Of a DNA stretch of 64,000 nucleotides, positions 1-64,000 are shown in pieces. Source of the DNA: Polynucleobacter sp. Adler-ghost. Its GTDB lineage: Bacteria > Pseudomonadota > Gammaproteobacteria > Burkholderiales > Burkholderiaceae. The notes below the pieces were generated by a model. It saw nothing but the letters and a program-made list of their open reading frames with translations, searched no databases and was not told the origin of the DNA. The stretch lies in contig NZ_CP061320.1 of the NCBI RefSeq assembly GCF_018688495.1, forward strand, positions 406,586 to 470,585, written 5' to 3'. The first letter of the stretch is position 1, and every line of letters begins with the position of its first letter. A program made the translations under genes and the position numbers.

Positions 1-137
1 TTACAACAAGATCTCCCAGTCAATGTTGAAGGACGTTGTTGCAGCAATTGGGCAAAAACCAAGTCGTCCTTAAAGCGAAGACCTGCATTAATTAAATCGT
101 TTTTGCTGTAATCTTCTTGCTCACGTTCCGAGCTCAA
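1..137 (-). CDS. Partial gene running off the left edge, product unknown
   Basis: An open frame on the minus strand enters from the left edge and has no stop inside the window. I place its start at a TTG at 137-135, because a strong AGGAGG Shine-Dalgarno lies five bases upstream and an in-frame TAA directly precedes the TTG. The visible 45 residues begin MSSEREQEDYSKNDLINAG and carry a short amphipathic stretch (LRFKDDLVFAQLL). There is no signal peptide or membrane segment. It is divergent from the FlgN-like gene, so a flagellar role is possible. I do not recognise the family; a faint resemblance to the FlgM C-terminal pattern is too weak to use. Confidence 0.5.
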   Translation of the reverse strand, partial: MSSEREQEDYSKNDLINAGLRFKDDLVFAQLLQQRPSTLTGRSCC

Positions 138-176
138 TTAGCCTCCTTTTTTACTTAGAAAAAATCTACCCTGCAG

Positions 177-590
177 ATGGTAAAACCACATCCATCCATG
201 TCTTTTGACGATTTATTAAAGTTCTTAAAGGGTATTGCAAATGCTATTGAGAGTCTGCGCACCGCTTTAGAAGCAAATGATATGGATCGACTTCCAGAAG
301 CGCTAGACAGTACCAATCAGGCATTGGATGCCATTCAGAATTATCCAGGTGGCGCTGACAAACTCAAGCAAGATATCCACCAATTTGAGTCGGTACAAAC
401 TAAGCAATTATTAGTGCTACTTGATGAAGCTTCAGTTAATCATCAAATCAATGGGGATCTGATTCGCTTAGCAATGCAACGCAGCTCTGCTATGCAATCT
501 TTTATTGCTCAGCAAGCACCAAGCGCTACTTACGGAAGTGATGGGGGAGTGCCAGGATCGGTAGGCGGGGTACTATCTCGCAAAGTCTAA
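177..590 (+). CDS. flgN: FlgN-like flagellar export chaperone
   Basis: A 137-residue, mostly helical protein. FlgN is the cytoplasmic chaperone that holds the hook-filament junction proteins FlgK and FlgL before export. The support is the heptad-like helical pattern over about residues 10-110, the late 'NHQINGDLIRLAMQRS' helix with the asparagine-glycine turn typical of FlgN, and 'YGSDG' near residue 121, which resembles the family's C-terminal YGxDG. Length fits the family (about 140). ATG 177 and ATG 198 are both in frame and neither has a clear Shine-Dalgarno. It lies next to fliA but on the opposite strand. Sequence identity in this family is low, so the call is moderate. Confidence 0.62.
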   Translation: MVKPHPSMSFDDLLKFLKGIANAIESLRTALEANDMDRLPEALDSTNQALDAIQNYPGGADKLKQDIHQFESVQTKQLLVLLDEASVNHQINGDLIRLAMQRSSAMQSFIAQQAPSATYGSDGGVPGSVGGVLSRKV

Positions 591-610
591 GGCAAATAGC
601 TTTTAATAAG

Positions 611-1300
611 CTAAGACTTTAGTTTTGCCCGAATACGGATCATACCTTGCGTATGAATCTGGCTGATGCGCCCAGGGGTAATATTCATGACTTGGGCAAT
701 TTCTCGATAAGAGAGATCTTCTTGATAATGCAATGCCATGACTAATTTTTCATTATCAGGTAAGCCCGACAAGATAAGGGCTATCCGTTCTGCAAATTGA
801 CTCATTGCTACAGAGCGCATTGGGTCAGATTCATCGGTATCTGAAGGCATCAGATCATCCGATAAATCATCCAGTGGCATTAAGTGCACCATATTTGTGA
901 TGATTGCGTGGTAAGCCTCAATAGTCAAATCAGCGCCATGAGCAATTTCTTTTTCAGACGGGTGGCGTCCCAAGGTTTGCTCCAGCCTGCGAGTCACTTT
1001 TTCGATTCCAACTAGTTCATCACGCTGATTGCGCGGCAAAATATCATTTTTTCGGCAGGAGTCATAAATAGCACCCCGTATGCGGGTTTTAGCATAAGCT
1101 TCAAATGCTAAATTGGGTTGAGGTTCATAGCGCTTGAGGGCATCTAATAAACCAGTTAGCCCTTCTTGGATCAGATCATCCACCTCAACATTAGGCGGTA
1201 AGCGAGAGCAAATTTGATGTGCGATCCGCTTTACCAAAGGTAAATGAGTGCGAATAGCTTCATCAATATCAAGAGATGCAAAATAACTAGAAGGCTTCAA
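611..1300 (-). CDS. fliA: Flagellar RNA polymerase sigma factor FliA (sigma-28)
   Basis: A 229-residue sigma factor that directs RNA polymerase to late flagellar promoters. Region 2 (about residues 19-80) has the core-binding and -10 reading segment with 'VDDLIQEGLTGLLDALKRYE'. Region 3 lies around 95-140. Region 4 ends the protein with a helix-turn-helix (about 196-216, 'YREIAQVMNITPGRISQI'). Length matches the family. It is the last gene of the minus-strand block flhA-flhF-flhG-like-fliA, 36 bases after the FlhG-like gene. No anti-sigma factor FlgM is visible in the window. Its likely targets here are the bipartite promoters before fliC and the three giant repeat-protein genes. Confidence 0.96.
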   Translation of the reverse strand: MKPSSYFASLDIDEAIRTHLPLVKRIAHQICSRLPPNVEVDDLIQEGLTGLLDALKRYEPQPNLAFEAYAKTRIRGAIYDSCRKNDILPRNQRDELVGIEKVTRRLEQTLGRHPSEKEIAHGADLTIEAYHAIITNMVHLMPLDDLSDDLMPSDTDESDPMRSVAMSQFAERIALILSGLPDNEKLVMALHYQEDLSYREIAQVMNITPGRISQIHTQGMIRIRAKLKS

Positions 1301-1336
1301 TGACAGATCGCTTAATCGGTTAAAGGTAAATTACTG

Positions 1337-2149
1337 TTAACTGCTAATTTTCGCAGAAATTGCTTTAAAAAAGCCCATCGGCAAAACAAATTCTTCTTGC
1401 GGGCCTTCGCTTGGTGGATTCCAACTCAAATCATCCTGATCCAATGTAACCCGTTTAGCAGTTACCGCAGCAATCCAGCCAATCAATTCAATTTCCTCAT
1501 GCAAGGCAGATCTGGCTGCAAGTTGTAGTCGTTCGAAAGCAGCTGTGCCTGCAGCCTCATCTTCCCCGCCAACGATGATGACCGCTAATGGTTCATCGAC
1601 CTGGAAAATAGCCATTTGGCGTAACATCACCAAGGCCTTGGAAAGAGATGCTTGATCCCCTGCGGTGACTAAAATTCGCTGAATATTGCTGCCATAGAAC
1701 GACACAATTTGTGCTTGCGGGTCAATCGTGGGAAAGATGACATAGTCAATGCCCATCTGTTCTTGGACAAGTCGCACATCAAGCTGGGGATATTTTGCAA
1801 AGCGATGCTCAACTTCAGATCTCAGCTTGGTACTGGTGGCATACCAAAGGTATTCATCAATCTGACGAATACTGCGCGATAAAGGAACTGCGTTATTAAA
1901 GACTTGGCCCAAATCATAACGTGTGGGATATAAAAATCCAGACATGGTTTTACGTTGCGCGAGTGGAATTTCATCGACCAGTAAAACATGGTTATTGTGT
2001 TGCTTCAGACTCTGGGCAGTACCATGGCCTAAGTGGATTGTGCTATCTGCATCTAAGGTGCTTGCAATGCAAATAATGCGACACAGCTCTGCGCCAAAGA
2101 TATTGCGTAGCCCTTCAGCCTGATCATTACCGCTCACAACTGTACTCAT
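1337..2149 (-). CDS. FlhG-like protein lacking the P-loop
   Basis: A 270-residue protein in the position normally held by flhG (also ylxH or fleN), the MinD-like ATPase that controls flagellar number with FlhF. Its start overlaps the flhF stop by four bases (ATGA). The fold pattern is recognisable: a first strand (RIICIAS), then 'NNHVLLVDEIPL' where MinD proteins have LLLDADL. Where the family has the deviant Walker A KGGVGKT, however, this protein reads TLDADSTIHLGHGTAQ, so the nucleotide-binding lysines are gone. Either it is a catalytically dead regulator or an unrelated protein in the same slot. The name rests mainly on context. Confidence 0.6.
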   Translation of the reverse strand: MSTVVSGNDQAEGLRNIFGAELCRIICIASTLDADSTIHLGHGTAQSLKQHNNHVLLVDEIPLAQRKTMSGFLYPTRYDLGQVFNNAVPLSRSIRQIDEYLWYATSTKLRSEVEHRFAKYPQLDVRLVQEQMGIDYVIFPTIDPQAQIVSFYGSNIQRILVTAGDQASLSKALVMLRQMAIFQVDEPLAVIIVGGEDEAAGTAAFERLQLAARSALHEEIELIGWIAAVTAKRVTLDQDDLSWNPPSEGPQEEFVLPMGFFKAISAKISS

Positions 2150-3840
2150 GAATTCACTTTGCGAATCCAGTCGCCTAGGTGATCAGACAAAATGGCGGGA
2201 ACTTGTTCGTCGGTGATAGAAAACGTTTCAGAAAAAGCACGCATTGCCATCGCACGATGACTTAGATAGTTGATATCGGGCAGACTTAAATCTTCTGGCA
2301 CTCGCTGACCATTTGAAACAAACAAAATTGACAAATCGTGACGAATGACACTATCAATGACTGGCGCTAAGTGGGCTGCCTCATCAATTTTAGTAATGAT
2401 GACAGAGTCTAATTTATTGTTGTGACTATTTTGCATTGCTTGGTTATGCAAATTAATCACCTCTTCTTGGGTGCGTAAATCCGTAGTAGAGCTCATTACC
2501 AAAATCCGTTTTGCACGATCTGATCCATTTTGGAGAAGTTGGCATTGCTCAACCATGAGAGTGTCCCGCTGACTCACGCCAGCGGTATCTAACAAAATAA
2601 TTTTGCGATTTGAGAACTCTTTAATTTTGCTTGCTAAATCTTCACTATCGCGCAGTGCCGTGACAGACAGGCCTAAAATTTTTGCATAAGTCTTGAGTTG
2701 CTCTTGGGCTCCAATTCGGTAGGTATCAGTAGTAAGCAGCGCCACTTGATTGCGGCCATAGCGCAGAACACAGCGCGCTGCAATCTTGGCAACCGTAGTG
2801 GTTTTACCCACTCCAGTCGGACCAATAAAGGCAAAGACACCGCCACGATCAAAGATATCAAACGCCCGAGAGGTTTTGATTAAGCATTTGACTTGCTCAC
2901 GCGCATTTTTAATGAGCTGTTGGGTATTGAAATCATCTGGTAAATTGCGCGCAATTTGAGCGCACAATTTCGGAGAAAAGCCACTATTAAGTAGGTGCTT
3001 CACAATCTCCGTTACATGGGAGCTTTCTTGTTGTATGTTGCCCCATAAGTTGCCGGCCACATGTGATTGCAGTAGATACTTCACTTCACTAATTTCCGCC
3101 AGTAATTGCTCTACTTTTGGAGCGCTTGCCGCCGCAGGTAAAGATAGGGCGCTGACTGCGGATGTGGCATCAGTGCTGATGCTTGTCAAAGTTGAGGATG
3201 TAGCAGGAGCGCTGGAAACGGGGATTTCATTGGCAATCGGAGTCGGATTGAGCGCTGCTTTAGCGTCTGCTTTTGCTTCTGCAAAGGCAGCTGCATCTTG
3301 CTTCTTTTTGGCACTGACGGCGGCGCTAGCGCTAGCACTAAAGAAGGCATCGTTATTCGATGGATTAATGACACTTGCATCCCCGCGACGGATACGTTCA
3401 GCGCCATTAAAAGAAGTGGGTGTAAAAGTTTCTGAGCCTGGAGCCCTAACGGAGCGCTCTGTGCGATCAGCACGTTCAACTCTAGCAGGATTGCGGCGCA
3501 AAGAACCTAAGGGCAAGTCAGCACCAAACGGATTACGAGCGCTTGGTGGTGCAATAGCACGATCAAAGCTGGAGCCAAAGTTGCTGCTACCGGAGTTACT
3601 GCGTCCTATCGGTCTGTTTGACGAGTAACTAGAGGGATAGCTCCCTGCTTTTTTTGCGCTCATGCTGCTAGCTACTGAGGGGTCTGAGAGTGAAGCAAGG
3701 TCTTGAGAGCTAATGGCAACAATTTCTACGCCATGGTCGATATCCGTAGTGGAGATCACCATGGCGTCGGGGCCCATACGGGTGCGTATCAGCTTTAAGG
3801 CTTCTGCTGAACTGGGGGCGGTAAATTTTTGGGGGCCCAT
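2146..3840 (-). CDS. flhF: Flagellar biosynthesis GTPase FlhF
   Basis: A 564-residue SRP-type GTPase that sets flagellar position at the membrane. The N-terminal B domain starts 'MGPQKFTAPSSAEALKLIRT' and is followed by a long low-complexity Ser/Ala linker (about residues 50-240). The NG domain occupies the C-terminal half: G1 'GPTGVGKTTTVAKIAAR' near residue 340, 'DTYRIGAQEQL', 'LLDTAG' and 'TKIDEA'. The linker is long but variable in this family. It lies between flhA (33-base gap) and the FlhG-like gene (ATGA overlap), so the three are probably cotranscribed. Confidence 0.96.
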   Translation of the reverse strand: MGPQKFTAPSSAEALKLIRTRMGPDAMVISTTDIDHGVEIVAISSQDLASLSDPSVASSMSAKKAGSYPSSYSSNRPIGRSNSGSSNFGSSFDRAIAPPSARNPFGADLPLGSLRRNPARVERADRTERSVRAPGSETFTPTSFNGAERIRRGDASVINPSNNDAFFSASASAAVSAKKKQDAAAFAEAKADAKAALNPTPIANEIPVSSAPATSSTLTSISTDATSAVSALSLPAAASAPKVEQLLAEISEVKYLLQSHVAGNLWGNIQQESSHVTEIVKHLLNSGFSPKLCAQIARNLPDDFNTQQLIKNAREQVKCLIKTSRAFDIFDRGGVFAFIGPTGVGKTTTVAKIAARCVLRYGRNQVALLTTDTYRIGAQEQLKTYAKILGLSVTALRDSEDLASKIKEFSNRKIILLDTAGVSQRDTLMVEQCQLLQNGSDRAKRILVMSSTTDLRTQEEVINLHNQAMQNSHNNKLDSVIITKIDEAAHLAPVIDSVIRHDLSILFVSNGQRVPEDLSLPDINYLSHRAMAMRAFSETFSITDEQVPAILSDHLGDWIRKVNS

Positions 3841-3873
3841 GGCGTTGCTCCAAATAGGGTGGCTGGGGTTATT

Positions 3874-5964
3874 TTAAGGGGTTTTGCCCGTTTGGGAGCA
3901 AAGAACTTTATAGAATTCAAGGTTAGATGTCGGTGGTAACTCACTTAGGGCTAAAACAATCGCTTGGGGGCAGACTCTTCTGGCAATCCGAGATAGCGTC
4001 ATGCGGGTGCGGGTGCCACTGACAATCACTGGTGGCAGATTTTGACTCTCTAATTCTTGAACCCCGCTAATGACTTCTTCACCAAACATCCGGGCCAAAG
4101 ATGGCTCAATTAGACCATCGGGTGCAATAGCCCCTTGACCAATCGATTGCTCAATTAAGCGTTCAAACTCTGGCTGAATGCCGAGCACTTGGTAGGAGTT
4201 ACCTTCACCGAGCGAATCCTGAACAATGGTACGTCTTAGCGCATAGCGAATGTGGGGCAATACCTCTAGTGGATCGCCAAGCTTAGCGGCAAACTCACTA
4301 GCGACCTCTAAGATGGTGCGCATATCCTTAATTGGAATGCTTTCATCAAGCAACAACTGTAAGAGGCGTTGCAACTGTGCAAGACTCACAATTTTAGGAA
4401 TCACATCTTCCACTAACTTGGGATAACTCATCTTAAAGTGGTCTACCAAATCTTGCGTTTCTTGGCGACCCAACAACTCACCGGCATATTGATGAATTAA
4501 ATGATCTAAATGGGTAGTGATCACGACTGCTGGCTCAACTACGGTGTAGCCTTTAGCAATCGCTTCGTCTCGCAGACTGCGCTCAATCCATACTGCCGGC
4601 ATACCGAAAGTAGGATCTTTTACTTCTAGTCCTGGCAAGGTTTCATTACCGCTTTGCTGGATAGCAAGCAAGCGATCAGGTAGACATTGACCACGACCCA
4701 CCTCAGCACCATAGAGCAAGATGCGGTAGGTTTCTGCATTGAGTTGCAAGTTATCGCGAATATGTACTGACGGAATTAAAAAACCAACCTGAGTGACAAA
4801 CTTGCGCCGGATCGCCCGGATTCGCTTGATCAAATCGCTTTCATCCCCTTTATCGACCAGTGGAATGAGTCGATAGGCAAGCTCCAAAGACAGGGGCTCG
4901 ACAATCGGAACATCTTTCCATTCAAGCTCTTGGTTTACCTCGGGAGGCTGTGAGGCCGCAAGTTCGGCTGCTTTGGTATTACGATCGATCTTTTGATAAG
5001 CTAAATAGGCAAGGCCACCAAAAAGGCAGGCAAAGCCCAAGAAAATAAGGTGGGGCATGCCAGGTAGTACGCCCAAAATCCCCAGTACCGCTGCCACTAC
5101 ACCTAGGGCGCTACTGTTCGCTTCAAATTGCTTAGAGACCTGCCCAGAAAAGTCATCTTCGGTAGCAACGCGGGTCACCAAAATACCGGCCGCAGTAGAA
5201 ATAATGAGCGCTGGTATTTGGGCTACTAAGCCATCACCAATGGTAAGAGAGGCAAAAGTGGCTAAAGCTTTGCCAAAATCCATATTGTGTTGCAAGACCC
5301 CAATGAGCAAACCACCAATGAGGTTGATGACCAAGATCATGATGCCGGCCATGGCATCACCGCGAACAAACTTCGAGGCACCATCCATGGAGCCAAAAAA
5401 GTCTGCTTCCTGAGCCACATCGGCGCGCCGCGATTTTGCCTCTTCTTGTTGAATCAGACCTGCATTGAGGTCCGCGTCAATCGCCATTTGTTTACCAGGC
5501 ATTGAATCTAAGGCGAAACGGGCGGAAACTTCGGCAACTCGGCCTGAACCCTTGGTGATCACCACAAAGTTAATAATGGTGATCACAATAAAGATCACGA
5601 TACCGACTGCAAAATTACCGCCAATTAAGAACACGCCAAAGGCTTCGATCACTTTTCCCGCTGCATCTGTTCCTTTATAACCTTCCATCAGCACGATTCT
5701 GGTAGAAGCCACGTTTAATGACAGGCGCAGCAAGGTGGTGAGGAGCAATACCGTTGGGAAAGCAACAAAGTCTTTAAAAGTCTTAATATTGATCGCCGTA
5801 AATAGAACGATGATCGATAGCGCAATATTGAAAGTAAATAGAACATCGAGCAAGATAGCTGGCAGCGGCACCAGCATCATCACTAAGACGAGCAAGACTA
5901 AGATCGGGATAGCGCCTTGCGCTGAAGGCCTAACTTTGCTGAGGTCAACACCTAAGATCTTCAT
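3874..5964 (-). CDS. flhA: Flagellar type III export gate protein FlhA
   Basis: A 696-residue inner-membrane export gate component, the usual length. About the first 320 residues carry eight hydrophobic segments. Between them lies the conserved FHIPEP-family cytoplasmic loop ('RFALDSMPGKQMAIDADLNA'). The C-terminal half is the soluble nonameric-ring domain that docks chaperone-substrate complexes. FlhA works with FliP, FliQ, FliR and FlhB, which are encoded elsewhere in this window. It is the first gene of the block that continues into flhF. The 268 bases upstream hold no obvious sigma-54 site and no convincing gene. Confidence 0.98.
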   Translation of the reverse strand: MKILGVDLSKVRPSAQGAIPILVLLVLVMMLVPLPAILLDVLFTFNIALSIIVLFTAINIKTFKDFVAFPTVLLLTTLLRLSLNVASTRIVLMEGYKGTDAAGKVIEAFGVFLIGGNFAVGIVIFIVITIINFVVITKGSGRVAEVSARFALDSMPGKQMAIDADLNAGLIQQEEAKSRRADVAQEADFFGSMDGASKFVRGDAMAGIMILVINLIGGLLIGVLQHNMDFGKALATFASLTIGDGLVAQIPALIISTAAGILVTRVATEDDFSGQVSKQFEANSSALGVVAAVLGILGVLPGMPHLIFLGFACLFGGLAYLAYQKIDRNTKAAELAASQPPEVNQELEWKDVPIVEPLSLELAYRLIPLVDKGDESDLIKRIRAIRRKFVTQVGFLIPSVHIRDNLQLNAETYRILLYGAEVGRGQCLPDRLLAIQQSGNETLPGLEVKDPTFGMPAVWIERSLRDEAIAKGYTVVEPAVVITTHLDHLIHQYAGELLGRQETQDLVDHFKMSYPKLVEDVIPKIVSLAQLQRLLQLLLDESIPIKDMRTILEVASEFAAKLGDPLEVLPHIRYALRRTIVQDSLGEGNSYQVLGIQPEFERLIEQSIGQGAIAPDGLIEPSLARMFGEEVISGVQELESQNLPPVIVSGTRTRMTLSRIARRVCPQAIVLALSELPPTSNLEFYKVLCSQTGKTP

Positions 5965-6232
5965 ATCTTAATTAGGTAGAGGTAAACAGGAGATAAACAA
6001 GCCTTCAAAAATTGCCTTAAGGGTAATAAAACACTACAAAACTTATAAAAGCACTATATATGGTAGAAAAGGAAATAATTGCCACTAAATATACCTTATT
6101 CACGATAAAAATAGGGGTAAAAAAAGCCCCAAAAGTGTGAAAAAGGGCAAAAATTACCGCATGAGCAAAAGTCACGCGGAAGGCTGGGGAAAATCGGGCT
6201 TCTAAAGCTCTAAGCGGCCAAAATAAGCACAA

Positions 6233-6916
6233 TTAGAGTGCGCGATAGAGTTGGCGCATATTTTGAATTTTCCAAAATTGCTGCTGTGCAGCTTCAAAGG
6301 CCTTGGTGAAGTCTTTTTTGATCGCTTTTTCAAAAATAATCAGGCAACGGTGGGCGTGCTCGTGTTTTTGCAGGGTAGCTAGGGTCAAAAAATAGAAGGC
6401 TTGGTCATAATCTTGGGGTATCGAGGTGCCGTGTTCATATAAAACCCCTAAGTTATAGGCTGCAACTCTACTACCCCCATTAGCCCCTATTGTGAGCAAT
6501 TCCACGCCTTTGGGAACATCTTTAGGGACACCTTGGTCAGTACCGGTGCCTAGAACGTAGATATTGCCCAAGTTGCAGTAGGCATCCAAAATCTCATCCT
6601 TGATCGCTTTTTCATAGTATTTGACGGCAGTTTTCACATTGCGGGATATTTCTCCCATGCCGTTCTCGTACATCAAACCCACGTTGTAGTTGGCGTAACC
6701 GTTGCTATCTCGGCTATTGGAATTGAGCCATTCAAACAACTTATTGATTTGTTCGGGGCTTAATTGACCATCAAAGCACATTTTGGTCAGGGCAAAAGCA
6801 GCCTCTTCGTCCGCCTCGTTCTGCGCAACCTCAAAAAAGATCTCAAAAGCAGCATCATGCCTGCCTCGTTCAATATTAGAAATGGCTGCTTGGAGGCGGG
6901 GATTATCAAATTGCAT
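6233..6916 (-). CDS. Sel1-like repeat (TPR-type) protein
   Basis: A 227-residue soluble protein with no signal peptide. Three or so Sel1/TPR helical hairpins are visible between about residues 70 and 180: 'ANYNVGLMYENGMG', 'AYCNLGNIYVLGTG' and 'AAYNLGVLYEHGTSIPQDYD', each followed by an A-x-x-(Y/F)-(Y/F) helix. Such solenoids bind other proteins. Its place between flhA and fliC, with the same orientation as flhA, suggests a flagellar or regulatory accessory role, but nothing in the sequence says which. A partner cannot be named. Confidence 0.8.
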   Translation of the reverse strand: MQFDNPRLQAAISNIERGRHDAAFEIFFEVAQNEADEEAAFALTKMCFDGQLSPEQINKLFEWLNSNSRDSNGYANYNVGLMYENGMGEISRNVKTAVKYYEKAIKDEILDAYCNLGNIYVLGTGTDQGVPKDVPKGVELLTIGANGGSRVAAYNLGVLYEHGTSIPQDYDQAFYFLTLATLQKHEHAHRCLIIFEKAIKKDFTKAFEAAQQQFWKIQNMRQLYRAL

Positions 6917-7246
6917 GGGAAAGCACTTTCAAAAACAGTAGGAAATTAGCTCTAGAGCGAATGTAGTTGGGTATCATTTTAGGGTTTAAATTGACAATTC
7001 ACAGAAACTTTTTCCTACCCATTTATATTGTTTTTGCTTCAACCCAAGGCAAATGGGGGTGATATTAGGGTGATAGGCCCCTTTTTAATTTATTAATTTT
7101 TACTAATAAATTCAATGACTTATATTTTTTAATCCGGCAAAAGGAATTCAAAGTAAAGTTTATCTAAACGCTTAGGTAGGCATCTCCGTAATAGGTTAGG
7201 CAAGGGGCGCTAATGTTAATAGCCCTGAAAATTTTAGGAGAAAACG
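6917..7246. other. Intergenic region upstream of fliC
   Basis: About 330 bases of AT-rich sequence between the divergent Sel1-repeat gene and fliC. It contains the candidate sigma-28 promoter (7165-7192) and the fliC Shine-Dalgarno AGGAG (7236-7240, six bases before the ATG). No ORF with coding character was seen. The leader between promoter and ATG is about 55 bases, longer than for the other genes carrying the same motif. Confidence 0.7.
7165..7192 (+). promoter_or_regulatory. Candidate sigma-28 (FliA) promoter of fliC
   Basis: TAAACGCT, 12 bases, TCCGTAAT. This resembles the enterobacterial sigma-28 form (TAAAGTTT, 11 bases, GCCGATAA) but with CCGTAA in the -10 box. The same two boxes at the same 12-base spacing occur before the three giant repeat-protein genes (47549, 50506, 55316), which is the main support. 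Flagellin is the classic FliA target. Confidence 0.72.
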
Positions 7247-8029
7247 ATGTCTACCGTTATCAATACCAACATGGCTTCTGTGTATGCCCAAAACAATTTG
7301 AGCGCTGCTCAATCTAAATTGGCTACATCAGTACAACGACTCTCATCTGGTGTGCGTATCAATAGTGCAAAAGACGACTCTGCTGGATTAGCAATTAGTA
7401 TGGGTATGTCTTCACAAATTGCTGGTATTGAACAGGCAAACCACAATTTAAGCGACATTATCGGTATGGCGCAGGTAGCTGAAACCGCCTTATCCACGAT
7501 TCAAGATATGCTTTTGCGTATGAAAACTTTGGGTACTGAGTTTGGTAATAACGCCCTAAGTACAGATCAAAAAACAGCGATTACTACTGAAGCGCAATCC
7601 ATTAAAGATCAAGTAGATCTGACGATTCGTGAAGCGGTTTATAACGGCGTTAACCTACTTGATACCAGCGGTTCTACTACCTATGATATTCAGTCTGGCG
7701 TTGATGTCGGCACTACGATCTCATTTACCGTAGCTAACGCTACAGTTGACACTACTGCTACAGACTTTTCAGTAGTCGATGCCGATCTACTGCGCATCTC
7801 TAACGAGCGTGCAAAGATGGGTGCTCTAGTAGGTCGTGCTACTTATTCTTCACAAAACCTCATGGCGCAAAGTGCCAATATTCAAAACGCGCGTTCAGCG
7901 ATTGTGGATACTGACTTTGCTTCTGAAACAGCACAATTGACCAAGGGTCAGATCATGCAACAGGCTGCTACAGCGATGTTAGCCCAAGCAAATCAAATGC
8001 CTAACGTCATCTTGTCATTATTGAAATAA
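7247..8029 (+). CDS. fliC: Flagellin, minimal length
   Basis: A 260-residue flagellin, the filament subunit. The N-terminal D0/D1 helices (MSTVINTNMASVYAQNNLS, 'VQRLSSGVRINSAKDDSAGL') and the C-terminal ones ('NARSAIVDTDFASETAQLTK', ending 'ANQMPNVILSLLK') are intact. The middle is reduced to a short beta segment (about residues 145-185), so the surface-exposed D2/D3 domains are essentially absent. No cysteine. A strong AGGAG six bases before the ATG indicates high expression. A hairpin follows the stop, then flaG. This is the only flagellin gene in the window. Confidence 0.98.
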   Translation: MSTVINTNMASVYAQNNLSAAQSKLATSVQRLSSGVRINSAKDDSAGLAISMGMSSQIAGIEQANHNLSDIIGMAQVAETALSTIQDMLLRMKTLGTEFGNNALSTDQKTAITTEAQSIKDQVDLTIREAVYNGVNLLDTSGSTTYDIQSGVDVGTTISFTVANATVDTTATDFSVVDADLLRISNERAKMGALVGRATYSSQNLMAQSANIQNARSAIVDTDFASETAQLTKGQIMQQAATAMLAQANQMPNVILSLLK

Positions 8030-8044
8030 GCGGTTATCTTTAGT

Positions 8045-8070
8045 AGAAGTCGGCCCATCGGCCGATTTCT
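8045..8070 (+). terminator. Hairpin after fliC, likely terminator or attenuator
   Basis: An 11-base-pair stem with one G-T pair: AGAAGTCGGCC at 8045-8055 pairs with GGCCGATTTCT at 8060-8070 around a CATC loop. The 3' arm and following bases are T-rich but there is no long uninterrupted T run. Lying 15 bases after the fliC stop and 24 before flaG, it could lower read-through so flagellin is made in excess of FlaG. Confidence 0.72.
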
Positions 8071-8094
8071 GACTTTAGATTAAGGGAGTAGGAA

Positions 8095-8496
8095 ATGGGA
8101 GAAATTACTAGTAAATCTGCTGCATCAGTCATTCCATCTGGCTCTGCGCAACTTAATCAACCTCCAGGAATGGGTACGGTAGTGAGTGCTCGCACTAACA
8201 CAGATGCTCAAGTCGTTTCCGCTGCCGCTAGCGTAGAATTCAAACCTTCCAATATTCAACAAATCACTCAGCAATCCCGTCAAGCAGTTGAAGCCGCTGC
8301 CCAGCAAATGCAAAGTTTTGTTAGCTCCATGGGGCGCAATTTAGACTTTTCGATTGACGGCTCGACTGGCTATCATGTAGTTCGCGTAACCAACCCGAGC
8401 ACCGGCGAAGTGATCAGACAGATGCCCTCTGAAGAAGTTTTGAGATTGGCACACAGTTTTGATCAGATTTCAGCTCTGATTCATCAAAAGGCCTAA
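8095..8496 (+). CDS. flaG: FlaG family protein
   Basis: A 133-residue protein whose C-terminal half (about 60-133) is the FlaG domain: a helix followed by 'LDFSIDGSTGYHVVRVTNPS' and 'GEVIRQMPSEEVLRLA'. FlaG is linked to filament length control and commonly sits between flagellin and fliD genes, as here. The N-terminal half is low-complexity Ser/Ala/Gln. A GGGAG Shine-Dalgarno precedes the ATG. Its biochemical role is not well defined in the family. Confidence 0.92.
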   Translation: MGEITSKSAASVIPSGSAQLNQPPGMGTVVSARTNTDAQVVSAAASVEFKPSNIQQITQQSRQAVEAAAQQMQSFVSSMGRNLDFSIDGSTGYHVVRVTNPSTGEVIRQMPSEEVLRLAHSFDQISALIHQKA

Positions 8497-8517
8497 ATCT
8501 AGCCAAAGATTCTAAGT

Positions 8518-8533
8518 TGGCATGAAAATTGCT
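8518..8533 (+). promoter_or_regulatory. Candidate sigma-54 promoter of the fliD operon
   Basis: TGGCATGAAAATTGCT. The GG (8519-8520) and GC (8531-8532) elements are spaced exactly as sigma-54 requires, and only one base differs from the TGGCAC core. It lies 52 bases before fliD. The adjacent flrB/flrC pair provides the matching activator. It would drive fliD, fliS, the FliK-like gene and the FlhB-C-like gene. Confidence 0.7.
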
Positions 8534-8584
8534 TTCTTAATAATGCAGTTCGTCTTAAGAAACGCATTTTTTAAATAGGCATTT

Positions 8585-10081
8585 ATGGCGATTTCCTCCA
8601 CATCCTCAAGCACTAGCTCTGGTACTGCCAGTATCGATGTGGCTAGTATTGTCTCGCAGTTAATGGAGACTGAAAATAAGCCAATGACAGCGCTTAAGGA
8701 GAAGATCGCTGGCAAGACTACGCTCATTAGCGACTTAGGCATACTAAAGAGTAAGGTAGCTAGTTTTCAAACGGCATTAGAAAGCTTGCAGGACCCCGCT
8801 GCCATGTCAGCGGCGGTTGCCTCTAGTTCAGATGAAACCATTGTCAAGATTACGAATTCAACTGGCGCAATTCAAGGGCGGCACGACATACTGGTGAGTC
8901 AAGTTGCTCAGCCTGCTCAGATCACTTTTGATCAGTTTGGCTCCAGTTCGGCCAATGCGGGATTGGCTGCGGGCGATACATTTTCGATCACCATTGGTTC
9001 AAGGTCATATACCTACACGCCACCAACAGGCGTAACATTGGCGACCACCACGATTGATAATCTGAAAAATTGGGTCAACGCCCTTGGTGATAATCTAAGT
9101 GCCAGCATTGTGCCAACATCAGGAAGCAATTACGCCCTAAAAATCCAGGGTACCCAGCCGGGCTCCGATAATGCGATTTCTTATTCCCATACATCCTCGG
9201 GGGCGGCAGTCAATGGCTTAGGGTCCCCAGCGGTTGCCCCTACCATTGTGGCTGCACAAAATGCCGCCTTTACGCTAGATGGCGTTACATATACTAGAAG
9301 TACGAATACCGTCACCGATGCTCTATCAGGTGTCACCATTAATTTGGTGAAAGCTGATACAGCACATCAAAGTATTAGTGTTGATAAGGGGGAAGATCAG
9401 GCCCCTCAAGTGATGCAAGGCCTTGTGGATGCATTTAATGACTTGGTCACCACCGCCAAAAAATTAAGCGTAAGAGCAAGCTCTGCTAATGGCGTCAAGA
9501 CTAATGGCTCTTTAGCTGGTTCACCAACAGCCTTAAATTTTTTAAATCAAATTAAGTCGATGTTAAATGGCGATATTCATTACACCTTGTCTGGTAATTC
9601 AGGCACGATTAGTATGGGTGAGCTTGGTTTTGAAATGCAATACGATGGCACGGCAAAATTTAATGCGAAAACCTTTAAAGAGGTTAGTAATGCGTCGGCA
9701 ATTTTAGCCTCAGGAATTAATGTTGGTTATCAAACCTATGTAGTTAGAGATCCTGAGACTGGGGTGGAAATTAGCAAAAACACTACTAACGTTACTTTAA
9801 ATTCTTATCTCACTTCTTTACTAAAGGTTACTACATCAACTACTGATGCGGGAACCCAGACATTAGCCGGCGCTTTTGATCAGATGATTAAGAACGAGCA
9901 AAGTAATATAGACAGTATGAATAAAAAAGAACGTGCCTTGCAGCTTCAATTAGATCAGAAGCAGAGAAGTTACATTAGCCAGTACTCCGCTTTGAACGAA
10001 TTATTGTTTAAGTTAAGCAATACTAGTAACTCACTAACGAATGCATTAAGCGGTTTAACAAACGGTCAAAATAACAATTGA
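8585..10081 (+). CDS. fliD: Flagellar filament cap protein FliD (HAP2)
   Basis: A 498-residue cap protein that helps flagellin fold at the filament tip. The N-terminal domain has 'IDVASIVSQLMETENKPMTA' followed by a coiled coil. The middle contains repeated beta segments of the FliD D2/D3 type ('HDILVSQVAQPAQ', 'FTLDGVTYTRSTNTVTDALS'). The C-terminal coiled coil (about 430-498) has the typical 'YISQYSALNELLFKLSNT'. No cysteine. A candidate sigma-54 promoter lies upstream and fliS follows after 34 bases. Confidence 0.97.
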   Translation: MAISSTSSSTSSGTASIDVASIVSQLMETENKPMTALKEKIAGKTTLISDLGILKSKVASFQTALESLQDPAAMSAAVASSSDETIVKITNSTGAIQGRHDILVSQVAQPAQITFDQFGSSSANAGLAAGDTFSITIGSRSYTYTPPTGVTLATTTIDNLKNWVNALGDNLSASIVPTSGSNYALKIQGTQPGSDNAISYSHTSSGAAVNGLGSPAVAPTIVAAQNAAFTLDGVTYTRSTNTVTDALSGVTINLVKADTAHQSISVDKGEDQAPQVMQGLVDAFNDLVTTAKKLSVRASSANGVKTNGSLAGSPTALNFLNQIKSMLNGDIHYTLSGNSGTISMGELGFEMQYDGTAKFNAKTFKEVSNASAILASGINVGYQTYVVRDPETGVEISKNTTNVTLNSYLTSLLKVTTSTTDAGTQTLAGAFDQMIKNEQSNIDSMNKKERALQLQLDQKQRSYISQYSALNELLFKLSNTSNSLTNALSGLTNGQNNN

Positions 10082-10115
10082 TGACTTTTAATAACTTAGT
10101 TTGGATACCTGAATA

Positions 10116-10517
10116 ATGTCAAGAAAAGCAGCCTATAGATACGCAGAAAACGAGACGATGACTGCAGTCTTGGGTGGCGACGCTCGTGAACTCATTGTGT
10201 TAATTCATCAACGGATTTTTGATCATTTAAAACTCGCTAAGCAAGACCTTGAAAAAGGCAAGTTAGGGATTGAGTACTTTATTAAAGCGAGTGATTTAAT
10301 TCAGCAGGGCTTGCTGGGTTGCTTAGATTACGAAAAAGGTAAAGATGTGGCCCATAATCTGAGTGCTATATATGTATGGTCTATGCAAGAGCTATTAAAC
10401 GCTAGAGTGGGTCGTTCACCAGAGAAGGTGCAAGACGTCATTAATACGCTGACCCCACTATATGAGGCTTGGATTGAACTATCTCCAAATAGTGTCAGCC
10501 TCAGTCAAGCGGGTTAG
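10116..10517 (+). CDS. fliS: Flagellin export chaperone FliS
   Basis: A 133-residue four-helix protein that binds the C terminus of flagellin in the cytoplasm and prevents premature polymerisation. Typical features are the N-terminal 'YRYAENETM', 'ELIVLIHQRIFDHLKLAKQD', the middle helix 'LIQQGLLGCLDYEKGKDVA' and 'LYEAWIEL' near the end. Length matches the family. It follows fliD. No clear Shine-Dalgarno was seen before the ATG. Confidence 0.95.
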   Translation: MSRKAAYRYAENETMTAVLGGDARELIVLIHQRIFDHLKLAKQDLEKGKLGIEYFIKASDLIQQGLLGCLDYEKGKDVAHNLSAIYVWSMQELLNARVGRSPEKVQDVINTLTPLYEAWIELSPNSVSLSQAG

Positions 10518-10576
10518 AATCGAGTTAGACATTCATCAATAGAAATGCAAACCTAGGAAGCTCTTAGGCGTTGATC

Positions 10577-10595
10577 GCTAAATAGTGTATTTAGC
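10577..10595 (+). promoter_or_regulatory. Perfect hairpin touching the Shine-Dalgarno of the FliK-like gene
   Basis: GCTAAATA and TATTTAGC form a perfect eight-base-pair stem around a GTG loop. The AAGGGAGG ribosome-binding site (10596-10603) begins at the next base and the GTG start is at 10608. There is no T run, so it does not look like a terminator. It may modulate translation or mark a processing point between fliS and the FliK-like gene. Function is inferred only from position. Confidence 0.45.
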
Positions 10596-10607
10596 AAGGG
10601 AGGTAGT

Positions 10608-11669
10608 GTGCCAATACCAATTCCTTCAAGCCTTTCCATCAGCCCAATGGTGGATGTTCGTAAAAACGACCTAGTTACCCCACCCACTGCCCCATCAGTC
10701 ATTGAAAGTCTGAGCGCGATAGACCCGCGGATTGCGCTGAATATGCCAATGCCTGTTGGGGATTCTGCAGCAGGAAATGCTGTCAGAACTGCTTTGCAAA
10801 ATGGGAACCTGGCAGAATTAAAAACCTTACTTGAGTCAGGTGAGCCCAGTGTTCAGCAAGCGGTTTTATTGGAAATATCGAATCTTGCTTCAGGAAAGTC
10901 TAGTTTGCCAACTCAACTCTCACAGGCAAACTTAAGCAATCTCATTTCCGAGAATTTAAGCAAGATCGATAGTTTAGGAAGTGCTGCTGTAGGCCAATTG
11001 CTCTCTGATATTTTAGTTGCTGATGTGCCAGAAGCAGTGCCAAGTTCACGTCAACAAGCAAGCTTAAATCCGTCTAATAATGTGGTGGTCAGTTGGCCAG
11101 CGATAGATGTGAGCCATTTAAGTACCCAAGACCCTAAGGCAGTGATGGGGGCCCTCTACCAAAGCTTGCAAGCCTCTGGCATTTTTGCTGCTGATCAGTT
11201 AAAGAGGGTGCTGTTTCCTGCTGGCAACTCTGATGACATCAGCAATGCTTTTGCGCCAAGTGGTGATCATCAACAGGCTAGCGAGCTCATGGCTCAATTA
11301 TCAAACAATGCGCCGATGGTTCAAGATTCAGTGCGCTTGCTCTTGCGTGGCGATTTATTATGGCAAGGTCAATTGACGCCAAATGTGCAGGGCCGTTTAT
11401 ACCGTGAGGATGCTTGGCGATCGGACCCTAGTCAGCCGAATCAATTAGAAAAAGGCTCTCGTATTACCTTAGAAGTGGGCCTGCCAAATCTTGGCCCTTT
11501 AAAAATTATTGGCACTCAGTTTGGAGAAAGCCTGCAGTTGCTCATTCAGGCAGATTCAGCGGCGCAAGCAAGTCTGTCAAAGGCCTTTCCGAATTTAGAG
11601 GAACAATTACATGCGCATATTGATCCCGAAACTCGGATTAGTCTGGGTCAAACTGAGGCATCAATCTGA
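10608..11669 (+). CDS. FliK-like hook-length-control domain protein
   Basis: A 353-residue protein. The C-terminal third (about 240-345) resembles the FliK C-terminal substrate-switch domain: 'LLLRGDLLWQGQLTPNVQGR' then 'ITLEVGLPNLGPLKIIGTQF' and a helical tail. The N-terminal part is low-complexity and helical. The GTG start has a strong AAGGGAGG Shine-Dalgarno. The TGA overlaps the ATG of the following FlhB-C-like gene, a pairing seen in other proteobacteria. It is distinct from the main fliK at 20950 and may interact with the small FlhB-like partner. Confidence in the domain is good, in function low. Confidence 0.72.
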   Translation: MPIPIPSSLSISPMVDVRKNDLVTPPTAPSVIESLSAIDPRIALNMPMPVGDSAAGNAVRTALQNGNLAELKTLLESGEPSVQQAVLLEISNLASGKSSLPTQLSQANLSNLISENLSKIDSLGSAAVGQLLSDILVADVPEAVPSSRQQASLNPSNNVVVSWPAIDVSHLSTQDPKAVMGALYQSLQASGIFAADQLKRVLFPAGNSDDISNAFAPSGDHQQASELMAQLSNNAPMVQDSVRLLLRGDLLWQGQLTPNVQGRLYREDAWRSDPSQPNQLEKGSRITLEVGLPNLGPLKIIGTQFGESLQLLIQADSAAQASLSKAFPNLEEQLHAHIDPETRISLGQTEASI

Positions 11670-11953
11670 TGGAAGAAAAGAAGACGCTGAAAGCAGTTGC
11701 GCTCAAGTATGAGATGAACAGTGCTGCACCACGAATTACAGGACAAGGCGAAGGCTTCATTGCTGAAGCTATTTTGGCCAAAGCTAAGGAAATGGGAATT
11801 CCAACCAAAATAGAGCCTGAATTAGTGGAGTTCTTAATGCAGCTCAAATTAAATGAACTGGTGCCCCCCAAACTTTACGCTGCAGTAGCGGAAGTACTTG
11901 CCTGGGCTTATGAGTTAGATGGTAAAACGCTCGAGAGACCTGTAAAGGATTAA
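11669..11953 (+). CDS. Small FlhB C-terminal-domain-like protein (FhlB/FlhX type)
   Basis: A 94-residue protein that matches only the cytoplasmic domain of FlhB after its autocleavage site: 'VALKYEMNSAAPRITGQGEG', 'AILAKAKEMGIPTKIEPELV' and 'LYAAVAEVLAWAYELDG', against the C terminus of the full FlhB at 45154 ('QIPPLARYLYSQLEIGEAIP', 'FEAIAQILAWAYD'). There are no membrane segments and no NPTH motif. Such paralogues can partly replace the FlhB cleavage product. Its start codon overlaps the stop of the FliK-like gene by one base (TGATGG), suggesting translational coupling. Confidence 0.85.
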   Translation: MEEKKTLKAVALKYEMNSAAPRITGQGEGFIAEAILAKAKEMGIPTKIEPELVEFLMQLKLNELVPPKLYAAVAEVLAWAYELDGKTLERPVKD

Positions 11954-11971
11954 AAGCTCTGTAGCTAAATC

Positions 11972-12301
11972 TTAGACTTGCAGATTGGTGACTTCTTTGT
12001 AAGCGTCAACTAGTTTATTTCGAACTGCAATCATGCCTTGCAACGAAAGGTTGGCTTTTTGCAAAGAGACGATGACATCTTCCAAAGAAGTATCGGAGGC
12101 ACCGGTAGAAAATGATTGGGCTTTTGCTTGGGCGCTATTTTGAGCTGTATTGACGTTCTCAATGGCATTTTTCAAAATGGCAGAAAAATCAACTCCATTG
12201 GCGCCTTGAGCATCGGTAGCGACAGGTTTACCACTAGCTGCAGCAGCAAGTGCTTGCATCCGGGTAATCATGGCATCTACGTTTGGAGTACTCATATTCA
12301 T
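11972..12301 (-). CDS. fliE: Flagellar hook-basal body protein FliE
   Basis: A 109- to 115-residue rod-MS-ring adaptor, the first protein exported through the type III gate. The C-terminal half is typical: 'VDFSAILKNAIENVNTAQNS' and 'SLEDVIVSLQKANLSLQGMI' then 'RNKLVDAYKEV'. I use the ATG at 12301; an ATG at 12295 and a TTG at 12319 are alternatives. It follows flrC almost directly on the minus strand. In many betaproteobacteria fliE is adjacent and divergent to fliF, but here flrB/flrC lie between them. Confidence 0.95.
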   Translation of the reverse strand: MNMSTPNVDAMITRMQALAAAASGKPVATDAQGANGVDFSAILKNAIENVNTAQNSAQAKAQSFSTGASDTSLEDVIVSLQKANLSLQGMIAVRNKLVDAYKEVTNLQV

Positions 12302-12315
12302 ATTATCCAACAAAA

Positions 12316-13803
12316 TCAATTATTAATAAAGCCAGCTTCTTTGTAAGATTTCAGTTTATAGCGCAGTGCTCTTGCTGAAATCCCCAGTATTTCTACTGCC
12401 TTGGTTCTATTACCATCCACTTTGGCCAAAACTTTCAGAATGTGTTCACGCTCTACTGAATCAATGTCTTGTCCAACTTCATCATTACTAGATGCAATAT
12501 TTGTGCCACCTTCTGGGGCATCTACATCCGTATTTAAAGCCTCATGAACCACCGGTGGCATTTCTTTAGCGGCACTTTTTGCCATTTCTGAAGAATGAAT
12601 GCTCGCATCTTCTAGCTCCAAGTCTTCTGCCAAGATTTGGTCACCATCTGCTAGTAATACGGCTCTTTGGACAATATTCTCTAGTTCCCGGACATTTCCT
12701 GGCCAAGAATAGGTTTGCAGCAGTTTTTTTGCCCCCGCGCTAAAGCTGAGTTGATCTCGACCAATATTGAGGCGGTAGCGGGATAAAAAGAAATCAGCCA
12801 GCGGCAAGATATCGAGTGGGCGCTTATAAAGCTCGGCTACATGAATGGGGAATACGGCTAATCGAAAGTAAAGATCTTCCCGAAACTTACCACTTTTAAC
12901 TTGCTCTTGGAGGTTTCGATTGGTAGCCGCAATCACTCTGACATCGGCTTGAATCAATTCAGTAGAGCCAATCCTTTCTACCATTTTGTCTTGTAGTACC
13001 CGCAAAAGCTTTGCTTGTAAAGAGGCCGGCATTTCACCAATCTCGTCTAAAAACAGCGTGCCTTTATGGGCTTGCTCAAATTTACCAGTTTGTGCTTTAG
13101 TGGCACCAGTAAAGGAACCTTTTTCATGTCCGAACAGAATGGATTCAAGCAAGGTATCTGGAATTGCTGCGCAGTTAATCGCTACATATGGACCTTTTAC
13201 TCTTTTTGAATGCAGGTGGATATGACGCGCGACTAACTCTTTGCCAACTCCAGACTGTCCAGTAACCAAGACGCTCGTATCTGTTGCTGCCACTCTCTCG
13301 CAACGAGCAAACGTAGCAATGGTTTCAGGATCGGCGGCAATTAATTGATGCTCGGGCGCGAGTATTTCAGAGCCAACTAATGGCGCATCCTTAGCGGGAG
13401 TTACCAAGGTATTTGCTTTAATCGATTCTGGTTGATAGCGCGCAATGATGTCAATGAGTTGTTGAGGCACAAAGGGCTTAATTAAAAAATCTCTTGCTCC
13501 AGCACGCAAAGCTTCTACAGCCAACTTGGCATCCGCAAAGGCAGTCATGATCACTACTGGAAGATCAGGACATTCTTTTTGCGCGATCTTGAGTAAATCT
13601 AATCCTGTCATTCCGGGTAATTTGTAATCCGTTACTAAAACTGTTTTCAGATCTGGGCGCAATAAGGGAATGACTGTTTCTGCTCTTTGGTGAGTCACAA
13701 AGTCGATCATATTCATCCGCAAAGTAACGGCAATCGCTTCTCTGAGGTCATCATCATCTTCGATCAAAATCACGGGAAATGGTTGTGGGTCACTGGCACG
13801 CAT
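12316..13803 (-). CDS. flrC: Sigma-54-dependent response regulator FlrC/FleR-type
   Basis: A 495-residue NtrC-family activator. The receiver domain (about 10-125) has acidic residues 15-19 and phosphoacceptor Asp59 (VLVTDYKLPG). The AAA+ domain has Walker A 'GQSGVGKE' at about 182-189, the sigma-54 contact loop as GSFTGA at about 229-234 (a Ser variant of GAFTGA) and Walker B 'GTLFLDEIGE' near 248. A Fis-type helix-turn-helix ends the protein ('AVEILGISARALRYKLK'). It is paired with the kinase flrB 14 bases upstream. Likely targets are the sigma-54 promoters before fliD and flgB. Confidence 0.93.
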   Translation of the reverse strand: MRASDPQPFPVILIEDDDDLREAIAVTLRMNMIDFVTHQRAETVIPLLRPDLKTVLVTDYKLPGMTGLDLLKIAQKECPDLPVVIMTAFADAKLAVEALRAGARDFLIKPFVPQQLIDIIARYQPESIKANTLVTPAKDAPLVGSEILAPEHQLIAADPETIATFARCERVAATDTSVLVTGQSGVGKELVARHIHLHSKRVKGPYVAINCAAIPDTLLESILFGHEKGSFTGATKAQTGKFEQAHKGTLFLDEIGEMPASLQAKLLRVLQDKMVERIGSTELIQADVRVIAATNRNLQEQVKSGKFREDLYFRLAVFPIHVAELYKRPLDILPLADFFLSRYRLNIGRDQLSFSAGAKKLLQTYSWPGNVRELENIVQRAVLLADGDQILAEDLELEDASIHSSEMAKSAAKEMPPVVHEALNTDVDAPEGGTNIASSNDEVGQDIDSVEREHILKVLAKVDGNRTKAVEILGISARALRYKLKSYKEAGFINN

Positions 13804-13817
13804 AAGGGTTTTCTGAC

Positions 13818-14972
13818 TTAATGATTTAAAGAGGGTTGGGCATAAGGTAGGTTGATCTGGAAGATGGCACCTTGTTTAGAGTTCTCAGCGCTGATGCTGC
13901 CTCGAAAGCTCTCAATCGTATTTTTTGCAATCGAAAGACCAAGTCCAGTGCCATTAGCGCTGGTAGTAGAAAAGGGCTCAAATAAGGATTTGAGCATTTC
14001 TTTGGCAATGCCTGGGCCTTGATCAGAAATCGTAATGGTTAGCATGTGTTGATCACTTGTCGCTAGCATTCTGACTGTTTGATTGGCTTTAGAAACAGCT
14101 AATGCATTTTCGAGAATGGCAACAATGGCATTGGATATTGCTTTAGGCTCTACCAATAAATTTCCGTTGTTTACATTGCTAGATGTGACAGATAGTTTGA
14201 CTTGCTTGGCTTCAAAAAGAAACTGAATACTTGCTTGAGCGTCTTCAATAATTTGGACCGCATTTACTAGCGTAGTCTTATTAGGTTTATTAGAAATAAA
14301 GCGCAGCATATCTTGCGAGAGCTTTTCTAAATCCAATAATTGTTTACGTAAGCGATCGGCAAATTCCTTAGAGGTGTCAGCGTTGATCTGCCCGTCACAA
14401 AGATGCGATGCATATAGCAGGGCAGTTGCCAGTGGCGTTCTAAATTGATGCGCTATACCGGCGGCCATACGACCCATTGCTGCTAAACGGTTTTCTCGCT
14501 GCGTTTCTTCGTGACGCAAAATGTTGGTGGTGATATCTTGGATCTGAATGAAGCTACGTGGGCCTTCATTGATCCGAACGACTTGCACAGTTTTTTGGAT
14601 GCGTTTTTGGACATCCTTTTGGGTAATCAGATATTCCCCTGGCGTGATGGAAGCTTGCCAATCGCTCGGAACTTCAAAAGTGGCCCCGGGTTTTAATTTG
14701 GGCAGAAAGATCAGTACTGCAGGGTTATGCAATAAAACTACTTCATTTTCCAGCAAGATCACCCCTGCTGGAATAGCATTTAAGAGAATCGCTAAGCGTT
14801 GGTTGGACTTTTGGAGCTCGCTACTGAGTTGATTAATCTTTTCTTGAAGCGCAGTTTGTTGAGCTTCCAGTTTTTGGGATTCTGCATAAAAAATCGCAAA
14901 AGCCTCCTCAAGATGTTTAGTGGCATCTAATGAATCTTGCTGAGAGGGTAATTTGCTGGTGTTTTGGCTCAA
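13818..14972 (-). CDS. flrB: Sensor histidine kinase FlrB/FleS-type
   Basis: A 384-residue kinase with no transmembrane segment, so it acts in the cytoplasm. An N-terminal coiled coil (about 30-60) leads to a PAS-like domain (about 60-150). The H box is 'GIAHQFRTPLATALLYASHL' with His175, the form typical of FleS/FlrB kinases. The ATP-binding domain has an N box near 290, 'DQGPGIAKEMLKSLFEPFST' and 'GTGLGLSIAKN'. It presumably phosphorylates FlrC, encoded next, in response to an assembly checkpoint. The upstream 163 bases, shared with divergent fliF, show no good sigma-54 match. Confidence 0.92.
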   Translation of the reverse strand: MSQNTSKLPSQQDSLDATKHLEEAFAIFYAESQKLEAQQTALQEKINQLSSELQKSNQRLAILLNAIPAGVILLENEVVLLHNPAVLIFLPKLKPGATFEVPSDWQASITPGEYLITQKDVQKRIQKTVQVVRINEGPRSFIQIQDITTNILRHEETQRENRLAAMGRMAAGIAHQFRTPLATALLYASHLCDGQINADTSKEFADRLRKQLLDLEKLSQDMLRFISNKPNKTTLVNAVQIIEDAQASIQFLFEAKQVKLSVTSSNVNNGNLLVEPKAISNAIVAILENALAVSKANQTVRMLATSDQHMLTITISDQGPGIAKEMLKSLFEPFSTTSANGTGLGLSIAKNTIESFRGSISAENSKQGAIFQINLPYAQPSLNH

Positions 14973-15135
14973 GTAACGATTTTTTTAAGGGGTGTGGTTT
15001 ATAGGCAATATTTGCCTCTTTTTGGTAAATATGGCTTTAGGATATCAACATTTAGGCGAATTAGGCAAAAATGTTCTATATATAGTGATATTATTATTTT
15101 TAGAATTTCCCCTGACATGACGGAATTGATCAAAA

Positions 15136-17091
15136 TTGAGTGAAGAAACGCAACCGGGAATACAGGAAAGCGAACGAGATGCGGCAGTAGTCAATATTGG
15201 CTCTGTTGGTACCTCCGCCTCAGCAACTCCTGTTAGTAGTAGTCTTAGCGGTGGCGGTGCAGTACTCCCCCAAAGTTTAGTGGGCCTACAGAATCGCTTT
15301 AAAGCACTGAACGCTCAGCAACGCCTGATTTTGTTTGCCGCAGTGTTTTTGGTGGTTGCTGTAATGGTCTTTGTTTCGATCTCTGGAAGAAGTAAAGACG
15401 ACTACCGAATCTTGTTTTCGAGCATCAATGAGCGTGATGGGGCAGCCATCGTAGCGGCTTTGCAGCAGATGAACGTGCCTTACAAATTTACTGAAGGTGG
15501 GGCAGCAATCTTGGTGCCTGAATCCGCTGTTTATGAGACCCGTCTTCGTTTAGCGGGTCAAGGGTTGCCAAAGGCCGGTAATGTCGGCTTTGAGTTGCTG
15601 GAAAACCAGAAAATGGGAACCAGCCAGTTTGTCGAGCAAGTTAATTACCAGCGTGGTCTAGAGGGTGAGTTGGCTCGCAGTATCAGCTCCTTAGCGCAAG
15701 TTAAATCCGCAAGGGTGATGCTAGCGATACCCAAGCAGACAGCTTTTATGCGCGAGCAGGAAAAGCCTACCGCTTCTGTCATTGTGACGATGCATCCTGG
15801 ACGATTTTTAGATCCCCAGCAAGTAGCAGCTATTACGAATTTAGTGGGATCTTCGGTTCCTAATCTGGGCCCAGCTAATGTCACGATTGTTGACTCGGAA
15901 GGTAGCTTGCTTGCGCCTAATGCACAACGTCTGGCTGGTTTGGATAGTACGCAACTGAAGTATGTTGCCGAACTAGAGGGTGCACTTTCTAAGCGGGTAC
16001 AAGCGATTTTGGAGCCTGTGACTGGTAAAGAAAATGTCCGAGCTCAGGTAACAGTCGATATGGATTTTGGTGAGTTAGAAAGAACCGAAGAAACCTTTGG
16101 TCGTAATTCTCCGCCTAACCAATCTTCGATTCGTAGCCAACAAACGAATGAGGCTGCTACGCCAAGTTCGACAACTTCAGGTGTGCCAGGAGCTCTCACC
16201 AATCAAGCCCCAGGGGCTGGGCAAGCACCGATTAATACTCAAGCAGCTGGCGGTGCAGCAGGGCCCCAAAATCTCAATGCACCCCCTACAAGTTCGGGTT
16301 CGAGTGCAAGCAATATTAAAAAAGACGCGACGATTAATTATGAGCTTGACCGCGCCATTCAGAGAATTAAGTCTGAAAAAGGTCAAGTCAGAAGAGTTTC
16401 TGCTGGCGTTGTAGTGAACTATAAACAGCCTCCTGGTGTGGATAAGGAGGGCAATCCTCGCAAGCCGATTCCCTATAACGCGAAAGAGCTAGATCAAATT
16501 AATAATTTGGTGAGGGATGCTGTAGGTTATTCAGAAAAGCGTGGCGATAGCGTCAGTGTTGCCAATATTCCGTTTAAGGTTGAGGTAAGTGATGAACCAC
16601 CATTTTATAAACAAGCTGGGGTCATTGAATTAAGCAAAGAATTCTTTAAGTTTGCAATCATTCTAGGTTCGCTCGGCCTCATGTTTTTTGGAGTCGTACG
16701 TCCATTGCTCTTTCCTCCGAAAAAGGACGAAGTCTTGGAAGAGCAGCGTATTGAGGAAGAGTTTGACGAGAAGATCAAAGCGGAAATGGCGCAGATGGAT
16801 CCACGGGCGCGTGAAAAACGTCGTATGGAAGTTGAATTGTTACGCGAACGTCAGCGCGCTGCTGAAGAAGAAGAGCGTGCTAGGGCTGAAGAAGAGCGTA
16901 AACGCTCTGAGGAAGAGAAGAAACGGATCGATGAGGAGAAGAAACAAGAGTACGAAGAGCTACTTCAGTACGCTAAGGATTTTGTTGAAAATAATCCTCG
17001 AGCAGTTTCTGCTATTTTTAAAGAGTGGCTGTCTGAAGATGCGGTTAAGCAAAATGCAGGCGCAGCTGAAGCTGCCGCACCTGCCGGTTAA
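15136..17091 (+). CDS. fliF: Flagellar MS-ring protein FliF
   Basis: A 651-residue protein that forms the membrane ring on which the basal body is built. It has TM1 at about residues 62-82, ring-building motifs ('YRILFSSINERDGAAIVAAL', 'RLRLAGQGLPKAGNVGFELL', 'FVEQVNYQRGLEGELARSI'), a Ser/Gly/Ala-rich insert (about 320-390), TM2 near 495-520 and a charged coiled-coil C terminus whose last 40 residues bind FliG. The start is a TTG at 15136; no strong Shine-Dalgarno is seen, so a nearby start is possible. It opens the fliF-to-fliR run. Confidence 0.97.
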   Translation: MSEETQPGIQESERDAAVVNIGSVGTSASATPVSSSLSGGGAVLPQSLVGLQNRFKALNAQQRLILFAAVFLVVAVMVFVSISGRSKDDYRILFSSINERDGAAIVAALQQMNVPYKFTEGGAAILVPESAVYETRLRLAGQGLPKAGNVGFELLENQKMGTSQFVEQVNYQRGLEGELARSISSLAQVKSARVMLAIPKQTAFMREQEKPTASVIVTMHPGRFLDPQQVAAITNLVGSSVPNLGPANVTIVDSEGSLLAPNAQRLAGLDSTQLKYVAELEGALSKRVQAILEPVTGKENVRAQVTVDMDFGELERTEETFGRNSPPNQSSIRSQQTNEAATPSSTTSGVPGALTNQAPGAGQAPINTQAAGGAAGPQNLNAPPTSSGSSASNIKKDATINYELDRAIQRIKSEKGQVRRVSAGVVVNYKQPPGVDKEGNPRKPIPYNAKELDQINNLVRDAVGYSEKRGDSVSVANIPFKVEVSDEPPFYKQAGVIELSKEFFKFAIILGSLGLMFFGVVRPLLFPPKKDEVLEEQRIEEEFDEKIKAEMAQMDPRAREKRRMEVELLRERQRAAEEEERARAEEERKRSEEEKKRIDEEKKQEYEELLQYAKDFVENNPRAVSAIFKEWLSEDAVKQNAGAAEAAAPAG

Positions 17092-17108
17092 TATGAGGAG
17101 AATCTGTT

Positions 17109-18203
17109 TTGGCTGATGAAGCTCCCGTAGAAAAAACGCTATCCATAGCTGAGGCCCTTAAAGAGGGCGTGAAAGCTGCACCTGCTGGTGGAACAATCTC
17201 TTTTGATGATTTGGATGGTGCTTCTCGTGCTGCGGTAGTCCTATTGGCTGTTGGCGCTGAGTCTGCAGCCAATGTGATGCGAGGTATGACGCCGTTTGAA
17301 GTCCAACGCCTCTCGGGAAAGATGGCCGTTGTGCGCTCTTTAAGTAGAGATTTAGTACTGGAAGTATTGCGGCAATTTAAGGATGTCACCGCTAACAATA
17401 CGCAAGTTGCATTTGATACCGATGACTTCATGCAGAACATGCTTACCAAGGCAATGGGTGCAGAGGGCGCTTCGGATCTATTAGGCCGTCTTGAAAATAC
17501 GCTGGACATGTCTGGTATCGAAACACTCAAGCGCATGGAATCCGACGTGCTTTACGAGCTCATCAAAAATGAGCATCCACAAATCATTGCAACGGTGATG
17601 GTCTTCTTGGATCCTACTCAGGCTTCTGCGTTGCTCAAGTTATTTGATGATGAATTACGTAATGAACTCATCTTACGTATCGCCCTATTAGAAAAAGTTC
17701 AACCTGCAGCTCTGAAGGAGTTGAACGAGGTGATGTCTCGTTCAGCAGGTCCAGACTCAGACTTCCGTCGTAGCAGCGTGGGCGGTGTAGTGCCTACCGC
17801 GGAGATTCTGAACAATCTCTCTGGTGGCTTGGATAAACAAGCCTTGGAAAACATCCGAAAATACAATAGTGATTTGGCCGATGCTATTCAAGAAAAGATG
17901 TTTGTCTTCGAAGACTTCTTGGAGCTTGAAGATCGCTCATTACAGACTTTAATGACAGAGGTTCCGCAGGAAACATTGATCATTGCATTAAAAGGCGCAA
18001 GTCCGAAGTTGCGCGAAAAAATCTTCAAAAATATGGCGAAGCGCTCTGCCGATACTGTGCGTGAAGATCTTGAAACAAGACCACCTGTGAAGGTCATTGA
18101 AGTTGAGACAGCCCAGAAAGATGTCATTGCAATCGCTCGCGCCTTGAGTGAGGAAGGTCGAGTCAATATGGAGAGAGGTAAGTCCGCTGATGCCTTCCTC
18201 TGA
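17109..18203 (+). CDS. fliG: Flagellar motor switch protein FliG
   Basis: A 364-residue C-ring protein that couples stator motion to rotor torque. The N-terminal domain binds FliF. The middle has the EHPQ-type motif ('KNEHPQIIATVMVFLDP'). The C-terminal torque domain reads 'FEDFLELEDRSLQTLM', 'LIIALKGASPKLREKIFKNM', 'REDLE'. The start is a TTG, preceded by GAGGAG. Its 3' end overlaps the start of fliH. A stand-alone paralogue of its C-terminal domain is encoded at 54521-54943. Confidence 0.98.
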   Translation: MADEAPVEKTLSIAEALKEGVKAAPAGGTISFDDLDGASRAAVVLLAVGAESAANVMRGMTPFEVQRLSGKMAVVRSLSRDLVLEVLRQFKDVTANNTQVAFDTDDFMQNMLTKAMGAEGASDLLGRLENTLDMSGIETLKRMESDVLYELIKNEHPQIIATVMVFLDPTQASALLKLFDDELRNELILRIALLEKVQPAALKELNEVMSRSAGPDSDFRRSSVGGVVPTAEILNNLSGGLDKQALENIRKYNSDLADAIQEKMFVFEDFLELEDRSLQTLMTEVPQETLIIALKGASPKLREKIFKNMAKRSADTVREDLETRPPVKVIEVETAQKDVIAIARALSEEGRVNMERGKSADAFL

Positions 18204-19086
18204 TGAGGACTCCTTGCTAACGCGATGGGAGCCACCTTCTTTTGATCCTCCTAAACCTCCTAAGCCACCTAAGGTGGCTCCGATTCATTACCCCACCGTT
18301 GAAGAAGTCGAAGCGATTCGACACGACGCTTATGAAGAAGCCTATGAACTTGGTTCTAATGAAGGCTTTGTAGAAGGGCGAACAGCTGGCTATGACGAGG
18401 GCAAAACAACTGGATATGACGAGGGATATAAAGCGGGCTATCAAGATGCAGAACAAGAGACGCTTCGTTTACAAAATGCTTTGGGGCAACTTTTAGAATC
18501 GCTTGTTGGAATGCCCGAGGCAATTGCTGCACCTTTAACTCAGTTTAGTTTTGAAATTGCCTCTCGTTTAAGTGCAAATAGCTCAATGGAGCGCGCTCCC
18601 TTTGTAATGGCGGTGCAAGAAGCGTTGATGCGTTTGCCGCGACCAGGTGAGAATCTCTATCTGCGTTTGCGTTCTGAAGAGGTAGATACCTGGAGAAAGA
18701 TTGTTGAGGATCCAGGTTTGCCATTTAATTGCACGATTTTAGTCGATGCCGATGTACGTCCTGGGCATGCTTATGTTGAGGTGAGTGGCGCTCGTATTGA
18801 TGTTGGAGTTGAGGCGCGTATGGCATTAGTGAAGACGGCTTTGGGTTTGGATGGCTCAGTTGCGCAAGATAACAAAGTGCTTGAGCAAAAGATCACACCA
18901 GAACATTTAGAAGATGAATCTATTAGTGAGGCCCAGAACGCCGATGCATCTCATGCTGAAGAAGAAGATGATCATGATTTTGTAGATGATGCCAACAGTG
19001 ATTCTGAAATTGATTCTGAGATTGACTCTGCAAGAGATTCTGACGCCGACCATCCAATCAATCCTGATGATCAGGTGCAGTCATAG
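18190..19086 (+). CDS. fliH: Flagellar export ATPase regulator FliH
   Basis: About 298 residues from the ATG at 18190, which overlaps the fliG 3' end; an upstream GTG at 18148 is less likely. A proline-rich segment (PPKPPKPPK, near residue 20) is followed by the glycine-repeat helix diagnostic of FliH ('YDEGKTTGYDEGYKAGYQDA', about 75-100) and the FliI-binding C-terminal domain ending near 235. Beyond that is a strongly acidic Asp/Glu/Ser tail of about 60 residues, not typical of the family. The stop overlaps the fliI GTG by one base. Confidence 0.94.
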   Translation: MPSSDEDSLLTRWEPPSFDPPKPPKPPKVAPIHYPTVEEVEAIRHDAYEEAYELGSNEGFVEGRTAGYDEGKTTGYDEGYKAGYQDAEQETLRLQNALGQLLESLVGMPEAIAAPLTQFSFEIASRLSANSSMERAPFVMAVQEALMRLPRPGENLYLRLRSEEVDTWRKIVEDPGLPFNCTILVDADVRPGHAYVEVSGARIDVGVEARMALVKTALGLDGSVAQDNKVLEQKITPEHLEDESISEAQNADASHAEEEDDHDFVDDANSDSEIDSEIDSARDSDADHPINPDDQVQS

Positions 19087-20471
19087 TGAGTGTTTTACAA
19101 CCTCAGGAATTGGCAAGTCAGTTAGAGTTGCGTCGCCAACACTTGATGCAAACACCTTACTCTATTCGAGAGGGTAAATTAAAGCGCGTCTCTGGAATTG
19201 TCTTGGAGGTTGAAGGCTTGCCGATGAGTATTGGATCGGGCGCTACTATCCTGTCCGAGCTAGGTGGTAAGACTTACGATGCAGAGTGCATTGGTTTTAA
19301 TGGCGCAATCACTTATTTAATGCCGATTGATGCGATGGAAAATATTTCACCGGGCGCCTTGGTGTATCCAGCCAATACACCATTTAATTCTGGGTCAGGT
19401 TACATCTCCAGTAGTGTCGGTGAACCTTTGACGATTGGTGAGAGTTTGCTCGGTAGAGTAGTAGATGGTTTGGGTCGACCTATCGATGGCAAAGGATATG
19501 GTGAAAAACAATTTTCACCCATCATTCAAAGAATGTTAAACCCCTTAGATAGAACTCCTATTCATGAACCTTTGGATGTGGGCATTCAAGCGGTGAATGG
19601 TTTGTTAACAGTGGGTCGTGGTCAACGCGTTGGAATATTTGCAGGATCTGGAGTCGGTAAAAGTGTTTTATTAGGAATGCTTGCGCGTAATTGTGTTGCT
19701 GATGTAATTGTGATTGGCCTAGTTGGTGAGCGCGGTCGCGAAGTACGCGAGTTTTGTGAAGATACCTTGGGCCCAGAATCATTTCAGCGCGCGGTTGTTG
19801 TTGCAGCGCCTGCAGATGCTTCTCCATTGGCGCGCTCAAAAGGAGCGTCGTACGCAACCGATGTGGCGATCTGGTTTCGAGATCAAGGTAAGCACGTTGT
19901 TTTGATTGTCGACTCACTCACTCGCTACGCCATGGCATTGCGTGAAATTGGCCTAAGCTTAGGGGAGGCTCCAGTAGCACGAGGCTACCCTCCGAGCGTA
20001 TTTGCACGCATGCCAGAGTTAGTTGAGCGCGTTGGAAACGGCGCTAACCCTGATGGTTCAATTACTGCTTTTTATACCGTCTTGCTAGAAGGTGATGACA
20101 CCAATGATCCGGTTGCTGATACCGCGCGCGGTATTTTGGACGGACACTTCTTCCTTTCTAGAGAATTGGCTGATAGCGGACACTACCCAGCTATAGATGT
20201 GGAGAAATCGATTTCTCGGGTGATGCCAAAAGTGGTATCAAAAGAGCACCTACTCTCTGCTAGAAGAATGAAGCAGCTATACAGTCGGTATATGCGGGGA
20301 AGGGACTTGGTCTCGATGGGCGCTTATATCGCGGGGAGCGATCCAGAATTGGATGCTGCTTTACAAGCTTGGCCAAAAATTCAGGCATTCCTGCAACAAG
20401 ACGCTGATGTAGCCGTTCCCATAGATCAAACAGAGACTTTGTTGGCTGAAATTAGCCCACCCAATCTATAA
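19086..20471 (+). CDS. fliI: Flagellum-specific export ATPase FliI
   Basis: A 461-residue F1-beta-like ATPase at the cytoplasmic face of the export gate. Walker A 'AGSGVGKS' lies near residue 185, followed by 'LVGERGREVREFCEDTLGPE', the Walker B strand 'VVLIVDSLTRYA' and 'ARGYPPSVFARMPELVER'. The length is usual. The GTG start overlaps the fliH TAG by one base (TAGTG). It acts with FliH and FliJ, encoded on either side. Confidence 0.98.
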   Translation: MSVLQPQELASQLELRRQHLMQTPYSIREGKLKRVSGIVLEVEGLPMSIGSGATILSELGGKTYDAECIGFNGAITYLMPIDAMENISPGALVYPANTPFNSGSGYISSSVGEPLTIGESLLGRVVDGLGRPIDGKGYGEKQFSPIIQRMLNPLDRTPIHEPLDVGIQAVNGLLTVGRGQRVGIFAGSGVGKSVLLGMLARNCVADVIVIGLVGERGREVREFCEDTLGPESFQRAVVVAAPADASPLARSKGASYATDVAIWFRDQGKHVVLIVDSLTRYAMALREIGLSLGEAPVARGYPPSVFARMPELVERVGNGANPDGSITAFYTVLLEGDDTNDPVADTARGILDGHFFLSRELADSGHYPAIDVEKSISRVMPKVVSKEHLLSARRMKQLYSRYMRGRDLVSMGAYIAGSDPELDAALQAWPKIQAFLQQDADVAVPIDQTETLLAEISPPNL

Positions 20472-20476
20472 ACCTT

Positions 20477-20923
20477 ATGAATGCTATAGAACTCCTTCAT
20501 CGCTTAGCCAAAATACGAGAAGATCAGGCTATGGCACGGGCAAAGCGCGTAGCCAGTCAGGTAAATCAGCAAAAAGCCTTTAAAGATCAAGTACTTGACT
20601 ATGCAAAAGATTATGAGTCTCAATTACTTGCTGGTGGCAAAGGCGGATCTTCAGTGGCATTCATTCAGGATGCCAATGCCTTTAGAGAGAAGCTGCTGCA
20701 TAGCGCAATAGAGATGGATGGGCAAATTCAAGGCATGACAAAGGCCTCAGAGGAAACCTTAAAAGTAGCTACTTTAGCCAGAATGCGTACTCGGGGACTA
20801 TCTAAATTAGTAGACAAAATGCACCTTGAGGCCAAAAGAAAGCAGGCTAAAGCAGAGCTCAGCCAATTTGAAGATAACTTCTCAGCAAGGCTAAGTTTCA
20901 AATCTGGCACGAAAGATGCATAG
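20477..20923 (+). CDS. fliJ: Flagellar export protein FliJ
   Basis: A 148-residue, almost wholly helical coiled-coil protein with many Lys, Gln and Glu residues and no hydrophobic segment. It starts MNAIELLHRLAKIREDQAMA. FliJ forms the central stalk of the FliI ring and helps escort chaperones. It lies five bases after fliI and just before fliK, which fixes the assignment, since FliJ proteins share little sequence. Length matches the family. Confidence 0.9.
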   Translation: MNAIELLHRLAKIREDQAMARAKRVASQVNQQKAFKDQVLDYAKDYESQLLAGGKGGSSVAFIQDANAFREKLLHSAIEMDGQIQGMTKASEETLKVATLARMRTRGLSKLVDKMHLEAKRKQAKAELSQFEDNFSARLSFKSGTKDA

Positions 20924-20949
20924 TTGGTAGTGTTCCTTTTGGAGAATGC

Positions 20950-22905
20950 ATGCCAACAGTTAGTCAAATACAGATGCAAGCAGTAAATAGCCCCATCACT
21001 GAGGCTATTGCGCAACCGGGTAGTCTTGCCGGTGGCGCTGCTGTGCCTGCTGGTTTTGATACTTTCTTAGCATCCTTGAACCAAAAGATGGTGGCACGCT
21101 TGGATGGACGATTAAATTCTGATAAATCAGCGAGCCCTAAAGCGGATTTAGGCATCCTCAATATGCAAAATTTGCCACATTTTGCTAGCCAAGCAAAAGA
21201 ATCTGCAAAATTTACCGATCCTATGCAGTTATTGGCTGCACAGCTAGCTGCACAGGGCCTCATTAATCCTGCCTTAGCCCAGCCTGCCGCGGCCAGCCCA
21301 TTGCTCAATGGCGGTAACGGCGTCAATGCAATAGATTCAACTATTTCCTTATCTGGTCTAAATGTACCTAATGGACTGGGTTTAAATGGTCAAAATATCG
21401 ATCCACAGCAAAGCCGATTAATTACCCAATCGCTTGCTAAAGCGATGAAAGACGCAGGCCAAGCCAATAACTTTGGCACTCAAAATTTACAAGTAACGCA
21501 ATTAATGCAAATGTTGCAGCAAGCTAAACCAGTGAACGCTGCTCAGGCCAGTGCCTTAGAGCAGTTAAAGGGCCTAGTAACTCAGGTAGCGCAAGCACCG
21601 ATCATCACGCTGACCCAAGACCAAGTCAATGCGATTCGTGATCTTGCCCAGCAAAGCAATCTGCCGTTAGCACCCCAATTGGCTAGCCTGGTGAACCCAG
21701 CAGCTCAAGCGGCCGCTAACCCAGCACCGATCATCACGCTGACCCCAGAGATCGCTAGTGCGATTCGGGAGTTACAGCAGCAAGCTAAACCAGTGAACGC
21801 TGCTCAGGCCAGTGCCTTAGAGCAGTTAAAGGGCTTAGTAACTCAGGTAGCGCAAGCAGCCCCTCAGCAAGCACCGATCATCACGCTGACCCAAGACCAA
21901 GTCAATGCGATTCGTGATCTTGCCCAGCAAAGCAATCTACCGTTAGCACCCCAATTGGCTAGCCTGGTGAACCCAGCAGCTCAAGCGGCCGCTAACCCAG
22001 CACCGATCATCACGCTGACCCCAGAGATCGCTAGTGCGATTCGGGAGTTACAGCAGCAAGCTAAACCAGTGAACGCTGCTCAGGAAGCGATAAAAGCATC
22101 TACAGGAGAGATGAATCTAGTTAATGTGGCTGCTACTACAACTCAACCTGTAGATGAAAAGCTCAACACGAAGACTCTTTCAGATCGCAGTATTGGATCT
22201 GATGGTAAAAATGTTTCAGTTTTCAGCCCTCAAAATTCTAATAATTCCGATAACGCTCTGACCCCCTTGTTTGCTGGCCAGACATCTAAAGAAAACATCG
22301 GCGTTGATAATTCCATTCGTCCAAGGCCAGAGTCTGATTATCAGACCAGCGAACAAGAAAAAGTGGCTGATTTAAGTGCCCAAGATGCTAATACTGTAAG
22401 CACCCCAAATAGCGGTCTTGCACGTTTAGATAATCACACACCAGAAGCTATACAAAAGTTTCAAATCAAGCAAACAGAGACCTCCCTAGTGAGTGGTCCC
22501 TTACATAGTGAGATTATGAGTGCTGCTAAGTCAGGTGGCGGTCGCATTATGTTTGAGTTAACGCCGCCAGAGCAGGGCACAATTCGGATCGACTTACGCA
22601 TTAATCAAAGTGGCCAGGCTCACCTGATAGTCGAAGGTGCGAGCGACGCTACGAAATCTCGCTTAGATCAAGGCGGCCAAAATCTGAAGCAAGAGTTTGC
22701 TCAGATGGGTTTAAATCTCTCGCTAGATCTCAGGCAGGGCAATCAGTCACAACAGGCTTCAGGCCAGTCCTTTGCCAATGCTCGTCAGGAATATTATGCT
22801 AAGCAGCAGAATATTGATCCGGCTCCTAAAACCATGACAAGTACTGGTTTTATAGGTTCAGGTCATAATAGAAGTGCTAGCGGTACAGTACATCTGTTCG
22901 CTTAA
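20950..22905 (+). CDS. fliK: Flagellar hook-length control protein FliK
   Basis: A 651-residue exported ruler protein. The N-terminal and middle parts are rich in Gln, Ala, Asn and Pro and contain a recent tandem duplication (see 21521-22083), which would alter ruler length. The C-terminal switch domain (about 525-600) is recognisable: 'GGGRIMFELTPPEQGTIRID', then 'VEGASDATKSRLDQGGQNLK'. No cysteine. It acts on FlhB to switch export from hook to filament substrates. It lies between fliJ and fliL. Confidence 0.93.
   Translation: MPTVSQIQMQAVNSPITEAIAQPGSLAGGAAVPAGFDTFLASLNQKMVARLDGRLNSDKSASPKADLGILNMQNLPHFASQAKESAKFTDPMQLLAAQLAAQGLINPALAQPAAASPLLNGGNGVNAIDSTISLSGLNVPNGLGLNGQNIDPQQSRLITQSLAKAMKDAGQANNFGTQNLQVTQLMQMLQQAKPVNAAQASALEQLKGLVTQVAQAPIITLTQDQVNAIRDLAQQSNLPLAPQLASLVNPAAQAAANPAPIITLTPEIASAIRELQQQAKPVNAAQASALEQLKGLVTQVAQAAPQQAPIITLTQDQVNAIRDLAQQSNLPLAPQLASLVNPAAQAAANPAPIITLTPEIASAIRELQQQAKPVNAAQEAIKASTGEMNLVNVAATTTQPVDEKLNTKTLSDRSIGSDGKNVSVFSPQNSNNSDNALTPLFAGQTSKENIGVDNSIRPRPESDYQTSEQEKVADLSAQDANTVSTPNSGLARLDNHTPEAIQKFQIKQTETSLVSGPLHSEIMSAAKSGGGRIMFELTPPEQGTIRIDLRINQSGQAHLIVEGASDATKSRLDQGGQNLKQEFAQMGLNLSLDLRQGNQSQQASGQSFANARQEYYAKQQNIDPAPKTMTSTGFIGSGHNRSASGTVHLFA
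21521..22083 (+). repeat. Near-identical tandem duplication inside fliK
   Basis: The segment starting AAGCTAAACCAGTGAACGCT recurs at 21521, 21782 and 22058. Unit lengths are 261 and 276 bases; the second copy carries a 15-base insertion (codons for Ala-Pro-Gln-Gln plus one Ala). The third copy diverges after about 25 bases. The copies differ by only a few substitutions, so the duplication is recent or maintained by recombination. It adds about 90 residues and keeps the frame. Confidence 0.95.
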
Positions 22906-22931
22906 TATCATTAAGAATAAAGGGAATAAGC

Positions 22932-23669
22932 ATGGCTGATGAAGAACGCGTAGAGCCTACCTTAGATGTCAATGGCGGGATACCACCCCCACCCGTTGTA
23001 GAGCAAGAAGAGGTTGAAGAAGAAAAGCCTAAAAGCAAAAAGATGCTATTTTTGATCATCGGATTGATAGTAGTGCTGGCTGGAGCAGTTGGTGGCTATC
23101 TTTATATGCAACATAACGCTGAGCTCAAAAGACAGCAAGAAGCCGAAGATAAGCGGCCTGAAAACATTCTTAAGAAGCAATTAATGGAGCGTAAAGATAA
23201 TGCCGCTCCCATTTACATTGCCCTAGATGAGATGATCGTAAACCTCCCTGGCAGAGGCGGAGAGCATTACTTACAGACTAAGATGGTACTCAGGACAAAC
23301 GATGGATCTACTGAAGATAAGATCAAGAAGTTCATGCCCGTCATCAGAGATAAGGTTATTACGGTTTTATCCTCACGCCAAATGCAAGAGTTAGCCACTG
23401 TAGAGGGTAAAACAATGATGGCTCGCGAGGTCGCTTTAGTAATCAACTCTATTATTGCGCCGCAACTCACTGCTATTTATATACTCCAGCAACAACCATC
23501 AACAGCTGATATTCAAAATTTAGAGAGAATTGGTGCTGTGCCAAAAGAAACCTCTTCAGGTCAGAAGATTACTGGTGAGGCTGCTAGAGCTGCAGCAGAA
23601 TTTTGGAATGTTACGGAGATGGATCTTCCTGTTCAGGCCGTACTATTCAATACTTTTGTAATGCAGTAA
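22932..23669 (+). CDS. fliL: Flagellar basal body-associated protein FliL
   Basis: A 245-residue single-pass inner-membrane protein. The acidic, proline-rich cytoplasmic N terminus (IPPPPVVEQEEVEEEKP) is followed by one TM helix (about 40-60, 'KKMLFLIIGLIVVLAGAVGG'). The periplasmic domain has 'YLQTKMVLRTND' and 'IRDKVITVLSSRQMQELATV', typical of FliL. It is longer than the usual 150-180 residues, with an extra C-terminal stretch of about 50 residues. FliL rings surround stators and support torque. It lies between fliK and fliM. Confidence 0.93.
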   Translation: MADEERVEPTLDVNGGIPPPPVVEQEEVEEEKPKSKKMLFLIIGLIVVLAGAVGGYLYMQHNAELKRQQEAEDKRPENILKKQLMERKDNAAPIYIALDEMIVNLPGRGGEHYLQTKMVLRTNDGSTEDKIKKFMPVIRDKVITVLSSRQMQELATVEGKTMMAREVALVINSIIAPQLTAIYILQQQPSTADIQNLERIGAVPKETSSGQKITGEAARAAAEFWNVTEMDLPVQAVLFNTFVMQ

Positions 23670-23700
23670 AATAGCGGCTGTACAGTCCACTTAGGAAGAT

Positions 23701-24840
23701 ATGGCGACAGGAGCAATCAATGTCGAGATGAACATTGCCGCTGAAGATCAGCAGTCAATGTTCGACAAATCGAAGATTATTGCTCGTCGGCGCATGCCGA
23801 CATTGGAGCTTATACACGAACGCTTTTGTCGGGCGGTACGTTTATCCCTATTCAATATGATCCGTGCACCGATTGAGGTGCAGATGCATATGCCTAGCGT
23901 CAAAAGCTATGAGCAATTTGTGTCTGAATTTCCTGAGCGTACCAATATTAATATCGTAGGCATTCGTCCACTGCGTGGCGTAGGCTGCTGGATTGTTGAT
24001 CCTGGTGTTGTTTATATCGCGATTGATAATATGTTCGGTGGTGAAGGTCGGTTGGCACCAAGGCTGGCATTGCGCGAATACACGCCGACGGAGTTGCGTA
24101 TTATTCGTCGCCTAGTCGATGCATTGCTCAACGACTATGAGAAAGCCTGGAAAGCGGTATATGAAATTAAGTTTGACTTCATGCGCCAAGAGACTAATTT
24201 TGGATTTGCCAAAATAACTTCCCCTAGCGAGATGGTGCTGCATTCCAAATTTACTATTGAGATTAATGGCAGGCCAGGTGACGTTGACCTCTGTATTCCA
24301 TTCTGGGTAATGGAGCCAATCAAAGCAATCTTGTATAACAATATGCAAGGCTTTGCAAGTGAGCCAGATGAACATTGGACGAACTTATTAAACGACCAGG
24401 TTCATGAAGCCCCAGTGACTGCAGTAGCTGTATTGGCCCGTAAGCAGATGCTCTTGCGTGAAATTACCTCGTTATCAGTCGGGGATATTATCCCCATAGA
24501 AATTAATGATCCGGTTACGGTTTATGTGGATGGCTTACCTGTGATCAAGGGTCAATATGGTGTCAAAGAAGGGCGCTATTCAGTTAAGGTTAGTACGATT
24601 CAGCATCCTGCTGAATTCCTAAAGAGTCCTCTAGAGAAGGCGCGCCTTGGACCAAGCATGATGCGAAGTGCTGAAAAAGGCGAGTTATATGAGCAACTTG
24701 CAGAAAATCCTCTAGCGCCTGCTGCAATGCAGGCTCCTGAACCCAATCAAAGAGATGTCTCAAGCGATACAATGGACCAATTCGCGAATACACTTGAGCC
24801 CAATGAATCCATGGACCAAGCAGGCTCAGCACAAGAATAA
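23701..24840 (+). CDS. fliM: Flagellar motor switch protein FliM, lacking the CheY-binding peptide
   Basis: A 379-residue C-ring protein. The core domain is clear: 'TLELIHERFCRAVRLSLFNM', 'PLRGVGCWIVDPGVVYIAID', 'NMFGGEGR'. A FliN-like C-terminal domain follows (about 255-320). The N terminus reads MATGAINVEMNIAAEDQQSM, with no LSQxEIDALL peptide, the usual docking site for phospho-CheY. The upstream stop of fliL leaves only 31 bases, so no hidden extension exists. It also carries an extra C-terminal tail of about 60 residues rich in Asn, Gln, Glu and Met. Confidence 0.95.
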   Translation: MATGAINVEMNIAAEDQQSMFDKSKIIARRRMPTLELIHERFCRAVRLSLFNMIRAPIEVQMHMPSVKSYEQFVSEFPERTNINIVGIRPLRGVGCWIVDPGVVYIAIDNMFGGEGRLAPRLALREYTPTELRIIRRLVDALLNDYEKAWKAVYEIKFDFMRQETNFGFAKITSPSEMVLHSKFTIEINGRPGDVDLCIPFWVMEPIKAILYNNMQGFASEPDEHWTNLLNDQVHEAPVTAVAVLARKQMLLREITSLSVGDIIPIEINDPVTVYVDGLPVIKGQYGVKEGRYSVKVSTIQHPAEFLKSPLEKARLGPSMMRSAEKGELYEQLAENPLAPAAMQAPEPNQRDVSSDTMDQFANTLEPNESMDQAGSAQE

Positions 24841-24852
24841 AAGAGGATCAAG

Positions 24853-25230
24853 ATGGCTGAAAACGATAATGATTTAGCAAAAACACTGACGAGCGCTGAT
24901 GTTTCTGGATCCCTTCGCAAGGCGACATTTAACAACCTAGAAGATGGCTCTAAAGCTGGCGCAGACTTTAACGATATTGATTTAGTGATGGATGTACCAG
25001 TTCAAGTCACAGTAGAACTTGGACGTGCCAAGATGCAAATTCGTAATCTATTAAATCTGACTTATGGATCGGTGATCGAGTTAGATATCTTGGCTGGAGA
25101 GCCACTAGAGGTAGTGGTAAATGGTTGCCTAGTAGCTCAAGGGGAGGTGGTGATTGTGAATGATCGCTACGGTATTCGCTTGACTGATATTGTGACTCCC
25201 GCAGAGCGTCTGCGTAAAATTAATCGCTGA
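24853..25230 (+). CDS. fliN: Flagellar motor switch protein FliN
   Basis: A 125-residue C-ring protein. The SpoA-like domain covers about residues 45-122: 'DIDLVMDVPVQVTVELGRAK', 'NLLNLTYGSVIELDILAGEP', 'NDRYGIRLTDIVTPAERL'. Length matches the family. AGAGGA lies before the ATG. FliN forms the base of the C-ring and also anchors FliH. It follows fliM by 12 bases. Confidence 0.97.
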   Translation: MAENDNDLAKTLTSADVSGSLRKATFNNLEDGSKAGADFNDIDLVMDVPVQVTVELGRAKMQIRNLLNLTYGSVIELDILAGEPLEVVVNGCLVAQGEVVIVNDRYGIRLTDIVTPAERLRKINR

Positions 25231-25236
25231 TCCTAA

Positions 25237-25575
25237 ATGGGCACCTCAGTTGGAGGCATGTTGCTTTTTTCATTCATTTGGCTTGCACTAGCGGCCGCAC
25301 TTATTTGGGTTGTTGCGTATTTAGTTAAGCGGGACTCCGCAGTCCGTGCAAGCAATCCCCACGTCATGATTTTGGCTCAACAGGCTTTAGGCCCAAGAGA
25401 GCGAGTGATCATTGTGAATGTACTCAATCGCATTTTAGTGATTGGCCATACACCCACTCAAATTAATTTGTTGACCGAACTAGATCCAGAAGATGTGGCC
25501 CATCTAAAGCCACAGCCTAGTAATATTGATTTTGCAAAACAGCTAAGACAGTTGGTCAAGAGGAATATCGGTTGA
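25237..25575 (+). CDS. fliO: Flagellar export protein FliO
   Basis: A 112-residue membrane protein with one N-terminal TM helix (about 8-28, 'LLFSFIWLALAAALIWVVAY') and a cytoplasmic domain containing 'ALGPRERVIIVNVLNRILVI', the recognisable FliO segment. FliO assists assembly of the FliP ring. It lies between fliN and fliP and its TGA overlaps the TTG start of fliP by four bases. Confidence 0.93.
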   Translation: MGTSVGGMLLFSFIWLALAAALIWVVAYLVKRDSAVRASNPHVMILAQQALGPRERVIIVNVLNRILVIGHTPTQINLLTELDPEDVAHLKPQPSNIDFAKQLRQLVKRNIG

Positions 25576-26318
25576 AAAATAAGATTACCTTTTCCATTGC
25601 TGGGGTAATAGGTCTGCTGGGATTATTCCCATTGATAGCCTGGAGTCAAACTTTGCCGCTAGTGACTGCGAAGCAGGTTGGTGGCGGTACATCTTATGCA
25701 GTGCCAGTTGAAACGGTGTTGGCTATTACCGCCCTCAGTTTTTTGCCAGCCGCCTTAGTGTTGATGACCAGCTTTACAAGAATCATCATTGTATTTTCTT
25801 TATTACGCCAGGCTCTAGGTTTAACGACCATGCCACCCAATATTGTTTTAATTGGACTCTCACTGTTCCTGACTTTATTTATTATGAATCCCGTCTTTGA
25901 CTCGATTTATAAAACTGCATATCAGCCTTACTCAACAGGAAAGATGGGATTTCCTCAAGCGGTTGAGGTTGGCGCAAAGCCCCTAAAAGAGTTTATGTTG
26001 AAGCAAACTCGTAAGGATGATTTGAACTTATTCATGAAGATGTATGGCAAAGAAATCCAAGCACGCGAAGATGTTCCGTTCACTGTCTTAATTCCAGCGT
26101 TTGCGATTTCAGAAATTAAGACCGGTTTTTTAATTGGCTTTGTAATCTTTCTACCCTTTTTGGTGATTGATTTTGCAGTGGCCAGTATCCTTACCTCCCT
26201 CGGTATGGTGATGGTTTCGCCGATGATGTTTTCTTTGCCGATCAAATTAATTGTGTTTACCTTGGCAGATGGCTGGGCCCTGCTCTCTACCTCATTAGTA
26301 CAAAGCTACATTAATTAA
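25572..26318 (+). CDS. fliP: Flagellar type III export gate protein FliP
   Basis: A 248-residue polytopic inner-membrane protein, the main pore subunit of the export gate. It begins with a cleavable-type signal sequence (about 1-25) as in other FliP proteins. Conserved segments include 'SFLPAALVLMTSFTRIIIVF', 'TTMPPNIVLIGLSLFLTLFI' and 'VASILTSLGMVMVSPMMFSL'. The start is a TTG overlapping the fliO stop. fliQ follows after five bases. Confidence 0.98.
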   Translation: MKNKITFSIAGVIGLLGLFPLIAWSQTLPLVTAKQVGGGTSYAVPVETVLAITALSFLPAALVLMTSFTRIIIVFSLLRQALGLTTMPPNIVLIGLSLFLTLFIMNPVFDSIYKTAYQPYSTGKMGFPQAVEVGAKPLKEFMLKQTRKDDLNLFMKMYGKEIQAREDVPFTVLIPAFAISEIKTGFLIGFVIFLPFLVIDFAVASILTSLGMVMVSPMMFSLPIKLIVFTLADGWALLSTSLVQSYIN

Positions 26319-26323
26319 TTACC

Positions 26324-26593
26324 ATGGAGAGCGGAGTTATTCTCGATTTGGTATACCAGGCATTGAGGATGGCAGCAGTGTTAGCGGGGCCTGTACTAAT
26401 GGCATTGCTGGTTGTTGGATTAATTATTGGTATTTTGCAAGCAGCCACCTCTGTTAATGAATCTACCGTTGCATTCGTTCCAAAACTCATTGTATTTGCT
26501 GCCGTCATTGTCATCATCGGGCCGGTTAGTCTATCTTTATTTACAGACTATATTAGAGAACTTTTTGCCCGCATACCAGGTTTAGTAAATTAA
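26324..26593 (+). CDS. fliQ: Flagellar type III export gate protein FliQ
   Basis: An 89-residue protein with two membrane helices (about 18-42 and 52-74), the standard size. Typical sequence is 'QAATSVNESTVAFVPKLIV'. It packs around the FliP-FliR core of the export gate. It lies between fliP and fliR with gaps of five and three bases. Confidence 0.97.
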   Translation: MESGVILDLVYQALRMAAVLAGPVLMALLVVGLIIGILQAATSVNESTVAFVPKLIVFAAVIVIIGPVSLSLFTDYIRELFARIPGLVN

Positions 26594-26596
26594 TTT

Positions 26597-27379
26597 ATGT
26601 TGACCATTACCGGTCTTCAGATTGAGCAATACATGGCAATCTTTATGTTTGCATCACTACGGGTTTTTGGGCTGTTTTTAACGTCTCCAATGTTTGCTAT
26701 GCGGTCAGTACCGATGCAATTTCGTTTATTTATTGCTTTGGCATTTGGTATTTATCTCATGCCAGTATTGGGGACCGATAAAATTCCTTACCCAGGTGAA
26801 ATTACTTTTTTTGCTTCTGCAATTGAGTTGGCGATTGGCGCCTTCATTGGCTTTGCGGTACGTGTAGCATTTATGGTGATAGATATAGCAGCAGAGGTGC
26901 TCTCTTTTTTATCGGGCTTTAGCTTTGCCTCCTCTAGCTTTCGGGATCCCACATTAGATTCAGGCTTAGTTGCCCAGTTTATGGGTTTAGTTGTATTAGC
27001 GCTGGCTTTTTCGCTCAATGTTCATTTAGTGTTAATTGATATTGTGTTGACCAGCTTTAAGACAGTACCATTAGGTGTATGGCCTCAATCCTGGACATCT
27101 AAAGGATTGGTGGATTTATTTTCTGCCTCATTTCGATTGGGCTTAATTTTATCAATGCCAGTACTATTGGTTTATGCAATGTTTAATTTAACGCAAGCAT
27201 TTTTGGGAAGAACTAGCCCACAGATGAATTTATTTTCAATCGGTTTTGCAGTAAGCATACCGCTAGCCTTTTTGGTCTTCTTCATGATTTTGCCTGACCT
27301 ACAAATTATTTTGGAGCGCTCGCTTGAGAACCCTTTACAACTTATTCGACAAGGTGTGGAGCTGCCTAATGCACAATAA
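26597..27379 (+). CDS. fliR: Flagellar type III export gate protein FliR
   Basis: A 260-residue polytopic membrane protein with about six hydrophobic segments. Recognisable motifs are 'FASLRVFGLFLTSPMF', 'ELAIGAFIGFAVRVAFMVID' and 'LGRTSPQMNLFSIGFAVSIP'. FliR joins FliP and FliQ in the gate and contacts FlhB. It closes the fliF-to-fliR run. flhB does not follow here but lies at 45154. Its last 11 bases overlap the next gene. Confidence 0.97.
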   Translation: MLTITGLQIEQYMAIFMFASLRVFGLFLTSPMFAMRSVPMQFRLFIALAFGIYLMPVLGTDKIPYPGEITFFASAIELAIGAFIGFAVRVAFMVIDIAAEVLSFLSGFSFASSSFRDPTLDSGLVAQFMGLVVLALAFSLNVHLVLIDIVLTSFKTVPLGVWPQSWTSKGLVDLFSASFRLGLILSMPVLLVYAMFNLTQAFLGRTSPQMNLFSIGFAVSIPLAFLVFFMILPDLQIILERSLENPLQLIRQGVELPNAQ

Positions 27380-28148
27380 GTTCAATATAAAATCCTTGAT
27401 GCATTTTTCAGGCACTACTTTATTGCTTATTACTAGCTTTTCTGCAGGTAGTCAGAGCATTAATGTATCCGATCAATCAACATCACAAGCAGGCTCAATT
27501 GAAATAGTTATTAGTCCAAAAGAGCAGATTGCTATACAGCAGAATTCGCTGAATCAATCCCTCGATTCTTTGGATGATTGCGATAGGAAATTTCCTTTTC
27601 CAGCTAGTGCAGAGAAGAGTGACCCATACAGTGACAAGGGTGCGGATATCTGCAAGAAACTAAAAATTCGTGGGCAGCGCATGCAATGCGAAGTGGATGC
27701 GCTGCTAGAAGAAAAGCCTGCATCCAACACTACGGGTGCCAAAATTGAGCTAGCTGCTTGGTCTCGTTGCAATAGTAAGGTAGCTAATTTGCTCATTGAG
27801 GGCTACTATCTGCCTGCTAGCGAAATTGAAAGAAGATTGCAAATTTGTAGCTCAAACTACTACGCTGATCCTGGCAAGCTCCCCAAGCTCGGATGGTATC
27901 AGCGCTTTTTAAAGTGGTACACCAGTAATGATTTGACTCCACCACCAACTGATGCGGCCCTTGAGGTGGCATTAAAACAATCAACACCACTAGATAGTCG
28001 CCAAGATAGCGCTGGATTAATGCAGTGTGAGTGGATGTTTAATATTAGTCGTATCCCTCAGGTAGATCCCTTGCCAAGCTATAGCAACAGTAATATTGAG
28101 ACTAAACCCACCCCAAAAGCTCCGGCTAAAAAGCCTGCCAAGAAGTAA
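27369..28148 (+). CDS. Secreted protein of unknown function after fliR
   Basis: About 259 residues from the ATG at 27369, which overlaps the fliR stop. An N-terminal signal peptide is visible (KFNIKSLMHFSGTTLLLITS, then Ala-Gly), so it is probably periplasmic. The mature part has at least six cysteines (for example 'DDCDRKF', 'MQCEVDALL', 'LQICSSNYY', 'LMQCEWMF') that may form disulfides, and the end is a Pro/Ala/Lys-rich tail (PAKKPAKK). I do not recognise the family. The overlap with fliR suggests cotranscription and a possible link to the flagellar envelope. Confidence 0.75.
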   Translation: MHNKFNIKSLMHFSGTTLLLITSFSAGSQSINVSDQSTSQAGSIEIVISPKEQIAIQQNSLNQSLDSLDDCDRKFPFPASAEKSDPYSDKGADICKKLKIRGQRMQCEVDALLEEKPASNTTGAKIELAAWSRCNSKVANLLIEGYYLPASEIERRLQICSSNYYADPGKLPKLGWYQRFLKWYTSNDLTPPPTDAALEVALKQSTPLDSRQDSAGLMQCEWMFNISRIPQVDPLPSYSNSNIETKPTPKAPAKKPAKK

Positions 28149-28282
28149 GCTCCCTTTTTTAATTGTGGGCTAAATAGCCTTTTAGTGGCTTAAATAGCCA
28201 AGGTAGGGCCATATTCAGCCTATTAAGGTCGACCATTAAGGTCGCCAATGGGACAGCTGAAAATATATTTATCTGTTTTTCT

Positions 28283-28310
28283 TAAACGAAATGGCAAATG
28301 TTTCCGTAAG
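28283..28310 (+). promoter_or_regulatory. Candidate sigma-28-type promoter at the carbonic anhydrase gene
   Basis: TAAACGAA, 12 bases, TCCGTAAG. Both boxes and the spacing match the motif before fliC and the repeat-protein genes. If it is used, transcription would start around 28316-28318, at or just before the ATG codons at 28318 and 28321, giving a leaderless or near-leaderless mRNA. That short leader makes this copy less certain than the others. Confidence 0.5.
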
Positions 28311-28317
28311 CGGACTC

Positions 28318-29382
28318 ATGATGAATAGAATCTTCAACCCTATTGTTATGGCAACATCTGCCATTCTCCTGTTATTGCTTGGTCAGCCAGTAATGGCGTC
28401 AGACCCTGCTCCGGTGGCTTCGCCTACGGAAAAGCCAGCTGATAAAGCCAAGGTGACGGTGTCTCCGGGCCCATCTAGTGATGAAGAGATGAGCAAGGCT
28501 CTAACTAATAAAATTAGCAAGGGATCTGGTGACATTGTGATTCGTAGCAGTGATCTGTCTGTTGCAGGCAATGCGCCGCTCTATGCGGAAGTCAAATCTA
28601 AGCCTGCAGTTAAAGCACCTGCTAAGTCCTCTGAAAAAGAAGCACATAACCATCATTGGTCGTATTTTGATGGACCTGGGGGCCCAGATGACTGGGGTAA
28701 TTTAGGTAAGGAAAACTTGGCCTGTCTTAAGGGTAAGACCCAATCACCGATTAATATTAATATTGATCGAACAGTCAAGGCAGAATTAAATCCCCTCGAA
28801 TTTCTTTATAGATCATCACCTTTATCGATTGTCGATAATGGACATACGATTATGGTGAACTACGGCGAGGGTAGTAATCTGATGGTCGATGGCAGGCAAT
28901 ATCGATTGATTCAGTTCCACTTTCATAAGCCAAGTGAAGAGGCGATTAATGGTGAGCGTACCGACATGGTCGCGCACTTGGTACATCAACATCACGACGG
29001 TAGCTTGGCGGTTGTTGCCGTTTTAATGAGTACTGTGAAACCAGCGGCACTCAAAAAATATTGGTGGGGTGACGATTCAGGGCAAGAGAACGCTTTAATT
29101 AATACTCTCTGGAATAAGGTTCCATTAGTAAAAGGCAAGACTGAGACTCCTGGAGTCATGATTGACATCAATCAAATGTTGCCAGCGGACAAAAGTTATT
29201 TCACCTATATGGGATCTTTGACAACGCCACCGTGTAGTGAAAACGTGCTTTGGCTTGTTCTAAAAAATCCTATTTATGTAAGTGAGGCACAAGTAAAGAA
29301 TTTTGACCGTATGTATCCTATGAATGCGCGACCGTTGCAGCCTAAAGGTGATCGTTTGGTTAAAGAAACTAAAGATCGTTAA
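28318..29382 (+). CDS. Alpha-type carbonic anhydrase, exported
   Basis: About 354 residues from ATG 28318; an in-frame ATG at 28291 is an alternative. It interconverts CO2 and bicarbonate, probably in the periplasm. A signal peptide (NRIFNPIVMATSAILLLLLG) is followed by a Pro/Lys/Ala-rich linker to about residue 105. The catalytic domain has 'HHWSYFDGPGGPDDWG', 'GKTQSPININ', the zinc ligands in 'QFHFHKPSEEAINGER' and His in 'MVAHLVHQHHDG', then 'GSLTTPPCSENVLWLVLKNP'. The domain is complete. Its place between flagellar blocks is unusual, and a sigma-28-like promoter overlaps its start region. Confidence 0.94.
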   Translation: MMNRIFNPIVMATSAILLLLLGQPVMASDPAPVASPTEKPADKAKVTVSPGPSSDEEMSKALTNKISKGSGDIVIRSSDLSVAGNAPLYAEVKSKPAVKAPAKSSEKEAHNHHWSYFDGPGGPDDWGNLGKENLACLKGKTQSPININIDRTVKAELNPLEFLYRSSPLSIVDNGHTIMVNYGEGSNLMVDGRQYRLIQFHFHKPSEEAINGERTDMVAHLVHQHHDGSLAVVAVLMSTVKPAALKKYWWGDDSGQENALINTLWNKVPLVKGKTETPGVMIDINQMLPADKSYFTYMGSLTTPPCSENVLWLVLKNPIYVSEAQVKNFDRMYPMNARPLQPKGDRLVKETKDR

Positions 29383-29424
29383 TTTAGCTACGCACTTATA
29401 GCCAACCATATCAAGAGTCTGTTA

Positions 29425-31263
29425 ATGCGCGCTGATAATCAAAAATCTACAAAAGCGGGGGGCAATTTGAGTTTGGTTTCTAGCCAAGCTCGTGCTCCTG
29501 AGCTAGTAGCGCAGACCCAAGACTTATTTGAGCAAGGCATTGTTTGTCATCGGACAGGTAGACTCAAAGAGGCTCAAGATTTATATGAGCAAACATTATT
29601 AGCCCAACCTGATCACGTTGATGCGATGCATTTACTGGGTTTGATTGCTTATGAAACGGCTAATTTTGATCTTGCCGAACATTTGATGCAAGGGGCGATT
29701 ACACTCAATCCTAATAACTCTTCATATCATTCGAATTTAGGGAATGTCTTAAAAGCAAAACACAAATACGATGCTGCTATTGTTAGTTACGATAGTGCAA
29801 TTCAATTAACCCCAAACTCTACCTACACTTATTACAACCGTGGTAATACCCTGCATATTCAGAAGAAACTTGAAGATGCGGTAGCTAGTTTTGACCAAGC
29901 CATTGCCATTTCTACTGATTTTGCAGAGGCCTATAACAATCGTGGCAATGCTTTAAAAGATCTTAAGAAATTTGATCAGGCGATTGCAAGCTATATTGCA
30001 GCCATTCAAATTAAACCAGAATATGCCGAAGCCTATAACAATCTTGGCAATGCTTTAAAAGATATCAAAAAATTTGATGAAGCGATTGGAAGTTACTCCA
30101 CGGCTATACAAATTAAACCAGACTATGCCGAAGCCTATAACAATCTGGGTAACGCCTTAAAAGAGCAAAGACAAATCGATAAGGCAATCCAGAGCTATAG
30201 TCGAGCCATTGATTTAAACCCTGATTGTTTTGAAGCATTTAATAATCGGGGTAATGGCTTAAAAGAATTAAAGCAATTAAGTGGTGCTATCGCAAGTTAC
30301 GATAAAGCTATCGAAATCAATCCTAATTTTGCTGAAGCCTATTGGAATAAGAGTTTAGCGTTATTGCTTGGCGGTGATTATATTAATGGCTGGAAATTTT
30401 ACGAGTGGCGTTGGCAAAGGGATGTATTTATTCCGCTTAAAAGAGATTTCCCTCAACCCCTATGGCTTGGAACTCCCTCCTTATTAAATAAGTCCATCTT
30501 ATTGTATGGAGAGCAAGGCTTTGGAGATACGATTCAATTTATTCGTTATGCCAAGTTGGTCTCTGATTTAGGCGCAAAGGTGATTGTAGAAGTGCAAAAG
30601 CCACTGATTACCTTGCTTACCGATTTGGATGGTATTGCATTAGCCACTTACAAAGGTGAAAAACTTCCTGAGTTTGATTTCCAGTGCCCCCTCATGAGTT
30701 TGCCATTTGCATTTAAAACCACCGTCGATACAATCCCCACACGCAATCCATATCTCTTTGGCGACATTGCTAAAGTTGCGCTTTGGGAAGCCAAGTTGGG
30801 GCCTAAAATCAAGCCGCGTGTTGGGCTAGCCTGGAGTGGCAACCGCAGTCATAAAAATGACCACAATCGGAGTATCTCTTTAAAACAGTTGTTGTTATAT
30901 CTGCCAGATAATTGCCAATACATTAGCTTGCAAAAAGGCGCTACTTTCGATGATGGTAGAACGTTGCAGGCCAATCCCCAAGTTTTGAACTTTGCCGATG
31001 AGCTCCACGACTTTAGTGATACAGCTGCCTTGACTCAACTGTTAGATTGCGTGGTTACTGTAGATACTAGTGTGGCGCACCTAGCAGCTGCTTTGGGTAG
31101 AAAAACTTGGATACTTCTCCCTAACGATCCCGATTGGCGTTGGCTACTGAATCGAGAAGATAGCCCTTGGTATCCAACGGTCAAGCTGTATAGGCAGCCG
31201 GTTCCTGGCGATTGGTTTACCGTGTTTACTAGAGTCCGAGAAGATTTATTGACTTTAAAGTGA
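29425..31263 (+). CDS. TPR protein with C-terminal glycosyltransferase-like domain
   Basis: A 612-residue cytoplasmic protein. About eight to nine tetratricopeptide repeats span residues 30-320; several are nearly identical ('AYNNLGNALKDIKKFDEAIG'). The C-terminal half resembles GT-B/heptosyltransferase-type domains: 'YGEQGFGDTIQFIRYAKLVS' near 355, 'PRVGLAWSGNRSHKND' near 470 and 'VDTSVAHLAAALGRKTWILL' near 550. Proteins of this design are often linked to protein or surface glycosylation. Between the fliR and flgB blocks, flagellin glycosylation is plausible but not shown. Confidence 0.85.
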   Translation: MRADNQKSTKAGGNLSLVSSQARAPELVAQTQDLFEQGIVCHRTGRLKEAQDLYEQTLLAQPDHVDAMHLLGLIAYETANFDLAEHLMQGAITLNPNNSSYHSNLGNVLKAKHKYDAAIVSYDSAIQLTPNSTYTYYNRGNTLHIQKKLEDAVASFDQAIAISTDFAEAYNNRGNALKDLKKFDQAIASYIAAIQIKPEYAEAYNNLGNALKDIKKFDEAIGSYSTAIQIKPDYAEAYNNLGNALKEQRQIDKAIQSYSRAIDLNPDCFEAFNNRGNGLKELKQLSGAIASYDKAIEINPNFAEAYWNKSLALLLGGDYINGWKFYEWRWQRDVFIPLKRDFPQPLWLGTPSLLNKSILLYGEQGFGDTIQFIRYAKLVSDLGAKVIVEVQKPLITLLTDLDGIALATYKGEKLPEFDFQCPLMSLPFAFKTTVDTIPTRNPYLFGDIAKVALWEAKLGPKIKPRVGLAWSGNRSHKNDHNRSISLKQLLLYLPDNCQYISLQKGATFDDGRTLQANPQVLNFADELHDFSDTAALTQLLDCVVTVDTSVAHLAAALGRKTWILLPNDPDWRWLLNREDSPWYPTVKLYRQPVPGDWFTVFTRVREDLLTLK

Positions 31264-31568
31264 GTGGCTACTCACTAAGTCTTGGCTCAGCAGGATTGAG
31301 CGCGCTCTACAATCTTAAAATCATCTAGTGGCGTATCACAGGGCAGGGATTACCTACTGCACTGCATCAATACCGGCAAAAATTGCCTCTATCTATCCTA
31401 ACTAAGCGTTTTTGATCAAAAAATAGTCTTTTGGGATCAATAGAGCGGTAAGTCAACGCTGCGTATCTCAAATTCCTAGCAATAATCTAAAACTGGCACG
31501 CTCTTTGCATATCAATACATGAGGATTTTCCCCTTAGGTATGTCATTCCCAATTAGGGAGGAGCAGAA
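31264..31568. other. Intergenic region upstream of flgB
   Basis: About 305 bases between the TPR/glycosyltransferase gene and flgB. It contains one excellent sigma-54 promoter (31494-31510) and the flgB Shine-Dalgarno GGGAGGAG (about 31555-31562). The first 200 bases hold no ORF I would call and no clear terminator. They may carry the activator binding sites for FlrC. Confidence 0.7.
31494..31510 (+). promoter_or_regulatory. Sigma-54 promoter of the flgB operon
   Basis: TGGCACGCTCTTTGCAT is a full match to the sigma-54 consensus (TGGCACG, four bases, TTGCA), with GG at 31495-31496 and GC at 31507-31508. It lies 59 bases before the flgB ATG and would drive the long flg-mot run. FlrC is the obvious activator candidate. 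Confidence 0.9.
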
Positions 31569-31985
31569 ATGAATGCAGTGCCGCAATACGACCCATTAAG
31601 TTTTGGCGAAACCGCGCTGAAGTTGCGCACCTTTCGCCAACAAATTTTGGGTAACAATTTGGCAAACTCAGATACCCCCGGCTTTAAGGCTAGGGATATT
31701 CGTTTTGCGGACGTATTGAAGGCTCAGATGGAAGGTGCATCACCGTCAATGGACGTATCCATGGTGAGAACACATGCTGGACATATTGAAGGAATAATTA
31801 CAAAAGAAGACCCCCGTTTACTGTATCGAGTGCCAAATCAGCCATCTAAAGATGGCAACACTGTCGATGGTGACGTTGAGCTTAGCGAATTTACCAAAAA
31901 CTCAGTATTTACTGAGTCAGCATTAAGTCTATTAAGTAGTACATTGCGCTCGCGGATGTCTGCTATTACTGGTCAGGCATCATGA
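31569..31985 (+). CDS. flgB: Flagellar proximal rod protein FlgB
   Basis: A 138-residue rod protein, the usual length. It has 'LGNNLANSDTPGFKARDIRF', the rod/hook-family N-terminal motif, and a C-terminal helix ('ALSLLSSTLRSRMSAITG'). It has a strong Shine-Dalgarno and a sigma-54 promoter upstream. The stop overlaps the flgC ATG by four bases. It opens the flgB-L operon. Confidence 0.97.
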   Translation: MNAVPQYDPLSFGETALKLRTFRQQILGNNLANSDTPGFKARDIRFADVLKAQMEGASPSMDVSMVRTHAGHIEGIITKEDPRLLYRVPNQPSKDGNTVDGDVELSEFTKNSVFTESALSLLSSTLRSRMSAITGQAS

Positions 31986-32386
31986 GTTTATTAGCCACCT
32001 TTAATATTGGTTCCTCTGCATTGACAGCGCAAGCAATGCGACTGAATACTACCGCCTCCAATATTGCAAACGCGGAGAGTATGTCTGGTCCAGATGGGCG
32101 CCCTTACCGCGCACGGCAGGTGGAATTTAATGCGATTACCAGCCCCAATTCACCGGGTGCTGGTGTTGCCGTCAGCAAAATTATTGAAAGTGATGCCCCA
32201 CTACGGATGGAATATCGTCCAGGCCATCCCAAGGCTAACGGTGCAGGATATGTAGAGATGCCTAACGTGAATCCAGTTGAAGAGATGGTCAATATGATTT
32301 CAGCATCTCGTTCTTACCAAATGAATATTGAAGCTATGAATGTTACGCGTCAGTTGATGTTAAAGACCTTAGATTTAGGTCGCTAG
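31982..32386 (+). CDS. flgC: Flagellar proximal rod protein FlgC
   Basis: A 134-residue rod protein. The N terminus contains 'LTAQAMRLNTTASNIANAES' and the C terminus 'MPNVNPVEEMVNMISASRSY' with 'QMNIEAMNVTRQLMLKTL', all typical of FlgC. Its ATG overlaps the flgB stop (ATGA). Length matches the family. Confidence 0.97.
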   Translation: MSLLATFNIGSSALTAQAMRLNTTASNIANAESMSGPDGRPYRARQVEFNAITSPNSPGAGVAVSKIIESDAPLRMEYRPGHPKANGAGYVEMPNVNPVEEMVNMISASRSYQMNIEAMNVTRQLMLKTLDLGR

Positions 32387-32420
32387 AATTTTTTGAAATA
32401 AATAAAGAGTCGAGGAAGAT

Positions 32421-33113
32421 ATGACAACAACAGGTCCAATGAGCAATATTCCTGTCTACGATCCAAACGTAGCAGCAAGTGCTGCTACCAGTTCGTCTAA
32501 TGGAACTTCTGCAGCAGATCAAACTCAGAACTTTTTAAAGTTATTAATAGCGCAAATCAAAAATCAAGATCCAATGGCGCCAATGGATGCCTCAACCATG
32601 ACAGCGCAAATGTCTCAGCTCAATATGGTGACGAGCATGAGCAATATGAATACCTCTATGACAGCCATGCTCAATCAAATGCAAAGCGTGAATTTTATGA
32701 ACCAAGCTGCGCTAATTGGCCATAGTCCAGTTGTGGCAGGAAATGGTATTGCCTTTGATGGGGTCAGCGAAGTCATTTTGGGGGCTAATTCAGCAAATCC
32801 TTTGACTTCTGTAATGGCAACAATTACAGATGCTAGTGGCAACGTAATCAATAGCACTAGCCTTGGCAACATAGTTGCAGGAATGAAAAATTTTGCATGG
32901 GATGGTGTGGACGCAGATGGTAACCGAGTTGCCGCAGGAAACTACAGCATCAGTATTAGCGGTACCAATGCTGCGGGAGCAACAGAGTCTCCAACAGTAT
33001 ATGTAGCATCACCTGTAGCAGCTGTCAGTAAGGGTACTAATGGCGACTCACTACTCACTTTAGTAGATGGAAGACAGATTAACGCATCAACAGTCCAGCA
33101 GTGGATCAATTAA
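32421..33113 (+). CDS. flgD: Flagellar hook assembly scaffold FlgD
   Basis: A 230-residue hook-capping protein. The N-terminal part has 'FLKLLIAQIKNQDPMAPMDA' and 'MTAQMSQLNMVTSMSNMN', diagnostic of FlgD. The C-terminal Ig-like domains include 'NFAWDGVDADGNRVAAGNYS', the FlgD tudor/FnIII-type segment. No cysteine. It lies between flgC and flgE, as expected. Confidence 0.97.
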   Translation: MTTTGPMSNIPVYDPNVAASAATSSSNGTSAADQTQNFLKLLIAQIKNQDPMAPMDASTMTAQMSQLNMVTSMSNMNTSMTAMLNQMQSVNFMNQAALIGHSPVVAGNGIAFDGVSEVILGANSANPLTSVMATITDASGNVINSTSLGNIVAGMKNFAWDGVDADGNRVAAGNYSISISGTNAAGATESPTVYVASPVAAVSKGTNGDSLLTLVDGRQINASTVQQWIN

Positions 33114-33145
33114 CTCAATTAAAAAATTAAGCTAGGGAGCAAAAA

Positions 33146-34987
33146 ATGGGATATGGAATCGGATTAGCAGGTTTAGATTCAACAGCACAAGCTATTGACG
33201 TAGTTAGTAATGACATCGCAAACGCACAAACCGTCGGATTTAAATCCGCGCAGTTTGTATTTGCTGATATGTATTTCAAGGCAAATGATGCTCAGGCGAA
33301 AGATCGCGTAGGTATGGGATCACAGCAACAAGCCATTAGAAGAGATCAGTCCTATGGAACATTGCAAACTACACAAAATCCACTGGACTTAGCAATTACT
33401 GGCCCAGGTATGTTTATGCTAGCTAAAAATGTAATCGGAACAGTCCCGACCGAAAGTCCGAGCAAGTTTGAATACACGCGTAATGGTCAATTTGGAACCG
33501 ATAGCCAAAACCGAATCGTCAATCAAAGTGGTTTATTGCTAGTGGGTTACCCAGCTGATACGGCTGGCAATATCATCTCTGGCGCAAAATCAACGATGGT
33601 ATTGGATCCAGAGCCTCTCCCATCACAGCCGACAATCAATTCAAAACTAGAACTAAACTTGGATACAAGAAATCCTCCAATGGATATTCGCTTTGATCCA
33701 ACCAATAGCATTACTTATAGCCAAGCAACATCGCAAACGATTTATGACCAAAATGGTAATGGCCACATTCTAAGCTTGTACTATAAGCGAGTCTCTTCTC
33801 AGCCTTTAACATTAACGTTGCAGACTAGTGGCGCTTACAACTTCCTTCCAACGCAGCCACTTCCGACTCAAACTGATGCGACAAAATATGACATAAGTAG
33901 TGGCAGGCCATTAAATGAACAGATGGGCGTTATTGCTAGTACTTATAAAGGTGAAGATAGTAAGTATAAGGTGGCCTCTGTTACTGCTAACGGTGCAACT
34001 TATGTTAAGAAAACACTTGTTGACCCGACTAACTTGCCTATTAATTCCGAGCAAGTGAGCATTGTTGGAGCTCAAAAAACATTGACTGGCGGCACCTTAG
34101 GTGAGGTAGGCTCAACCTATGATTTGAGATTAGCAGATGGTACTCATATCCCAATTAAACAAACTGTAAAGTATGTAGCACCTGTAACAGCTAATCCAAG
34201 CGCAAACCCTCCAGTTGTTGCTGTAACAGAAGTCCTCGAAAAATTTGAGGCAACCACAGATCGATTTGAAGTTTATGCAACAATCGATGGAAATAAAGTT
34301 GGTCATAATCCAGATACAGGTATGGATGGTGATGTGGCATTTAAAAAGTCCAGTGATGGTTCATTGAATACTCAGCAAATGTCTATCGGTACTATGGCCT
34401 TTTTGGGTGGTCAAAATATTGATACTCTAGCAAAAGGGGCTGATGGAAAGCCCGCAAATTTTGCAACAAGTAGTTTCAAACTTAATGCATTAAGTGCTTC
34501 CCCAGTAGCTGCATATGGCCGTACTAACCAGAACGGAATTATGCAATTTACGATTTCGAGTGACGCCACTTCAGCGTTAACTGCCCCGACTCAAACTTAT
34601 GCAAATTCCCAAGATGGTCATACCGTATCAAATCTATCTGGTTATTCAATAGATGGTTCCGGTAAGTTATTAGCAACTTATGACAATGGTGTACAGGCAG
34701 TTAAGGGTCAGCTCATTTTGGCGCAATTTAATAACTTAGATGGATTGATGCCAAATGGTAGCAATACCTTTGCTGCTACTGCTGCATCAGGCGATCCGAT
34801 ATTGAGTGCTCCTGGCACTGGATTATTAGGTCAGGTTCGCTCGAAATCATTGGAAGCTTCAAACGTAGACTTAACTGCAGAGTTGGTCCAATTGATGGTA
34901 TTACAAAGACAATACTCCGCTACTTCTCAGGCATTAAAACTCCAAGCAGCGACTATTGTTGATGATGCTATCAATATGAGCCGATAA
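33146..34987 (+). CDS. flgE: Flagellar hook protein FlgE, long form
   Basis: A 613-residue hook subunit, clearly longer than the roughly 400 of enteric FlgE. The N-terminal motif 'VVSNDIANAQTVGFKSAQFV' and the C-terminal 'LEASNVDLTAELVQLMVLQR' are intact. The extra length lies in the middle (about residues 150-480), in the exposed D2/D3 region. No cysteine. GGGAG precedes the ATG. Confidence 0.96.
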   Translation: MGYGIGLAGLDSTAQAIDVVSNDIANAQTVGFKSAQFVFADMYFKANDAQAKDRVGMGSQQQAIRRDQSYGTLQTTQNPLDLAITGPGMFMLAKNVIGTVPTESPSKFEYTRNGQFGTDSQNRIVNQSGLLLVGYPADTAGNIISGAKSTMVLDPEPLPSQPTINSKLELNLDTRNPPMDIRFDPTNSITYSQATSQTIYDQNGNGHILSLYYKRVSSQPLTLTLQTSGAYNFLPTQPLPTQTDATKYDISSGRPLNEQMGVIASTYKGEDSKYKVASVTANGATYVKKTLVDPTNLPINSEQVSIVGAQKTLTGGTLGEVGSTYDLRLADGTHIPIKQTVKYVAPVTANPSANPPVVAVTEVLEKFEATTDRFEVYATIDGNKVGHNPDTGMDGDVAFKKSSDGSLNTQQMSIGTMAFLGGQNIDTLAKGADGKPANFATSSFKLNALSASPVAAYGRTNQNGIMQFTISSDATSALTAPTQTYANSQDGHTVSNLSGYSIDGSGKLLATYDNGVQAVKGQLILAQFNNLDGLMPNGSNTFAATAASGDPILSAPGTGLLGQVRSKSLEASNVDLTAELVQLMVLQRQYSATSQALKLQAATIVDDAINMSR

Positions 34988-35004
34988 GCAGTAAGCACTA
35001 ATCT

Positions 35005-35766
35005 ATGATTAACCGATACGCTTACACTTCAATGACAGGGGCAACAGCCGCAACGCAACAGTTGGCTGTTACCTCTAATAATCTGGCCAATGGTTTGACG
35101 CCAGGTTTCAGAGAAGTCATCAGCGCTTTTCGGGCTGTACCGTTAAAGGGTGATGGTGAGCCTTTTACCGGTAATGGTGCAGATACGAGAGTATTTACAG
35201 TTGAAACTACGCCAGGAAGTAACTTTACCGGCGGGCAAATACAAACAACCTCCAATCCTTTAGATGTCGCGATTAAAGGCGATGGTTTTTTTGCAGTACG
35301 TCGTCCCGATGGTAAAGAGGCTTATACCCGTGCGGGTAAGTTCATGGTTAATGATCAAGGAATTTTGAGTGTTGGTAAGGAAATACCGGTAGTAGGTGAG
35401 GGCGGGAGTATCACCATACCAACCGGATCCACACTGCAAATCGCAGAAGATGGCTCTGTTTACACTCAAATGCCAGGAACCCAGTATCTCAATCAAGTTG
35501 GTAAATTAAAGCTAGTGAATCCTAATACTAATAATTTGGTACGTGGAGAAGATGGTTTGTTTGATCTACCAGGAGAACAGGCAGCTGCTGATCAACGCGT
35601 TAAGGTAGTGCAAGGTGCATTTGAACTGAGTAACGTGAATCCGACGATGGCAATGGTCCAGATGATCACTCAAAATCGACTATTTGATTTAAATACTCGA
35701 TCAATTACGTTGGCTGATCAAAACTCAAGATCAGCTACGACACTATTATCACTATCACGTAGCTAA
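35005..35766 (+). CDS. flgF: Flagellar proximal rod protein FlgF
   Basis: A 253-residue rod protein of normal length. It has 'LAVTSNNLANGLTPGFREVI' near the N terminus, a middle domain with 'PLDVAIKGDGFFAVRRPDGK' and a C-terminal 'LSNVNPTMAMVQMITQNRLF'. It lies between flgE and flgG. Confidence 0.97.
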   Translation: MINRYAYTSMTGATAATQQLAVTSNNLANGLTPGFREVISAFRAVPLKGDGEPFTGNGADTRVFTVETTPGSNFTGGQIQTTSNPLDVAIKGDGFFAVRRPDGKEAYTRAGKFMVNDQGILSVGKEIPVVGEGGSITIPTGSTLQIAEDGSVYTQMPGTQYLNQVGKLKLVNPNTNNLVRGEDGLFDLPGEQAAADQRVKVVQGAFELSNVNPTMAMVQMITQNRLFDLNTRSITLADQNSRSATTLLSLSRS

Positions 35767-35783
35767 TAGAAAGAAAGATAAAA

Positions 35784-36569
35784 ATGTTACGTTCACTATG
35801 GATTGCTAAAACGGGCATGGATGCCCAGCAGATGAATTTAGATACGATATCTAACAATCTAGCAAACGCGTCTACCACAGCATTTAAGCGAATCCAGCCA
35901 TTATTTCAGGATTTACTCTACACCACTATTCGTGCATCTGGTTCTGCAGCAAATGCACAAAATCTATTACCAACTGGTCTTCAAGTGGGATCAGGATCAG
36001 CGATTACGTCAACCGAAAGAAATAATCTACAAGGTACCTTGTATCAAACAGGTAATCAATTAGATATTGCGATTAACGGAAATGGTTTCTTCCAAATTGC
36101 GCTTGCCGATGGAACAACTGCATATACCCGTAATGGTCAATTTAGCAAAAGTGCTACTGGACAAATTGTTACCTCGTCTGGCAACGTAGTGTCACCTGGC
36201 CTGACTATTCCGATTAATGCTGTCAACATTACGATTAGCCTATCAGGTCAAGTACAAGCTCTTGATCAGACAGGAAATGTAACGCAAGTAGGTCAATTAT
36301 CAATGGCCAACTTTATTAACCCAGCAGGATTAGTGGCTCTTGGTGGTGGCAACTATATCGCTTCACCAGCTTCCGGTAATGCAACGAACGGTCTACCTGG
36401 ATTAAATGGTATGGGTACGATGAATCAGTACTACATCGAGCAATCCAACGTGAACGTTGCTGAAGAGCTGGTTAATTTAATTGCCGCACAGCGCGCCTAT
36501 GAAATTAATACCAGAGCAGTTACTGCTTCTGATCAAATTTTGCAACGCGTCAGCAATTTGGGGCAATGA
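35784..36569 (+). CDS. flgG: Flagellar distal rod protein FlgG
   Basis: A 261-residue distal rod protein. It has the N-terminal 'MNLDTISNNLANASTTAFKR' and the rod-specific 'IQPLFQDLLYTTIR'. The middle has 'QLDIAINGNGFFQIALADGT' and the C terminus 'EQSNVNVAEELVNLIAAQRA'. Length matches the family. The stop overlaps the flgH start. Confidence 0.98.
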   Translation: MLRSLWIAKTGMDAQQMNLDTISNNLANASTTAFKRIQPLFQDLLYTTIRASGSAANAQNLLPTGLQVGSGSAITSTERNNLQGTLYQTGNQLDIAINGNGFFQIALADGTTAYTRNGQFSKSATGQIVTSSGNVVSPGLTIPINAVNITISLSGQVQALDQTGNVTQVGQLSMANFINPAGLVALGGGNYIASPASGNATNGLPGLNGMGTMNQYYIEQSNVNVAEELVNLIAAQRAYEINTRAVTASDQILQRVSNLGQ

Positions 36570-37291
36570 TGATTCATCTAGGTAGACTTTTTCGTTATGG
36601 CTTTGTCAGCGCAGTAAGCGTCATTTTGTTGGCCGCTTGCGCTAGTGCCGACCGGCCTTCTTTATTGTCTACCCCAACGACTGCAAGACCACGTCCTATT
36701 CAGGAAACATCTGCAAATATGGGCAGTTTGTACCCAGCTAATTCAGGTGGACCTTATATTAATGCAGTAAGTCATCGACCACTGTTTGAGGATCGGCGCG
36801 CTAGAAACGTTGGCGACACTCTCACAGTGCTGCTCAATGAAACAACGAGTGCAGCGAAAAACTCAGGCATGGCAGCTGCTCGCAAAGCAAACGGCACATC
36901 CACTTTTGGTAACAATAGCCCAACATTTAATGGGGCAATGTTTAGCCTTGCTAATGCAGCCAATTTTTCAGGTACTGGAGACATTAAGAGTGAGGGTTCA
37001 GGCTCGAGTGCTGCAAGCAATACCTTTGCTGGAACAATTACAGTCACCGTTGTGGAGATTCTGTCCAACGGTAATTTAGTGGTTGCCGGTGAGAAGCAAG
37101 TTGCGGTCAGTAACGAAGAAGAAATTATTCGCTTTGGCGGTATTGTTAATCCAAATACATTGGTCTTTAATCAGGTCTCATCACAGCAAGTTGCGGACGC
37201 TCGTATTGAGTATCGTGGTCGCGGAGCGACAGACGATACTCAAGGAACTGGATGGTTTACACGTTTGATGCTTAAGCTGGCACCATTCTGA
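36566..37291 (+). CDS. flgH: Flagellar L-ring lipoprotein FlgH
   Basis: A 241-residue outer-membrane lipoprotein forming the L-ring. The signal peptide ends in a lipobox (LLAAC, Cys near residue 24). Typical segments are 'RRARNVGDTLTVLLNETTSA', 'ITVTVVEILSNGNLVVAGEK' and 'PNTLVFNQVSSQQVADARIE'. Two ATGs in a row (36566 and 36569) are possible starts. The stop overlaps flgI by one base. Confidence 0.97.
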   Translation: MMIHLGRLFRYGFVSAVSVILLAACASADRPSLLSTPTTARPRPIQETSANMGSLYPANSGGPYINAVSHRPLFEDRRARNVGDTLTVLLNETTSAAKNSGMAAARKANGTSTFGNNSPTFNGAMFSLANAANFSGTGDIKSEGSGSSAASNTFAGTITVTVVEILSNGNLVVAGEKQVAVSNEEEIIRFGGIVNPNTLVFNQVSSQQVADARIEYRGRGATDDTQGTGWFTRLMLKLAPF

Positions 37292-38421
37292 TGAAGATTA
37301 ATCATTACCTCTCTTCATGCGCCAAAGGCTTGCTAGTTTTAGTAAGCCTAAGCTGTTTTAGTAGCATCTGCTTTGCTGATCGTATTAAGGATATTTCAGA
37401 TACAGCAGGGCAAAGATCAAACCAACTTGTGGGTTACGGCTTAGTAGTTGGTTTGGACGGTACGGGCGACCAAACAACCCAGACGCCATTTACCTTGCAA
37501 AGTGTGCTACAAATGATTGGGGTATTAGGTGTTACTTTGCCATCTACCGGTAATCAAACTCAGCTGCGTAATACAGCAGCAGTGATGGTCACTGCAGAAT
37601 TTCCAGCGCTTTCTAGGCCTGGTCAGCAGATAGATGTGACTGTTTCCTCTCTGGGAAATTCAACCAGCCTAAAGGGTGGTACTTTGGTGATGACGCCGCT
37701 TAAAGCTGCTGATGGTCAAGTGTATGCACAAGCTCAAGGAAACGTCGTTATTGGAGGTTCACGAGCTGCAACTGGCGGTGCTGCAACTTCTGTCAATCAT
37801 TTATCTGCGGGCAGAATACCTTCAGGCGGTATTGTCGAAAGAGCAGTCCCAGCACTGTTGGTAGACGAGTTCGTGCAATTGGATTTACGTCAGGCTGATT
37901 TTTCTTTAATGCAAAGAACGGCAGAAGCCATTGGCCGTCGTTTTGGTATTGGCACAGCATTGCCTATTGATGCTAGATCACTGAATGTACGCGTACCAAC
38001 AGAACCACTAAAAAGAACTGCATTTATGGCAGCGTTGCAAGATTTGGATGTGCCAATGGGTAGTCAATCAGCAAGGGTAATATTGAATTCTCGTACAGGC
38101 TCAGTGGTAATGAACCAAGCGGTGAGACTTTCCCCTTCTGCTGTAGCGCACGGTAATTTAACAATCAAAATTCAGCAATCCCCCACGGTAAGTCAGCCAT
38201 TACCATTTAGTCGTGGACAGACCACTACCTCCACAGAAGACACTGCAACTATTACTGATAGTGGTAAGGAAAATAGCTTAATTGCTGTGCCCGGAGGAGC
38301 CTCTTTGGATCAGGTGGTTAAGGCTCTCAATATGATGGGCGCTACTCCACAGGACCTCATTTCTATTTTGCAATCCCTTAGAGCTGCCGGTGCCTTACGT
38401 GCAGAATTAGAGGTCATTTAA
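37291..38421 (+). CDS. flgI: Flagellar P-ring protein FlgI
   Basis: A 376-residue periplasmic ring protein. It has a signal peptide (about 1-29, ending CFA) and then 'DRIKDISDTAGQRSNQLVGY', 'GLVVGLDGTGDQTTQTPFTL' and a C-terminal 'SLDQVVKALNMMGATPQDLI'. Length matches the family. Its chaperone FlgA is not encoded in this window. The stop overlaps flgJ by one base. Confidence 0.98.
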   Translation: MKINHYLSSCAKGLLVLVSLSCFSSICFADRIKDISDTAGQRSNQLVGYGLVVGLDGTGDQTTQTPFTLQSVLQMIGVLGVTLPSTGNQTQLRNTAAVMVTAEFPALSRPGQQIDVTVSSLGNSTSLKGGTLVMTPLKAADGQVYAQAQGNVVIGGSRAATGGAATSVNHLSAGRIPSGGIVERAVPALLVDEFVQLDLRQADFSLMQRTAEAIGRRFGIGTALPIDARSLNVRVPTEPLKRTAFMAALQDLDVPMGSQSARVILNSRTGSVVMNQAVRLSPSAVAHGNLTIKIQQSPTVSQPLPFSRGQTTTSTEDTATITDSGKENSLIAVPGGASLDQVVKALNMMGATPQDLISILQSLRAAGALRAELEVI

Positions 38422-38873
38422 TGGATGTTAATCAACTAACACCTTCCATTGATCCTAATAGCGCCAGAATGCTTCAGGGTACTGCCGTTAAAACATCATC
38501 TTCTGCATCAACTAATGAAGCTAAATTAAAACAGGCTGCACAGGGATTTGAACGCACTTTATTGAGGCAGATGCTCAGTTCAGCAAGAAATACGAACTTG
38601 AATGGCATGGATGGGCAAAGTAGTGCTTCCAAGTCTTATCTAGAAATAATGGATGATCATGTAGCTGACTTGCTCTCACAAGGGCGAGGCGTTGGCTTTG
38701 GCAAGCAAATTGCTGAACAGCTGATTGCACAGTCCAATGCGGCAAAACTAAGCGGAATTCAAGAAGTAGCCGTTAAACCTTTAAATACTCCTCGTTCCGC
38801 ACCCACTTCTGTAGAAACTTTGCAGTCACTGCAAAGACCAAATGGTTTTGAGAGTACTCCTACACTAAGGTAA
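38421..38873 (+). CDS. flgJ: FlgJ rod-cap protein without muramidase domain
   Basis: A 150-residue protein that matches only the N-terminal rod-binding half of FlgJ: 'LKQAAQGFERTLLRQMLSSA' and 'MMDDHVADLLSQGRGVGFGKQI'-type sequence. The C-terminal peptidoglycan hydrolase domain found in enteric and many betaproteobacterial FlgJ proteins is absent. The last 35 residues are Pro/Ser/Thr-rich. There is no downstream remnant, because flgK starts four bases later. The cell-wall opening step must be done by another enzyme. Confidence 0.93.
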   Translation: MDVNQLTPSIDPNSARMLQGTAVKTSSSASTNEAKLKQAAQGFERTLLRQMLSSARNTNLNGMDGQSSASKSYLEIMDDHVADLLSQGRGVGFGKQIAEQLIAQSNAAKLSGIQEVAVKPLNTPRSAPTSVETLQSLQRPNGFESTPTLR

Positions 38874-38877
38874 ATAT

Positions 38878-40407
38878 ATGGGCGTCTACTCCATCACTGA
38901 TTCTGCAATGTCCGCCTTAAATATCGCACAGGCGGGCATTCTGACAACTTCACAAAACGTGGCTGGTGCATCCGTGGATGGCTTCACACGTCGCACTGCA
39001 GATGCCACAATTAATGCGCTCGCACCCAATTCTTTGATGCTCAATGGCACGAGTTTTGCTGTTGAAGGTTTCACTCGTCAATACTCCTCATTACTCAATG
39101 CTCAGGTTTTGAACCAACAAGCAAAATCGAGTTACTCGGAGACCTTGGTGCAGTACACCCAAGGAATTGATACCTTGGTAGCGGATCAGTCCACAGGACT
39201 AAATACCGCGATTAGTAATTTCTTTAATGCGCTCGGTACCTATGCAGCAGATCCCACCAGTAAGCCGCAGGCCGCCGCCATTACGGCTTCAGCAAATGAG
39301 GTAGCAAGACGTATTGTTGGTATGAGCGGCTTAACCGCACAAATTTCAAGTGACGCAAAAAAAGGTTTGGCAGACACTGCTGCGCAGGTCAATACATTAC
39401 TACCTGAGTTAGCACAAATCAATGCTCAAATTATTAAAGGTACTAGTTCTGGCAACTCTTACCCATCAGCAGATTTGTTAGATGAGCGAGATCGCCTGCT
39501 ATCTCAACTACAAAAGCTGGTAGGCGGACAATCGTTGATTAATGGCGATGGTACGGCCACCCATTTAATTGCAGGTATGCCCTTAGTTGATCGAACAGTA
39601 GCAAATAAGCTGGTAATGAATGGCGGGCAAGATATGCATACTGCAGTCTATTCATTAAAGAGTGGGGCAGACAATACGACTCTTACAAGTATTCAGCGTC
39701 TTGACGGTGGCCAAGCAGGTGCATTACTTGAATTGGTGAATACTTTTGTACCTAAAATTGATCAACGTTTAGATACGATTGCCCTGGGCCTGGTCTCTGC
39801 TGCTAATACAGCCAGCCAAACAGAAAACAATGTATTTGCTCAGACTAACCCCTTGCTCGCCATTTTTGGTTTTCAAGTAGGCTCACAAAAATTGCCTAGT
39901 CTAGAAGGGGATATCACTGCAGATATCAATAGCGTCTCAGATTCCTTTGGGCAGTTGGTATCAGGTATTAATTCAGAAGAGAATATGAATCGTCTCTATG
40001 ATTATTTAGCCAACTCAAGTAACAGCCTAACGGCATCAGGCTTTAAGGCCGCTAATTTTATTTCTCTGGCTCCAACTGATACCGCTGCATATTTTGATGT
40101 GATGGGCGATCCAATTATTACTTCAGATGCCGCTAATTTTTTGCAAAAACAAAGCTCGATATTTATTGTTAGTTCCGCCAGTTTAGTTAGTGATGTCGGC
40201 GTTCAGGTAGCTACTTGGAAAAGCACCCAAAAAGCTGATATCGCCGTGATGACTAATTTAAAAAGTCAAAAGGACTCTATTTCAGGAGTGAATCTTGATG
40301 AGGAAGCTGCAAACTTATTGAAGTATCAACAGTTATATACCGCTTCAACTAAGGTATTGCAGACTGGTAATCAAATGTTTAATGCGCTCCTATCGATCAT
40401 GAATTGA
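38878..40407 (+). CDS. flgK: Flagellar hook-associated protein FlgK (HAP1)
   Basis: A 509-residue hook-filament junction protein. The N terminus has 'LNIAQAGILTTSQNVAGASV' and 'DGFTRRTADA'. The middle has 'SADLLDERDRLLSQLQKLVG', and the C-terminal 'ISGVNLDEEAANLLKYQQLY' is the classical HAP1 signature. No cysteine. flgL follows after nine bases. Confidence 0.97.
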   Translation: MGVYSITDSAMSALNIAQAGILTTSQNVAGASVDGFTRRTADATINALAPNSLMLNGTSFAVEGFTRQYSSLLNAQVLNQQAKSSYSETLVQYTQGIDTLVADQSTGLNTAISNFFNALGTYAADPTSKPQAAAITASANEVARRIVGMSGLTAQISSDAKKGLADTAAQVNTLLPELAQINAQIIKGTSSGNSYPSADLLDERDRLLSQLQKLVGGQSLINGDGTATHLIAGMPLVDRTVANKLVMNGGQDMHTAVYSLKSGADNTTLTSIQRLDGGQAGALLELVNTFVPKIDQRLDTIALGLVSAANTASQTENNVFAQTNPLLAIFGFQVGSQKLPSLEGDITADINSVSDSFGQLVSGINSEENMNRLYDYLANSSNSLTASGFKAANFISLAPTDTAAYFDVMGDPIITSDAANFLQKQSSIFIVSSASLVSDVGVQVATWKSTQKADIAVMTNLKSQKDSISGVNLDEEAANLLKYQQLYTASTKVLQTGNQMFNALLSIMN

Positions 40408-40416
40408 GGGTAGATT

Positions 40417-41286
40417 ATGAGTATCCGAATTAGTACCAATCAAGTATTAGACGCAGGTGTCGATTCTATGAATAATAGTTTGATCGATGCTACCGCTTGG
40501 CAACAAAAAATAAACACAGGCAAAAACTACAGTAAGGCCTCAGATAGTATTTATGCTGTATCTAGAGGTGTAGAGCTTGATTTTGATATATCACGCCTCA
40601 AGATGTTCAAGAATAACCAAGACATGGTGGCGAGTTTGCATGATAGCGCGCAAACCCAGATGGATAGCATGTTGAATCAAATGATTACCTTAAAGCAATT
40701 ATTTGTTCAGTCTCAAAATACAGCTTTAAGCCCAGCGAATTATGGCGCATTAAAAATCCAAGCTGAGTCAATCCGTGACACGATTATGAGTCAGATGACC
40801 GCTAAAGATGCTAGCGGCCATGCAATCTTTTCTAGCGTAGTAAATCAGGTCCAAATTGAACCTAATGTGATGGTCGACTCTGGGATTCAGTTTAATTTGG
40901 CTTTTGGCGTTGGCGGTACTGCTAGCGAACCACAATCTTCAGAGCTCTATACCAGTATCGATAGTTTTGTTAGCTACCTTGATGGGCGCGCTAATGGTGC
41001 TCAAGCTATTTCAGGTGATGCGGTGGTTATTTCAACCAGCCTGAACGCCTCCTATGAGCAATTAATGACCGCCCAGCAAACTAGTGGCGCAATTTCTAGC
41101 CAGTTAGACGTCTCAAAAAGCGTCATAACCGCCTTGGGAACTGAGTTTGCGGCTGCCTCCTCAGCTATTTTGGATACTGATATGGCTGCGGCTACGGCGG
41201 CTTATACTAAAGCCCAAACCTTATTAAACGCTGCGCAGGCGATGTTTGCTAAACTTCAGCAAAGTAATTTATTTTCCAAACTTTAA
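40417..41286 (+). CDS. flgL: Flagellar hook-associated protein FlgL (HAP3)
   Basis: A 289-residue junction protein in the flagellin fold. N-terminal 'MSIRISTNQVLDAGVDSMNN' and 'INTGKNYSKASDS' and the C-terminal 'ILDTDMAAATAAYTKAQTLL' with 'MFAKLQQSNLFSKL' support it. It lies next to flgK, as usual, and just before motA. Confidence 0.95.
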   Translation: MSIRISTNQVLDAGVDSMNNSLIDATAWQQKINTGKNYSKASDSIYAVSRGVELDFDISRLKMFKNNQDMVASLHDSAQTQMDSMLNQMITLKQLFVQSQNTALSPANYGALKIQAESIRDTIMSQMTAKDASGHAIFSSVVNQVQIEPNVMVDSGIQFNLAFGVGGTASEPQSSELYTSIDSFVSYLDGRANGAQAISGDAVVISTSLNASYEQLMTAQQTSGAISSQLDVSKSVITALGTEFAAASSAILDTDMAAATAAYTKAQTLLNAAQAMFAKLQQSNLFSKL

Positions 41287-41303
41287 ATTGAGTAAATAGA
41301 AGT

Positions 41304-42164
41304 ATGAATATTCCATTAGGCTGGATTATTGCGATGGGTTGTGCCCTAGGGGGCTATGCTTTGCATGGCGGCCACATTGCGGTATTGTGGCAGCCTACTG
41401 AGGTCTTGACCATTGTTGGTGCCGCTCTCGGCACGATGATTGCCTCAAATACCATCATTAATTTGAAGAAAACCCTAGGAGCCCTAGGTGGTGCTTTTAA
41501 AGGCGCTGGCGACCAAAAGAAAAAACACTTAGATTTACTTTGCCTGATGTTCGAGATTTTGCAAAAAGTGAAACGTGATGGCTTGATGTCTTTAGAGGGT
41601 GATATTGAGGAGCCGGAATCAAGCCCACTCTTTGAAGCCTATCCAGATATTTTGAAAGATCACCATTTAGTCGATTTCATTACCGACTATTTACGGATGA
41701 TGCTTGGTGGCTCATTAGATCTAGTTCAAATTGAAAGCTTGATGGAGCAAGAGTTAGATGTTCACCATCAAGAGAGTCACATACCTGTGGCATCAGTGAC
41801 GATGGTGGGCGATGGTCTACCAGCTTTTGGTATTGTGGCGGCGGTGATGGGTGTGGTTCATACCATGGGCTCCATTGGTTTACCCCCAGCAGAGTTGGGT
41901 AAGCTTATTGGTGCTGCGCTTGTAGGTACCTTCTTAGGTATTTTGTTGGCCTACGCTTTTGTTCAACCAGTCGCTAAGGTTCTAGAGCAGCAAGCTGAAT
42001 CTGAAACTAGAGCCTTCATGGCAATCAAAGCCATTTTGCTTGCAAGCCTAAATAATTTTCCCCCTGCAGCAGCTGTAGAATTTGGACGTAAAGTGCTCTT
42101 TACTTATCAACGTCCAACATTTACTGAGCTGGATGAAGGTACTAAAGCTGCTAAAGGGAAGTAA
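41304..42164 (+). CDS. motA: Flagellar stator protein MotA
   Basis: A 286-residue inner-membrane stator subunit with four membrane helices, two at the N terminus and two around residues 165-225. The conserved prolines are in 'MGSIGLPPAELGKLIGAALV' and 'YAFVQPVA'. The cytoplasmic loop contacting FliG lies at about 60-155. It forms a proton-driven channel with MotB, encoded five bases downstream. Confidence 0.97.
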   Translation: MNIPLGWIIAMGCALGGYALHGGHIAVLWQPTEVLTIVGAALGTMIASNTIINLKKTLGALGGAFKGAGDQKKKHLDLLCLMFEILQKVKRDGLMSLEGDIEEPESSPLFEAYPDILKDHHLVDFITDYLRMMLGGSLDLVQIESLMEQELDVHHQESHIPVASVTMVGDGLPAFGIVAAVMGVVHTMGSIGLPPAELGKLIGAALVGTFLGILLAYAFVQPVAKVLEQQAESETRAFMAIKAILLASLNNFPPAAAVEFGRKVLFTYQRPTFTELDEGTKAAKGK

Positions 42165-42169
42165 GCACC

Positions 42170-43198
42170 ATGGCTAAGTCCGACGCGCCAATCATTGTCG
42201 TTAAGCGCGTTAAAAAAGGTGGTCATGGTCATCACGGTGGCGCCTGGAAAATTGCCTACGCCGACTTCGTGACGGCGATGATGGCCTTCTTCTTGTTGAT
42301 GTGGGTTTTAGGATCCACTACAGCAGGTGACTTGGCTGGTATCTCCTCCTACTTTCAAAATCCGATGCGCGTTTCTATGAGTGGCGGCCAAGGGTCGGGT
42401 GAGACTACTCGGATTATCAAGGGTGGCGGTGACAATATTTCTAAGGTAGCTGGAGTAGAGGCTAAGGCTGATGCTGATACTGAGCAACGCCGTATCAGTG
42501 ACTCATCAGTCACTGATGTTGAAAATGCCCGTAAAGACAGAACAAAAAATGAAGCAGTCAAATCCGATATTGAAAAAAGTGTTGAGGCTGATGCCGAGTT
42601 AAAAAATATCAAAGGCCAACTCTTTATGGATATCACCTCGGAGGGTCTGCGTATTCAGGTGGTTGATGAAAAAGGGAAGCCGCTATTTAATAGTGGTGGC
42701 GTTGTACCTACCGTGTCAGCAAGACGTTTACTACGGGTCATTGGAAAGTCTTTAAATGACAATCCTGGCAAGATTCGTATTGAGGGCCATACAGATGCTG
42801 CAAAATTTTCTAATGGCGAAGCGGGTTATACCAACTGGGAGCTATCAAGTGAGCGTGCTAACGTGGCGCGCCGGGAAATGATTGCTGGTGGCTTAGCGCC
42901 TTCTAATGTTGCCCAAGTGATCGGTTTCGCAGATACGATCCCCTTAAATCCTGCTGATTTGAGTGATCCCTTAAATCGACGTATCTCGATTACGCTCTTA
43001 AATAAGAAGCCTAAGAAAGAAGAAAAGCCGGTACAAAGACCGATTGAGAGACAGAAAGAGGAAATGCCAAAAGGAGCGCAAGAGATTCCGGCCAATTTAA
43101 GAGCGCCGGCTCAATTTTTATCTAAGGATGCTCCTATAGCGCCAGCAATGGATACCTCTAAAGTAGATAAACCGGCTACAGGCAAGCCTGCGAGGTAA
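42170..43198 (+). CDS. motB: Flagellar stator protein MotB
   Basis: A 342-residue stator subunit. One TM helix (about 30-50) carries the proton-binding aspartate in 'AYADFVTAMMAFFLLMWVLG'. A plug and linker follow. The OmpA-like peptidoglycan-binding domain (about 195-285) has 'RIEGHTDAAKFSN' and 'NWELSSERANVARREM'. The C terminus is a Pro/Lys-rich tail of about 55 residues. It lies immediately after motA. Confidence 0.97.
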   Translation: MAKSDAPIIVVKRVKKGGHGHHGGAWKIAYADFVTAMMAFFLLMWVLGSTTAGDLAGISSYFQNPMRVSMSGGQGSGETTRIIKGGGDNISKVAGVEAKADADTEQRRISDSSVTDVENARKDRTKNEAVKSDIEKSVEADAELKNIKGQLFMDITSEGLRIQVVDEKGKPLFNSGGVVPTVSARRLLRVIGKSLNDNPGKIRIEGHTDAAKFSNGEAGYTNWELSSERANVARREMIAGGLAPSNVAQVIGFADTIPLNPADLSDPLNRRISITLLNKKPKKEEKPVQRPIERQKEEMPKGAQEIPANLRAPAQFLSKDAPIAPAMDTSKVDKPATGKPAR

Positions 43199-43202
43199 AG
43201 CC

Positions 43203-43997
43203 TTGGCACTGCTCTTTAGAATCCTACTTGCCTTCATGATACTGGCGCCCTTAGTGAGCACGGCTTCAGACCCTAAAGTTCAAGACAAGAATGTACAAAA
43301 AAAGAGCAGCTCTGAGGCTAAAAGTTCTTCTGAGCCGTTTGTTGGGCCTGCGAGTGAGGCAAAAAAACTCTATAAGCGCTATAAACGCAGCTACGATAAA
43401 ACCATTGTTGCGATTGCTTGCGTTAAAAACCCCAAATGTATTGAGCCGGAGGATGAGGTGCTGCGTTATAGCAAGGAAGCGTCTAGGATCCTAGAAAAAC
43501 TCGATACCCTAGCAGCAGAGGGAGATGTGCAAGCAAACTATTATCGGGGTTTAATTGCCTTTGAGCGTATGCAGTACTATGACCAGCAGGCCGAGATCGT
43601 TACGCACCCTGATTTCATCCTAACCAATACCGTTTTTCGTCGTTACGCTAAAAAACAATATTTATTAGCAGAAAAGTACTTTTCTGTACCTGCTAAAATT
43701 CAGAATCCCAGCGCATGTGAATATTTGGGCAATCTATATCTAACGACTATTGTTGGCAACCCGCAACAAGAGAAGGCGGCCATGTATTTCTATAATGCTG
43801 CGAATGCTTATATTGAGCAGGGCAACCAAATTGCTGGTGCGAGGATGTATAACGCAATGAAGGATAATCTGAATCCTGCAGATCCTAGAATTATCCAAGT
43901 GTATGCAAAGTTGCATAATAAGGAGCCTATTGCGAATTGGCGAAAGTTACCAAGTGATTTTGTGCCAAGTGCCCCAAAGAAAGCTGAGCAACATTGA
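43203..43997 (+). CDS. Secreted TPR/Sel1-like protein downstream of motAB
   Basis: A 264-residue protein with a signal peptide (ALLFRILLAFMILAPLVSTA), so probably periplasmic. The start is a TTG at 43203, four bases after motB; an ATG at 43233 would remove most of the signal. The mature part is helical with Sel1/TPR-like hairpins ('ACEYLGNLYLTTIVGNPQQE', 'AAMYFYNAANAYIEQGNQIA') and a Cys pair (ACVKNPKC). I do not recognise a named family. Its position suggests a stator-associated periplasmic protein. Confidence 0.75.
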   Translation: MALLFRILLAFMILAPLVSTASDPKVQDKNVQKKSSSEAKSSSEPFVGPASEAKKLYKRYKRSYDKTIVAIACVKNPKCIEPEDEVLRYSKEASRILEKLDTLAAEGDVQANYYRGLIAFERMQYYDQQAEIVTHPDFILTNTVFRRYAKKQYLLAEKYFSVPAKIQNPSACEYLGNLYLTTIVGNPQQEKAAMYFYNAANAYIEQGNQIAGARMYNAMKDNLNPADPRIIQVYAKLHNKEPIANWRKLPSDFVPSAPKKAEQH

Positions 43998-44024
43998 TAT
44001 GCCATTAATCGGAAAGTAACAGTG

Positions 44025-44411
44025 ATGAATGAAAAGCTTGAATCTTTAATACAGTTGGGTAAGAAACTCCTGCTTTGGCTCATTCTGCCCTTGGTCATTC
44101 TGATATCTGGCTTTTTCTTGGGCGAGCAATTTGAAGTGGGTCGATTATCAGCCATCGCTAGTTGTGAGGGTAGCGTGAACAATAGCGCATGCATTCGCTC
44201 GAAGGGTTACTTAGCCAGTTCCCCTTACTATCCTGACCTAGGACGCCGTTATTTTGGCGCCTTTGCCAGAATGATTGGTGGGGATTTAGGTGCAAGTTAT
44301 TATGTTGAGCCTGCCTTACCGGTGAATTTGCCTAAGGCTGGCGATACCCCGCCAGATGAGGATGCGGAAGAGCCTGAAGAGAAGAAGCCAGCGCCGCCAA
44401 GCAAAAAGTAA
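44025..44411 (+). CDS. Small single-pass membrane protein in the mot-flhB region
   Basis: About 128 residues from ATG 44025. One TM helix (about 12-34, 'KKLLLWLILPLVILISGFFL') is followed by a periplasmic part with a cysteine pair (SCEGSVNNSACIR) and an acidic, proline-rich, lysine-ended tail. I do not recognise a family. It lies between two envelope genes with Sel1/TPR character, after motAB and before flhB, all in the same direction. Confidence 0.65.
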   Translation: MNEKLESLIQLGKKLLLWLILPLVILISGFFLGEQFEVGRLSAIASCEGSVNNSACIRSKGYLASSPYYPDLGRRYFGAFARMIGGDLGASYYVEPALPVNLPKAGDTPPDEDAEEPEEKKPAPPSKK

Positions 44412-44448
44412 GTATCAAGCGTAACTAAGACAATTATCTGAGCTAGCT

Positions 44449-45042
44449 ATGCCCCAGCTAAATTGGTACGCTCTCTTACGTATGCCAATGCTAGCTGCTT
44501 TTGCTAGCATCTTGTTGGGCTGCTCAGATTATCAGCAGGCAAGGTCTGCTTATGCTGCCGGCGATTACACCAAGGCCTATCAATTATTTCAGGGACTCGC
44601 AGAATCTGGAGATACTAAGGCTCAGTACGATTTATCTTTGATGTATATCCAAGGAATTGGTACTAAACAAAATATTGAGCAGGGCTTAGTTTGGTTAAAT
44701 CGTGCTGCCGAGAAGGGCAATATTGAGGCCATGCTCGAATTGGGGGTCCTGTATCAAAAGATCGACGCCTTGGAGAATGCTCCCCAATTAGCCCTCTATT
44801 GGTTTGAAAAAGCAGCCATGGCTGGGAGCGCAGTGGGGCAATTTAACTTAGCCCATATCTATATGGATGGCGGCCAAACAGCGATAGATTTACCAAAAGC
44901 ATACATCTGGATGTCTTTATCTGATGCCACTGGCAATCCAGTGGCCGGTGCAGAGCTAGCAAAGCTCAAGGGATCCTTAAGTCCCCAAGAGCTAATTGCA
45001 GCCAAAGAAAAACTCGCCGCCCTCAAAAAAACCTTGCCTTAG
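44449..45042 (+). CDS. Sel1-repeat lipoprotein
   Basis: A 197-residue protein. The signal peptide ends in a lipobox (LLGC, Cys near 25). The mature part consists of Sel1 repeats: 'AQYDLSLMYIQGIGTKQNIE', 'AMLELGVLYQKIDALENAPQ' and 'GQFNLAHIYMDGGQTAIDLP', then 'AYIWMSLSDATGN'. Sel1 repeats bind proteins. Vibrio MotX, a stator ring protein, is also a Sel1-repeat protein, and this gene lies downstream of motAB, so a motor role is worth testing. Confidence 0.8.
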   Translation: MPQLNWYALLRMPMLAAFASILLGCSDYQQARSAYAAGDYTKAYQLFQGLAESGDTKAQYDLSLMYIQGIGTKQNIEQGLVWLNRAAEKGNIEAMLELGVLYQKIDALENAPQLALYWFEKAAMAGSAVGQFNLAHIYMDGGQTAIDLPKAYIWMSLSDATGNPVAGAELAKLKGSLSPQELIAAKEKLAALKKTLP

Positions 45043-45153
45043 TTAAACTCCGAGTCAAATTCCAGGCCCATAGTGACTATCGGGAATTCAGGAATAATAG
45101 ACTCGCAGGGTGTAAGCTTGAGCCATAGCTAAAATTGTGTACGAGGTAATAGG

Positions 45154-46284
45154 GTGGCTGAAGGTGGAGATAACTCCCAAGAACGGGAACTGGAACCGAG
45201 TGAGCGGCGCATTCTGCGTGCTCGTGAACAAGGGCAACTACCCCAATCACGCGATCTAGCGACTTTTGCTACCCTAGTAGTAGTAGTCATTTTTTTATCA
45301 GCCGTTGGCCCTCTGCTACTAAAACAAATGGTCTTAATGACTCAGGCAATTTTTCAGTTTTCAGAGCCTGCCAAACTGATGGATCATATGCAAGAGTGGG
45401 TAGGAGGGGCATTCTTAGTCGTGCTGATTCTTTTAGCTTTGATCTTCATCCCACTGTGGATTATTGGCATCTTAGCGCCCTTATCTTTAGTGAACTTCCG
45501 CGCTTATTTTGCCCCCCAGTTTAATTTAGGTAGGCTCGATATCATTGCCGGGCTAGGGCGGATGTTTTCTATTAATGCCTTAAGCGAGCTATTAAAGAAC
45601 TTAGTGAAAACAACCCTCATGTTAGGTGTGGGTATGGCCTATTTATTCGGCTTGTTTGCCTACGTTCGGATGATTGTTAATCAGAATTTTGATGCAGCGC
45701 TCGTACAGACCTCATCTTTTATTCTTGATGGTTTTATGCTCCTGATGTTGCCCTTGCTATTGATTGCGGTTGGGGACTCCTGGCTGCAATGGTTCAACTT
45801 TCGCAAACAAATTCGGATGAGCCCCGAAGAAATGAAGCAGGAGATGAAAGAGTCGGATGGCTCACCAGAGATCAAGCAGCGCCTGCGGCAAATGCAACGA
45901 CAGATCTCCGCATCGCGGATGATGGCAGCGATTGAGCGGGCAGACGTCGTTTTAGCCAACCCGGAGCACTATTCTGTAGCGCTACGCTATGACATGGAAA
46001 AGATGGCAGCGCCGATTGTGGTGGCTAAAGGGGCAGACCAGATCGCTTTGCGGATTCAGGAGGTAGCCAAAGACTTTAATGTGCCCATTGCCCAAATTCC
46101 TCCATTGGCACGCTATTTATATAGTCAGCTAGAGATCGGGGAAGCCATACCCTTACCCCTATTTGAGGCCATTGCCCAAATCTTGGCCTGGGCTTATGAC
46201 ACTAGGGAATCAGGCTTAGCGGGGGATGCCCCCCAGGTGGATTTCATCCCCACCCAGCTCAAACCTAACAAGCCCTTACTTTAG
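45154..46284 (+). CDS. flhB: Flagellar export switch protein FlhB with NPEH site
   Basis: A 376-residue export-gate protein with four TM helices in residues 30-210 and a cytoplasmic domain from about 215. The autocleavage site is normally NPTH; here it is Asn269-Pro-Glu-His (codons 45958-45969) followed by YSVALRYD. Asn and Pro are kept but Thr is Glu. The start is a GTG with GAGG upstream. It is not next to flhA or fliR but follows the mot-Sel1 genes. A short paralogue of its C-terminal domain is encoded at 11669. Confidence 0.96.
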   Translation: MAEGGDNSQERELEPSERRILRAREQGQLPQSRDLATFATLVVVVIFLSAVGPLLLKQMVLMTQAIFQFSEPAKLMDHMQEWVGGAFLVVLILLALIFIPLWIIGILAPLSLVNFRAYFAPQFNLGRLDIIAGLGRMFSINALSELLKNLVKTTLMLGVGMAYLFGLFAYVRMIVNQNFDAALVQTSSFILDGFMLLMLPLLLIAVGDSWLQWFNFRKQIRMSPEEMKQEMKESDGSPEIKQRLRQMQRQISASRMMAAIERADVVLANPEHYSVALRYDMEKMAAPIVVAKGADQIALRIQEVAKDFNVPIAQIPPLARYLYSQLEIGEAIPLPLFEAIAQILAWAYDTRESGLAGDAPQVDFIPTQLKPNKPLL

Positions 46285-46328
46285 TTAGCCCCAACCAAAC
46301 TAGGTAGGGCTATAAGAAATAGACCCAC

Positions 46329-46883
46329 TTAGTTCATGACGCTTTTGGCAAAGGTTGCCCCGACATCCTCAGGGAAAAAGTACACCAACATCAGTTCATT
46401 GCGGTTATTCAGGCTTCTGCCAATCTGAAAGGCAACTTGCCCGCCCCCAAAAACATAGCTTTTGGTCTTACGAACCCCAGAGGCAAAAGCGCTTTCTTGA
46501 CCCTCAGAAGGACTGTAATCTAGACCATATTTAATGGAAAGGCGCTCAATAATGGCATCCGCTACCTCTTTTTTATAGTAGCCCAACTCTTTTTTCATCA
46601 GCACCATGCGGCCGGCCTCGTTATAGATTAGCCATAGGTCCTCATCTTTTTCTCCATTTTTGACCTTGCAACTATAGGTGAGGTCGTATTGGGTGCACTT
46701 AAATTTATCAACCGCCTCTTGCCCGCTAGTATTAAACGGAATACCAGCGTATTCCTCCATGGGTAGTTTGACTACCGCCGTATCTGGTAGCCAAACCTCT
46801 GCCTGAGGGGGGGTCTCATTATTGCCGCAGGCAAAAAGGGTGGCGCATAGCGCTAGAGCGGAAAGAGTCTGAATCCTAATCAC
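46329..46883 (-). CDS. Lipoprotein of unknown function
   Basis: A 184-residue protein with a signal peptide ending in a lipobox (LFAC, Cys near 19). The mature part has one more Cys pair (FKCTQYDLTYSC) and mixed alpha/beta character ('GEKDEDLWLIYNEAGRMVLM', 'YVFGGGQVAFQIGRSLN'). It is convergent with flhB, 44 bases apart, so it does not belong to that operon. I do not recognise the family. Confidence 0.75.
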   Translation of the reverse strand: MIRIQTLSALALCATLFACGNNETPPQAEVWLPDTAVVKLPMEEYAGIPFNTSGQEAVDKFKCTQYDLTYSCKVKNGEKDEDLWLIYNEAGRMVLMKKELGYYKKEVADAIIERLSIKYGLDYSPSEGQESAFASGVRKTKSYVFGGGQVAFQIGRSLNNRNELMLVYFFPEDVGATFAKSVMN

Positions 46884-46927
46884 AGTTATTTCACAGTCTT
46901 AATAGGTTATTTGAGGCAGGGGGTAGC

Positions 46928-47275
46928 TTAAGGTTGGCTAATTAGAGGTTTAGGCATGAAAGCTTGGCATAAAACACGGCATTTATCTGTCATTAAAAGG
47001 TACTTTACCCTAGAATCCGTGCTCGATTTAAGGGTTTGAAGATATCCAGCGGCACATAGTGCATCTACAAACTTCTTCACTGTGAGGTGGCTACAGGAAA
47101 AATAGCTATATAGCCCCTTCAAAGAGAGCTTTTTGCCTTGTTGTTGTAAATCCAAAACAATCAAAACGACTCCCAGGGGAATACTCGAATATTGACCCTG
47201 GAGTTCTTTTTCTGGAAAAACACCCCAAAGAAACTCTACAGGAACTAAATAGGGGTTTGAGAAGATATATTTCAT
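46928..47275 (-). CDS. Small winged-helix DNA-binding protein
   Basis: A 115-residue protein with a MarR-like winged helix: 'LSLKGLYSYFSCSHLTVKKF', 'VDALCAAGYLQTLKSSTDSR' and 'VKYLLMTDKCR' over about residues 48-100. The N terminus is hydrophobic but too short for a MarR dimerisation domain. It is divergent from the 798-residue repeat-protein gene across an AT-rich gap of 335 bases, so it may act on that region. The family assignment is structural only. Confidence 0.65.
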   Translation of the reverse strand: MKYIFSNPYLVPVEFLWGVFPEKELQGQYSSIPLGVVLIVLDLQQQGKKLSLKGLYSYFSCSHLTVKKFVDALCAAGYLQTLKSSTDSRVKYLLMTDKCRVLCQAFMPKPLISQP

Positions 47276-47610
47276 TGATTTATAGATGGAAAGATCATAA
47301 GAAAATATTATATATCTAATTTATAGATATAAAAGATAAATATAAATAGACCGGCAACCAAAAAGAAGTAAAAAAAGACTAAACAAATCAACAGAAAAAG
47401 CCGAAACAATAAGTAGAAGTCTGAAATAAAGGCTAAAAATCTTATTTTCTGAATGGATATTAATAAGTGAAGGGATTGATTGCCCTCAAAAATAAGCTGA
47501 ACTAGAAACTATATAAATTATATATATATATATTTTATATATCTTTACTAATCAGCCCCGATTAATTATCCGTAAAAGAAGATAAGTAACTAATTTAATA
47601 GGAGTGCGAC
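47276..47610. other. AT-rich intergenic region before the first repeat-protein gene
   Basis: About 335 bases, strongly AT-rich, with TA-repeat stretches around 47515-47545. It separates the winged-helix gene from the 798-residue protein gene. It contains the sigma-28-like promoter (47549-47576) and a good AGGAG Shine-Dalgarno before the ATG at 47611. No ORF was seen. Low GC may reflect a regulatory or curved-DNA region, or acquisition from elsewhere. Confidence 0.65.
47549..47576 (+). promoter_or_regulatory. Candidate sigma-28 promoter of the 798-residue repeat protein
   Basis: TAATCAGC, 12 bases, TCCGTAAA. The box order and spacing equal those before fliC (7165). The -10 end lies 34 bases before the ATG, a normal leader length. 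Confidence 0.65.
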
Positions 47611-50007
47611 ATGGGTAACTTAGCAATTAAAATCGGTGCCGGTTCAAGAACGTTTGATGATATAGCGTTGGCTTATTCAATGAGAGGCAATCAAAAGCTC
47701 TCTATTACAGGCGCTGGAACTGATCTCTATGCCGCACTTGGTCAACTAACCGCAAAAGCTGATGGAATTGGGTCTATTAAGGCAACAAGCGATATTGTTG
47801 TTACGGCCGCTGAGGTTACCCAAAATAAAGCAGCACTTCTAAAGCTTGGCACAAGAAGTCTAGTTTTGCAAAATGCTGGTGTTGAGACGAATACAGAAGT
47901 TTCTGCCAATTTCAATTCATTAGATTCAGTATATACAAAATTCAAATCATTAAATATCTCAGCTGCTCCAACTATTGACGTGGCTAAACTTAGTACAGCC
48001 GTTAATTTAGGGGCAATGGAAGTATTGTCTGGAAAAACATTCAATGTTTCCGGTTCTGCTACAGATATCCAAAATAATATTTCATCTCTGCTTAAAAATA
48101 TATCTAAGGTTGGTTCGATTACAGTTTCTGCTGGTCAGGAACTTCAATTAAATGTTGATCAGCTCGCTATATTGGGTGATAAGCTTTTGAAATCAGCTGG
48201 AAGCTCAGTCACTGCCATCGCCGGTAGTAGTTCGACTGTTGTAAATGCAACTGCTCACGGCTTGAATACTGGTGATGCAGTACAGGCTAACACAACTCGC
48301 GGCGCTGTTGCTGCAGGCACCACTTACTATGCCAGATCTTTAAGCTCTGGTACTTTTGCGCTTTATGACACACAAGCACATGCAAATGATACTAACTATA
48401 CAACTGGAATCGTAAATACAGGGACCGTGGCAGCTAGTGATGTATTCACTAAGTCTAAATCTACAGTAGCATTGAAAGATACAGCTGATAATTTACTTAC
48501 TACAAGCGGCCTAGCTCTCATTAATAAGTTCAACAATACAAATATAAATGCTCCATCAACACAGGTGACTGCTACTGGGCTTTCTCAGAGTGCCGGTGTT
48601 CTTACCTCAACATCACTTGTTGGATTTAATACCGGTGACGCTGTAGCATATAACGGTGGCGATGTAGCCTCTGGTAGCGGTCGTTTAGCCTTAGCAGATG
48701 GTCAACTTGCCTACGCTAGAAAGCTATCTGACAACTCATTTGCGCTCTATGACAGTTATTTAAACGCTGTTACTACAAGTTCTACAGCGGGGCTTCTTAA
48801 TACAGGCGCTACTTCTACAGCCGTTGGTGCTACTTATTCAAGTCAGGTAGGTAATTCACCTTTAAGAGTCACGACCTTAGATAATGTTCAAGTAAAGGCC
48901 GCATCATTAGCACAGTTAGATCAATTTACCACTTTGACATCCTTAACTTCTACTAATCAAGGTTCAAATACTAGAGCTTTGTCTAACATAGTTAGCTCTG
49001 TAGAAGTTGCTGATACATTGTCTAAATTGCAAGCTAATGGTGAGACAAAAACAGGAACTGTAACTTCAGGAGCCGCTTCTGATTCTACGGGTATCATAGC
49101 TTTGAATACTCATGGCTATGCGAGTGGTGACGCAGTTACTTTTGCTACTACTGGAACAAAAGCTGCTACAGGATTAACTAGTGGAAACGTATACTATGTT
49201 GGTAAGTTAGATGCTGGTAGATTCGTACTATATGACAATAAGGCTGACGCTGTTGCATTGGACGTTTCTACTAGTGAGGCTGCTGGATACCTTGCCAAAC
49301 CTTGGAAAGCAATAACTGCCCAATCTGGAGCTGGTACCCTCACATTTTCAAGAAGCGCCTTGGAAAATTCTATGAAAGCAGTCACTTCTTATAAAGATGG
49401 TACTGGGTCGATTAGTAGGGTGACTATAAAAGGATCTGGTGCTATTACGTCTACAGATTTACAAAGCATTACTTCTAAAGTTTTAAGGACTAACGCCAAC
49501 GCAAATGTTACATATTCAGCTAAGGCAGTTGATATTCAAAATAACCTTCAGGCTATATATGACAACAAAACAGTCTCTGGAAACAATCCACTAACTGAAA
49601 TTGTAGTTACAGATGGAACTGCGATGGGGAAAAAGGGATTCTCCATGTCTCAGACCTTCTATACAGCTTTGAAATCAATATTCGCTAATGGTGTAGATAA
49701 TCCAGCTGGAAAAACCACAAATAAGAACTATTCATTTACTATCTCGTCCGCAAGCTTTGATAGCGGTAATCCAACTACACTACAAGATGATGTTAATGTT
49801 TCAACCTATGCAATAACAAATGCTTCTTACAGTGATCTTGATCCTATTGCCCATCCTGATTATTTACGCATTGCGTTAGGTCAGTCAAAGCTCAAGTCAT
49901 TAACAACACAAAGTATTTCTGACTCAACTCAGAGAAATGTAATTAAAAATCTGTTGAATGCAATCGGAAATCCTGTGGATAGAGCTAAGTTAAAGTTGAT
50001 TGGATAA
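47611..50007 (+). CDS. Large Cys-free repeat protein (798 residues), function unknown
   Basis: A beta-rich, Ser/Thr/Ala/Asn-rich protein with no cysteine and no N-terminal signal peptide. Two repeat types are visible. One is a domain of about 75-85 residues at roughly 200-273, 317-400 and 481-562, with the pattern NTGDAV, then (Y/L)xAR or YYV, then FALYD or FVLYD, like modules seen in large surface proteins. The other is a 'DIQNNISSL' / 'DIQNNLQAIYD' segment also found in the 809-residue protein. The promoter is sigma-28-like and a strong terminator follows. An exported surface or filament-associated protein is my inference. It is paralogous to the protein at 50574. Confidence 0.85.
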   Translation: MGNLAIKIGAGSRTFDDIALAYSMRGNQKLSITGAGTDLYAALGQLTAKADGIGSIKATSDIVVTAAEVTQNKAALLKLGTRSLVLQNAGVETNTEVSANFNSLDSVYTKFKSLNISAAPTIDVAKLSTAVNLGAMEVLSGKTFNVSGSATDIQNNISSLLKNISKVGSITVSAGQELQLNVDQLAILGDKLLKSAGSSVTAIAGSSSTVVNATAHGLNTGDAVQANTTRGAVAAGTTYYARSLSSGTFALYDTQAHANDTNYTTGIVNTGTVAASDVFTKSKSTVALKDTADNLLTTSGLALINKFNNTNINAPSTQVTATGLSQSAGVLTSTSLVGFNTGDAVAYNGGDVASGSGRLALADGQLAYARKLSDNSFALYDSYLNAVTTSSTAGLLNTGATSTAVGATYSSQVGNSPLRVTTLDNVQVKAASLAQLDQFTTLTSLTSTNQGSNTRALSNIVSSVEVADTLSKLQANGETKTGTVTSGAASDSTGIIALNTHGYASGDAVTFATTGTKAATGLTSGNVYYVGKLDAGRFVLYDNKADAVALDVSTSEAAGYLAKPWKAITAQSGAGTLTFSRSALENSMKAVTSYKDGTGSISRVTIKGSGAITSTDLQSITSKVLRTNANANVTYSAKAVDIQNNLQAIYDNKTVSGNNPLTEIVVTDGTAMGKKGFSMSQTFYTALKSIFANGVDNPAGKTTNKNYSFTISSASFDSGNPTTLQDDVNVSTYAITNASYSDLDPIAHPDYLRIALGQSKLKSLTTQSISDSTQRNVIKNLLNAIGNPVDRAKLKLIG
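48211..49296 (+). repeat. Three diverged copies of a 75-85-residue domain
   Basis: Protein-level repeats inside the 798-residue protein, at about 48211-48430, 48562-48810 and 49054-49296. Shared features are a Gly/Asn-Thr-Gly-Asp-Ala-Val turn, a Tyr-rich strand (TYYARSL, LAYARKL, VYYVGKL) and a closing FALYD, FALYD or FVLYD with an Ala-rich end. DNA similarity is low, so the repeats are old. Confidence 0.75.
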
Positions 50008-50027
50008 CTAAGATTGCTTAAGTAAAG

Positions 50028-50065
50028 AACTCGTGATCTTTTTATAAAGATCACGAGTTTTTTTT
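50028..50065 (+). terminator. Strong intrinsic terminator after the 798-residue gene
   Basis: AACTCGTGATCTTT (50028-50041) pairs perfectly with AAAGATCACGAGTT (50046-50059) around a TTAT loop, followed by a run of eight T. It ends transcription of the 798-residue gene. The A-rich 5' flank is short, so bidirectional use for the opposing small gene is possible but weaker. Confidence 0.93.
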
Positions 50066-50109
50066 GCTTTCTGAAATATTGTTCAACTGACACTCGAAAA
50101 CGATTAAGC

Positions 50110-50316
50110 TTACGCCCTAAAATTCACATGCCGTCCAAGGTCGCCAAGCGGCTCCGTTTTCTGAACTTGGAATTTAAAGTTAGTGGGTTTAAGTTCTACC
50201 CCTTTCATTTCTTCCATTTGTGACTGGGCACCACCTTTAGTGCGCATATCGCTTAAAGATGCTCCAGCGGAAGCGAATTGAGACTGGTAAGAGATCGAAG
50301 TGTTGATAGCAGCCAT
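50110..50316 (-). CDS. Small protein of unknown function (68 residues)
   Basis: A 68-residue ORF with a good AAGGA Shine-Dalgarno before its ATG. It begins MAAINTSISYQSQFASAGAS and ends in a basic stretch (DLGRHVNFRA). There is no signal peptide or membrane segment. The Ser/Thr/Gln-rich N terminus looks like an export-type disordered tail, but this is only an impression. It lies on the minus strand between two giant repeat-protein genes. I do not recognise it. Confidence 0.55.
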   Translation of the reverse strand: MAAINTSISYQSQFASAGASLSDMRTKGGAQSQMEEMKGVELKPTNFKFQVQKTEPLGDLGRHVNFRA

Positions 50317-50505
50317 ATTGATTCCTTGAAAATCGAGATACTGATATACATATCTTTATCTACTTTACAACGAACTGAATTAGTAATCACTAACTTATTT
50401 AGATCTAAATGTCACCCAAACAGTAAAAACTCTTGGGGCAGGGTATCGAGGTCTAAAAAGAAGGGATGGATCTTTAAATGCATTACTAAATAAGTCGATA
50501 TCTCC

Positions 50506-50533
50506 TAATGAATAAGCCATTTTTAGCCGTAAA
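50506..50533 (+). promoter_or_regulatory. Candidate sigma-28 promoter of the 809-residue repeat protein
   Basis: TAATGAAT, 12 bases, GCCGTAAA. Same architecture as before fliC and the other two repeat-protein genes. The -10 end lies 40 bases before the ATG at 50574. Confidence 0.65.
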
Positions 50534-50573
50534 TTGACTGTAGGCACTATGTAGGTGCCAATAGGATAATTCA

Positions 50574-53003
50574 ATGACGGCGTTGTATACAGTAGGGGGT
50601 ACCGGGTACAGCACCCTAGTAACTGCCCTTGCCAATCAAGGTAACGTAGCTGTGACAGGCGCTGCAGGCGACCTGTCTGACACCGTATTGTCTGAACTTG
50701 AAGCAAATAGCGCAAGAATTTCTACCATCACGCTCTCGGGTAACGATAATTTATCGTTGACAGGCTCCAAGGTGACATCTTATAAAGATGTCATTCTGAA
50801 GTTAGCTTCTGCAAAATTGAATGTTGCAGACACTGCTGCAGGAATCGGCGGTAATAATTTCAAGAGTCTTGATGCTGTGTATACAAAGATTAATGCAATC
50901 ACTGTAAGTGATGCTGGTCCAGTATCAGTGGCATATAGCGTTTATAGCTCAAATACAAATGAACAAGCTATAGAGACGCTAATAAGAGCTAATGATAATA
51001 AGGGGGTTGCAGTAACCAATTTCTCTGGAAATGCTAATGCTCTAAGTACTTTGATAAGCGATGGTGACGTAAAGTCAATTTCCTTAAAAGAAAGCATTGC
51101 AAACCTGACTACAAACGCAACTGCAATTAATGGCAGTAGCAAGATTGCCTCAAGCTCCATTACCGTCTTTGATACCTTAACAAACATTAATGCTGATGCT
51201 GCAAAAACCCTAGTTGGAACAACGCTAGCAGCTAAGGTATCTTCAGTAGCAATATCCATGGGTGCCGCAGATTTAACTACTGAAAATCTGGCAACTATCA
51301 ATGCATTGCCAGATGCAATTAAATCAAAAGCCAGTATTAGTATTAACGATAACATCGCCAATCTGAATACAAACTCAACTGCAATTAATGCTAATAGTAG
51401 GGTTGCCTCAAACTCGATTACTGTTTCAGATACATTAGCAAATATTTCTGCAAGCGCTGCAAAGACTCTGATTGGAAGCACTATCGCAAGCAAGGTATCT
51501 TCAGTCGTAATATCTTTGGCTGCTGCAGATGTGACCACTGCCAATCTCCAAACAATCTACGCTTTGCCAGATGCAATCAAATCAAAAGTCAGCTTTAGTA
51601 TTAGCGGTAGCGTAAATTCAGTTCCATTGGCCATGTCTGCTACTGAAATGACCTCGGCAAATTTGGCAATTATTAACGCTTTGCCCGATTCCATTAAATC
51701 AAATATTAGTCTTAGCATTACCGGAAGTGCTACCGACATTATCAGAAATTCTGACACCATCACCGCATTGGGTAGCAAGGTTACATCTATCGTAGGAACG
51801 AATGCATCAATTGCAAATTTAACAACATTAAATTCTTTAAAGAATAAGTTCACAGCAATTGGTATTACAGATATAGGCGCCAACTTAGCGCAAACCACTT
51901 CGACAAATCACACAGCCTTGGGTGATGCAATCACATCATGGACATCTGGAAAAATTTCAGGCCTCAAATTATCTGCAATACCGACAACTACAGCGCTTGC
52001 GTCAATTTTATCGGCAGTTTCTGGTAACAGCATTGCTGTCTCAGTTTCGGATACAGCGTCTAATCTGAACAAAGATTTGGCGTCAGCAAGCTCAGTAATT
52101 GGATCTAACATCAGCAATCTATCATCCGTTGCTGTTAGTGATGGCACATTACTGAAAAAAGCAGTATTGAATATGTCTAGCGCACAATACACTGCTTTAA
52201 AAATCAAATTAACTGGTCAGAACACTTTTATTTTGAGTACAGTCCCATATGCTGACTACAACACAGTAAAAAATGATACCGCTGTTCTTAAATACAGCGT
52301 TCAGGATACTTATACAAATTTAGCATCGGCTGATCTATCCACAATGCTTAGTAGTACCAGTTTATTAGGTCTGAAGATCACAAATGCAGCAGTTACTGAC
52401 GTAAGTACTATTAGTGCGCAGTATGCAGCATTAGCTCCCTCTTATAGAAACAAGTTAAGTTCTGTAACAGTGACAGACACCTCAGCAAATTTGCTGGGAA
52501 GCGCTTCGACATTAACCAATCTGAGAAGCAATAATCTGATTAAGAACATCTATGCAACAGGAGCAAGCCTTGCTAATGTTCTAACACTCAAATCCAATCC
52601 TAAGGTCACAGGTATTACTGTGTCTGATACAGAAGCGAATTTCAAACTGGGCGCTAATGCTTCATTAGTTTCTTACTCAAGAGTAACGAGTTTTTCTTTA
52701 ACTGCTGTTGGTACAGCCTCCTTATCTGGTACTAATAATTATCTCAGTAACAGTAAGATCACATCAATTGACGTAGCTGACACTCTCACGAATATTAATG
52801 GAATTAGCGATACGATTATGAATAATACAAAGCTCAATCAAATTACTGCAAATGCAATATCGATCAGTGATATTGCTACCGTAAGCAGTAAATCAAAAGT
52901 TGCATCAATTAATGTATCCGATTCCTGGGCAAATATTAAGACCTATTTTGCTGGTACCGGTGCGACGCAAAATTCAAAAGTAAAAACGTTCACCGTTGTT
53001 TGA
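50574..53003 (+). CDS. Large Cys-free repeat protein (809 residues), function unknown
   Basis: A protein made almost wholly of repeated segments of about 20-40 residues with the pattern (I/V)(S/T)VSDTxANL, helix, KITSI or KVSSV, seen for example in 'ITVSDTEANFKLGANASLVS'. A longer unit recurs near residues 170-340 ('NLTTNATAINGSSKIASSSI' and 'NLNTNSTAINANSRVASNSI'). No cysteine and no signal peptide. It shares an N-terminal motif (F-x-SLDxVYTK) and a C-terminal 'SDGT...YTALK' segment with the 798-residue protein, so the two are paralogues. The fold may be a beta-solenoid. Its promoter is sigma-28-like. Confidence 0.85.
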   Translation: MTALYTVGGTGYSTLVTALANQGNVAVTGAAGDLSDTVLSELEANSARISTITLSGNDNLSLTGSKVTSYKDVILKLASAKLNVADTAAGIGGNNFKSLDAVYTKINAITVSDAGPVSVAYSVYSSNTNEQAIETLIRANDNKGVAVTNFSGNANALSTLISDGDVKSISLKESIANLTTNATAINGSSKIASSSITVFDTLTNINADAAKTLVGTTLAAKVSSVAISMGAADLTTENLATINALPDAIKSKASISINDNIANLNTNSTAINANSRVASNSITVSDTLANISASAAKTLIGSTIASKVSSVVISLAAADVTTANLQTIYALPDAIKSKVSFSISGSVNSVPLAMSATEMTSANLAIINALPDSIKSNISLSITGSATDIIRNSDTITALGSKVTSIVGTNASIANLTTLNSLKNKFTAIGITDIGANLAQTTSTNHTALGDAITSWTSGKISGLKLSAIPTTTALASILSAVSGNSIAVSVSDTASNLNKDLASASSVIGSNISNLSSVAVSDGTLLKKAVLNMSSAQYTALKIKLTGQNTFILSTVPYADYNTVKNDTAVLKYSVQDTYTNLASADLSTMLSSTSLLGLKITNAAVTDVSTISAQYAALAPSYRNKLSSVTVTDTSANLLGSASTLTNLRSNNLIKNIYATGASLANVLTLKSNPKVTGITVSDTEANFKLGANASLVSYSRVTSFSLTAVGTASLSGTNNYLSNSKITSIDVADTLTNINGISDTIMNNTKLNQITANAISISDIATVSSKSKVASINVSDSWANIKTYFAGTGATQNSKVKTFTVV

Positions 53004-53111
53004 TAATTGCTAATTAATGCAAATATGACTTGAGATAGCCCTCATTTAATTGCCCCACCTGGTTTTGGTATTCAAAATGGATTTTGACGCTAGAGTGATT
53101 GTTGATTGACT

Positions 53112-53981
53112 ATGCTGAGCAATATCAAGACCGTTTTATCTTCAGTAATTTCTGCTGGTTTAAAGTCAACGACGGCAAAAGAAGGTTTGTTGTATGAAGG
53201 CCAAACACTCTGTGGGCTCGCAAGAGTAACGCAAGATCGTGATGGTATCCGCACACTACGCTTTGGAAAAAATGGGCCACGTCAAAGCGTAGTCAAACCA
53301 GGCGACCTTAATTACTTAGGATTGCCATATATAAAATCGGCGACGATCGGTCTGGCGTTTACTGAGCATATAGATCGCATTTTGGTAATTGGGGTAGGGG
53401 GTGGCTCAATACCCATGTTTTTGCACAAACACTATCCAAGCGTGCACATCGATGTTGTTGATATTGATCCGCAAATTATTGCTTTAGCAAAGCAATATTT
53501 TAATTTTGCGGAGAATCGTTCTTTGATCTCTCATGCACAAGATGGTCGAACCTTTGTTGAAAATGTTCAAAAGCCTTATGACCTGATTTTTTTAGATGCT
53601 TTTACAGCAGCAGGAATACCAAAACACCTGGCAACCAAAGAGTTTTTGTTGGCCATGAAAAATGCTCTCAATGCATCTGGCGCCATCATTACCAATATGT
53701 GGAGCACTGTCACTGCCAATCCCCTCTATAAACCCATGCTTCGCACTTATCAGGAAGTCTTTCATGAGGTCTACACCTTGAGGGTCCCAAAAGCAGGTAA
53801 TAAGGTTGTGATTGCACTACCAATAATAAAAAAGGTGACCTTAAATGGTCTTGCTGAGCATGCGCAGCAGATCAGCGTGCAAAAGACTTTGCCATTTGAT
53901 TTGAGCGAATTATTACAGCCCGGATTGGTCAAGTTAATTGATCTTCAGGGTAGCAAAATACTGCTCGATAGCGAACAATAG
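53112..53981 (+). CDS. Spermidine-synthase-like methyltransferase-fold protein
   Basis: About 289 residues from ATG 53112; a TTG at 53106 is in frame. The Rossmann fold has the SAM-type glycine loop 'ILVIGVGGGSIPMFLHKHYP', then 'VHIDVVDIDPQIIALAKQYF' (acidic residue of strand 2) and 'YDLIFLDAFTAAGIPKHLAT', close to polyamine aminopropyltransferases (SpeE family). The substrate cannot be read from the sequence. Many proteins of this group are not true spermidine synthases. It lies between two giant repeat-protein genes, possibly modifying a surface component. Confidence 0.75.
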   Translation: MLSNIKTVLSSVISAGLKSTTAKEGLLYEGQTLCGLARVTQDRDGIRTLRFGKNGPRQSVVKPGDLNYLGLPYIKSATIGLAFTEHIDRILVIGVGGGSIPMFLHKHYPSVHIDVVDIDPQIIALAKQYFNFAENRSLISHAQDGRTFVENVQKPYDLIFLDAFTAAGIPKHLATKEFLLAMKNALNASGAIITNMWSTVTANPLYKPMLRTYQEVFHEVYTLRVPKAGNKVVIALPIIKKVTLNGLAEHAQQISVQKTLPFDLSELLQPGLVKLIDLQGSKILLDSEQ

Positions 53982-54077
53982 TTAGTGGGTGCTATGCATT
54001 AGGACCCAGCATATGGCTATTTATAAATCCCTACTATTTATAAGGATTATTAATGCCATTATGAGCTCGCCAATCAC

Positions 54078-54105
54078 TAACAGCAATTGGAGTTAAAGCC
54101 GTATA
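54078..54105 (+). promoter_or_regulatory. Weak sigma-28-like motif upstream of the 88-residue protein
   Basis: TAACAGCA, 12 bases, GCCGTATA. The spacing is right but both boxes deviate from the other copies. It lies 124 bases before the ATG at 54230. It could serve that gene, or be chance. Confidence 0.3.
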
Positions 54106-54229
54106 CCCTTATTGGTGCATTGAGATAAGGCGTGTTTAGGGTTGCTCTATTTTTGTGCAGCGCAACTTTTGTTTATAACTTTTTTCTGTTATTTTTTCCC
54201 TTCTAGAAATTACAAAGCTTCCAAAAATC

Positions 54230-54496
54230 ATGAGTATGCATTTACCTCATTTTCCTGAAACTACTTTCATCCGTTTTAAAGCCCTTGTGGCTTTAACGGT
54301 GGCAGATATTTGTCTGGTTCATGATAAATGGCTTACCTTTACCGTGTTGCTGGTCATTGCCGTTGCTCTAGAGTTTCTCTATCGCAGTTTGCATGAGGTT
54401 TTGTTGCACAATCATGAAATTGAAAAAGCGACCGAAAAAATTGCTCAGCGCAAAGCCCATCAGAAGGCAATGGAAGAAGCCGGCGTGCATCATTAA
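54230..54496 (+). CDS. Small membrane-associated protein, unknown
   Basis: An 88-residue ORF. A hydrophobic stretch at about 40-58 ('LTFTVLLVIAVALEFLYRSL') could be one TM helix. The C-terminal 30 residues are charged and helical (EKATEKIAQRKAHQKAMEEA). I do not recognise it. It is convergent with the FliG-C paralogue gene, 24 bases away. Confidence 0.55.
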   Translation: MSMHLPHFPETTFIRFKALVALTVADICLVHDKWLTFTVLLVIAVALEFLYRSLHEVLLHNHEIEKATEKIAQRKAHQKAMEEAGVHH

Positions 54497-54520
54497 GCCG
54501 CTTTAAGTCAGATCGATTCA

Positions 54521-54943
54521 TTAGAGATACTTTTCGTCTAAAGCCGTTTTGCGTAGGGTAATCTTTTGAGTTTGGTGCAGCTCGTAGGCCACTTTCAATA
54601 CCTCTAACTGCACTGCATCAATTTCTGGGCTTTTCAGCTTCTCGCTATTTTGTAAGTCTTCCCCAATGCTCCTGGCTCTGGCCTTGGTCATGGCACTCAA
54701 GATCTTGATACCCAAAGGTTTGCTCACCTTTTTTAAACAAATCACGAGGCTTTTATCCGAAATCTTGTGGAGCAGGCTTTGCATATCTAGATCTGTAAGA
54801 AAGACCAAGTCTTCAAAGCTGTAGAGGCGATCTAGGATTTCCTTAGCAATTTGGGCATCATGACTCTCTACATGCTTTACCCCCAAATCCACCTGGGCTT
54901 GATGCAGGTGCGCCAAAATCGCGGCGGCATTTTTCACTGTCAT
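54521..54943 (-). CDS. Stand-alone FliG C-terminal-domain paralogue
   Basis: About 140 residues from ATG 54943; the same frame is open upstream to a TTG at 55066. It aligns with the middle/C-terminal part of FliG encoded at 17109: 'AAAILAHLHQAQVD' with 'TAEILNNLSGGLDK', 'LYSFEDLVFLTDLDMQSLLH' with 'MFVFEDFLELEDRSLQTLMT', and 'LVICLKKVSKPLGIKILSAM' with 'LIIALKGASPKLREKIFKNM', then GEDLQ with REDLE. The lysine of ALKGA and the ED pair are kept; the arginine of the torque helix is shifted. The FliF-binding N domain is absent. It may cap, block or modify the rotor. Confidence 0.8.
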   Translation of the reverse strand: MTVKNAAAILAHLHQAQVDLGVKHVESHDAQIAKEILDRLYSFEDLVFLTDLDMQSLLHKISDKSLVICLKKVSKPLGIKILSAMTKARARSIGEDLQNSEKLKSPEIDAVQLEVLKVAYELHQTQKITLRKTALDEKYL

Positions 54944-54980
54944 GGTTAACGGACGCTTCCCAAAGGCAGGCTGAAGCTGA

Positions 54981-55127
54981 TTAACGCCTCCAAAAGCAAG
55001 AAAGTTTGCGATCCATACCCGCCGCGTAATCGTGATAAACCCACTGATTGCAGATCCCCTGATCAATGAATAGCGCTAAGCCTAAGACTGCCAGAGCGCT
55101 GAGGAGGTATTTGTATACATGCTTCAT
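54981..55127 (-). CDS. Possible 48-residue membrane or secreted peptide
   Basis: A short ORF starting ATG at 55127 and ending TAA at 54981, upstream of the FliG-C paralogue and in the same direction. It reads MKHVYKYLLSALAVLGLALF followed by IDQGICNQWVYHDYAAGMD and a basic end (CFWRR). The N terminus looks like a signal anchor. The Shine-Dalgarno is poor. It overlaps the upstream open part of the FliG-C paralogue frame, so only one of the two is likely coding there. Confidence 0.35.
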   Translation of the reverse strand: MKHVYKYLLSALAVLGLALFIDQGICNQWVYHDYAAGMDRKLSCFWRR

Positions 55128-55315
55128 GATTAGCCTATTGTAGGATTAGCAGCAAATTTACACAAAGTGGCAATTTACCCCAGATTAAAGGCGTTCTTAT
55201 CCTGCTTTGGGAGGGGTGACCACCTATCTCACTGCCCAAAAGCTCCTGTTAGCGGTCATCTGCGTCAAATCACGTTTTTTATATCAAATTTTGCGGTTTT
55301 TAGTCATTTAAGGGG

Positions 55316-55343
55316 TAAATGAAAGCGTCACTTTAGCCGTAAT
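55316..55343 (+). promoter_or_regulatory. Candidate sigma-28 promoter of the 1205-residue repeat protein
   Basis: TAAATGAA, 12 bases, GCCGTAAT. Same two boxes and spacing as before fliC. The -10 end lies 33 bases before the GTG start at 55377. Confidence 0.68.
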
Positions 55344-55376
55344 AAGTTCAATAAAACTATAATTTTTGGGCAAAAA

Positions 55377-58300
55377 GTGACTTTATCGATAACTTCTAAC
55401 GGAGTTAATTTGTGGGATAGCAGTCACGTCTCTAAGCGCAGCACGCTGGAGATTAGGCAGCTAACAACCGACCAGGCTGCGTTAATCAGCCCGGCTCAGA
55501 TCGCCCCTTTTAAGGCGATTCAAATCCACGCCTTTGAGAGTGCCGATTTGAACGCCTTAACGCCAGAGACCTTTGCGGCAATCGATCCTTTTTCAATTAC
55601 CGGTATGACTACCAGTCAACTGACGGGTTTATCAACTGCCAATGCAGGGGCTTTTACCGCCACCCAAATTTCGAAATTAAACTCCGCCCAAATTGGTAAG
55701 TTGTCAGCAGACGACATTAATGCTTTAACTCCAGCCGCAATGGCGGCCATTACCAAAACTGCCGCCAGAGGATTTACCACAACGCAATTGGCTGGTTTAT
55801 TGGCTACTAATGCTACTGCAATGACAAGTTCGCAAGTGGCTCAGCTAAATGCAGCTCAAATTGGATCCTTATCCACCGCCGCTTTAAATGGGTTAACGAC
55901 AACCGCAATCGCTGCCATTTCGACAACTGCCATTCGCGGTTTAACGACCACGCAAATGGCCGCCTTATCGACGACCAATGCTGGCGCTTTAACCAGTGCT
56001 CAAGTGGCCCAGTTGAACGCTGATCAAATTGGCGCCTTAGCTCCTGCCGCTTTAAATGCATTTAGTCCTACTGATTTTGCAGCAATTCAAACTAAAGCGA
56101 TGGCAGGCATTACTGGCACACAAGCCGCTGGAATCTCTGCCGCTAATACGGCAGCCCTGTCTTATCGACAAATTAATGCCATGACTAGTGGCGGTATTAA
56201 TGGCTTCACAGCCCTAGCCTTTGCTGGTATCGATGCAAATGCAGTTCAAGGTTTCAATTCCACTCATCTCACTAGTTTAGTGACGACGAATGCTACCGCC
56301 CTAACAACTACCCAAGCTGCTAAATTAAACTCCACGCAAGTGAGTAAATTGTCTGTCGATGCTATTAATGCAATGAGTACAAACGCGATTGCGAGTATTC
56401 CGACAGGGGCAATCAAAGGCTTTACTGCTGCGCAATTGACGGGCTTATTAGCAACCAATGCTGGAGCGTTAACGAGTGACCAGTTGGCTCAGCTTAATGC
56501 TGTACAAATTGGAGCTTTATCGACAGCAGCCTTAAATGGACTAACTCCAGCGGCAATGTCGGCGATTTCCACAACTGCTATCCGCGGCTTAAGTACAACT
56601 CAACTAACCGCCTTATCGACTACCAATGCTGCTGCCTTAACAGGGCCTCAAGTGGCTCAGCTCAGTTCAGATCAAGTTGCCGCCTTAGTCAATCTAAATT
56701 CTATGGGAGATGATGCCATTGCGGCCATCTCTTTATCTGCGATAGCTGGTATGAGTTCTACTCAAGCAACGAGTATGTCTGCCGCGAATGCGTCCTCACT
56801 GTCTGCTCGACAAATCAATGCCTTCACTACAACCAATCTGAATGCCTTAAGTACCACCGCCTTTGCGGCCATTGAGCCGAGCGCAATTCAAGGATTAAAT
56901 ACTGCGCAAATGACTGCTTTATCAACCGCCAATGCTAGGGTTCTAACTGCGAATCAAGTAGCCCAGCTTAATTCAACTCAAATTGGCGCGCTCAACAATG
57001 ATGCTTTGAACGTGTTGAGTACAGCAGCGATGGCAGCGATCACACCAACGGCAATTCGTGGGCTTACTACTACACAGCTGGCTGCTTTATCTGATACCAA
57101 TGCTGGTGCCTTGGTCAGCGCTCAAGTAGCTCAAATTAATTCCACTCAAATCGCTGCTTTTACTCCTACAGGATTAAATTCATTCAGTACAACAGCAATA
57201 GCAGCCATTACCCCAAGTTCCATAGCCCGCCTGACTACTGCACAGGCGGCTGGATTATCTGATGCCAAAGTTGCCGCGCTTTCTTATCAGCAAATCAATG
57301 CCATGAGCAGCGCAGATTTAAATTCTTTAACCACTACCGCCTTTGCTTCAATAGATCCCAACGCAATCCAAGGTTTAAATACTAGCCAACTCACGAATTT
57401 AACGACTGCTAAAGCCACGGTCTTCACTGCTGATCAAGTAGCAAAATTGAGCTATGTGCAAATTAGTAAACTGCCTTTTGCCGATCTCAATGTGATGAGC
57501 ACCAGCGCGATTGCGAGTATTCCAGCTGGAGCAATTAGGGGGTTGAGTAGTGCGCAATTAGCTGGTTTATCCACTACGAATGCAGCGGCTTTAACCGCCG
57601 ACCAAGTGAGCCAATTCAATTACAGTCAAATTGGTGCTTTGCCTTATGCCACATTAAATAGTCTAACTACTGGAGCAACGGGCGCAATGGCAGCCATTAC
57701 TCCCAGCGCAATCACAGGTCTAACTACGGATCAAGCCAGTCACTTATCTGCTGGCAATGCAGGGGCCTTGGTTGGCACTCAAGTGTCTCAACTTAACTCA
57801 ACTCAAATTGGCGCCTTCTCCACTACCGCATTAAATGGACTCACTCCCAATGCAATGGCTGCGATTTCAACCTCAGCCATTTCAGGGTTAACGACTGGAC
57901 AATTAGGAGTTCTCTCTTCTGCCAATGCTGCAGCATTGACCCCCGAACAAGTTGCTACCCTGAACTCTACTCAAGTTGGTGGTCTATCGACTACTGCTTT
58001 AAATGCCTTGAGCCCAACAGCGCTACCGGCGATTTCAACCTCAGCGATTACAGGTTTAACGACTGCGCAACTCAATGCACTTACTACAACCAACACTGCG
58101 GAATTGACTAATCAGCAAGTAGGCTATCTGACTTCAAGTCAAATTGGCGATTTAACGAATTTAAACTCCCTAAGCCCTGATGCTATGGCAGGAATTTCAA
58201 CATTAGCTATTTCTGGCTTAACAAGTACACAACTAGGTGGACTCACGACTAACTCCGCTGAGAACCTCACAGACGGTCAAGTTGCCCAGCTAAGCTCTAC

Positions 58301-58994
58301 TCAAATTGGACAGCTCAACTACGCCGCCTTAAATACATTAATCCAAGAGTCAGGAACGGCGATTACGGCAGCAGCAATGCATGGCGTAACGGATACGCAG
58401 GCTCCGTATTTAGATACTCTTAGTATCGGTGCAATGTCCTCTAGTCAAGTTGCTCAGCTAACTACCACCGCCTTAAATCTGCTAACTACAGCAGCAATGG
58501 CAGCAATTACACCTACGGCTATTTCGGGTTTGACGACTACGCAATTAGGAGCCCTTTCTGCTACCAATGCAGGTGCACTGACTGGTGAGCAGGTTGCTAA
58601 GCTTAGTTCGACTCAAGTTGGCGGCTTGTCCACTACTGCATTAAATGGCCTTACTCCAGAGGCAATGGCCGCGATTGCGACAACAGCTATTTCGGGTTTA
58701 ACGACTACGCAATTAGGAGCCCTCTCTACTGCAAATGCAGGAGCGCTTAATAGAGAGCAGATCGCCATGCTCAGCGCAACGCAACTTACCAGTCTTTCAA
58801 GTGCAGACGTAAATACATTCACCAATGAAGAGTTTGCCGCGATTACAACTAATGCAATGGCGGGAATGACTCTCAGCCAAGTTAATGGACTAGGTTCGAC
58901 TAGAGCAAAAATGTTGTCCGCTTACCAAATAGCAGCGTTAACTGATGTATCAACAGATTTCGTAAAAACTCGATTTACTACCTTGTACGCCTAA
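55377..58994 (+). CDS. Giant Cys-free 11-residue-repeat protein (1205 residues), function unknown
   Basis: After a short N terminus (MTLSITSNGVNLWDSSHVSK) the protein is one continuous solenoid. Units of about 11 residues, such as 'GALTSAQVAQL' and 'GLTTTQLAALS', combine into supra-repeats of 56 residues, about twenty in total. Positions of Leu/Ile, Thr/Ser, Gln and Ala are fixed, which fits a regular helical or beta solenoid. No cysteine and no signal peptide. The start is a GTG with weak Shine-Dalgarno. The sigma-28-like promoter suggests expression with flagellin. A surface or filament-coating fibre is possible; no known family is claimed. Confidence 0.85.
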   Translation: MTLSITSNGVNLWDSSHVSKRSTLEIRQLTTDQAALISPAQIAPFKAIQIHAFESADLNALTPETFAAIDPFSITGMTTSQLTGLSTANAGAFTATQISKLNSAQIGKLSADDINALTPAAMAAITKTAARGFTTTQLAGLLATNATAMTSSQVAQLNAAQIGSLSTAALNGLTTTAIAAISTTAIRGLTTTQMAALSTTNAGALTSAQVAQLNADQIGALAPAALNAFSPTDFAAIQTKAMAGITGTQAAGISAANTAALSYRQINAMTSGGINGFTALAFAGIDANAVQGFNSTHLTSLVTTNATALTTTQAAKLNSTQVSKLSVDAINAMSTNAIASIPTGAIKGFTAAQLTGLLATNAGALTSDQLAQLNAVQIGALSTAALNGLTPAAMSAISTTAIRGLSTTQLTALSTTNAAALTGPQVAQLSSDQVAALVNLNSMGDDAIAAISLSAIAGMSSTQATSMSAANASSLSARQINAFTTTNLNALSTTAFAAIEPSAIQGLNTAQMTALSTANARVLTANQVAQLNSTQIGALNNDALNVLSTAAMAAITPTAIRGLTTTQLAALSDTNAGALVSAQVAQINSTQIAAFTPTGLNSFSTTAIAAITPSSIARLTTAQAAGLSDAKVAALSYQQINAMSSADLNSLTTTAFASIDPNAIQGLNTSQLTNLTTAKATVFTADQVAKLSYVQISKLPFADLNVMSTSAIASIPAGAIRGLSSAQLAGLSTTNAAALTADQVSQFNYSQIGALPYATLNSLTTGATGAMAAITPSAITGLTTDQASHLSAGNAGALVGTQVSQLNSTQIGAFSTTALNGLTPNAMAAISTSAISGLTTGQLGVLSSANAAALTPEQVATLNSTQVGGLSTTALNALSPTALPAISTSAITGLTTAQLNALTTTNTAELTNQQVGYLTSSQIGDLTNLNSLSPDAMAGISTLAISGLTSTQLGGLTTNSAENLTDGQVAQLSSTQIGQLNYAALNTLIQESGTAITAAAMHGVTDTQAPYLDTLSIGAMSSSQVAQLTTTALNLLTTAAMAAITPTAISGLTTTQLGALSATNAGALTGEQVAKLSSTQVGGLSTTALNGLTPEAMAAIATTAISGLTTTQLGALSTANAGALNREQIAMLSATQLTSLSSADVNTFTNEEFAAITTNAMAGMTLSQVNGLGSTRAKMLSAYQIAALTDVSTDFVKTRFTTLYA
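55540..58960 (+). repeat. Tandem 168-base coding repeats
   Basis: The DNA behind the 56-residue supra-repeats (168 bases). Codon-level differences between copies are many, but stretches such as those encoding AQVAQLNSTQIGAL stay close, suggesting old amplification with some later exchange. Two units are shortened or shifted (around 56690 and 58130, where 'LVNLNSMGDDAI' and 'LTNLNSLSPDAM' replace the usual join). Confidence 0.85.
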
Positions 58995-59010
58995 AAATAT
59001 TTAGAGCTTA

Positions 59011-59032
59011 ATTGGCTGTCTGTCTAGCCAAT
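59011..59032. terminator. Possible hairpin between convergent genes
   Basis: ATTGGCT (59011-59017) and AGCCAAT (59026-59032) form a seven-base-pair stem with an eight-base loop, 16 bases after the stop of the 1205-residue gene. There is no T run directly after it on either strand, so termination is uncertain. Confidence 0.35.
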
Positions 59033-59070
59033 CTATCTATGCAGTTTTAATGCAAAAAATTTGCTGTGAA

Positions 59071-60006
59071 TTACCAGTATTTCGATGGCGGGGCGTAGAC
59101 CAAAATCTTGGCTGGATTGAGGTAAGTATTATTTTGGTGAATCTCATAGTGAAGATGCGGGCCAGTCGATCTTCCGGTAGAGCCCGATTGTGCAATCACT
59201 TGACCACGCTTTACTAGTTGTCCAACTTTGACCAATAGTTTGCTGTTGTGAGCATACTTAGAAATAAAGCCCTCGTTGTGGGCAATTTCAATAAAGTTGC
59301 CGTACGCTGGATCAAAGGCTGACTTAACCACCGTGCCATCACCTGACGCTACGATAGGGGTGCCAGTTGGAGTAATAAAGTCAATGCCAGAGTGCTGCGC
59401 CAATTGCTGAGTAATGGGATCTATGCGGACACCAAAGTTGCTGGTCATGCCCAGCCTGGCATCAATTGGCGGGCCAATGGGTAAGGCTCTGAGCCAGCTA
59501 TATTGCTTTTGCCATTCAGGCTCTAGCTTGGTGGCGATATCCAGAATTTGATTGGACTTATTAGTAAGATCCTCTAGGTTATCTACTAAAGCTTTGGTGG
59601 GATCAAACTGAAAGTTCACCGGCTTGAGAGGGCCACCAAGGTGTGCGGGATCTAAGAGCTTCTCTTTGATAGTGCTCGGGGTAGAGATGGCAAGGTAGCG
59701 GTCTTTACTGGCTTTGAGTTCATTAAAGGTAGCGCTAGCCTCCTTTAGACGCTCTTGGAAAGAAGCCAGCTCTCGAAGATACATACCGTCTAGTCTTGAG
59801 CGCTCTTCAGGCGTCACTATCCCGGTAACTTCTTTAGCTAGCTCAGGGTTGACTTCAAATGCGATGGTAATGCCGGTATAAAAAATCAAAATCCCAAAAG
59901 CACAAAACGTACAGCCAACAATAGCCAACAAGCGTAAAACACTCTTTTGGGTGATATTGATTTGTTTGATCGAGCCAGTCGACCCTGAAACCCAAAATAA
60001 TTGCAT
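59071..60006 (-). CDS. M23 family metallopeptidase, membrane-anchored
   Basis: A 311-residue peptidoglycan endopeptidase. One TM helix (about 26-50, 'LLAIVGCTFCAFGILIFYTG') is followed by a periplasmic coiled coil (about 68-105). The M23/LytM domain (about 185-300) keeps the zinc residues: His and Asp in 'AQHSGIDFITPTGTP' near 204 and the His pair in 'GPHLHYEIHQ' near 282. Proteins of this build accompany bactofilins in cell-shape modules; three bactofilin genes lie about 1 kb away. Confidence 0.94.
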   Translation of the reverse strand: MQLFWVSGSTGSIKQINITQKSVLRLLAIVGCTFCAFGILIFYTGITIAFEVNPELAKEVTGIVTPEERSRLDGMYLRELASFQERLKEASATFNELKASKDRYLAISTPSTIKEKLLDPAHLGGPLKPVNFQFDPTKALVDNLEDLTNKSNQILDIATKLEPEWQKQYSWLRALPIGPPIDARLGMTSNFGVRIDPITQQLAQHSGIDFITPTGTPIVASGDGTVVKSAFDPAYGNFIEIAHNEGFISKYAHNSKLLVKVGQLVKRGQVIAQSGSTGRSTGPHLHYEIHQNNTYLNPAKILVYAPPSKYW

Positions 60007-60116
60007 GGATATTCTATAAGTGTTTGATTTTTTTCAAGAAAATTACGTAGCTTGTCTGCAAGGTGATCTATAATACCAATGAATTTACTTTAAAGCGACC
60101 CTCTTTCTCGCTCCTT

Positions 60117-60467
60117 ATGAATCTGTTACGTACCATTTTTAAAATACTGTTAGCTAGCATTTGTCTATTGGGTAACCAAATTGCTCAAGGGGCAATCATT
60201 GGCCAAATGCCAGCCCATGGCGACATTTTGTACATTACCGCCGAGCCTTGTACCTCCGAAACGGGTAGGATTGAGCCTAATTGGTTTTTTTCCTACAGTG
60301 TCAGCGCTACAGGTAGCGTGAGCCGTAGTTGCTACGTGAGATATAACGATCAAATCTGGATTCGGGGGCCATTTGGAGCAGAAACTACCTACCCAATGAG
60401 CTACTTCTCCAAACCTGCTAACGCTGCTGAAAATAAGCCAGACGCCACTCCAGAAGTGAAGCCGTAA
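60117..60467 (+). CDS. Small secreted protein, unknown
   Basis: About 116 residues from ATG 60117; a GTG at 60063 is in frame. A signal peptide (MNLLRTIFKILLASICLLG, cleaved near AQGA) and two cysteines in the mature part (EPCTSE, SRSCYVRY) suggest a periplasmic or surface protein with one disulfide. The C terminus is Pro/Glu/Lys-rich. I do not recognise it. It is divergent from the M23 peptidase gene. Confidence 0.6.
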   Translation: MNLLRTIFKILLASICLLGNQIAQGAIIGQMPAHGDILYITAEPCTSETGRIEPNWFFSYSVSATGSVSRSCYVRYNDQIWIRGPFGAETTYPMSYFSKPANAAENKPDATPEVKP

Positions 60468-60480
60468 TTAGTTCCAGCGG

Positions 60481-60927
60481 CTACTTGCTGCTTTGGTCCT
60501 TGTTGGGTTGACTTGGTTTACAAAAAAACTGAAATAAGACATCACTCATCGTTTCAGGAATGACGCGTTCCCAGGGAGAGTCCGGGGTATTTTCAGCGCC
60601 CAAACTGGTGCCAGAACCCCCCGAACCTGCGTAATAACCAATATAAAACTGCTTATAGCTCTCGTAGCCAGTCCGGCAAAAGTAGGATAAATCCTGAATG
60701 ACAGAAAGGGTGGGCTCTCCATTGGGGCCGGAAAGAGCTTGAGAATAGCTTGTTAATAGCCAGGTGCTCACTTGCTCTGACTGGGTTTCCCTGACAGTTT
60801 TACTGTCATCGTAATAGTAGTGATTTCCCAGTGCATCAGAGGAGATAAAGCTCCACCCAGCATAGCTGGCATTAAGCGGGTTTAGTAAAAAAGCCGTTAA
60901 TGCCATCAAGAGCCATTTTTTGGTCAT
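60481..60927 (-). CDS. Secreted protein resembling surface-adhesin E
   Basis: About 148 residues from ATG 60927; an in-frame ATG at 60972 would add 15. The signal peptide (MTKKWLLMALTAFLLNPLNA) ends near SYA. The mature part begins 'GWSFISSDALGNHYYYDDSK' and continues 'VSTWLLTSYS', the pattern of the small surface-adhesin-E-like family common in betaproteobacteria. Two cysteines (FCRTGY, FFCKPS) may pair. The function is not established; the family name is older than the evidence. Confidence 0.6.
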   Translation of the reverse strand: MTKKWLLMALTAFLLNPLNASYAGWSFISSDALGNHYYYDDSKTVRETQSEQVSTWLLTSYSQALSGPNGEPTLSVIQDLSYFCRTGYESYKQFYIGYYAGSGGSGTSLGAENTPDSPWERVIPETMSDVLFQFFCKPSQPNKDQSSK

Positions 60928-61068
60928 AAAAAGAGGGTAGATTTTGGTGCGTGAAATATTTAAATTGTTCATATATAGTGCGTTTAAGCCCTTACAGGGA
61001 GTTTCAACTGATAAAATCGTTGCAATTTATACCAATAATAGAAGTACTGCCCCCAAGGAGTGTTAAGC

Positions 61069-61407
61069 ATGGCTGAAGCAAATCAACAAGGTTGCCTATT
61101 TGTAGGTGAAGGCGTAGTTCTCAAAGGGAATTTTGAGGTTCCGGATATCGCCTCCATCTCAGGAGTTGTCGAAGGTGAGATTACTGCAAAACAAGTCATC
61201 ATAGAGGCAACAGGCGTCGTACGTGGCAAATTGTCTGGTGAGTCGGTCGATATTCGTGGTGAAGTGAATGAGTATATTTCTTCAACCCGTAGTCTGATTA
61301 TTCGTTCCACTGGTAAGGTTAGTGGTTCCATTAATTATTCTGAAATTGAGATTGAAAAAGGTGGCCATTTGCATGGTGAATTACATAATCTCAATCCCCA
61401 TTCCTAA
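61069..61407 (+). CDS. Bactofilin 1
   Basis: A 112-residue polymer-forming cytoskeletal protein from ATG 61069, with AAGGAG eight bases upstream. The bactofilin beta-helix core covers about residues 12-105: 'LKGNFEVPDIASISGVVEGE', 'IEATGVVRGKLSGESVDIRG' and 'STGKVSGSINYSEIEIEKGG'. It is first of three bactofilin genes in a row. Bactofilins recruit cell-wall enzymes and set cell shape. Confidence 0.93.
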   Translation: MAEANQQGCLFVGEGVVLKGNFEVPDIASISGVVEGEITAKQVIIEATGVVRGKLSGESVDIRGEVNEYISSTRSLIIRSTGKVSGSINYSEIEIEKGGHLHGELHNLNPHS

Positions 61408-61431
61408 TCATCTTAAGCAGAACATACGACG

Positions 61432-61899
61432 ATGTCTATCTTTTCAAAAAACACCACTTCACAAAATAACCCAGAGCAAGATATGCAAGAGCAGCCTGAT
61501 AACTTTTCTCAGTCAAATGTGCCTGAAGAGATTGACTCTGAACCAGTCGAGCAAAATCTTCGCAGTGAAGTACCAGTTCGCTCTTCCATCAACAGTAAGC
61601 CATCGATTCTGAGTGAGGGCTTTACCTTTGAAGGTACGATAGTTTCTGATGGTGTATTGAATATTTCTGGGACTGTACGCGGCAAGGTTACCGCTAAATC
61701 TATCTTGATTGACTCGACTGGCCAAGTTGATGGTGAACTCAATACTGAAAACCTAGTAATTAAGGGTGACTTGAAGGGAGACGTCAACTGCGATGACTTG
61801 AATGTTGGTCCACTTGCTCATGTGAGTGGGAATATCAATTACAAATATATTCATATTCAACGTGGTGGCAAGATTAGCGGCAAATTTAATAAAAACTAA
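61432..61899 (+). CDS. Bactofilin 2
   Basis: A 155-residue bactofilin with a longer disordered N terminus (about 1-58, Gln/Asn/Glu/Ser-rich). The core follows: 'ILSEGFTFEGTIVSDGVLNI', 'SGTVRGKVTAKSILIDSTGQ' and 'VSGNINYKYIHIQRGGKISG'. It lies 24 bases after bactofilin 1 and 18 before bactofilin 3, so the three are probably cotranscribed. Confidence 0.94.
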   Translation: MSIFSKNTTSQNNPEQDMQEQPDNFSQSNVPEEIDSEPVEQNLRSEVPVRSSINSKPSILSEGFTFEGTIVSDGVLNISGTVRGKVTAKSILIDSTGQVDGELNTENLVIKGDLKGDVNCDDLNVGPLAHVSGNINYKYIHIQRGGKISGKFNKN

Positions 61900-61917
61900 C
61901 CTGCAACTAATATTGCT

Positions 61918-62304
61918 TTGAAACAAAATACCGTAATACGCCTGCTTGATCCGTCTAAAGAAACCTTCGGCTCAATTATTGGATCTGATTTAGAAATTAC
62001 TGGTAGTTTATTAGCAACAAAGTCCCTAAGAATCGATGGCACGATAGTTGGCGATATTAAAACGAAAGCGGGCGCAGATGTTTGTATTGCGCTTGGTAAA
62101 ACGGGTTTAGTGCAAGGCAATATTTCTGGGGTGCGAGTGTTGGTTGCCGGTCGAGTAGAGGGCAATGTGCTTGCAACCGAAAGAGTGGAATTGCACAGTG
62201 GCGCAGATGTCCATGGAGATATTATTTATGCTCAAATTGGCATCGAACAAGGTGCACGTTTGAGTGGATTACTTTCTAAAATTATCAACGATGATGATAA
62301 TTAG
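61918..62304 (+). CDS. Bactofilin 3
   Basis: A 128-residue bactofilin from a TTG start at 61918. The core is clear ('GSDLEITGSLLATKSLRIDG', 'TIVGDIKTKAGADVCIALGK', 'GRVEGNVLATERVELHSGAD'), with an N-terminal 'MKQNTVIRLLDPSKETFGSI' segment. It is more diverged than the first two. No clear Shine-Dalgarno before the TTG, so translational coupling is possible. Confidence 0.92.
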   Translation: MKQNTVIRLLDPSKETFGSIIGSDLEITGSLLATKSLRIDGTIVGDIKTKAGADVCIALGKTGLVQGNISGVRVLVAGRVEGNVLATERVELHSGADVHGDIIYAQIGIEQGARLSGLLSKIINDDDN

Positions 62305-62340
62305 GGAGCTGGCATTGTTGGCAAAAAAAGAGTAATTAAC

Positions 62341-63243
62341 ATGTATACCAATGGCACAATCAAAATTCTAGTGACCAACCAAAAGGGTGGTGTTGGTAAG
62401 AGCACGATTGCCGTTAATCTAGCAGCCTACCTCGCGATACAAGAAAACATCAAAGTGTCCTTGATTGATATGGATCCTCAGGCATCATCCTCTCGCTGGG
62501 CTAAGAAAGCGCCGGATATCGGCGTCCAAGTCCATTGCCTTGACGTCAATTATGAAAGTAGTGGGGCAGCTCTTCTTAGCGCTCGCTCGGGTGTTCGCAA
62601 GTATTCATCTGGAGTTGAGGTCTGTATTTGTGATCTCACTTGGACGCCGGCTATGTCTGAACAATTTATCTTAGATTTTGATATGGTTTTAGTGCCCAGC
62701 TCGAACTCTAAATTTGAAATGGCGAGTACTGAAATTTTTATTCTGAAATATGCGCAACAGTGCATGTCTCGTCTGGCAGTAAACAAACAATTTATCTTGG
62801 TCGTTCCTAGTAAAGTGGAAGAGGGCTACTCTTCTCATGCAACTTTTACTAACTTAGACTTTCTCATGAATTGTCACATCACACCGCCTGTCTATCGAAC
62901 ACCAGAAATTGACAGTTACGTGTATGAGGATTTTTTATGTGTTTGCCCTGATCAAAAAATTGCAGCGAATTTTTCTTCTTTTGGAAAGTATATTTCTAAA
63001 AAAATCATTGAACGCAACATTGTTAGAAAGTCAATTTCGATCAGTGGCAACTCTTTAAATCGTGCGATCGTGAAAAAAGTGAGTGTCCTAGATGATTATC
63101 GTGAAAGAGCACGTGGCCTCAATTTTTACGGCGGCATTGCAAACACTCTACCTGTGCCGGAGCTAAAAAATGAAGGCTCAACAGAATATCGCTCGAAAAA
63201 GGGAAGCTTGGTGCCCTCTTTCTTGAGAAGGGGTGGTAATTGA
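62341..63243 (+). CDS. ParA/MinD-like ATPase
   Basis: A 300-residue ATPase with the deviant Walker A '[20 protein letters not shown]' (about 14-33) and '[14 protein letters not shown]' (about 41-54). The later strand '[14 protein letters not shown]' stands where Walker B is expected. The C-terminal 60 residues are basic and lack family motifs. No parB or parS was seen, and it follows three bactofilins, so it probably positions a structure rather than segregating DNA. In other bacteria bactofilins localise ParA/ParB proteins. Confidence 0.9.
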
Positions 63244-63247
63244 ACTC

Positions 63248-63589
63248 ATGACAGACGTGAAAGATCCCTACAGAAACGATGTATTTGAAGATGAGCATGG
63301 GCGTCGAGTTGCTGTAAAGCGACTCTATACTCCCAATGAGTTAGGCGTGAGCTATGTTGAGTATAAAAATTATGATGACTCTGCTTTGCGTTTTATGCCC
63401 AAAGAACAGTTTTTGGAAGTCTTCCACTGGGTCGATAACTTTGGCACAACAGATACTTTTGTCAGAATGGAAGAGGTCGTAGAGGCTCCAAAACAGGCTG
63501 CTAAGGAGCCAGATTCCTCGGCTAGCCCAAAGGAGGAGTCTGGACAACAGCAGGATGCGGATACCACTCCTCCTAAGCGTATATCTTAG
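63248..63589 (+). CDS. Small acidic protein downstream of the ParA-like gene
   Basis: About 113 residues from ATG 63248, five bases after the ParA-like stop; a GTG at 63233 would overlap that gene. The first 75 residues are mixed ('DPYRNDVFEDEHGRRVAVKR', 'LRFMPKEQFLEVFHWVDNFG') and the last 35 are a Glu/Ser/Pro/Lys-rich disordered tail. I do not recognise it. Spacing suggests it belongs to the bactofilin-ParA operon, perhaps as a ParA partner. Confidence 0.65.
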   Translation: MTDVKDPYRNDVFEDEHGRRVAVKRLYTPNELGVSYVEYKNYDDSALRFMPKEQFLEVFHWVDNFGTTDTFVRMEEVVEAPKQAAKEPDSSASPKEESGQQQDADTTPPKRIS

Positions 63590-63729
63590 CTTTGCTTTAG
63601 AGCTTTCGGCTTGGGCATAATAGTATTCGTTTGATCATACAGCGAGTAACCAAATAGATTAGCTGGTAGAAATTTTTTGGAGTCCTTGAGTCCAATATTT
63701 ATTCTCTTTGCATTTATTAAGGAATTTTA

Positions 63730-64000
63730 GTGTCCGACAATCCAATATATTCTCGCTACTTGCAAATTGCTATGAAGGTGATTGCAGCTTTGTGCGGTCT
63801 TACCTTGTTATTCTCTGCAGCCCAAAGTCAAGTTATTGGATTGGATGGCGAAGGATTGCTGCAATTTTTCCTGAGTCAAATACAAAATCCAGTGCAATTT
63901 AAATTACTGGTGGGCCTCGCCTTTTTAGTTGCGGGGATTTTTTTTCCCATGCCCCAGAAAAGTAGCGCAAGATTATCTGGACCTAAAGATTTACAATCCA
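63730..64000 (+). CDS. Partial membrane protein running off the right edge
   Basis: An open frame from a GTG at 63730, with AAGGA eight bases upstream, that continues past the window end (90 codons visible). Two hydrophobic segments are seen: about residues 15-33 ('MKVIAALCGLTLLFSAA') and about 67-80 ('LLVGLAFLVAGIFF'). A further ATG at 63772 is an alternative start. The visible part is too short to name. Confidence 0.55.
   Translation, partial: MSDNPIYSRYLQIAMKVIAALCGLTLLFSAAQSQVIGLDGEGLLQFFLSQIQNPVQFKLLVGLAFLVAGIFFPMPQKSSARLSGPKDLQS

Follow-up and report, generated by a model that had tools for sequence, protein, structure and literature searches.

Three very large proteins of Polynucleobacter sp. 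Adler-ghost (798, 809 and 1205 aa, here called the giants) are encoded by genes that are very probably controlled by the flagellar sigma factor FliA. We consider it likely that the best overall explanation combines FliA-driven expression, export through the flagellum and a role at the cell surface. This reading places giants of no assigned function in the late flagellar regulon and raises the question whether giant repeat proteins can pass through the flagellar exporter. Should this be so, flagellated Polynucleobacter would build a surface structure via the flagellum, with a bearing on adhesion, grazing and phage contact among abundant freshwater bacteria. The analysis also yields a genus-specific FliA promoter model. 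Among the titles and abstract openings surveyed, no work treating a FliA regulon of giant proteins in Polynucleobacter was found, and no literature on ALTTAQ was found.

FliA-type promoters in the window

The window is the whole stretch of 64,000 nucleotides that was analysed. The features referred to below are the following; scores are those of the promoter matrix.

611..1300, −: fliA, sigma-28 (NCBIfam TIGR02479, 217.9 bits, cut-off 189.6)
7165..7192, +: FliA-type promoter of fliC, score 27.9
7247..8029, +: fliC, flagellin, 260 aa (Pfam Flagellin_N, Flagellin_C)
38749..38776, +: FliA-type promoter of flgK, score 19.3, second best position of the window, pattern match
38878..40407, +: flgK (Pfam FlgK_D1)
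47380..47407, +: distal, second FliA-like site of the 798-aa gene, score 10.1, window rank 9
47549..47576, +: FliA-type promoter of the 798-aa gene, proximal site, score 14.4
47611..50007, +: 798-aa giant without Pfam family, cysteine or Sec-like N-terminus
50506..50533, +: FliA-type promoter of the 809-aa gene, score 12.9
50574..53003, +: 809-aa giant, for which a strand-helix solenoid is predicted (pLDDT 86.4, pTM 0.53)
53106..53981, +: spermidine-synthase-like methyltransferase (Pfam PF01564), between giant genes
54078..54105, +: weak candidate FliA-type site, score 5.5, some 150 bases upstream of the 88-aa ORF
54230..54496, +: 88-aa ORF, conserved in relatives, containing a hydrophobic stretch
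55316..55343, +: FliA-type promoter of the 1205-aa gene, score 6.1
55377..58994, +: 1205-aa ALTTAQ-repeat protein (PF20080, 300.4 bits, cut-off 26.4)

The first-pass annotation had claimed that one bipartite motif precedes fliC and the three giant genes, and that fliA itself lies in the window. The fliA gene was confirmed by a model match over the cut-off. All four copies of the motif (7165, 47549, 50506 and 55316) are present on the + strand with an identical 28-base layout. They combine a −35 TAAA box, replaced by TAAT at two of the giants' sites, with a −10 box of CCG core at near-fixed spacing, as is characteristic of FliA promoters. Their position just 5′ of the gene start is likewise characteristic: the distance to the start codon, claimed to be 33–40 bases, was measured as 34, 40 and 33 bases for the 798-, 809- and 1205-aa genes, respectively, and is 54 bases at fliC.

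The exact pattern, built from four of its own six matches in the window, compares with an expectation of 0.04 matches, and six were reached in none of 100 shuffles. The two further matches, at 5775 (+) and 41690 (−), lie antisense within a 696-aa ORF, which we take to be flhA, and within motA, respectively; they were set aside as probably not promoters. (The names flhA, flgL and fliD-like are our presumptions from sequence or position.) The match at 5775 recurs in five of six relatives, as conserved coding sequence would give.

The circularity of this pattern was reduced by using an out-of-sample matrix and by comparison with relatives. The matrix was trained on 18 flagellin promoters of other genomes, none of which has a relative of the 809-aa protein. 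Of the training genomes, three possess distant ALTTAQ genes (G075, G161 and G139); another two (G131 and G031) are also represented among the six fliC genes ranked in the relatives' upstream regions. Out of about 128,000 scored positions of the window, the sites of fliC, flgK, the 798-aa gene and the 809-aa gene occupy ranks 1–4. The site of the 1205-aa gene is the weakest of the four motif copies by the matrix and has rank 20. When the upstream regions of 69 ORFs, taken from the window and from three further stretches near to it or distant, were ranked, fliC and the three giant genes were the top four, and the chance of finding the giants at ranks 2–4 is about 2e-5. In relatives, 12 of 12 giant orthologues fall among the top 20 of 136 upstream regions. 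The giants' scores alone are not rare, since 7 of 20 Markov windows contain a position scoring at least 12.9.

Comparison of orthologous upstream regions, which the first-pass annotation had proposed as a check, agrees with its reading: the boxes form conserved islands in five genomes. A weak element is seen once, before the 809-aa gene in G162, where the −35 box is degenerate and the score is 2.5. At the proximal site of the 798-aa gene CTAATCA and TTATCCGT are invariant in all five genomes, and the distal site is also aligned in 5/5. The sequence GCCGT is invariant in all five at the 809-aa gene. Both boxes are kept in each of the five at the 1205-aa gene, with scores of 6.1 to 11.7 in four relatives. 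The flgK site is embedded in the 3′-terminal part of a flgJ-like ORF, which reaches 23.1 bits against Rod-binding, below the cut-off of 25.1. This site is found at the same place in 6/6 relatives (scores 12.6 to 18.0), and motA and motB (Pfam MotA_N, MotB_plug) are located downstream of flgK. Across the flagellin loci of the genus (L020–L049), the 28-base layout was found at 23 of 30; by eye, L049 has the 27-base layout, L036 and L042 gave no clear assignment, and the short loci L032, L045, L047 and L048 were left aside.

The weak site at 54078 scores 10.3 to 18.8 in the four giant-bearing relatives (4/4) and 2.7 in G131, which is without the giants. The 88-aa ORF behind it has no Pfam family and was not found in the stretch of G031 that was examined; it is a candidate for an extra regulon member. 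The PF01564 methyltransferase gene is not tied to the promoter, and a similar ORF is present in G131.

A scan of the whole 2.1-Mb genome, also proposed beforehand, bore out the expected clustering of the motif at flagellar genes but not an excess in number: seven of the eight exact matches fall in 406031–461928, the 56 kb around the flagellar genes, and the reversed control gave nine matches. One of these seven, outside the window and unused in building the pattern, lies in the 3′ end of flgA; a flgM-like ORF follows 255 bases downstream. The pattern CTAAN18CCGTWAW has nine matches in the genome, five of which are the sites of flgM, fliC, flgK, the 798-aa gene and the 809-aa gene. All seven off-cluster matches of the genome scans lie within, overlap or are antisense to ORFs.

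Proposed assignment to the FliA regulon

In E. coli the genes fliC, flgM, flgK and motAB are classical sigma-28 targets. We propose that the motif is the Polynucleobacter counterpart of the sigma-28 (FliA) promoter. It reads approximately TAAW-n16-NCCGTWWW, in many cases with a C ahead of TAAW, and it probably drives fliC, flgK and the genes behind it, flgM and the three giant genes. In enteric bacteria, the anti-sigma factor FlgM exits the cell once the hook is completed. FliA would then transcribe the giant genes along with flagellin. The membership of the giants in the late flagellar regulon, as suggested by the first-pass annotation, is supported by the matrix, the conservation, the sites at flagellar genes, the location of the off-cluster matches in, across or antisense to ORFs, and the co-occurrence of ALTTAQ with FliA described below. 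It is from such sequence evidence that we infer FliA regulation.

That the common motif is a chance match is highly improbable. The parity of the genome count with its reversed control and the comparable scores arising in random windows would fit this reading, but it is contradicted by the placement of the sites, the out-of-sample ranking of upstream regions and the conservation in relatives. Chance was rejected for the site set as a whole; individually, the site with the least support is that of the 1205-aa gene in this genome, yet even this is kept in 5/5 genomes. It is also very unlikely that the element is the promoter of another sigma factor, or the site of a regulator, serving flagellin and the giants. 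The −10 box CCGTWAW is unlike the enteric CCGATAA, and FliA binding is something that we infer. However, the element is found at fliC, at flgK and before the flgM-like ORF, fliA is in the cluster, and the box order with its TAAA and CCG cores fits the published consensus (PMC2859248).

The giant proteins and their possible export

The 798- and 809-aa proteins have no Pfam family at E 0.001 and so no membership in PF20080. The 1205-aa protein has a repeat period of eight residues, and an all-helical solenoid was predicted for its residues 1–600 (AlphaFold, folded without alignment). Structure searches returned COI1-type repeats for the 809-aa model and mesothelin for the 1205-aa piece, in both cases with TM-scores by query of at most 0.28 among the 50 matches listed for each; these weak matches to predicted models suggest a solenoid and nothing further. 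In a contig scan, the 798-aa protein had one relative, from Polynucleobacter bastaniensis. The 1205-aa protein has 67 database relatives with 25–38% identity, many of them with extra domains. Across the 15 giants compared (711 to 1324 aa), cysteine is absent from all 15, and 14 have no Sec-like N-terminus, the remaining one being borderline. The three giants of the window are devoid of both.

Flagellar export of the giants is the leading reading, to which we give an even chance. The flagellar type III apparatus would be the most likely exit because the giants lack a Sec signal and the genome yielded no recognisable type I exporter. Exported giants might serve as adhesive or spacer rods on the filament or the cell surface. 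A point against this route is that the giants exceed the size of the flagellum-secreted proteins known to us. The search for a type I exporter was made with two models, TIGR01843 and TIGR03375. The single adaptor model, TIGR01843 for HlyD-type adaptors, reached at best 38.1 bits in this genome against a cut-off of 208.65. TIGR03375 also stayed below its cut-off; this is a weak test, since none of the 14 control genomes has a match that passes. These searches give no support to a dedicated type I route.

It is less probable, though still a serious alternative, that the genes are FliA-controlled and the proteins leave by another exporter, type I-like or else, as adhesins merely co-regulated with motility. 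Other exporters are suggested by the many relatives of the 1205-aa protein that carry further domains such as PF00353, PF00648 and PF05860 (presumably RTX, calpain and haemagglutination domains) and by ALTTAQ frames of up to 9542 aa in other Burkholderiales. In addition, G019, which has ALTTAQ and no FliA match, contains the strongest TIGR03375-like transporter of the 15 genomes (555.5 bits, cut-off 693.1). Against this alternative stand the lack of a HlyD-type adaptor over the cut-off and the Pfam and NCBIfam searches of the three giants, which found neither RTX nor any recognised domain for type I targeting or retention. Unlikely, in our view, is that the FliA-controlled proteins are retained inside the cell or in its envelope, where they might, for instance, form scaffolds close to the base of the flagellum. 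In favour of this, the giants have no signal peptide, solenoids are often intracellular scaffolds, and among the top listed PDB neighbours of the models are scaffold and receptor solenoids of eukaryotes, at low TM-scores. The complete lack of cysteine (15/15), the Thr/Ser/Ala-rich composition and the length variation between species, however, resemble exported proteins.

ALTTAQ repeats and comparison with known systems

ALTTAQ matches were found in 13 of 151 Polynucleobacter genomes. A FliA match is present in 11 of these 13 genomes vs 39 of the 138 others (Fisher 1e-4, or 0.004 when the five orthologous loci are counted once). The ALTTAQ gene is located in or adjoins flagellar genes in 9/13 genomes. 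In G105 and G007, which have a different type of flagellar cluster, it is preceded by TAAA-N15-GYCGTAAA, with enteric spacing. This layout also occurs upstream of flgA (FlgA by Pfam in G105); no site of either layout was found before the flagellin-like genes of these two genomes. Within 300 bases, neither the ALTTAQ gene of G075 (431 aa) nor that of G161 (587 aa) has a site. G015 and G019 have ALTTAQ without a FliA match, so that a flagella-specific nature of ALTTAQ proteins is not supported; a look-alike of the 27-base layout is seen by eye upstream of the G015 repeat gene. ALTTAQ frames also occur in the wider order Burkholderiales, and the flagellar link is proposed for the Polynucleobacter genes rather than for the repeat as such. 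We suggest tentatively, at somewhat less than an even chance, that ALTTAQ solenoids were recruited to at least two kinds of flagellar cluster in Polynucleobacter and that the giants represent a class of cysteine-free solenoid proteins of 700–1300 aa which, in planktonic freshwater bacteria, are expressed with flagellin and exported via flagellar type III as a layer on the filament or cell surface.

In E. coli the FliA consensus is TAAAGTTT-n11-GCCGATAA (PMC2859248). The likeness to the known FliA promoter claimed in the first-pass annotation holds for TAAA and the CCG core, but not for the layout, which is one base longer. The E. coli sigma-28 class III regulon likewise has TAAA followed by a CCG core at near-fixed spacing. 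The arrangement of this clade differs from it in the additional base of spacing, in CCGTWAW instead of CCGATAA at −10, and in the three giants as probable extra targets. The closest known flagellar co-expressed proteins are the Feds of Campylobacter jejuni and its flagellum-dependent FlaC, FspA and Cia. Compared by family only, they have no Pfam or NCBIfam family in common with the giants, which are 711–1324 aa long and whose export is predicted. Among the giants of the window, the 1205-aa protein belongs to the ALTTAQ (PF20080) proteins, whereas the 798- and 809-aa proteins do not. What sets the 1205-aa protein apart from its ALTTAQ relatives in the databases is that it consists nearly entirely of repeat and has a FliA-type promoter upstream.

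The promoter element in the flagellar region

The genome is a single contig of 2.10 Mb, of which the window is bases 406586-470585. By best family match, in some cases below the curated cut-off, the window contains fliA, flhF, fliC, a sigma-54 regulator pair, fliF, fliG, fliH, fliI, fliL, fliM, fliP, fliR, flgD, flgE, flgH, flgK, motA, motB and flhB, as well as genes that we take to be flhA, fliD and flgL. The three giant genes, encoding proteins of 798, 809 and 1205 aa, come after flhB. The flagellar cluster also encodes an alpha carbonic anhydrase of eukaryotic type (PF00194, 140.2 bits; 28291-29382), flanked by fliR and flgD. Near the giants lies the gene of an Adhesin_E family protein (PF16747; 60481-60972, minus strand).

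The first-pass annotation had attributed one promoter layout to fliC and the giants, and all four sites are present with identical layout. They are given here with a further ORF:

7165, plus strand: 28-base site before fliC
47549, plus strand: site before the 798-aa gene
50506, plus strand: site before the 809-aa gene
55316, plus strand: site before the 1205-aa gene
54078-54496: 88-aa ORF with a hydrophobic stretch, kept in relatives, and an upstream FliA-like site in the relatives that bear giants

The E. coli FliA consensus (PMC2859248) is one base shorter than this layout. The pattern describing the sites occurs six times in the window against 0.04 expected, a low chance rate that is partly circular, since the pattern was derived from the sites themselves. 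In the whole-genome scan the eight matches show no enrichment over a reversed control (nine). Their placement is the striking feature, seven of the eight falling in a 56-kb stretch that surrounds the flagellar genes. Two related patterns were set against controls in the same way. TAAAN16NCCGTWAW has 7 matches versus 31, four of them in the flagellar region, including one antisense to flhA; CTAAN18CCGTWAW has 9 versus 15, and five of its six matches in the region are the flgM, fliC, flgK, 798 and 809 sites. The seven off-cluster matches of the three patterns pooled lie within, overlapping or antisense to ORFs and score -1.1 to 7.8 with the FliA-type matrix described below.

One match of the first pattern, just beyond the window, lies inside flgA (Pfam ChapFlgA) at its 3′ end; 255 bases downstream of this match is a 114-aa FlgM-like ORF (23.7 bits, slightly below the cut-off of 25). 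The match was found in all seven close genomes read, a conservation that coding constraint may cause.

Matrix ranking and conservation of the sites

Eighteen fliC promoters went into the scoring matrix. The five genomes that have the 809-aa gene contributed none of them, and distant ALTTAQ-repeat genes are present in three of the 18 source genomes. On both strands of the window, the top four positions of the matrix are the sites before fliC (27.9), flgK (19.3), the 798-aa gene (14.4) and the 809-aa gene (12.9). The 1205-aa site scores 6.1 and ranks 20th. Four positions in the window reach at least 12, versus a mean of 0.5 across 20 Markov windows; since 7 of these 20 contain a position of at least 12.9, a single score of this size is weak proof. 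The flgK site, which was not part of the earlier finding, has a counterpart in 6/6 relatives.

The 110 bases before each ORF of at least 200 aa, listed mechanically from the window and three further stretches (L062-L064), were also ranked. fliC and the three giants take ranks 1-4 of 69, and the chance of the giants' three ranks is about 2e-5. Among 136 upstream regions from 12 stretches of six relatives, ranks 1-6 are the six fliC genes, two of which are also in the training set, and 12 giant orthologues occupy ranks 7-16, 18 and 20 (Mann-Whitney p 7e-9, with orthologues that are non-independent and many other upstream regions that are coding). The site before the 88-aa ORF (at 54230) scores 10.3-18.8 in four giant-bearing relatives, 5.5 in the window and 2.7 in a relative without giants (G131); this ORF, which matches no Pfam family, may be a further regulon member.

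When the orthologues' upstream regions from five genomes are aligned, both boxes stand out as conserved islands. Before the 798-type gene (orthology in G097 being taken from position and N-terminus), CTAATCA and TTATCCGT are invariant; three other genomes have CCGTTTA and one has CCGTTTG. A second FliA-like site 169 bases farther upstream (CTAAACAAA and GCCGAWA; 47380-47407, about 230 bases before the gene) is kept in 5/5 genomes, which suggests tandem promoters. Upstream of the 809-aa gene GCCGT is invariant; G162 has a degenerate -35 box (score 2.5). The leader of this gene (50540-50562) carries an inverted repeat, GGCAC/GTGCC, a possible hairpin; G083 has the identical repeat, and others retain part of it. 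The 1205-aa gene is preceded by a conserved block from about 110 bases upstream through to the start. Two genomes show GCCGTAAT there and three show GCCGTTAT, and this A/T alternation matches that of the fliC promoters.

Distribution of the giant genes

Of 151 Polynucleobacter genomes, five were found to have the 809-aa gene, each together with a flagellin at 91-100% identity. The named relatives of the 809-aa and 798-aa proteins, five in all, belong to this genus. ALTTAQ matches occur in 13/151 genomes. FliA is matched at 1e-45 in 11 of these 13 (the G161 match being partial and below cut-off) versus 39 of the 138 others (Fisher 1e-4, or 0.004 with the five orthologous loci counted once); both counts assume the same 151 genomes, whose handles agree where listed. 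Across the wider order, ALTTAQ matches at 1e-7 come from 8/200 genomes, and the frames listed span 276 to 9542 aa.

Neighbourhoods were read in all of the 13 genomes but G025. In five genomes the ALTTAQ gene lies a short way past flhB. In G075 and G161, motB and flhB have ALTTAQ genes between or next to them, judged by similarity to the window genes; a 1488-aa gene of G075 has an upstream site scoring 15.4, genes of 431 and 587 aa have no site within 300 bases, and a 506-aa frame of G161 is truncated by the contig end. On contig C6 of G075 (partly stretch L123) ALTTAQ matches are mirrored across both strands, probably an assembly artefact.

G105 and G007 (L129, L130) carry a second type of flagellar cluster, with FliA-like sites of enteric 15-base spacing; their FliA scores about 269 bits, versus about 215-225 in most others. 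There, ALTTAQ genes adjoin fliR and flagellin-like genes (by Pfam in G105, via matching ORFs in G007) and are preceded by TAAA-N15-GYCGTAAA, a layout also found before flgA; no site was found before the flagellin-like genes, which in G105 match Flagellin_N without Flagellin_C. By eye, no flagellar ORF was recognised in the G139, G019 and G015 stretches. G015, without a FliA match, has a look-alike of 27-base layout upstream of its repeat gene.

The giant proteins and their proposed role

The 1205-aa protein matches the PF20080 ALTTAQ repeat (300.4 bits), and its sequence has a period of 8 residues and a super-period of 48; residues 1-600 are predicted, without alignment, as mostly short helices, one per 8 residues (pLDDT 78.7). 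The 809-aa protein has no family match and is predicted to form a strand-helix solenoid (pLDDT 86.4, pTM 0.53); it shares 32% identity with the 798-aa protein across 116 N-terminal residues. Cysteine is absent from all 15 giants of the five genomes. Within residues 1-45, the most hydrophobic run of 12 residues has a mean of 0.65-1.27 for 14 of these giants and a borderline 1.81 for the 809-type protein of G012. For four exported controls (FlgA, an FlgI-like protein and two lipoproteins) the range is 1.87-2.27. TIGR01843 (HlyD) stays below cut-off in the window's genome and exceeds it in 1/14 control genomes. TIGR03375 is below cut-off in 15 genomes, a weak test since it exceeds the cut-off in 0/14 controls.

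The promoter element is conserved and is shared with fliC and flgK, and probably also with flgM. The proposal that the three giants belong to the late flagellar (FliA) regulon is upheld by matrix ranks and conservation, as far as sequence reaches. FliA would recognise the element, and the giants would be co-expressed with flagellin once the hook is complete. They may then be exported by the flagellar apparatus and act at the surface. For FliA to control large proteins without known function is mildly surprising; a demonstration that such giants are exported by the flagellum would be more so. The nearest working parallel to the proposed mechanism is in Campylobacter where, according to PMC5223770, sigma-28-dependent Fed proteins are secreted and the FlaC, FspA and Cia proteins require the flagellum.
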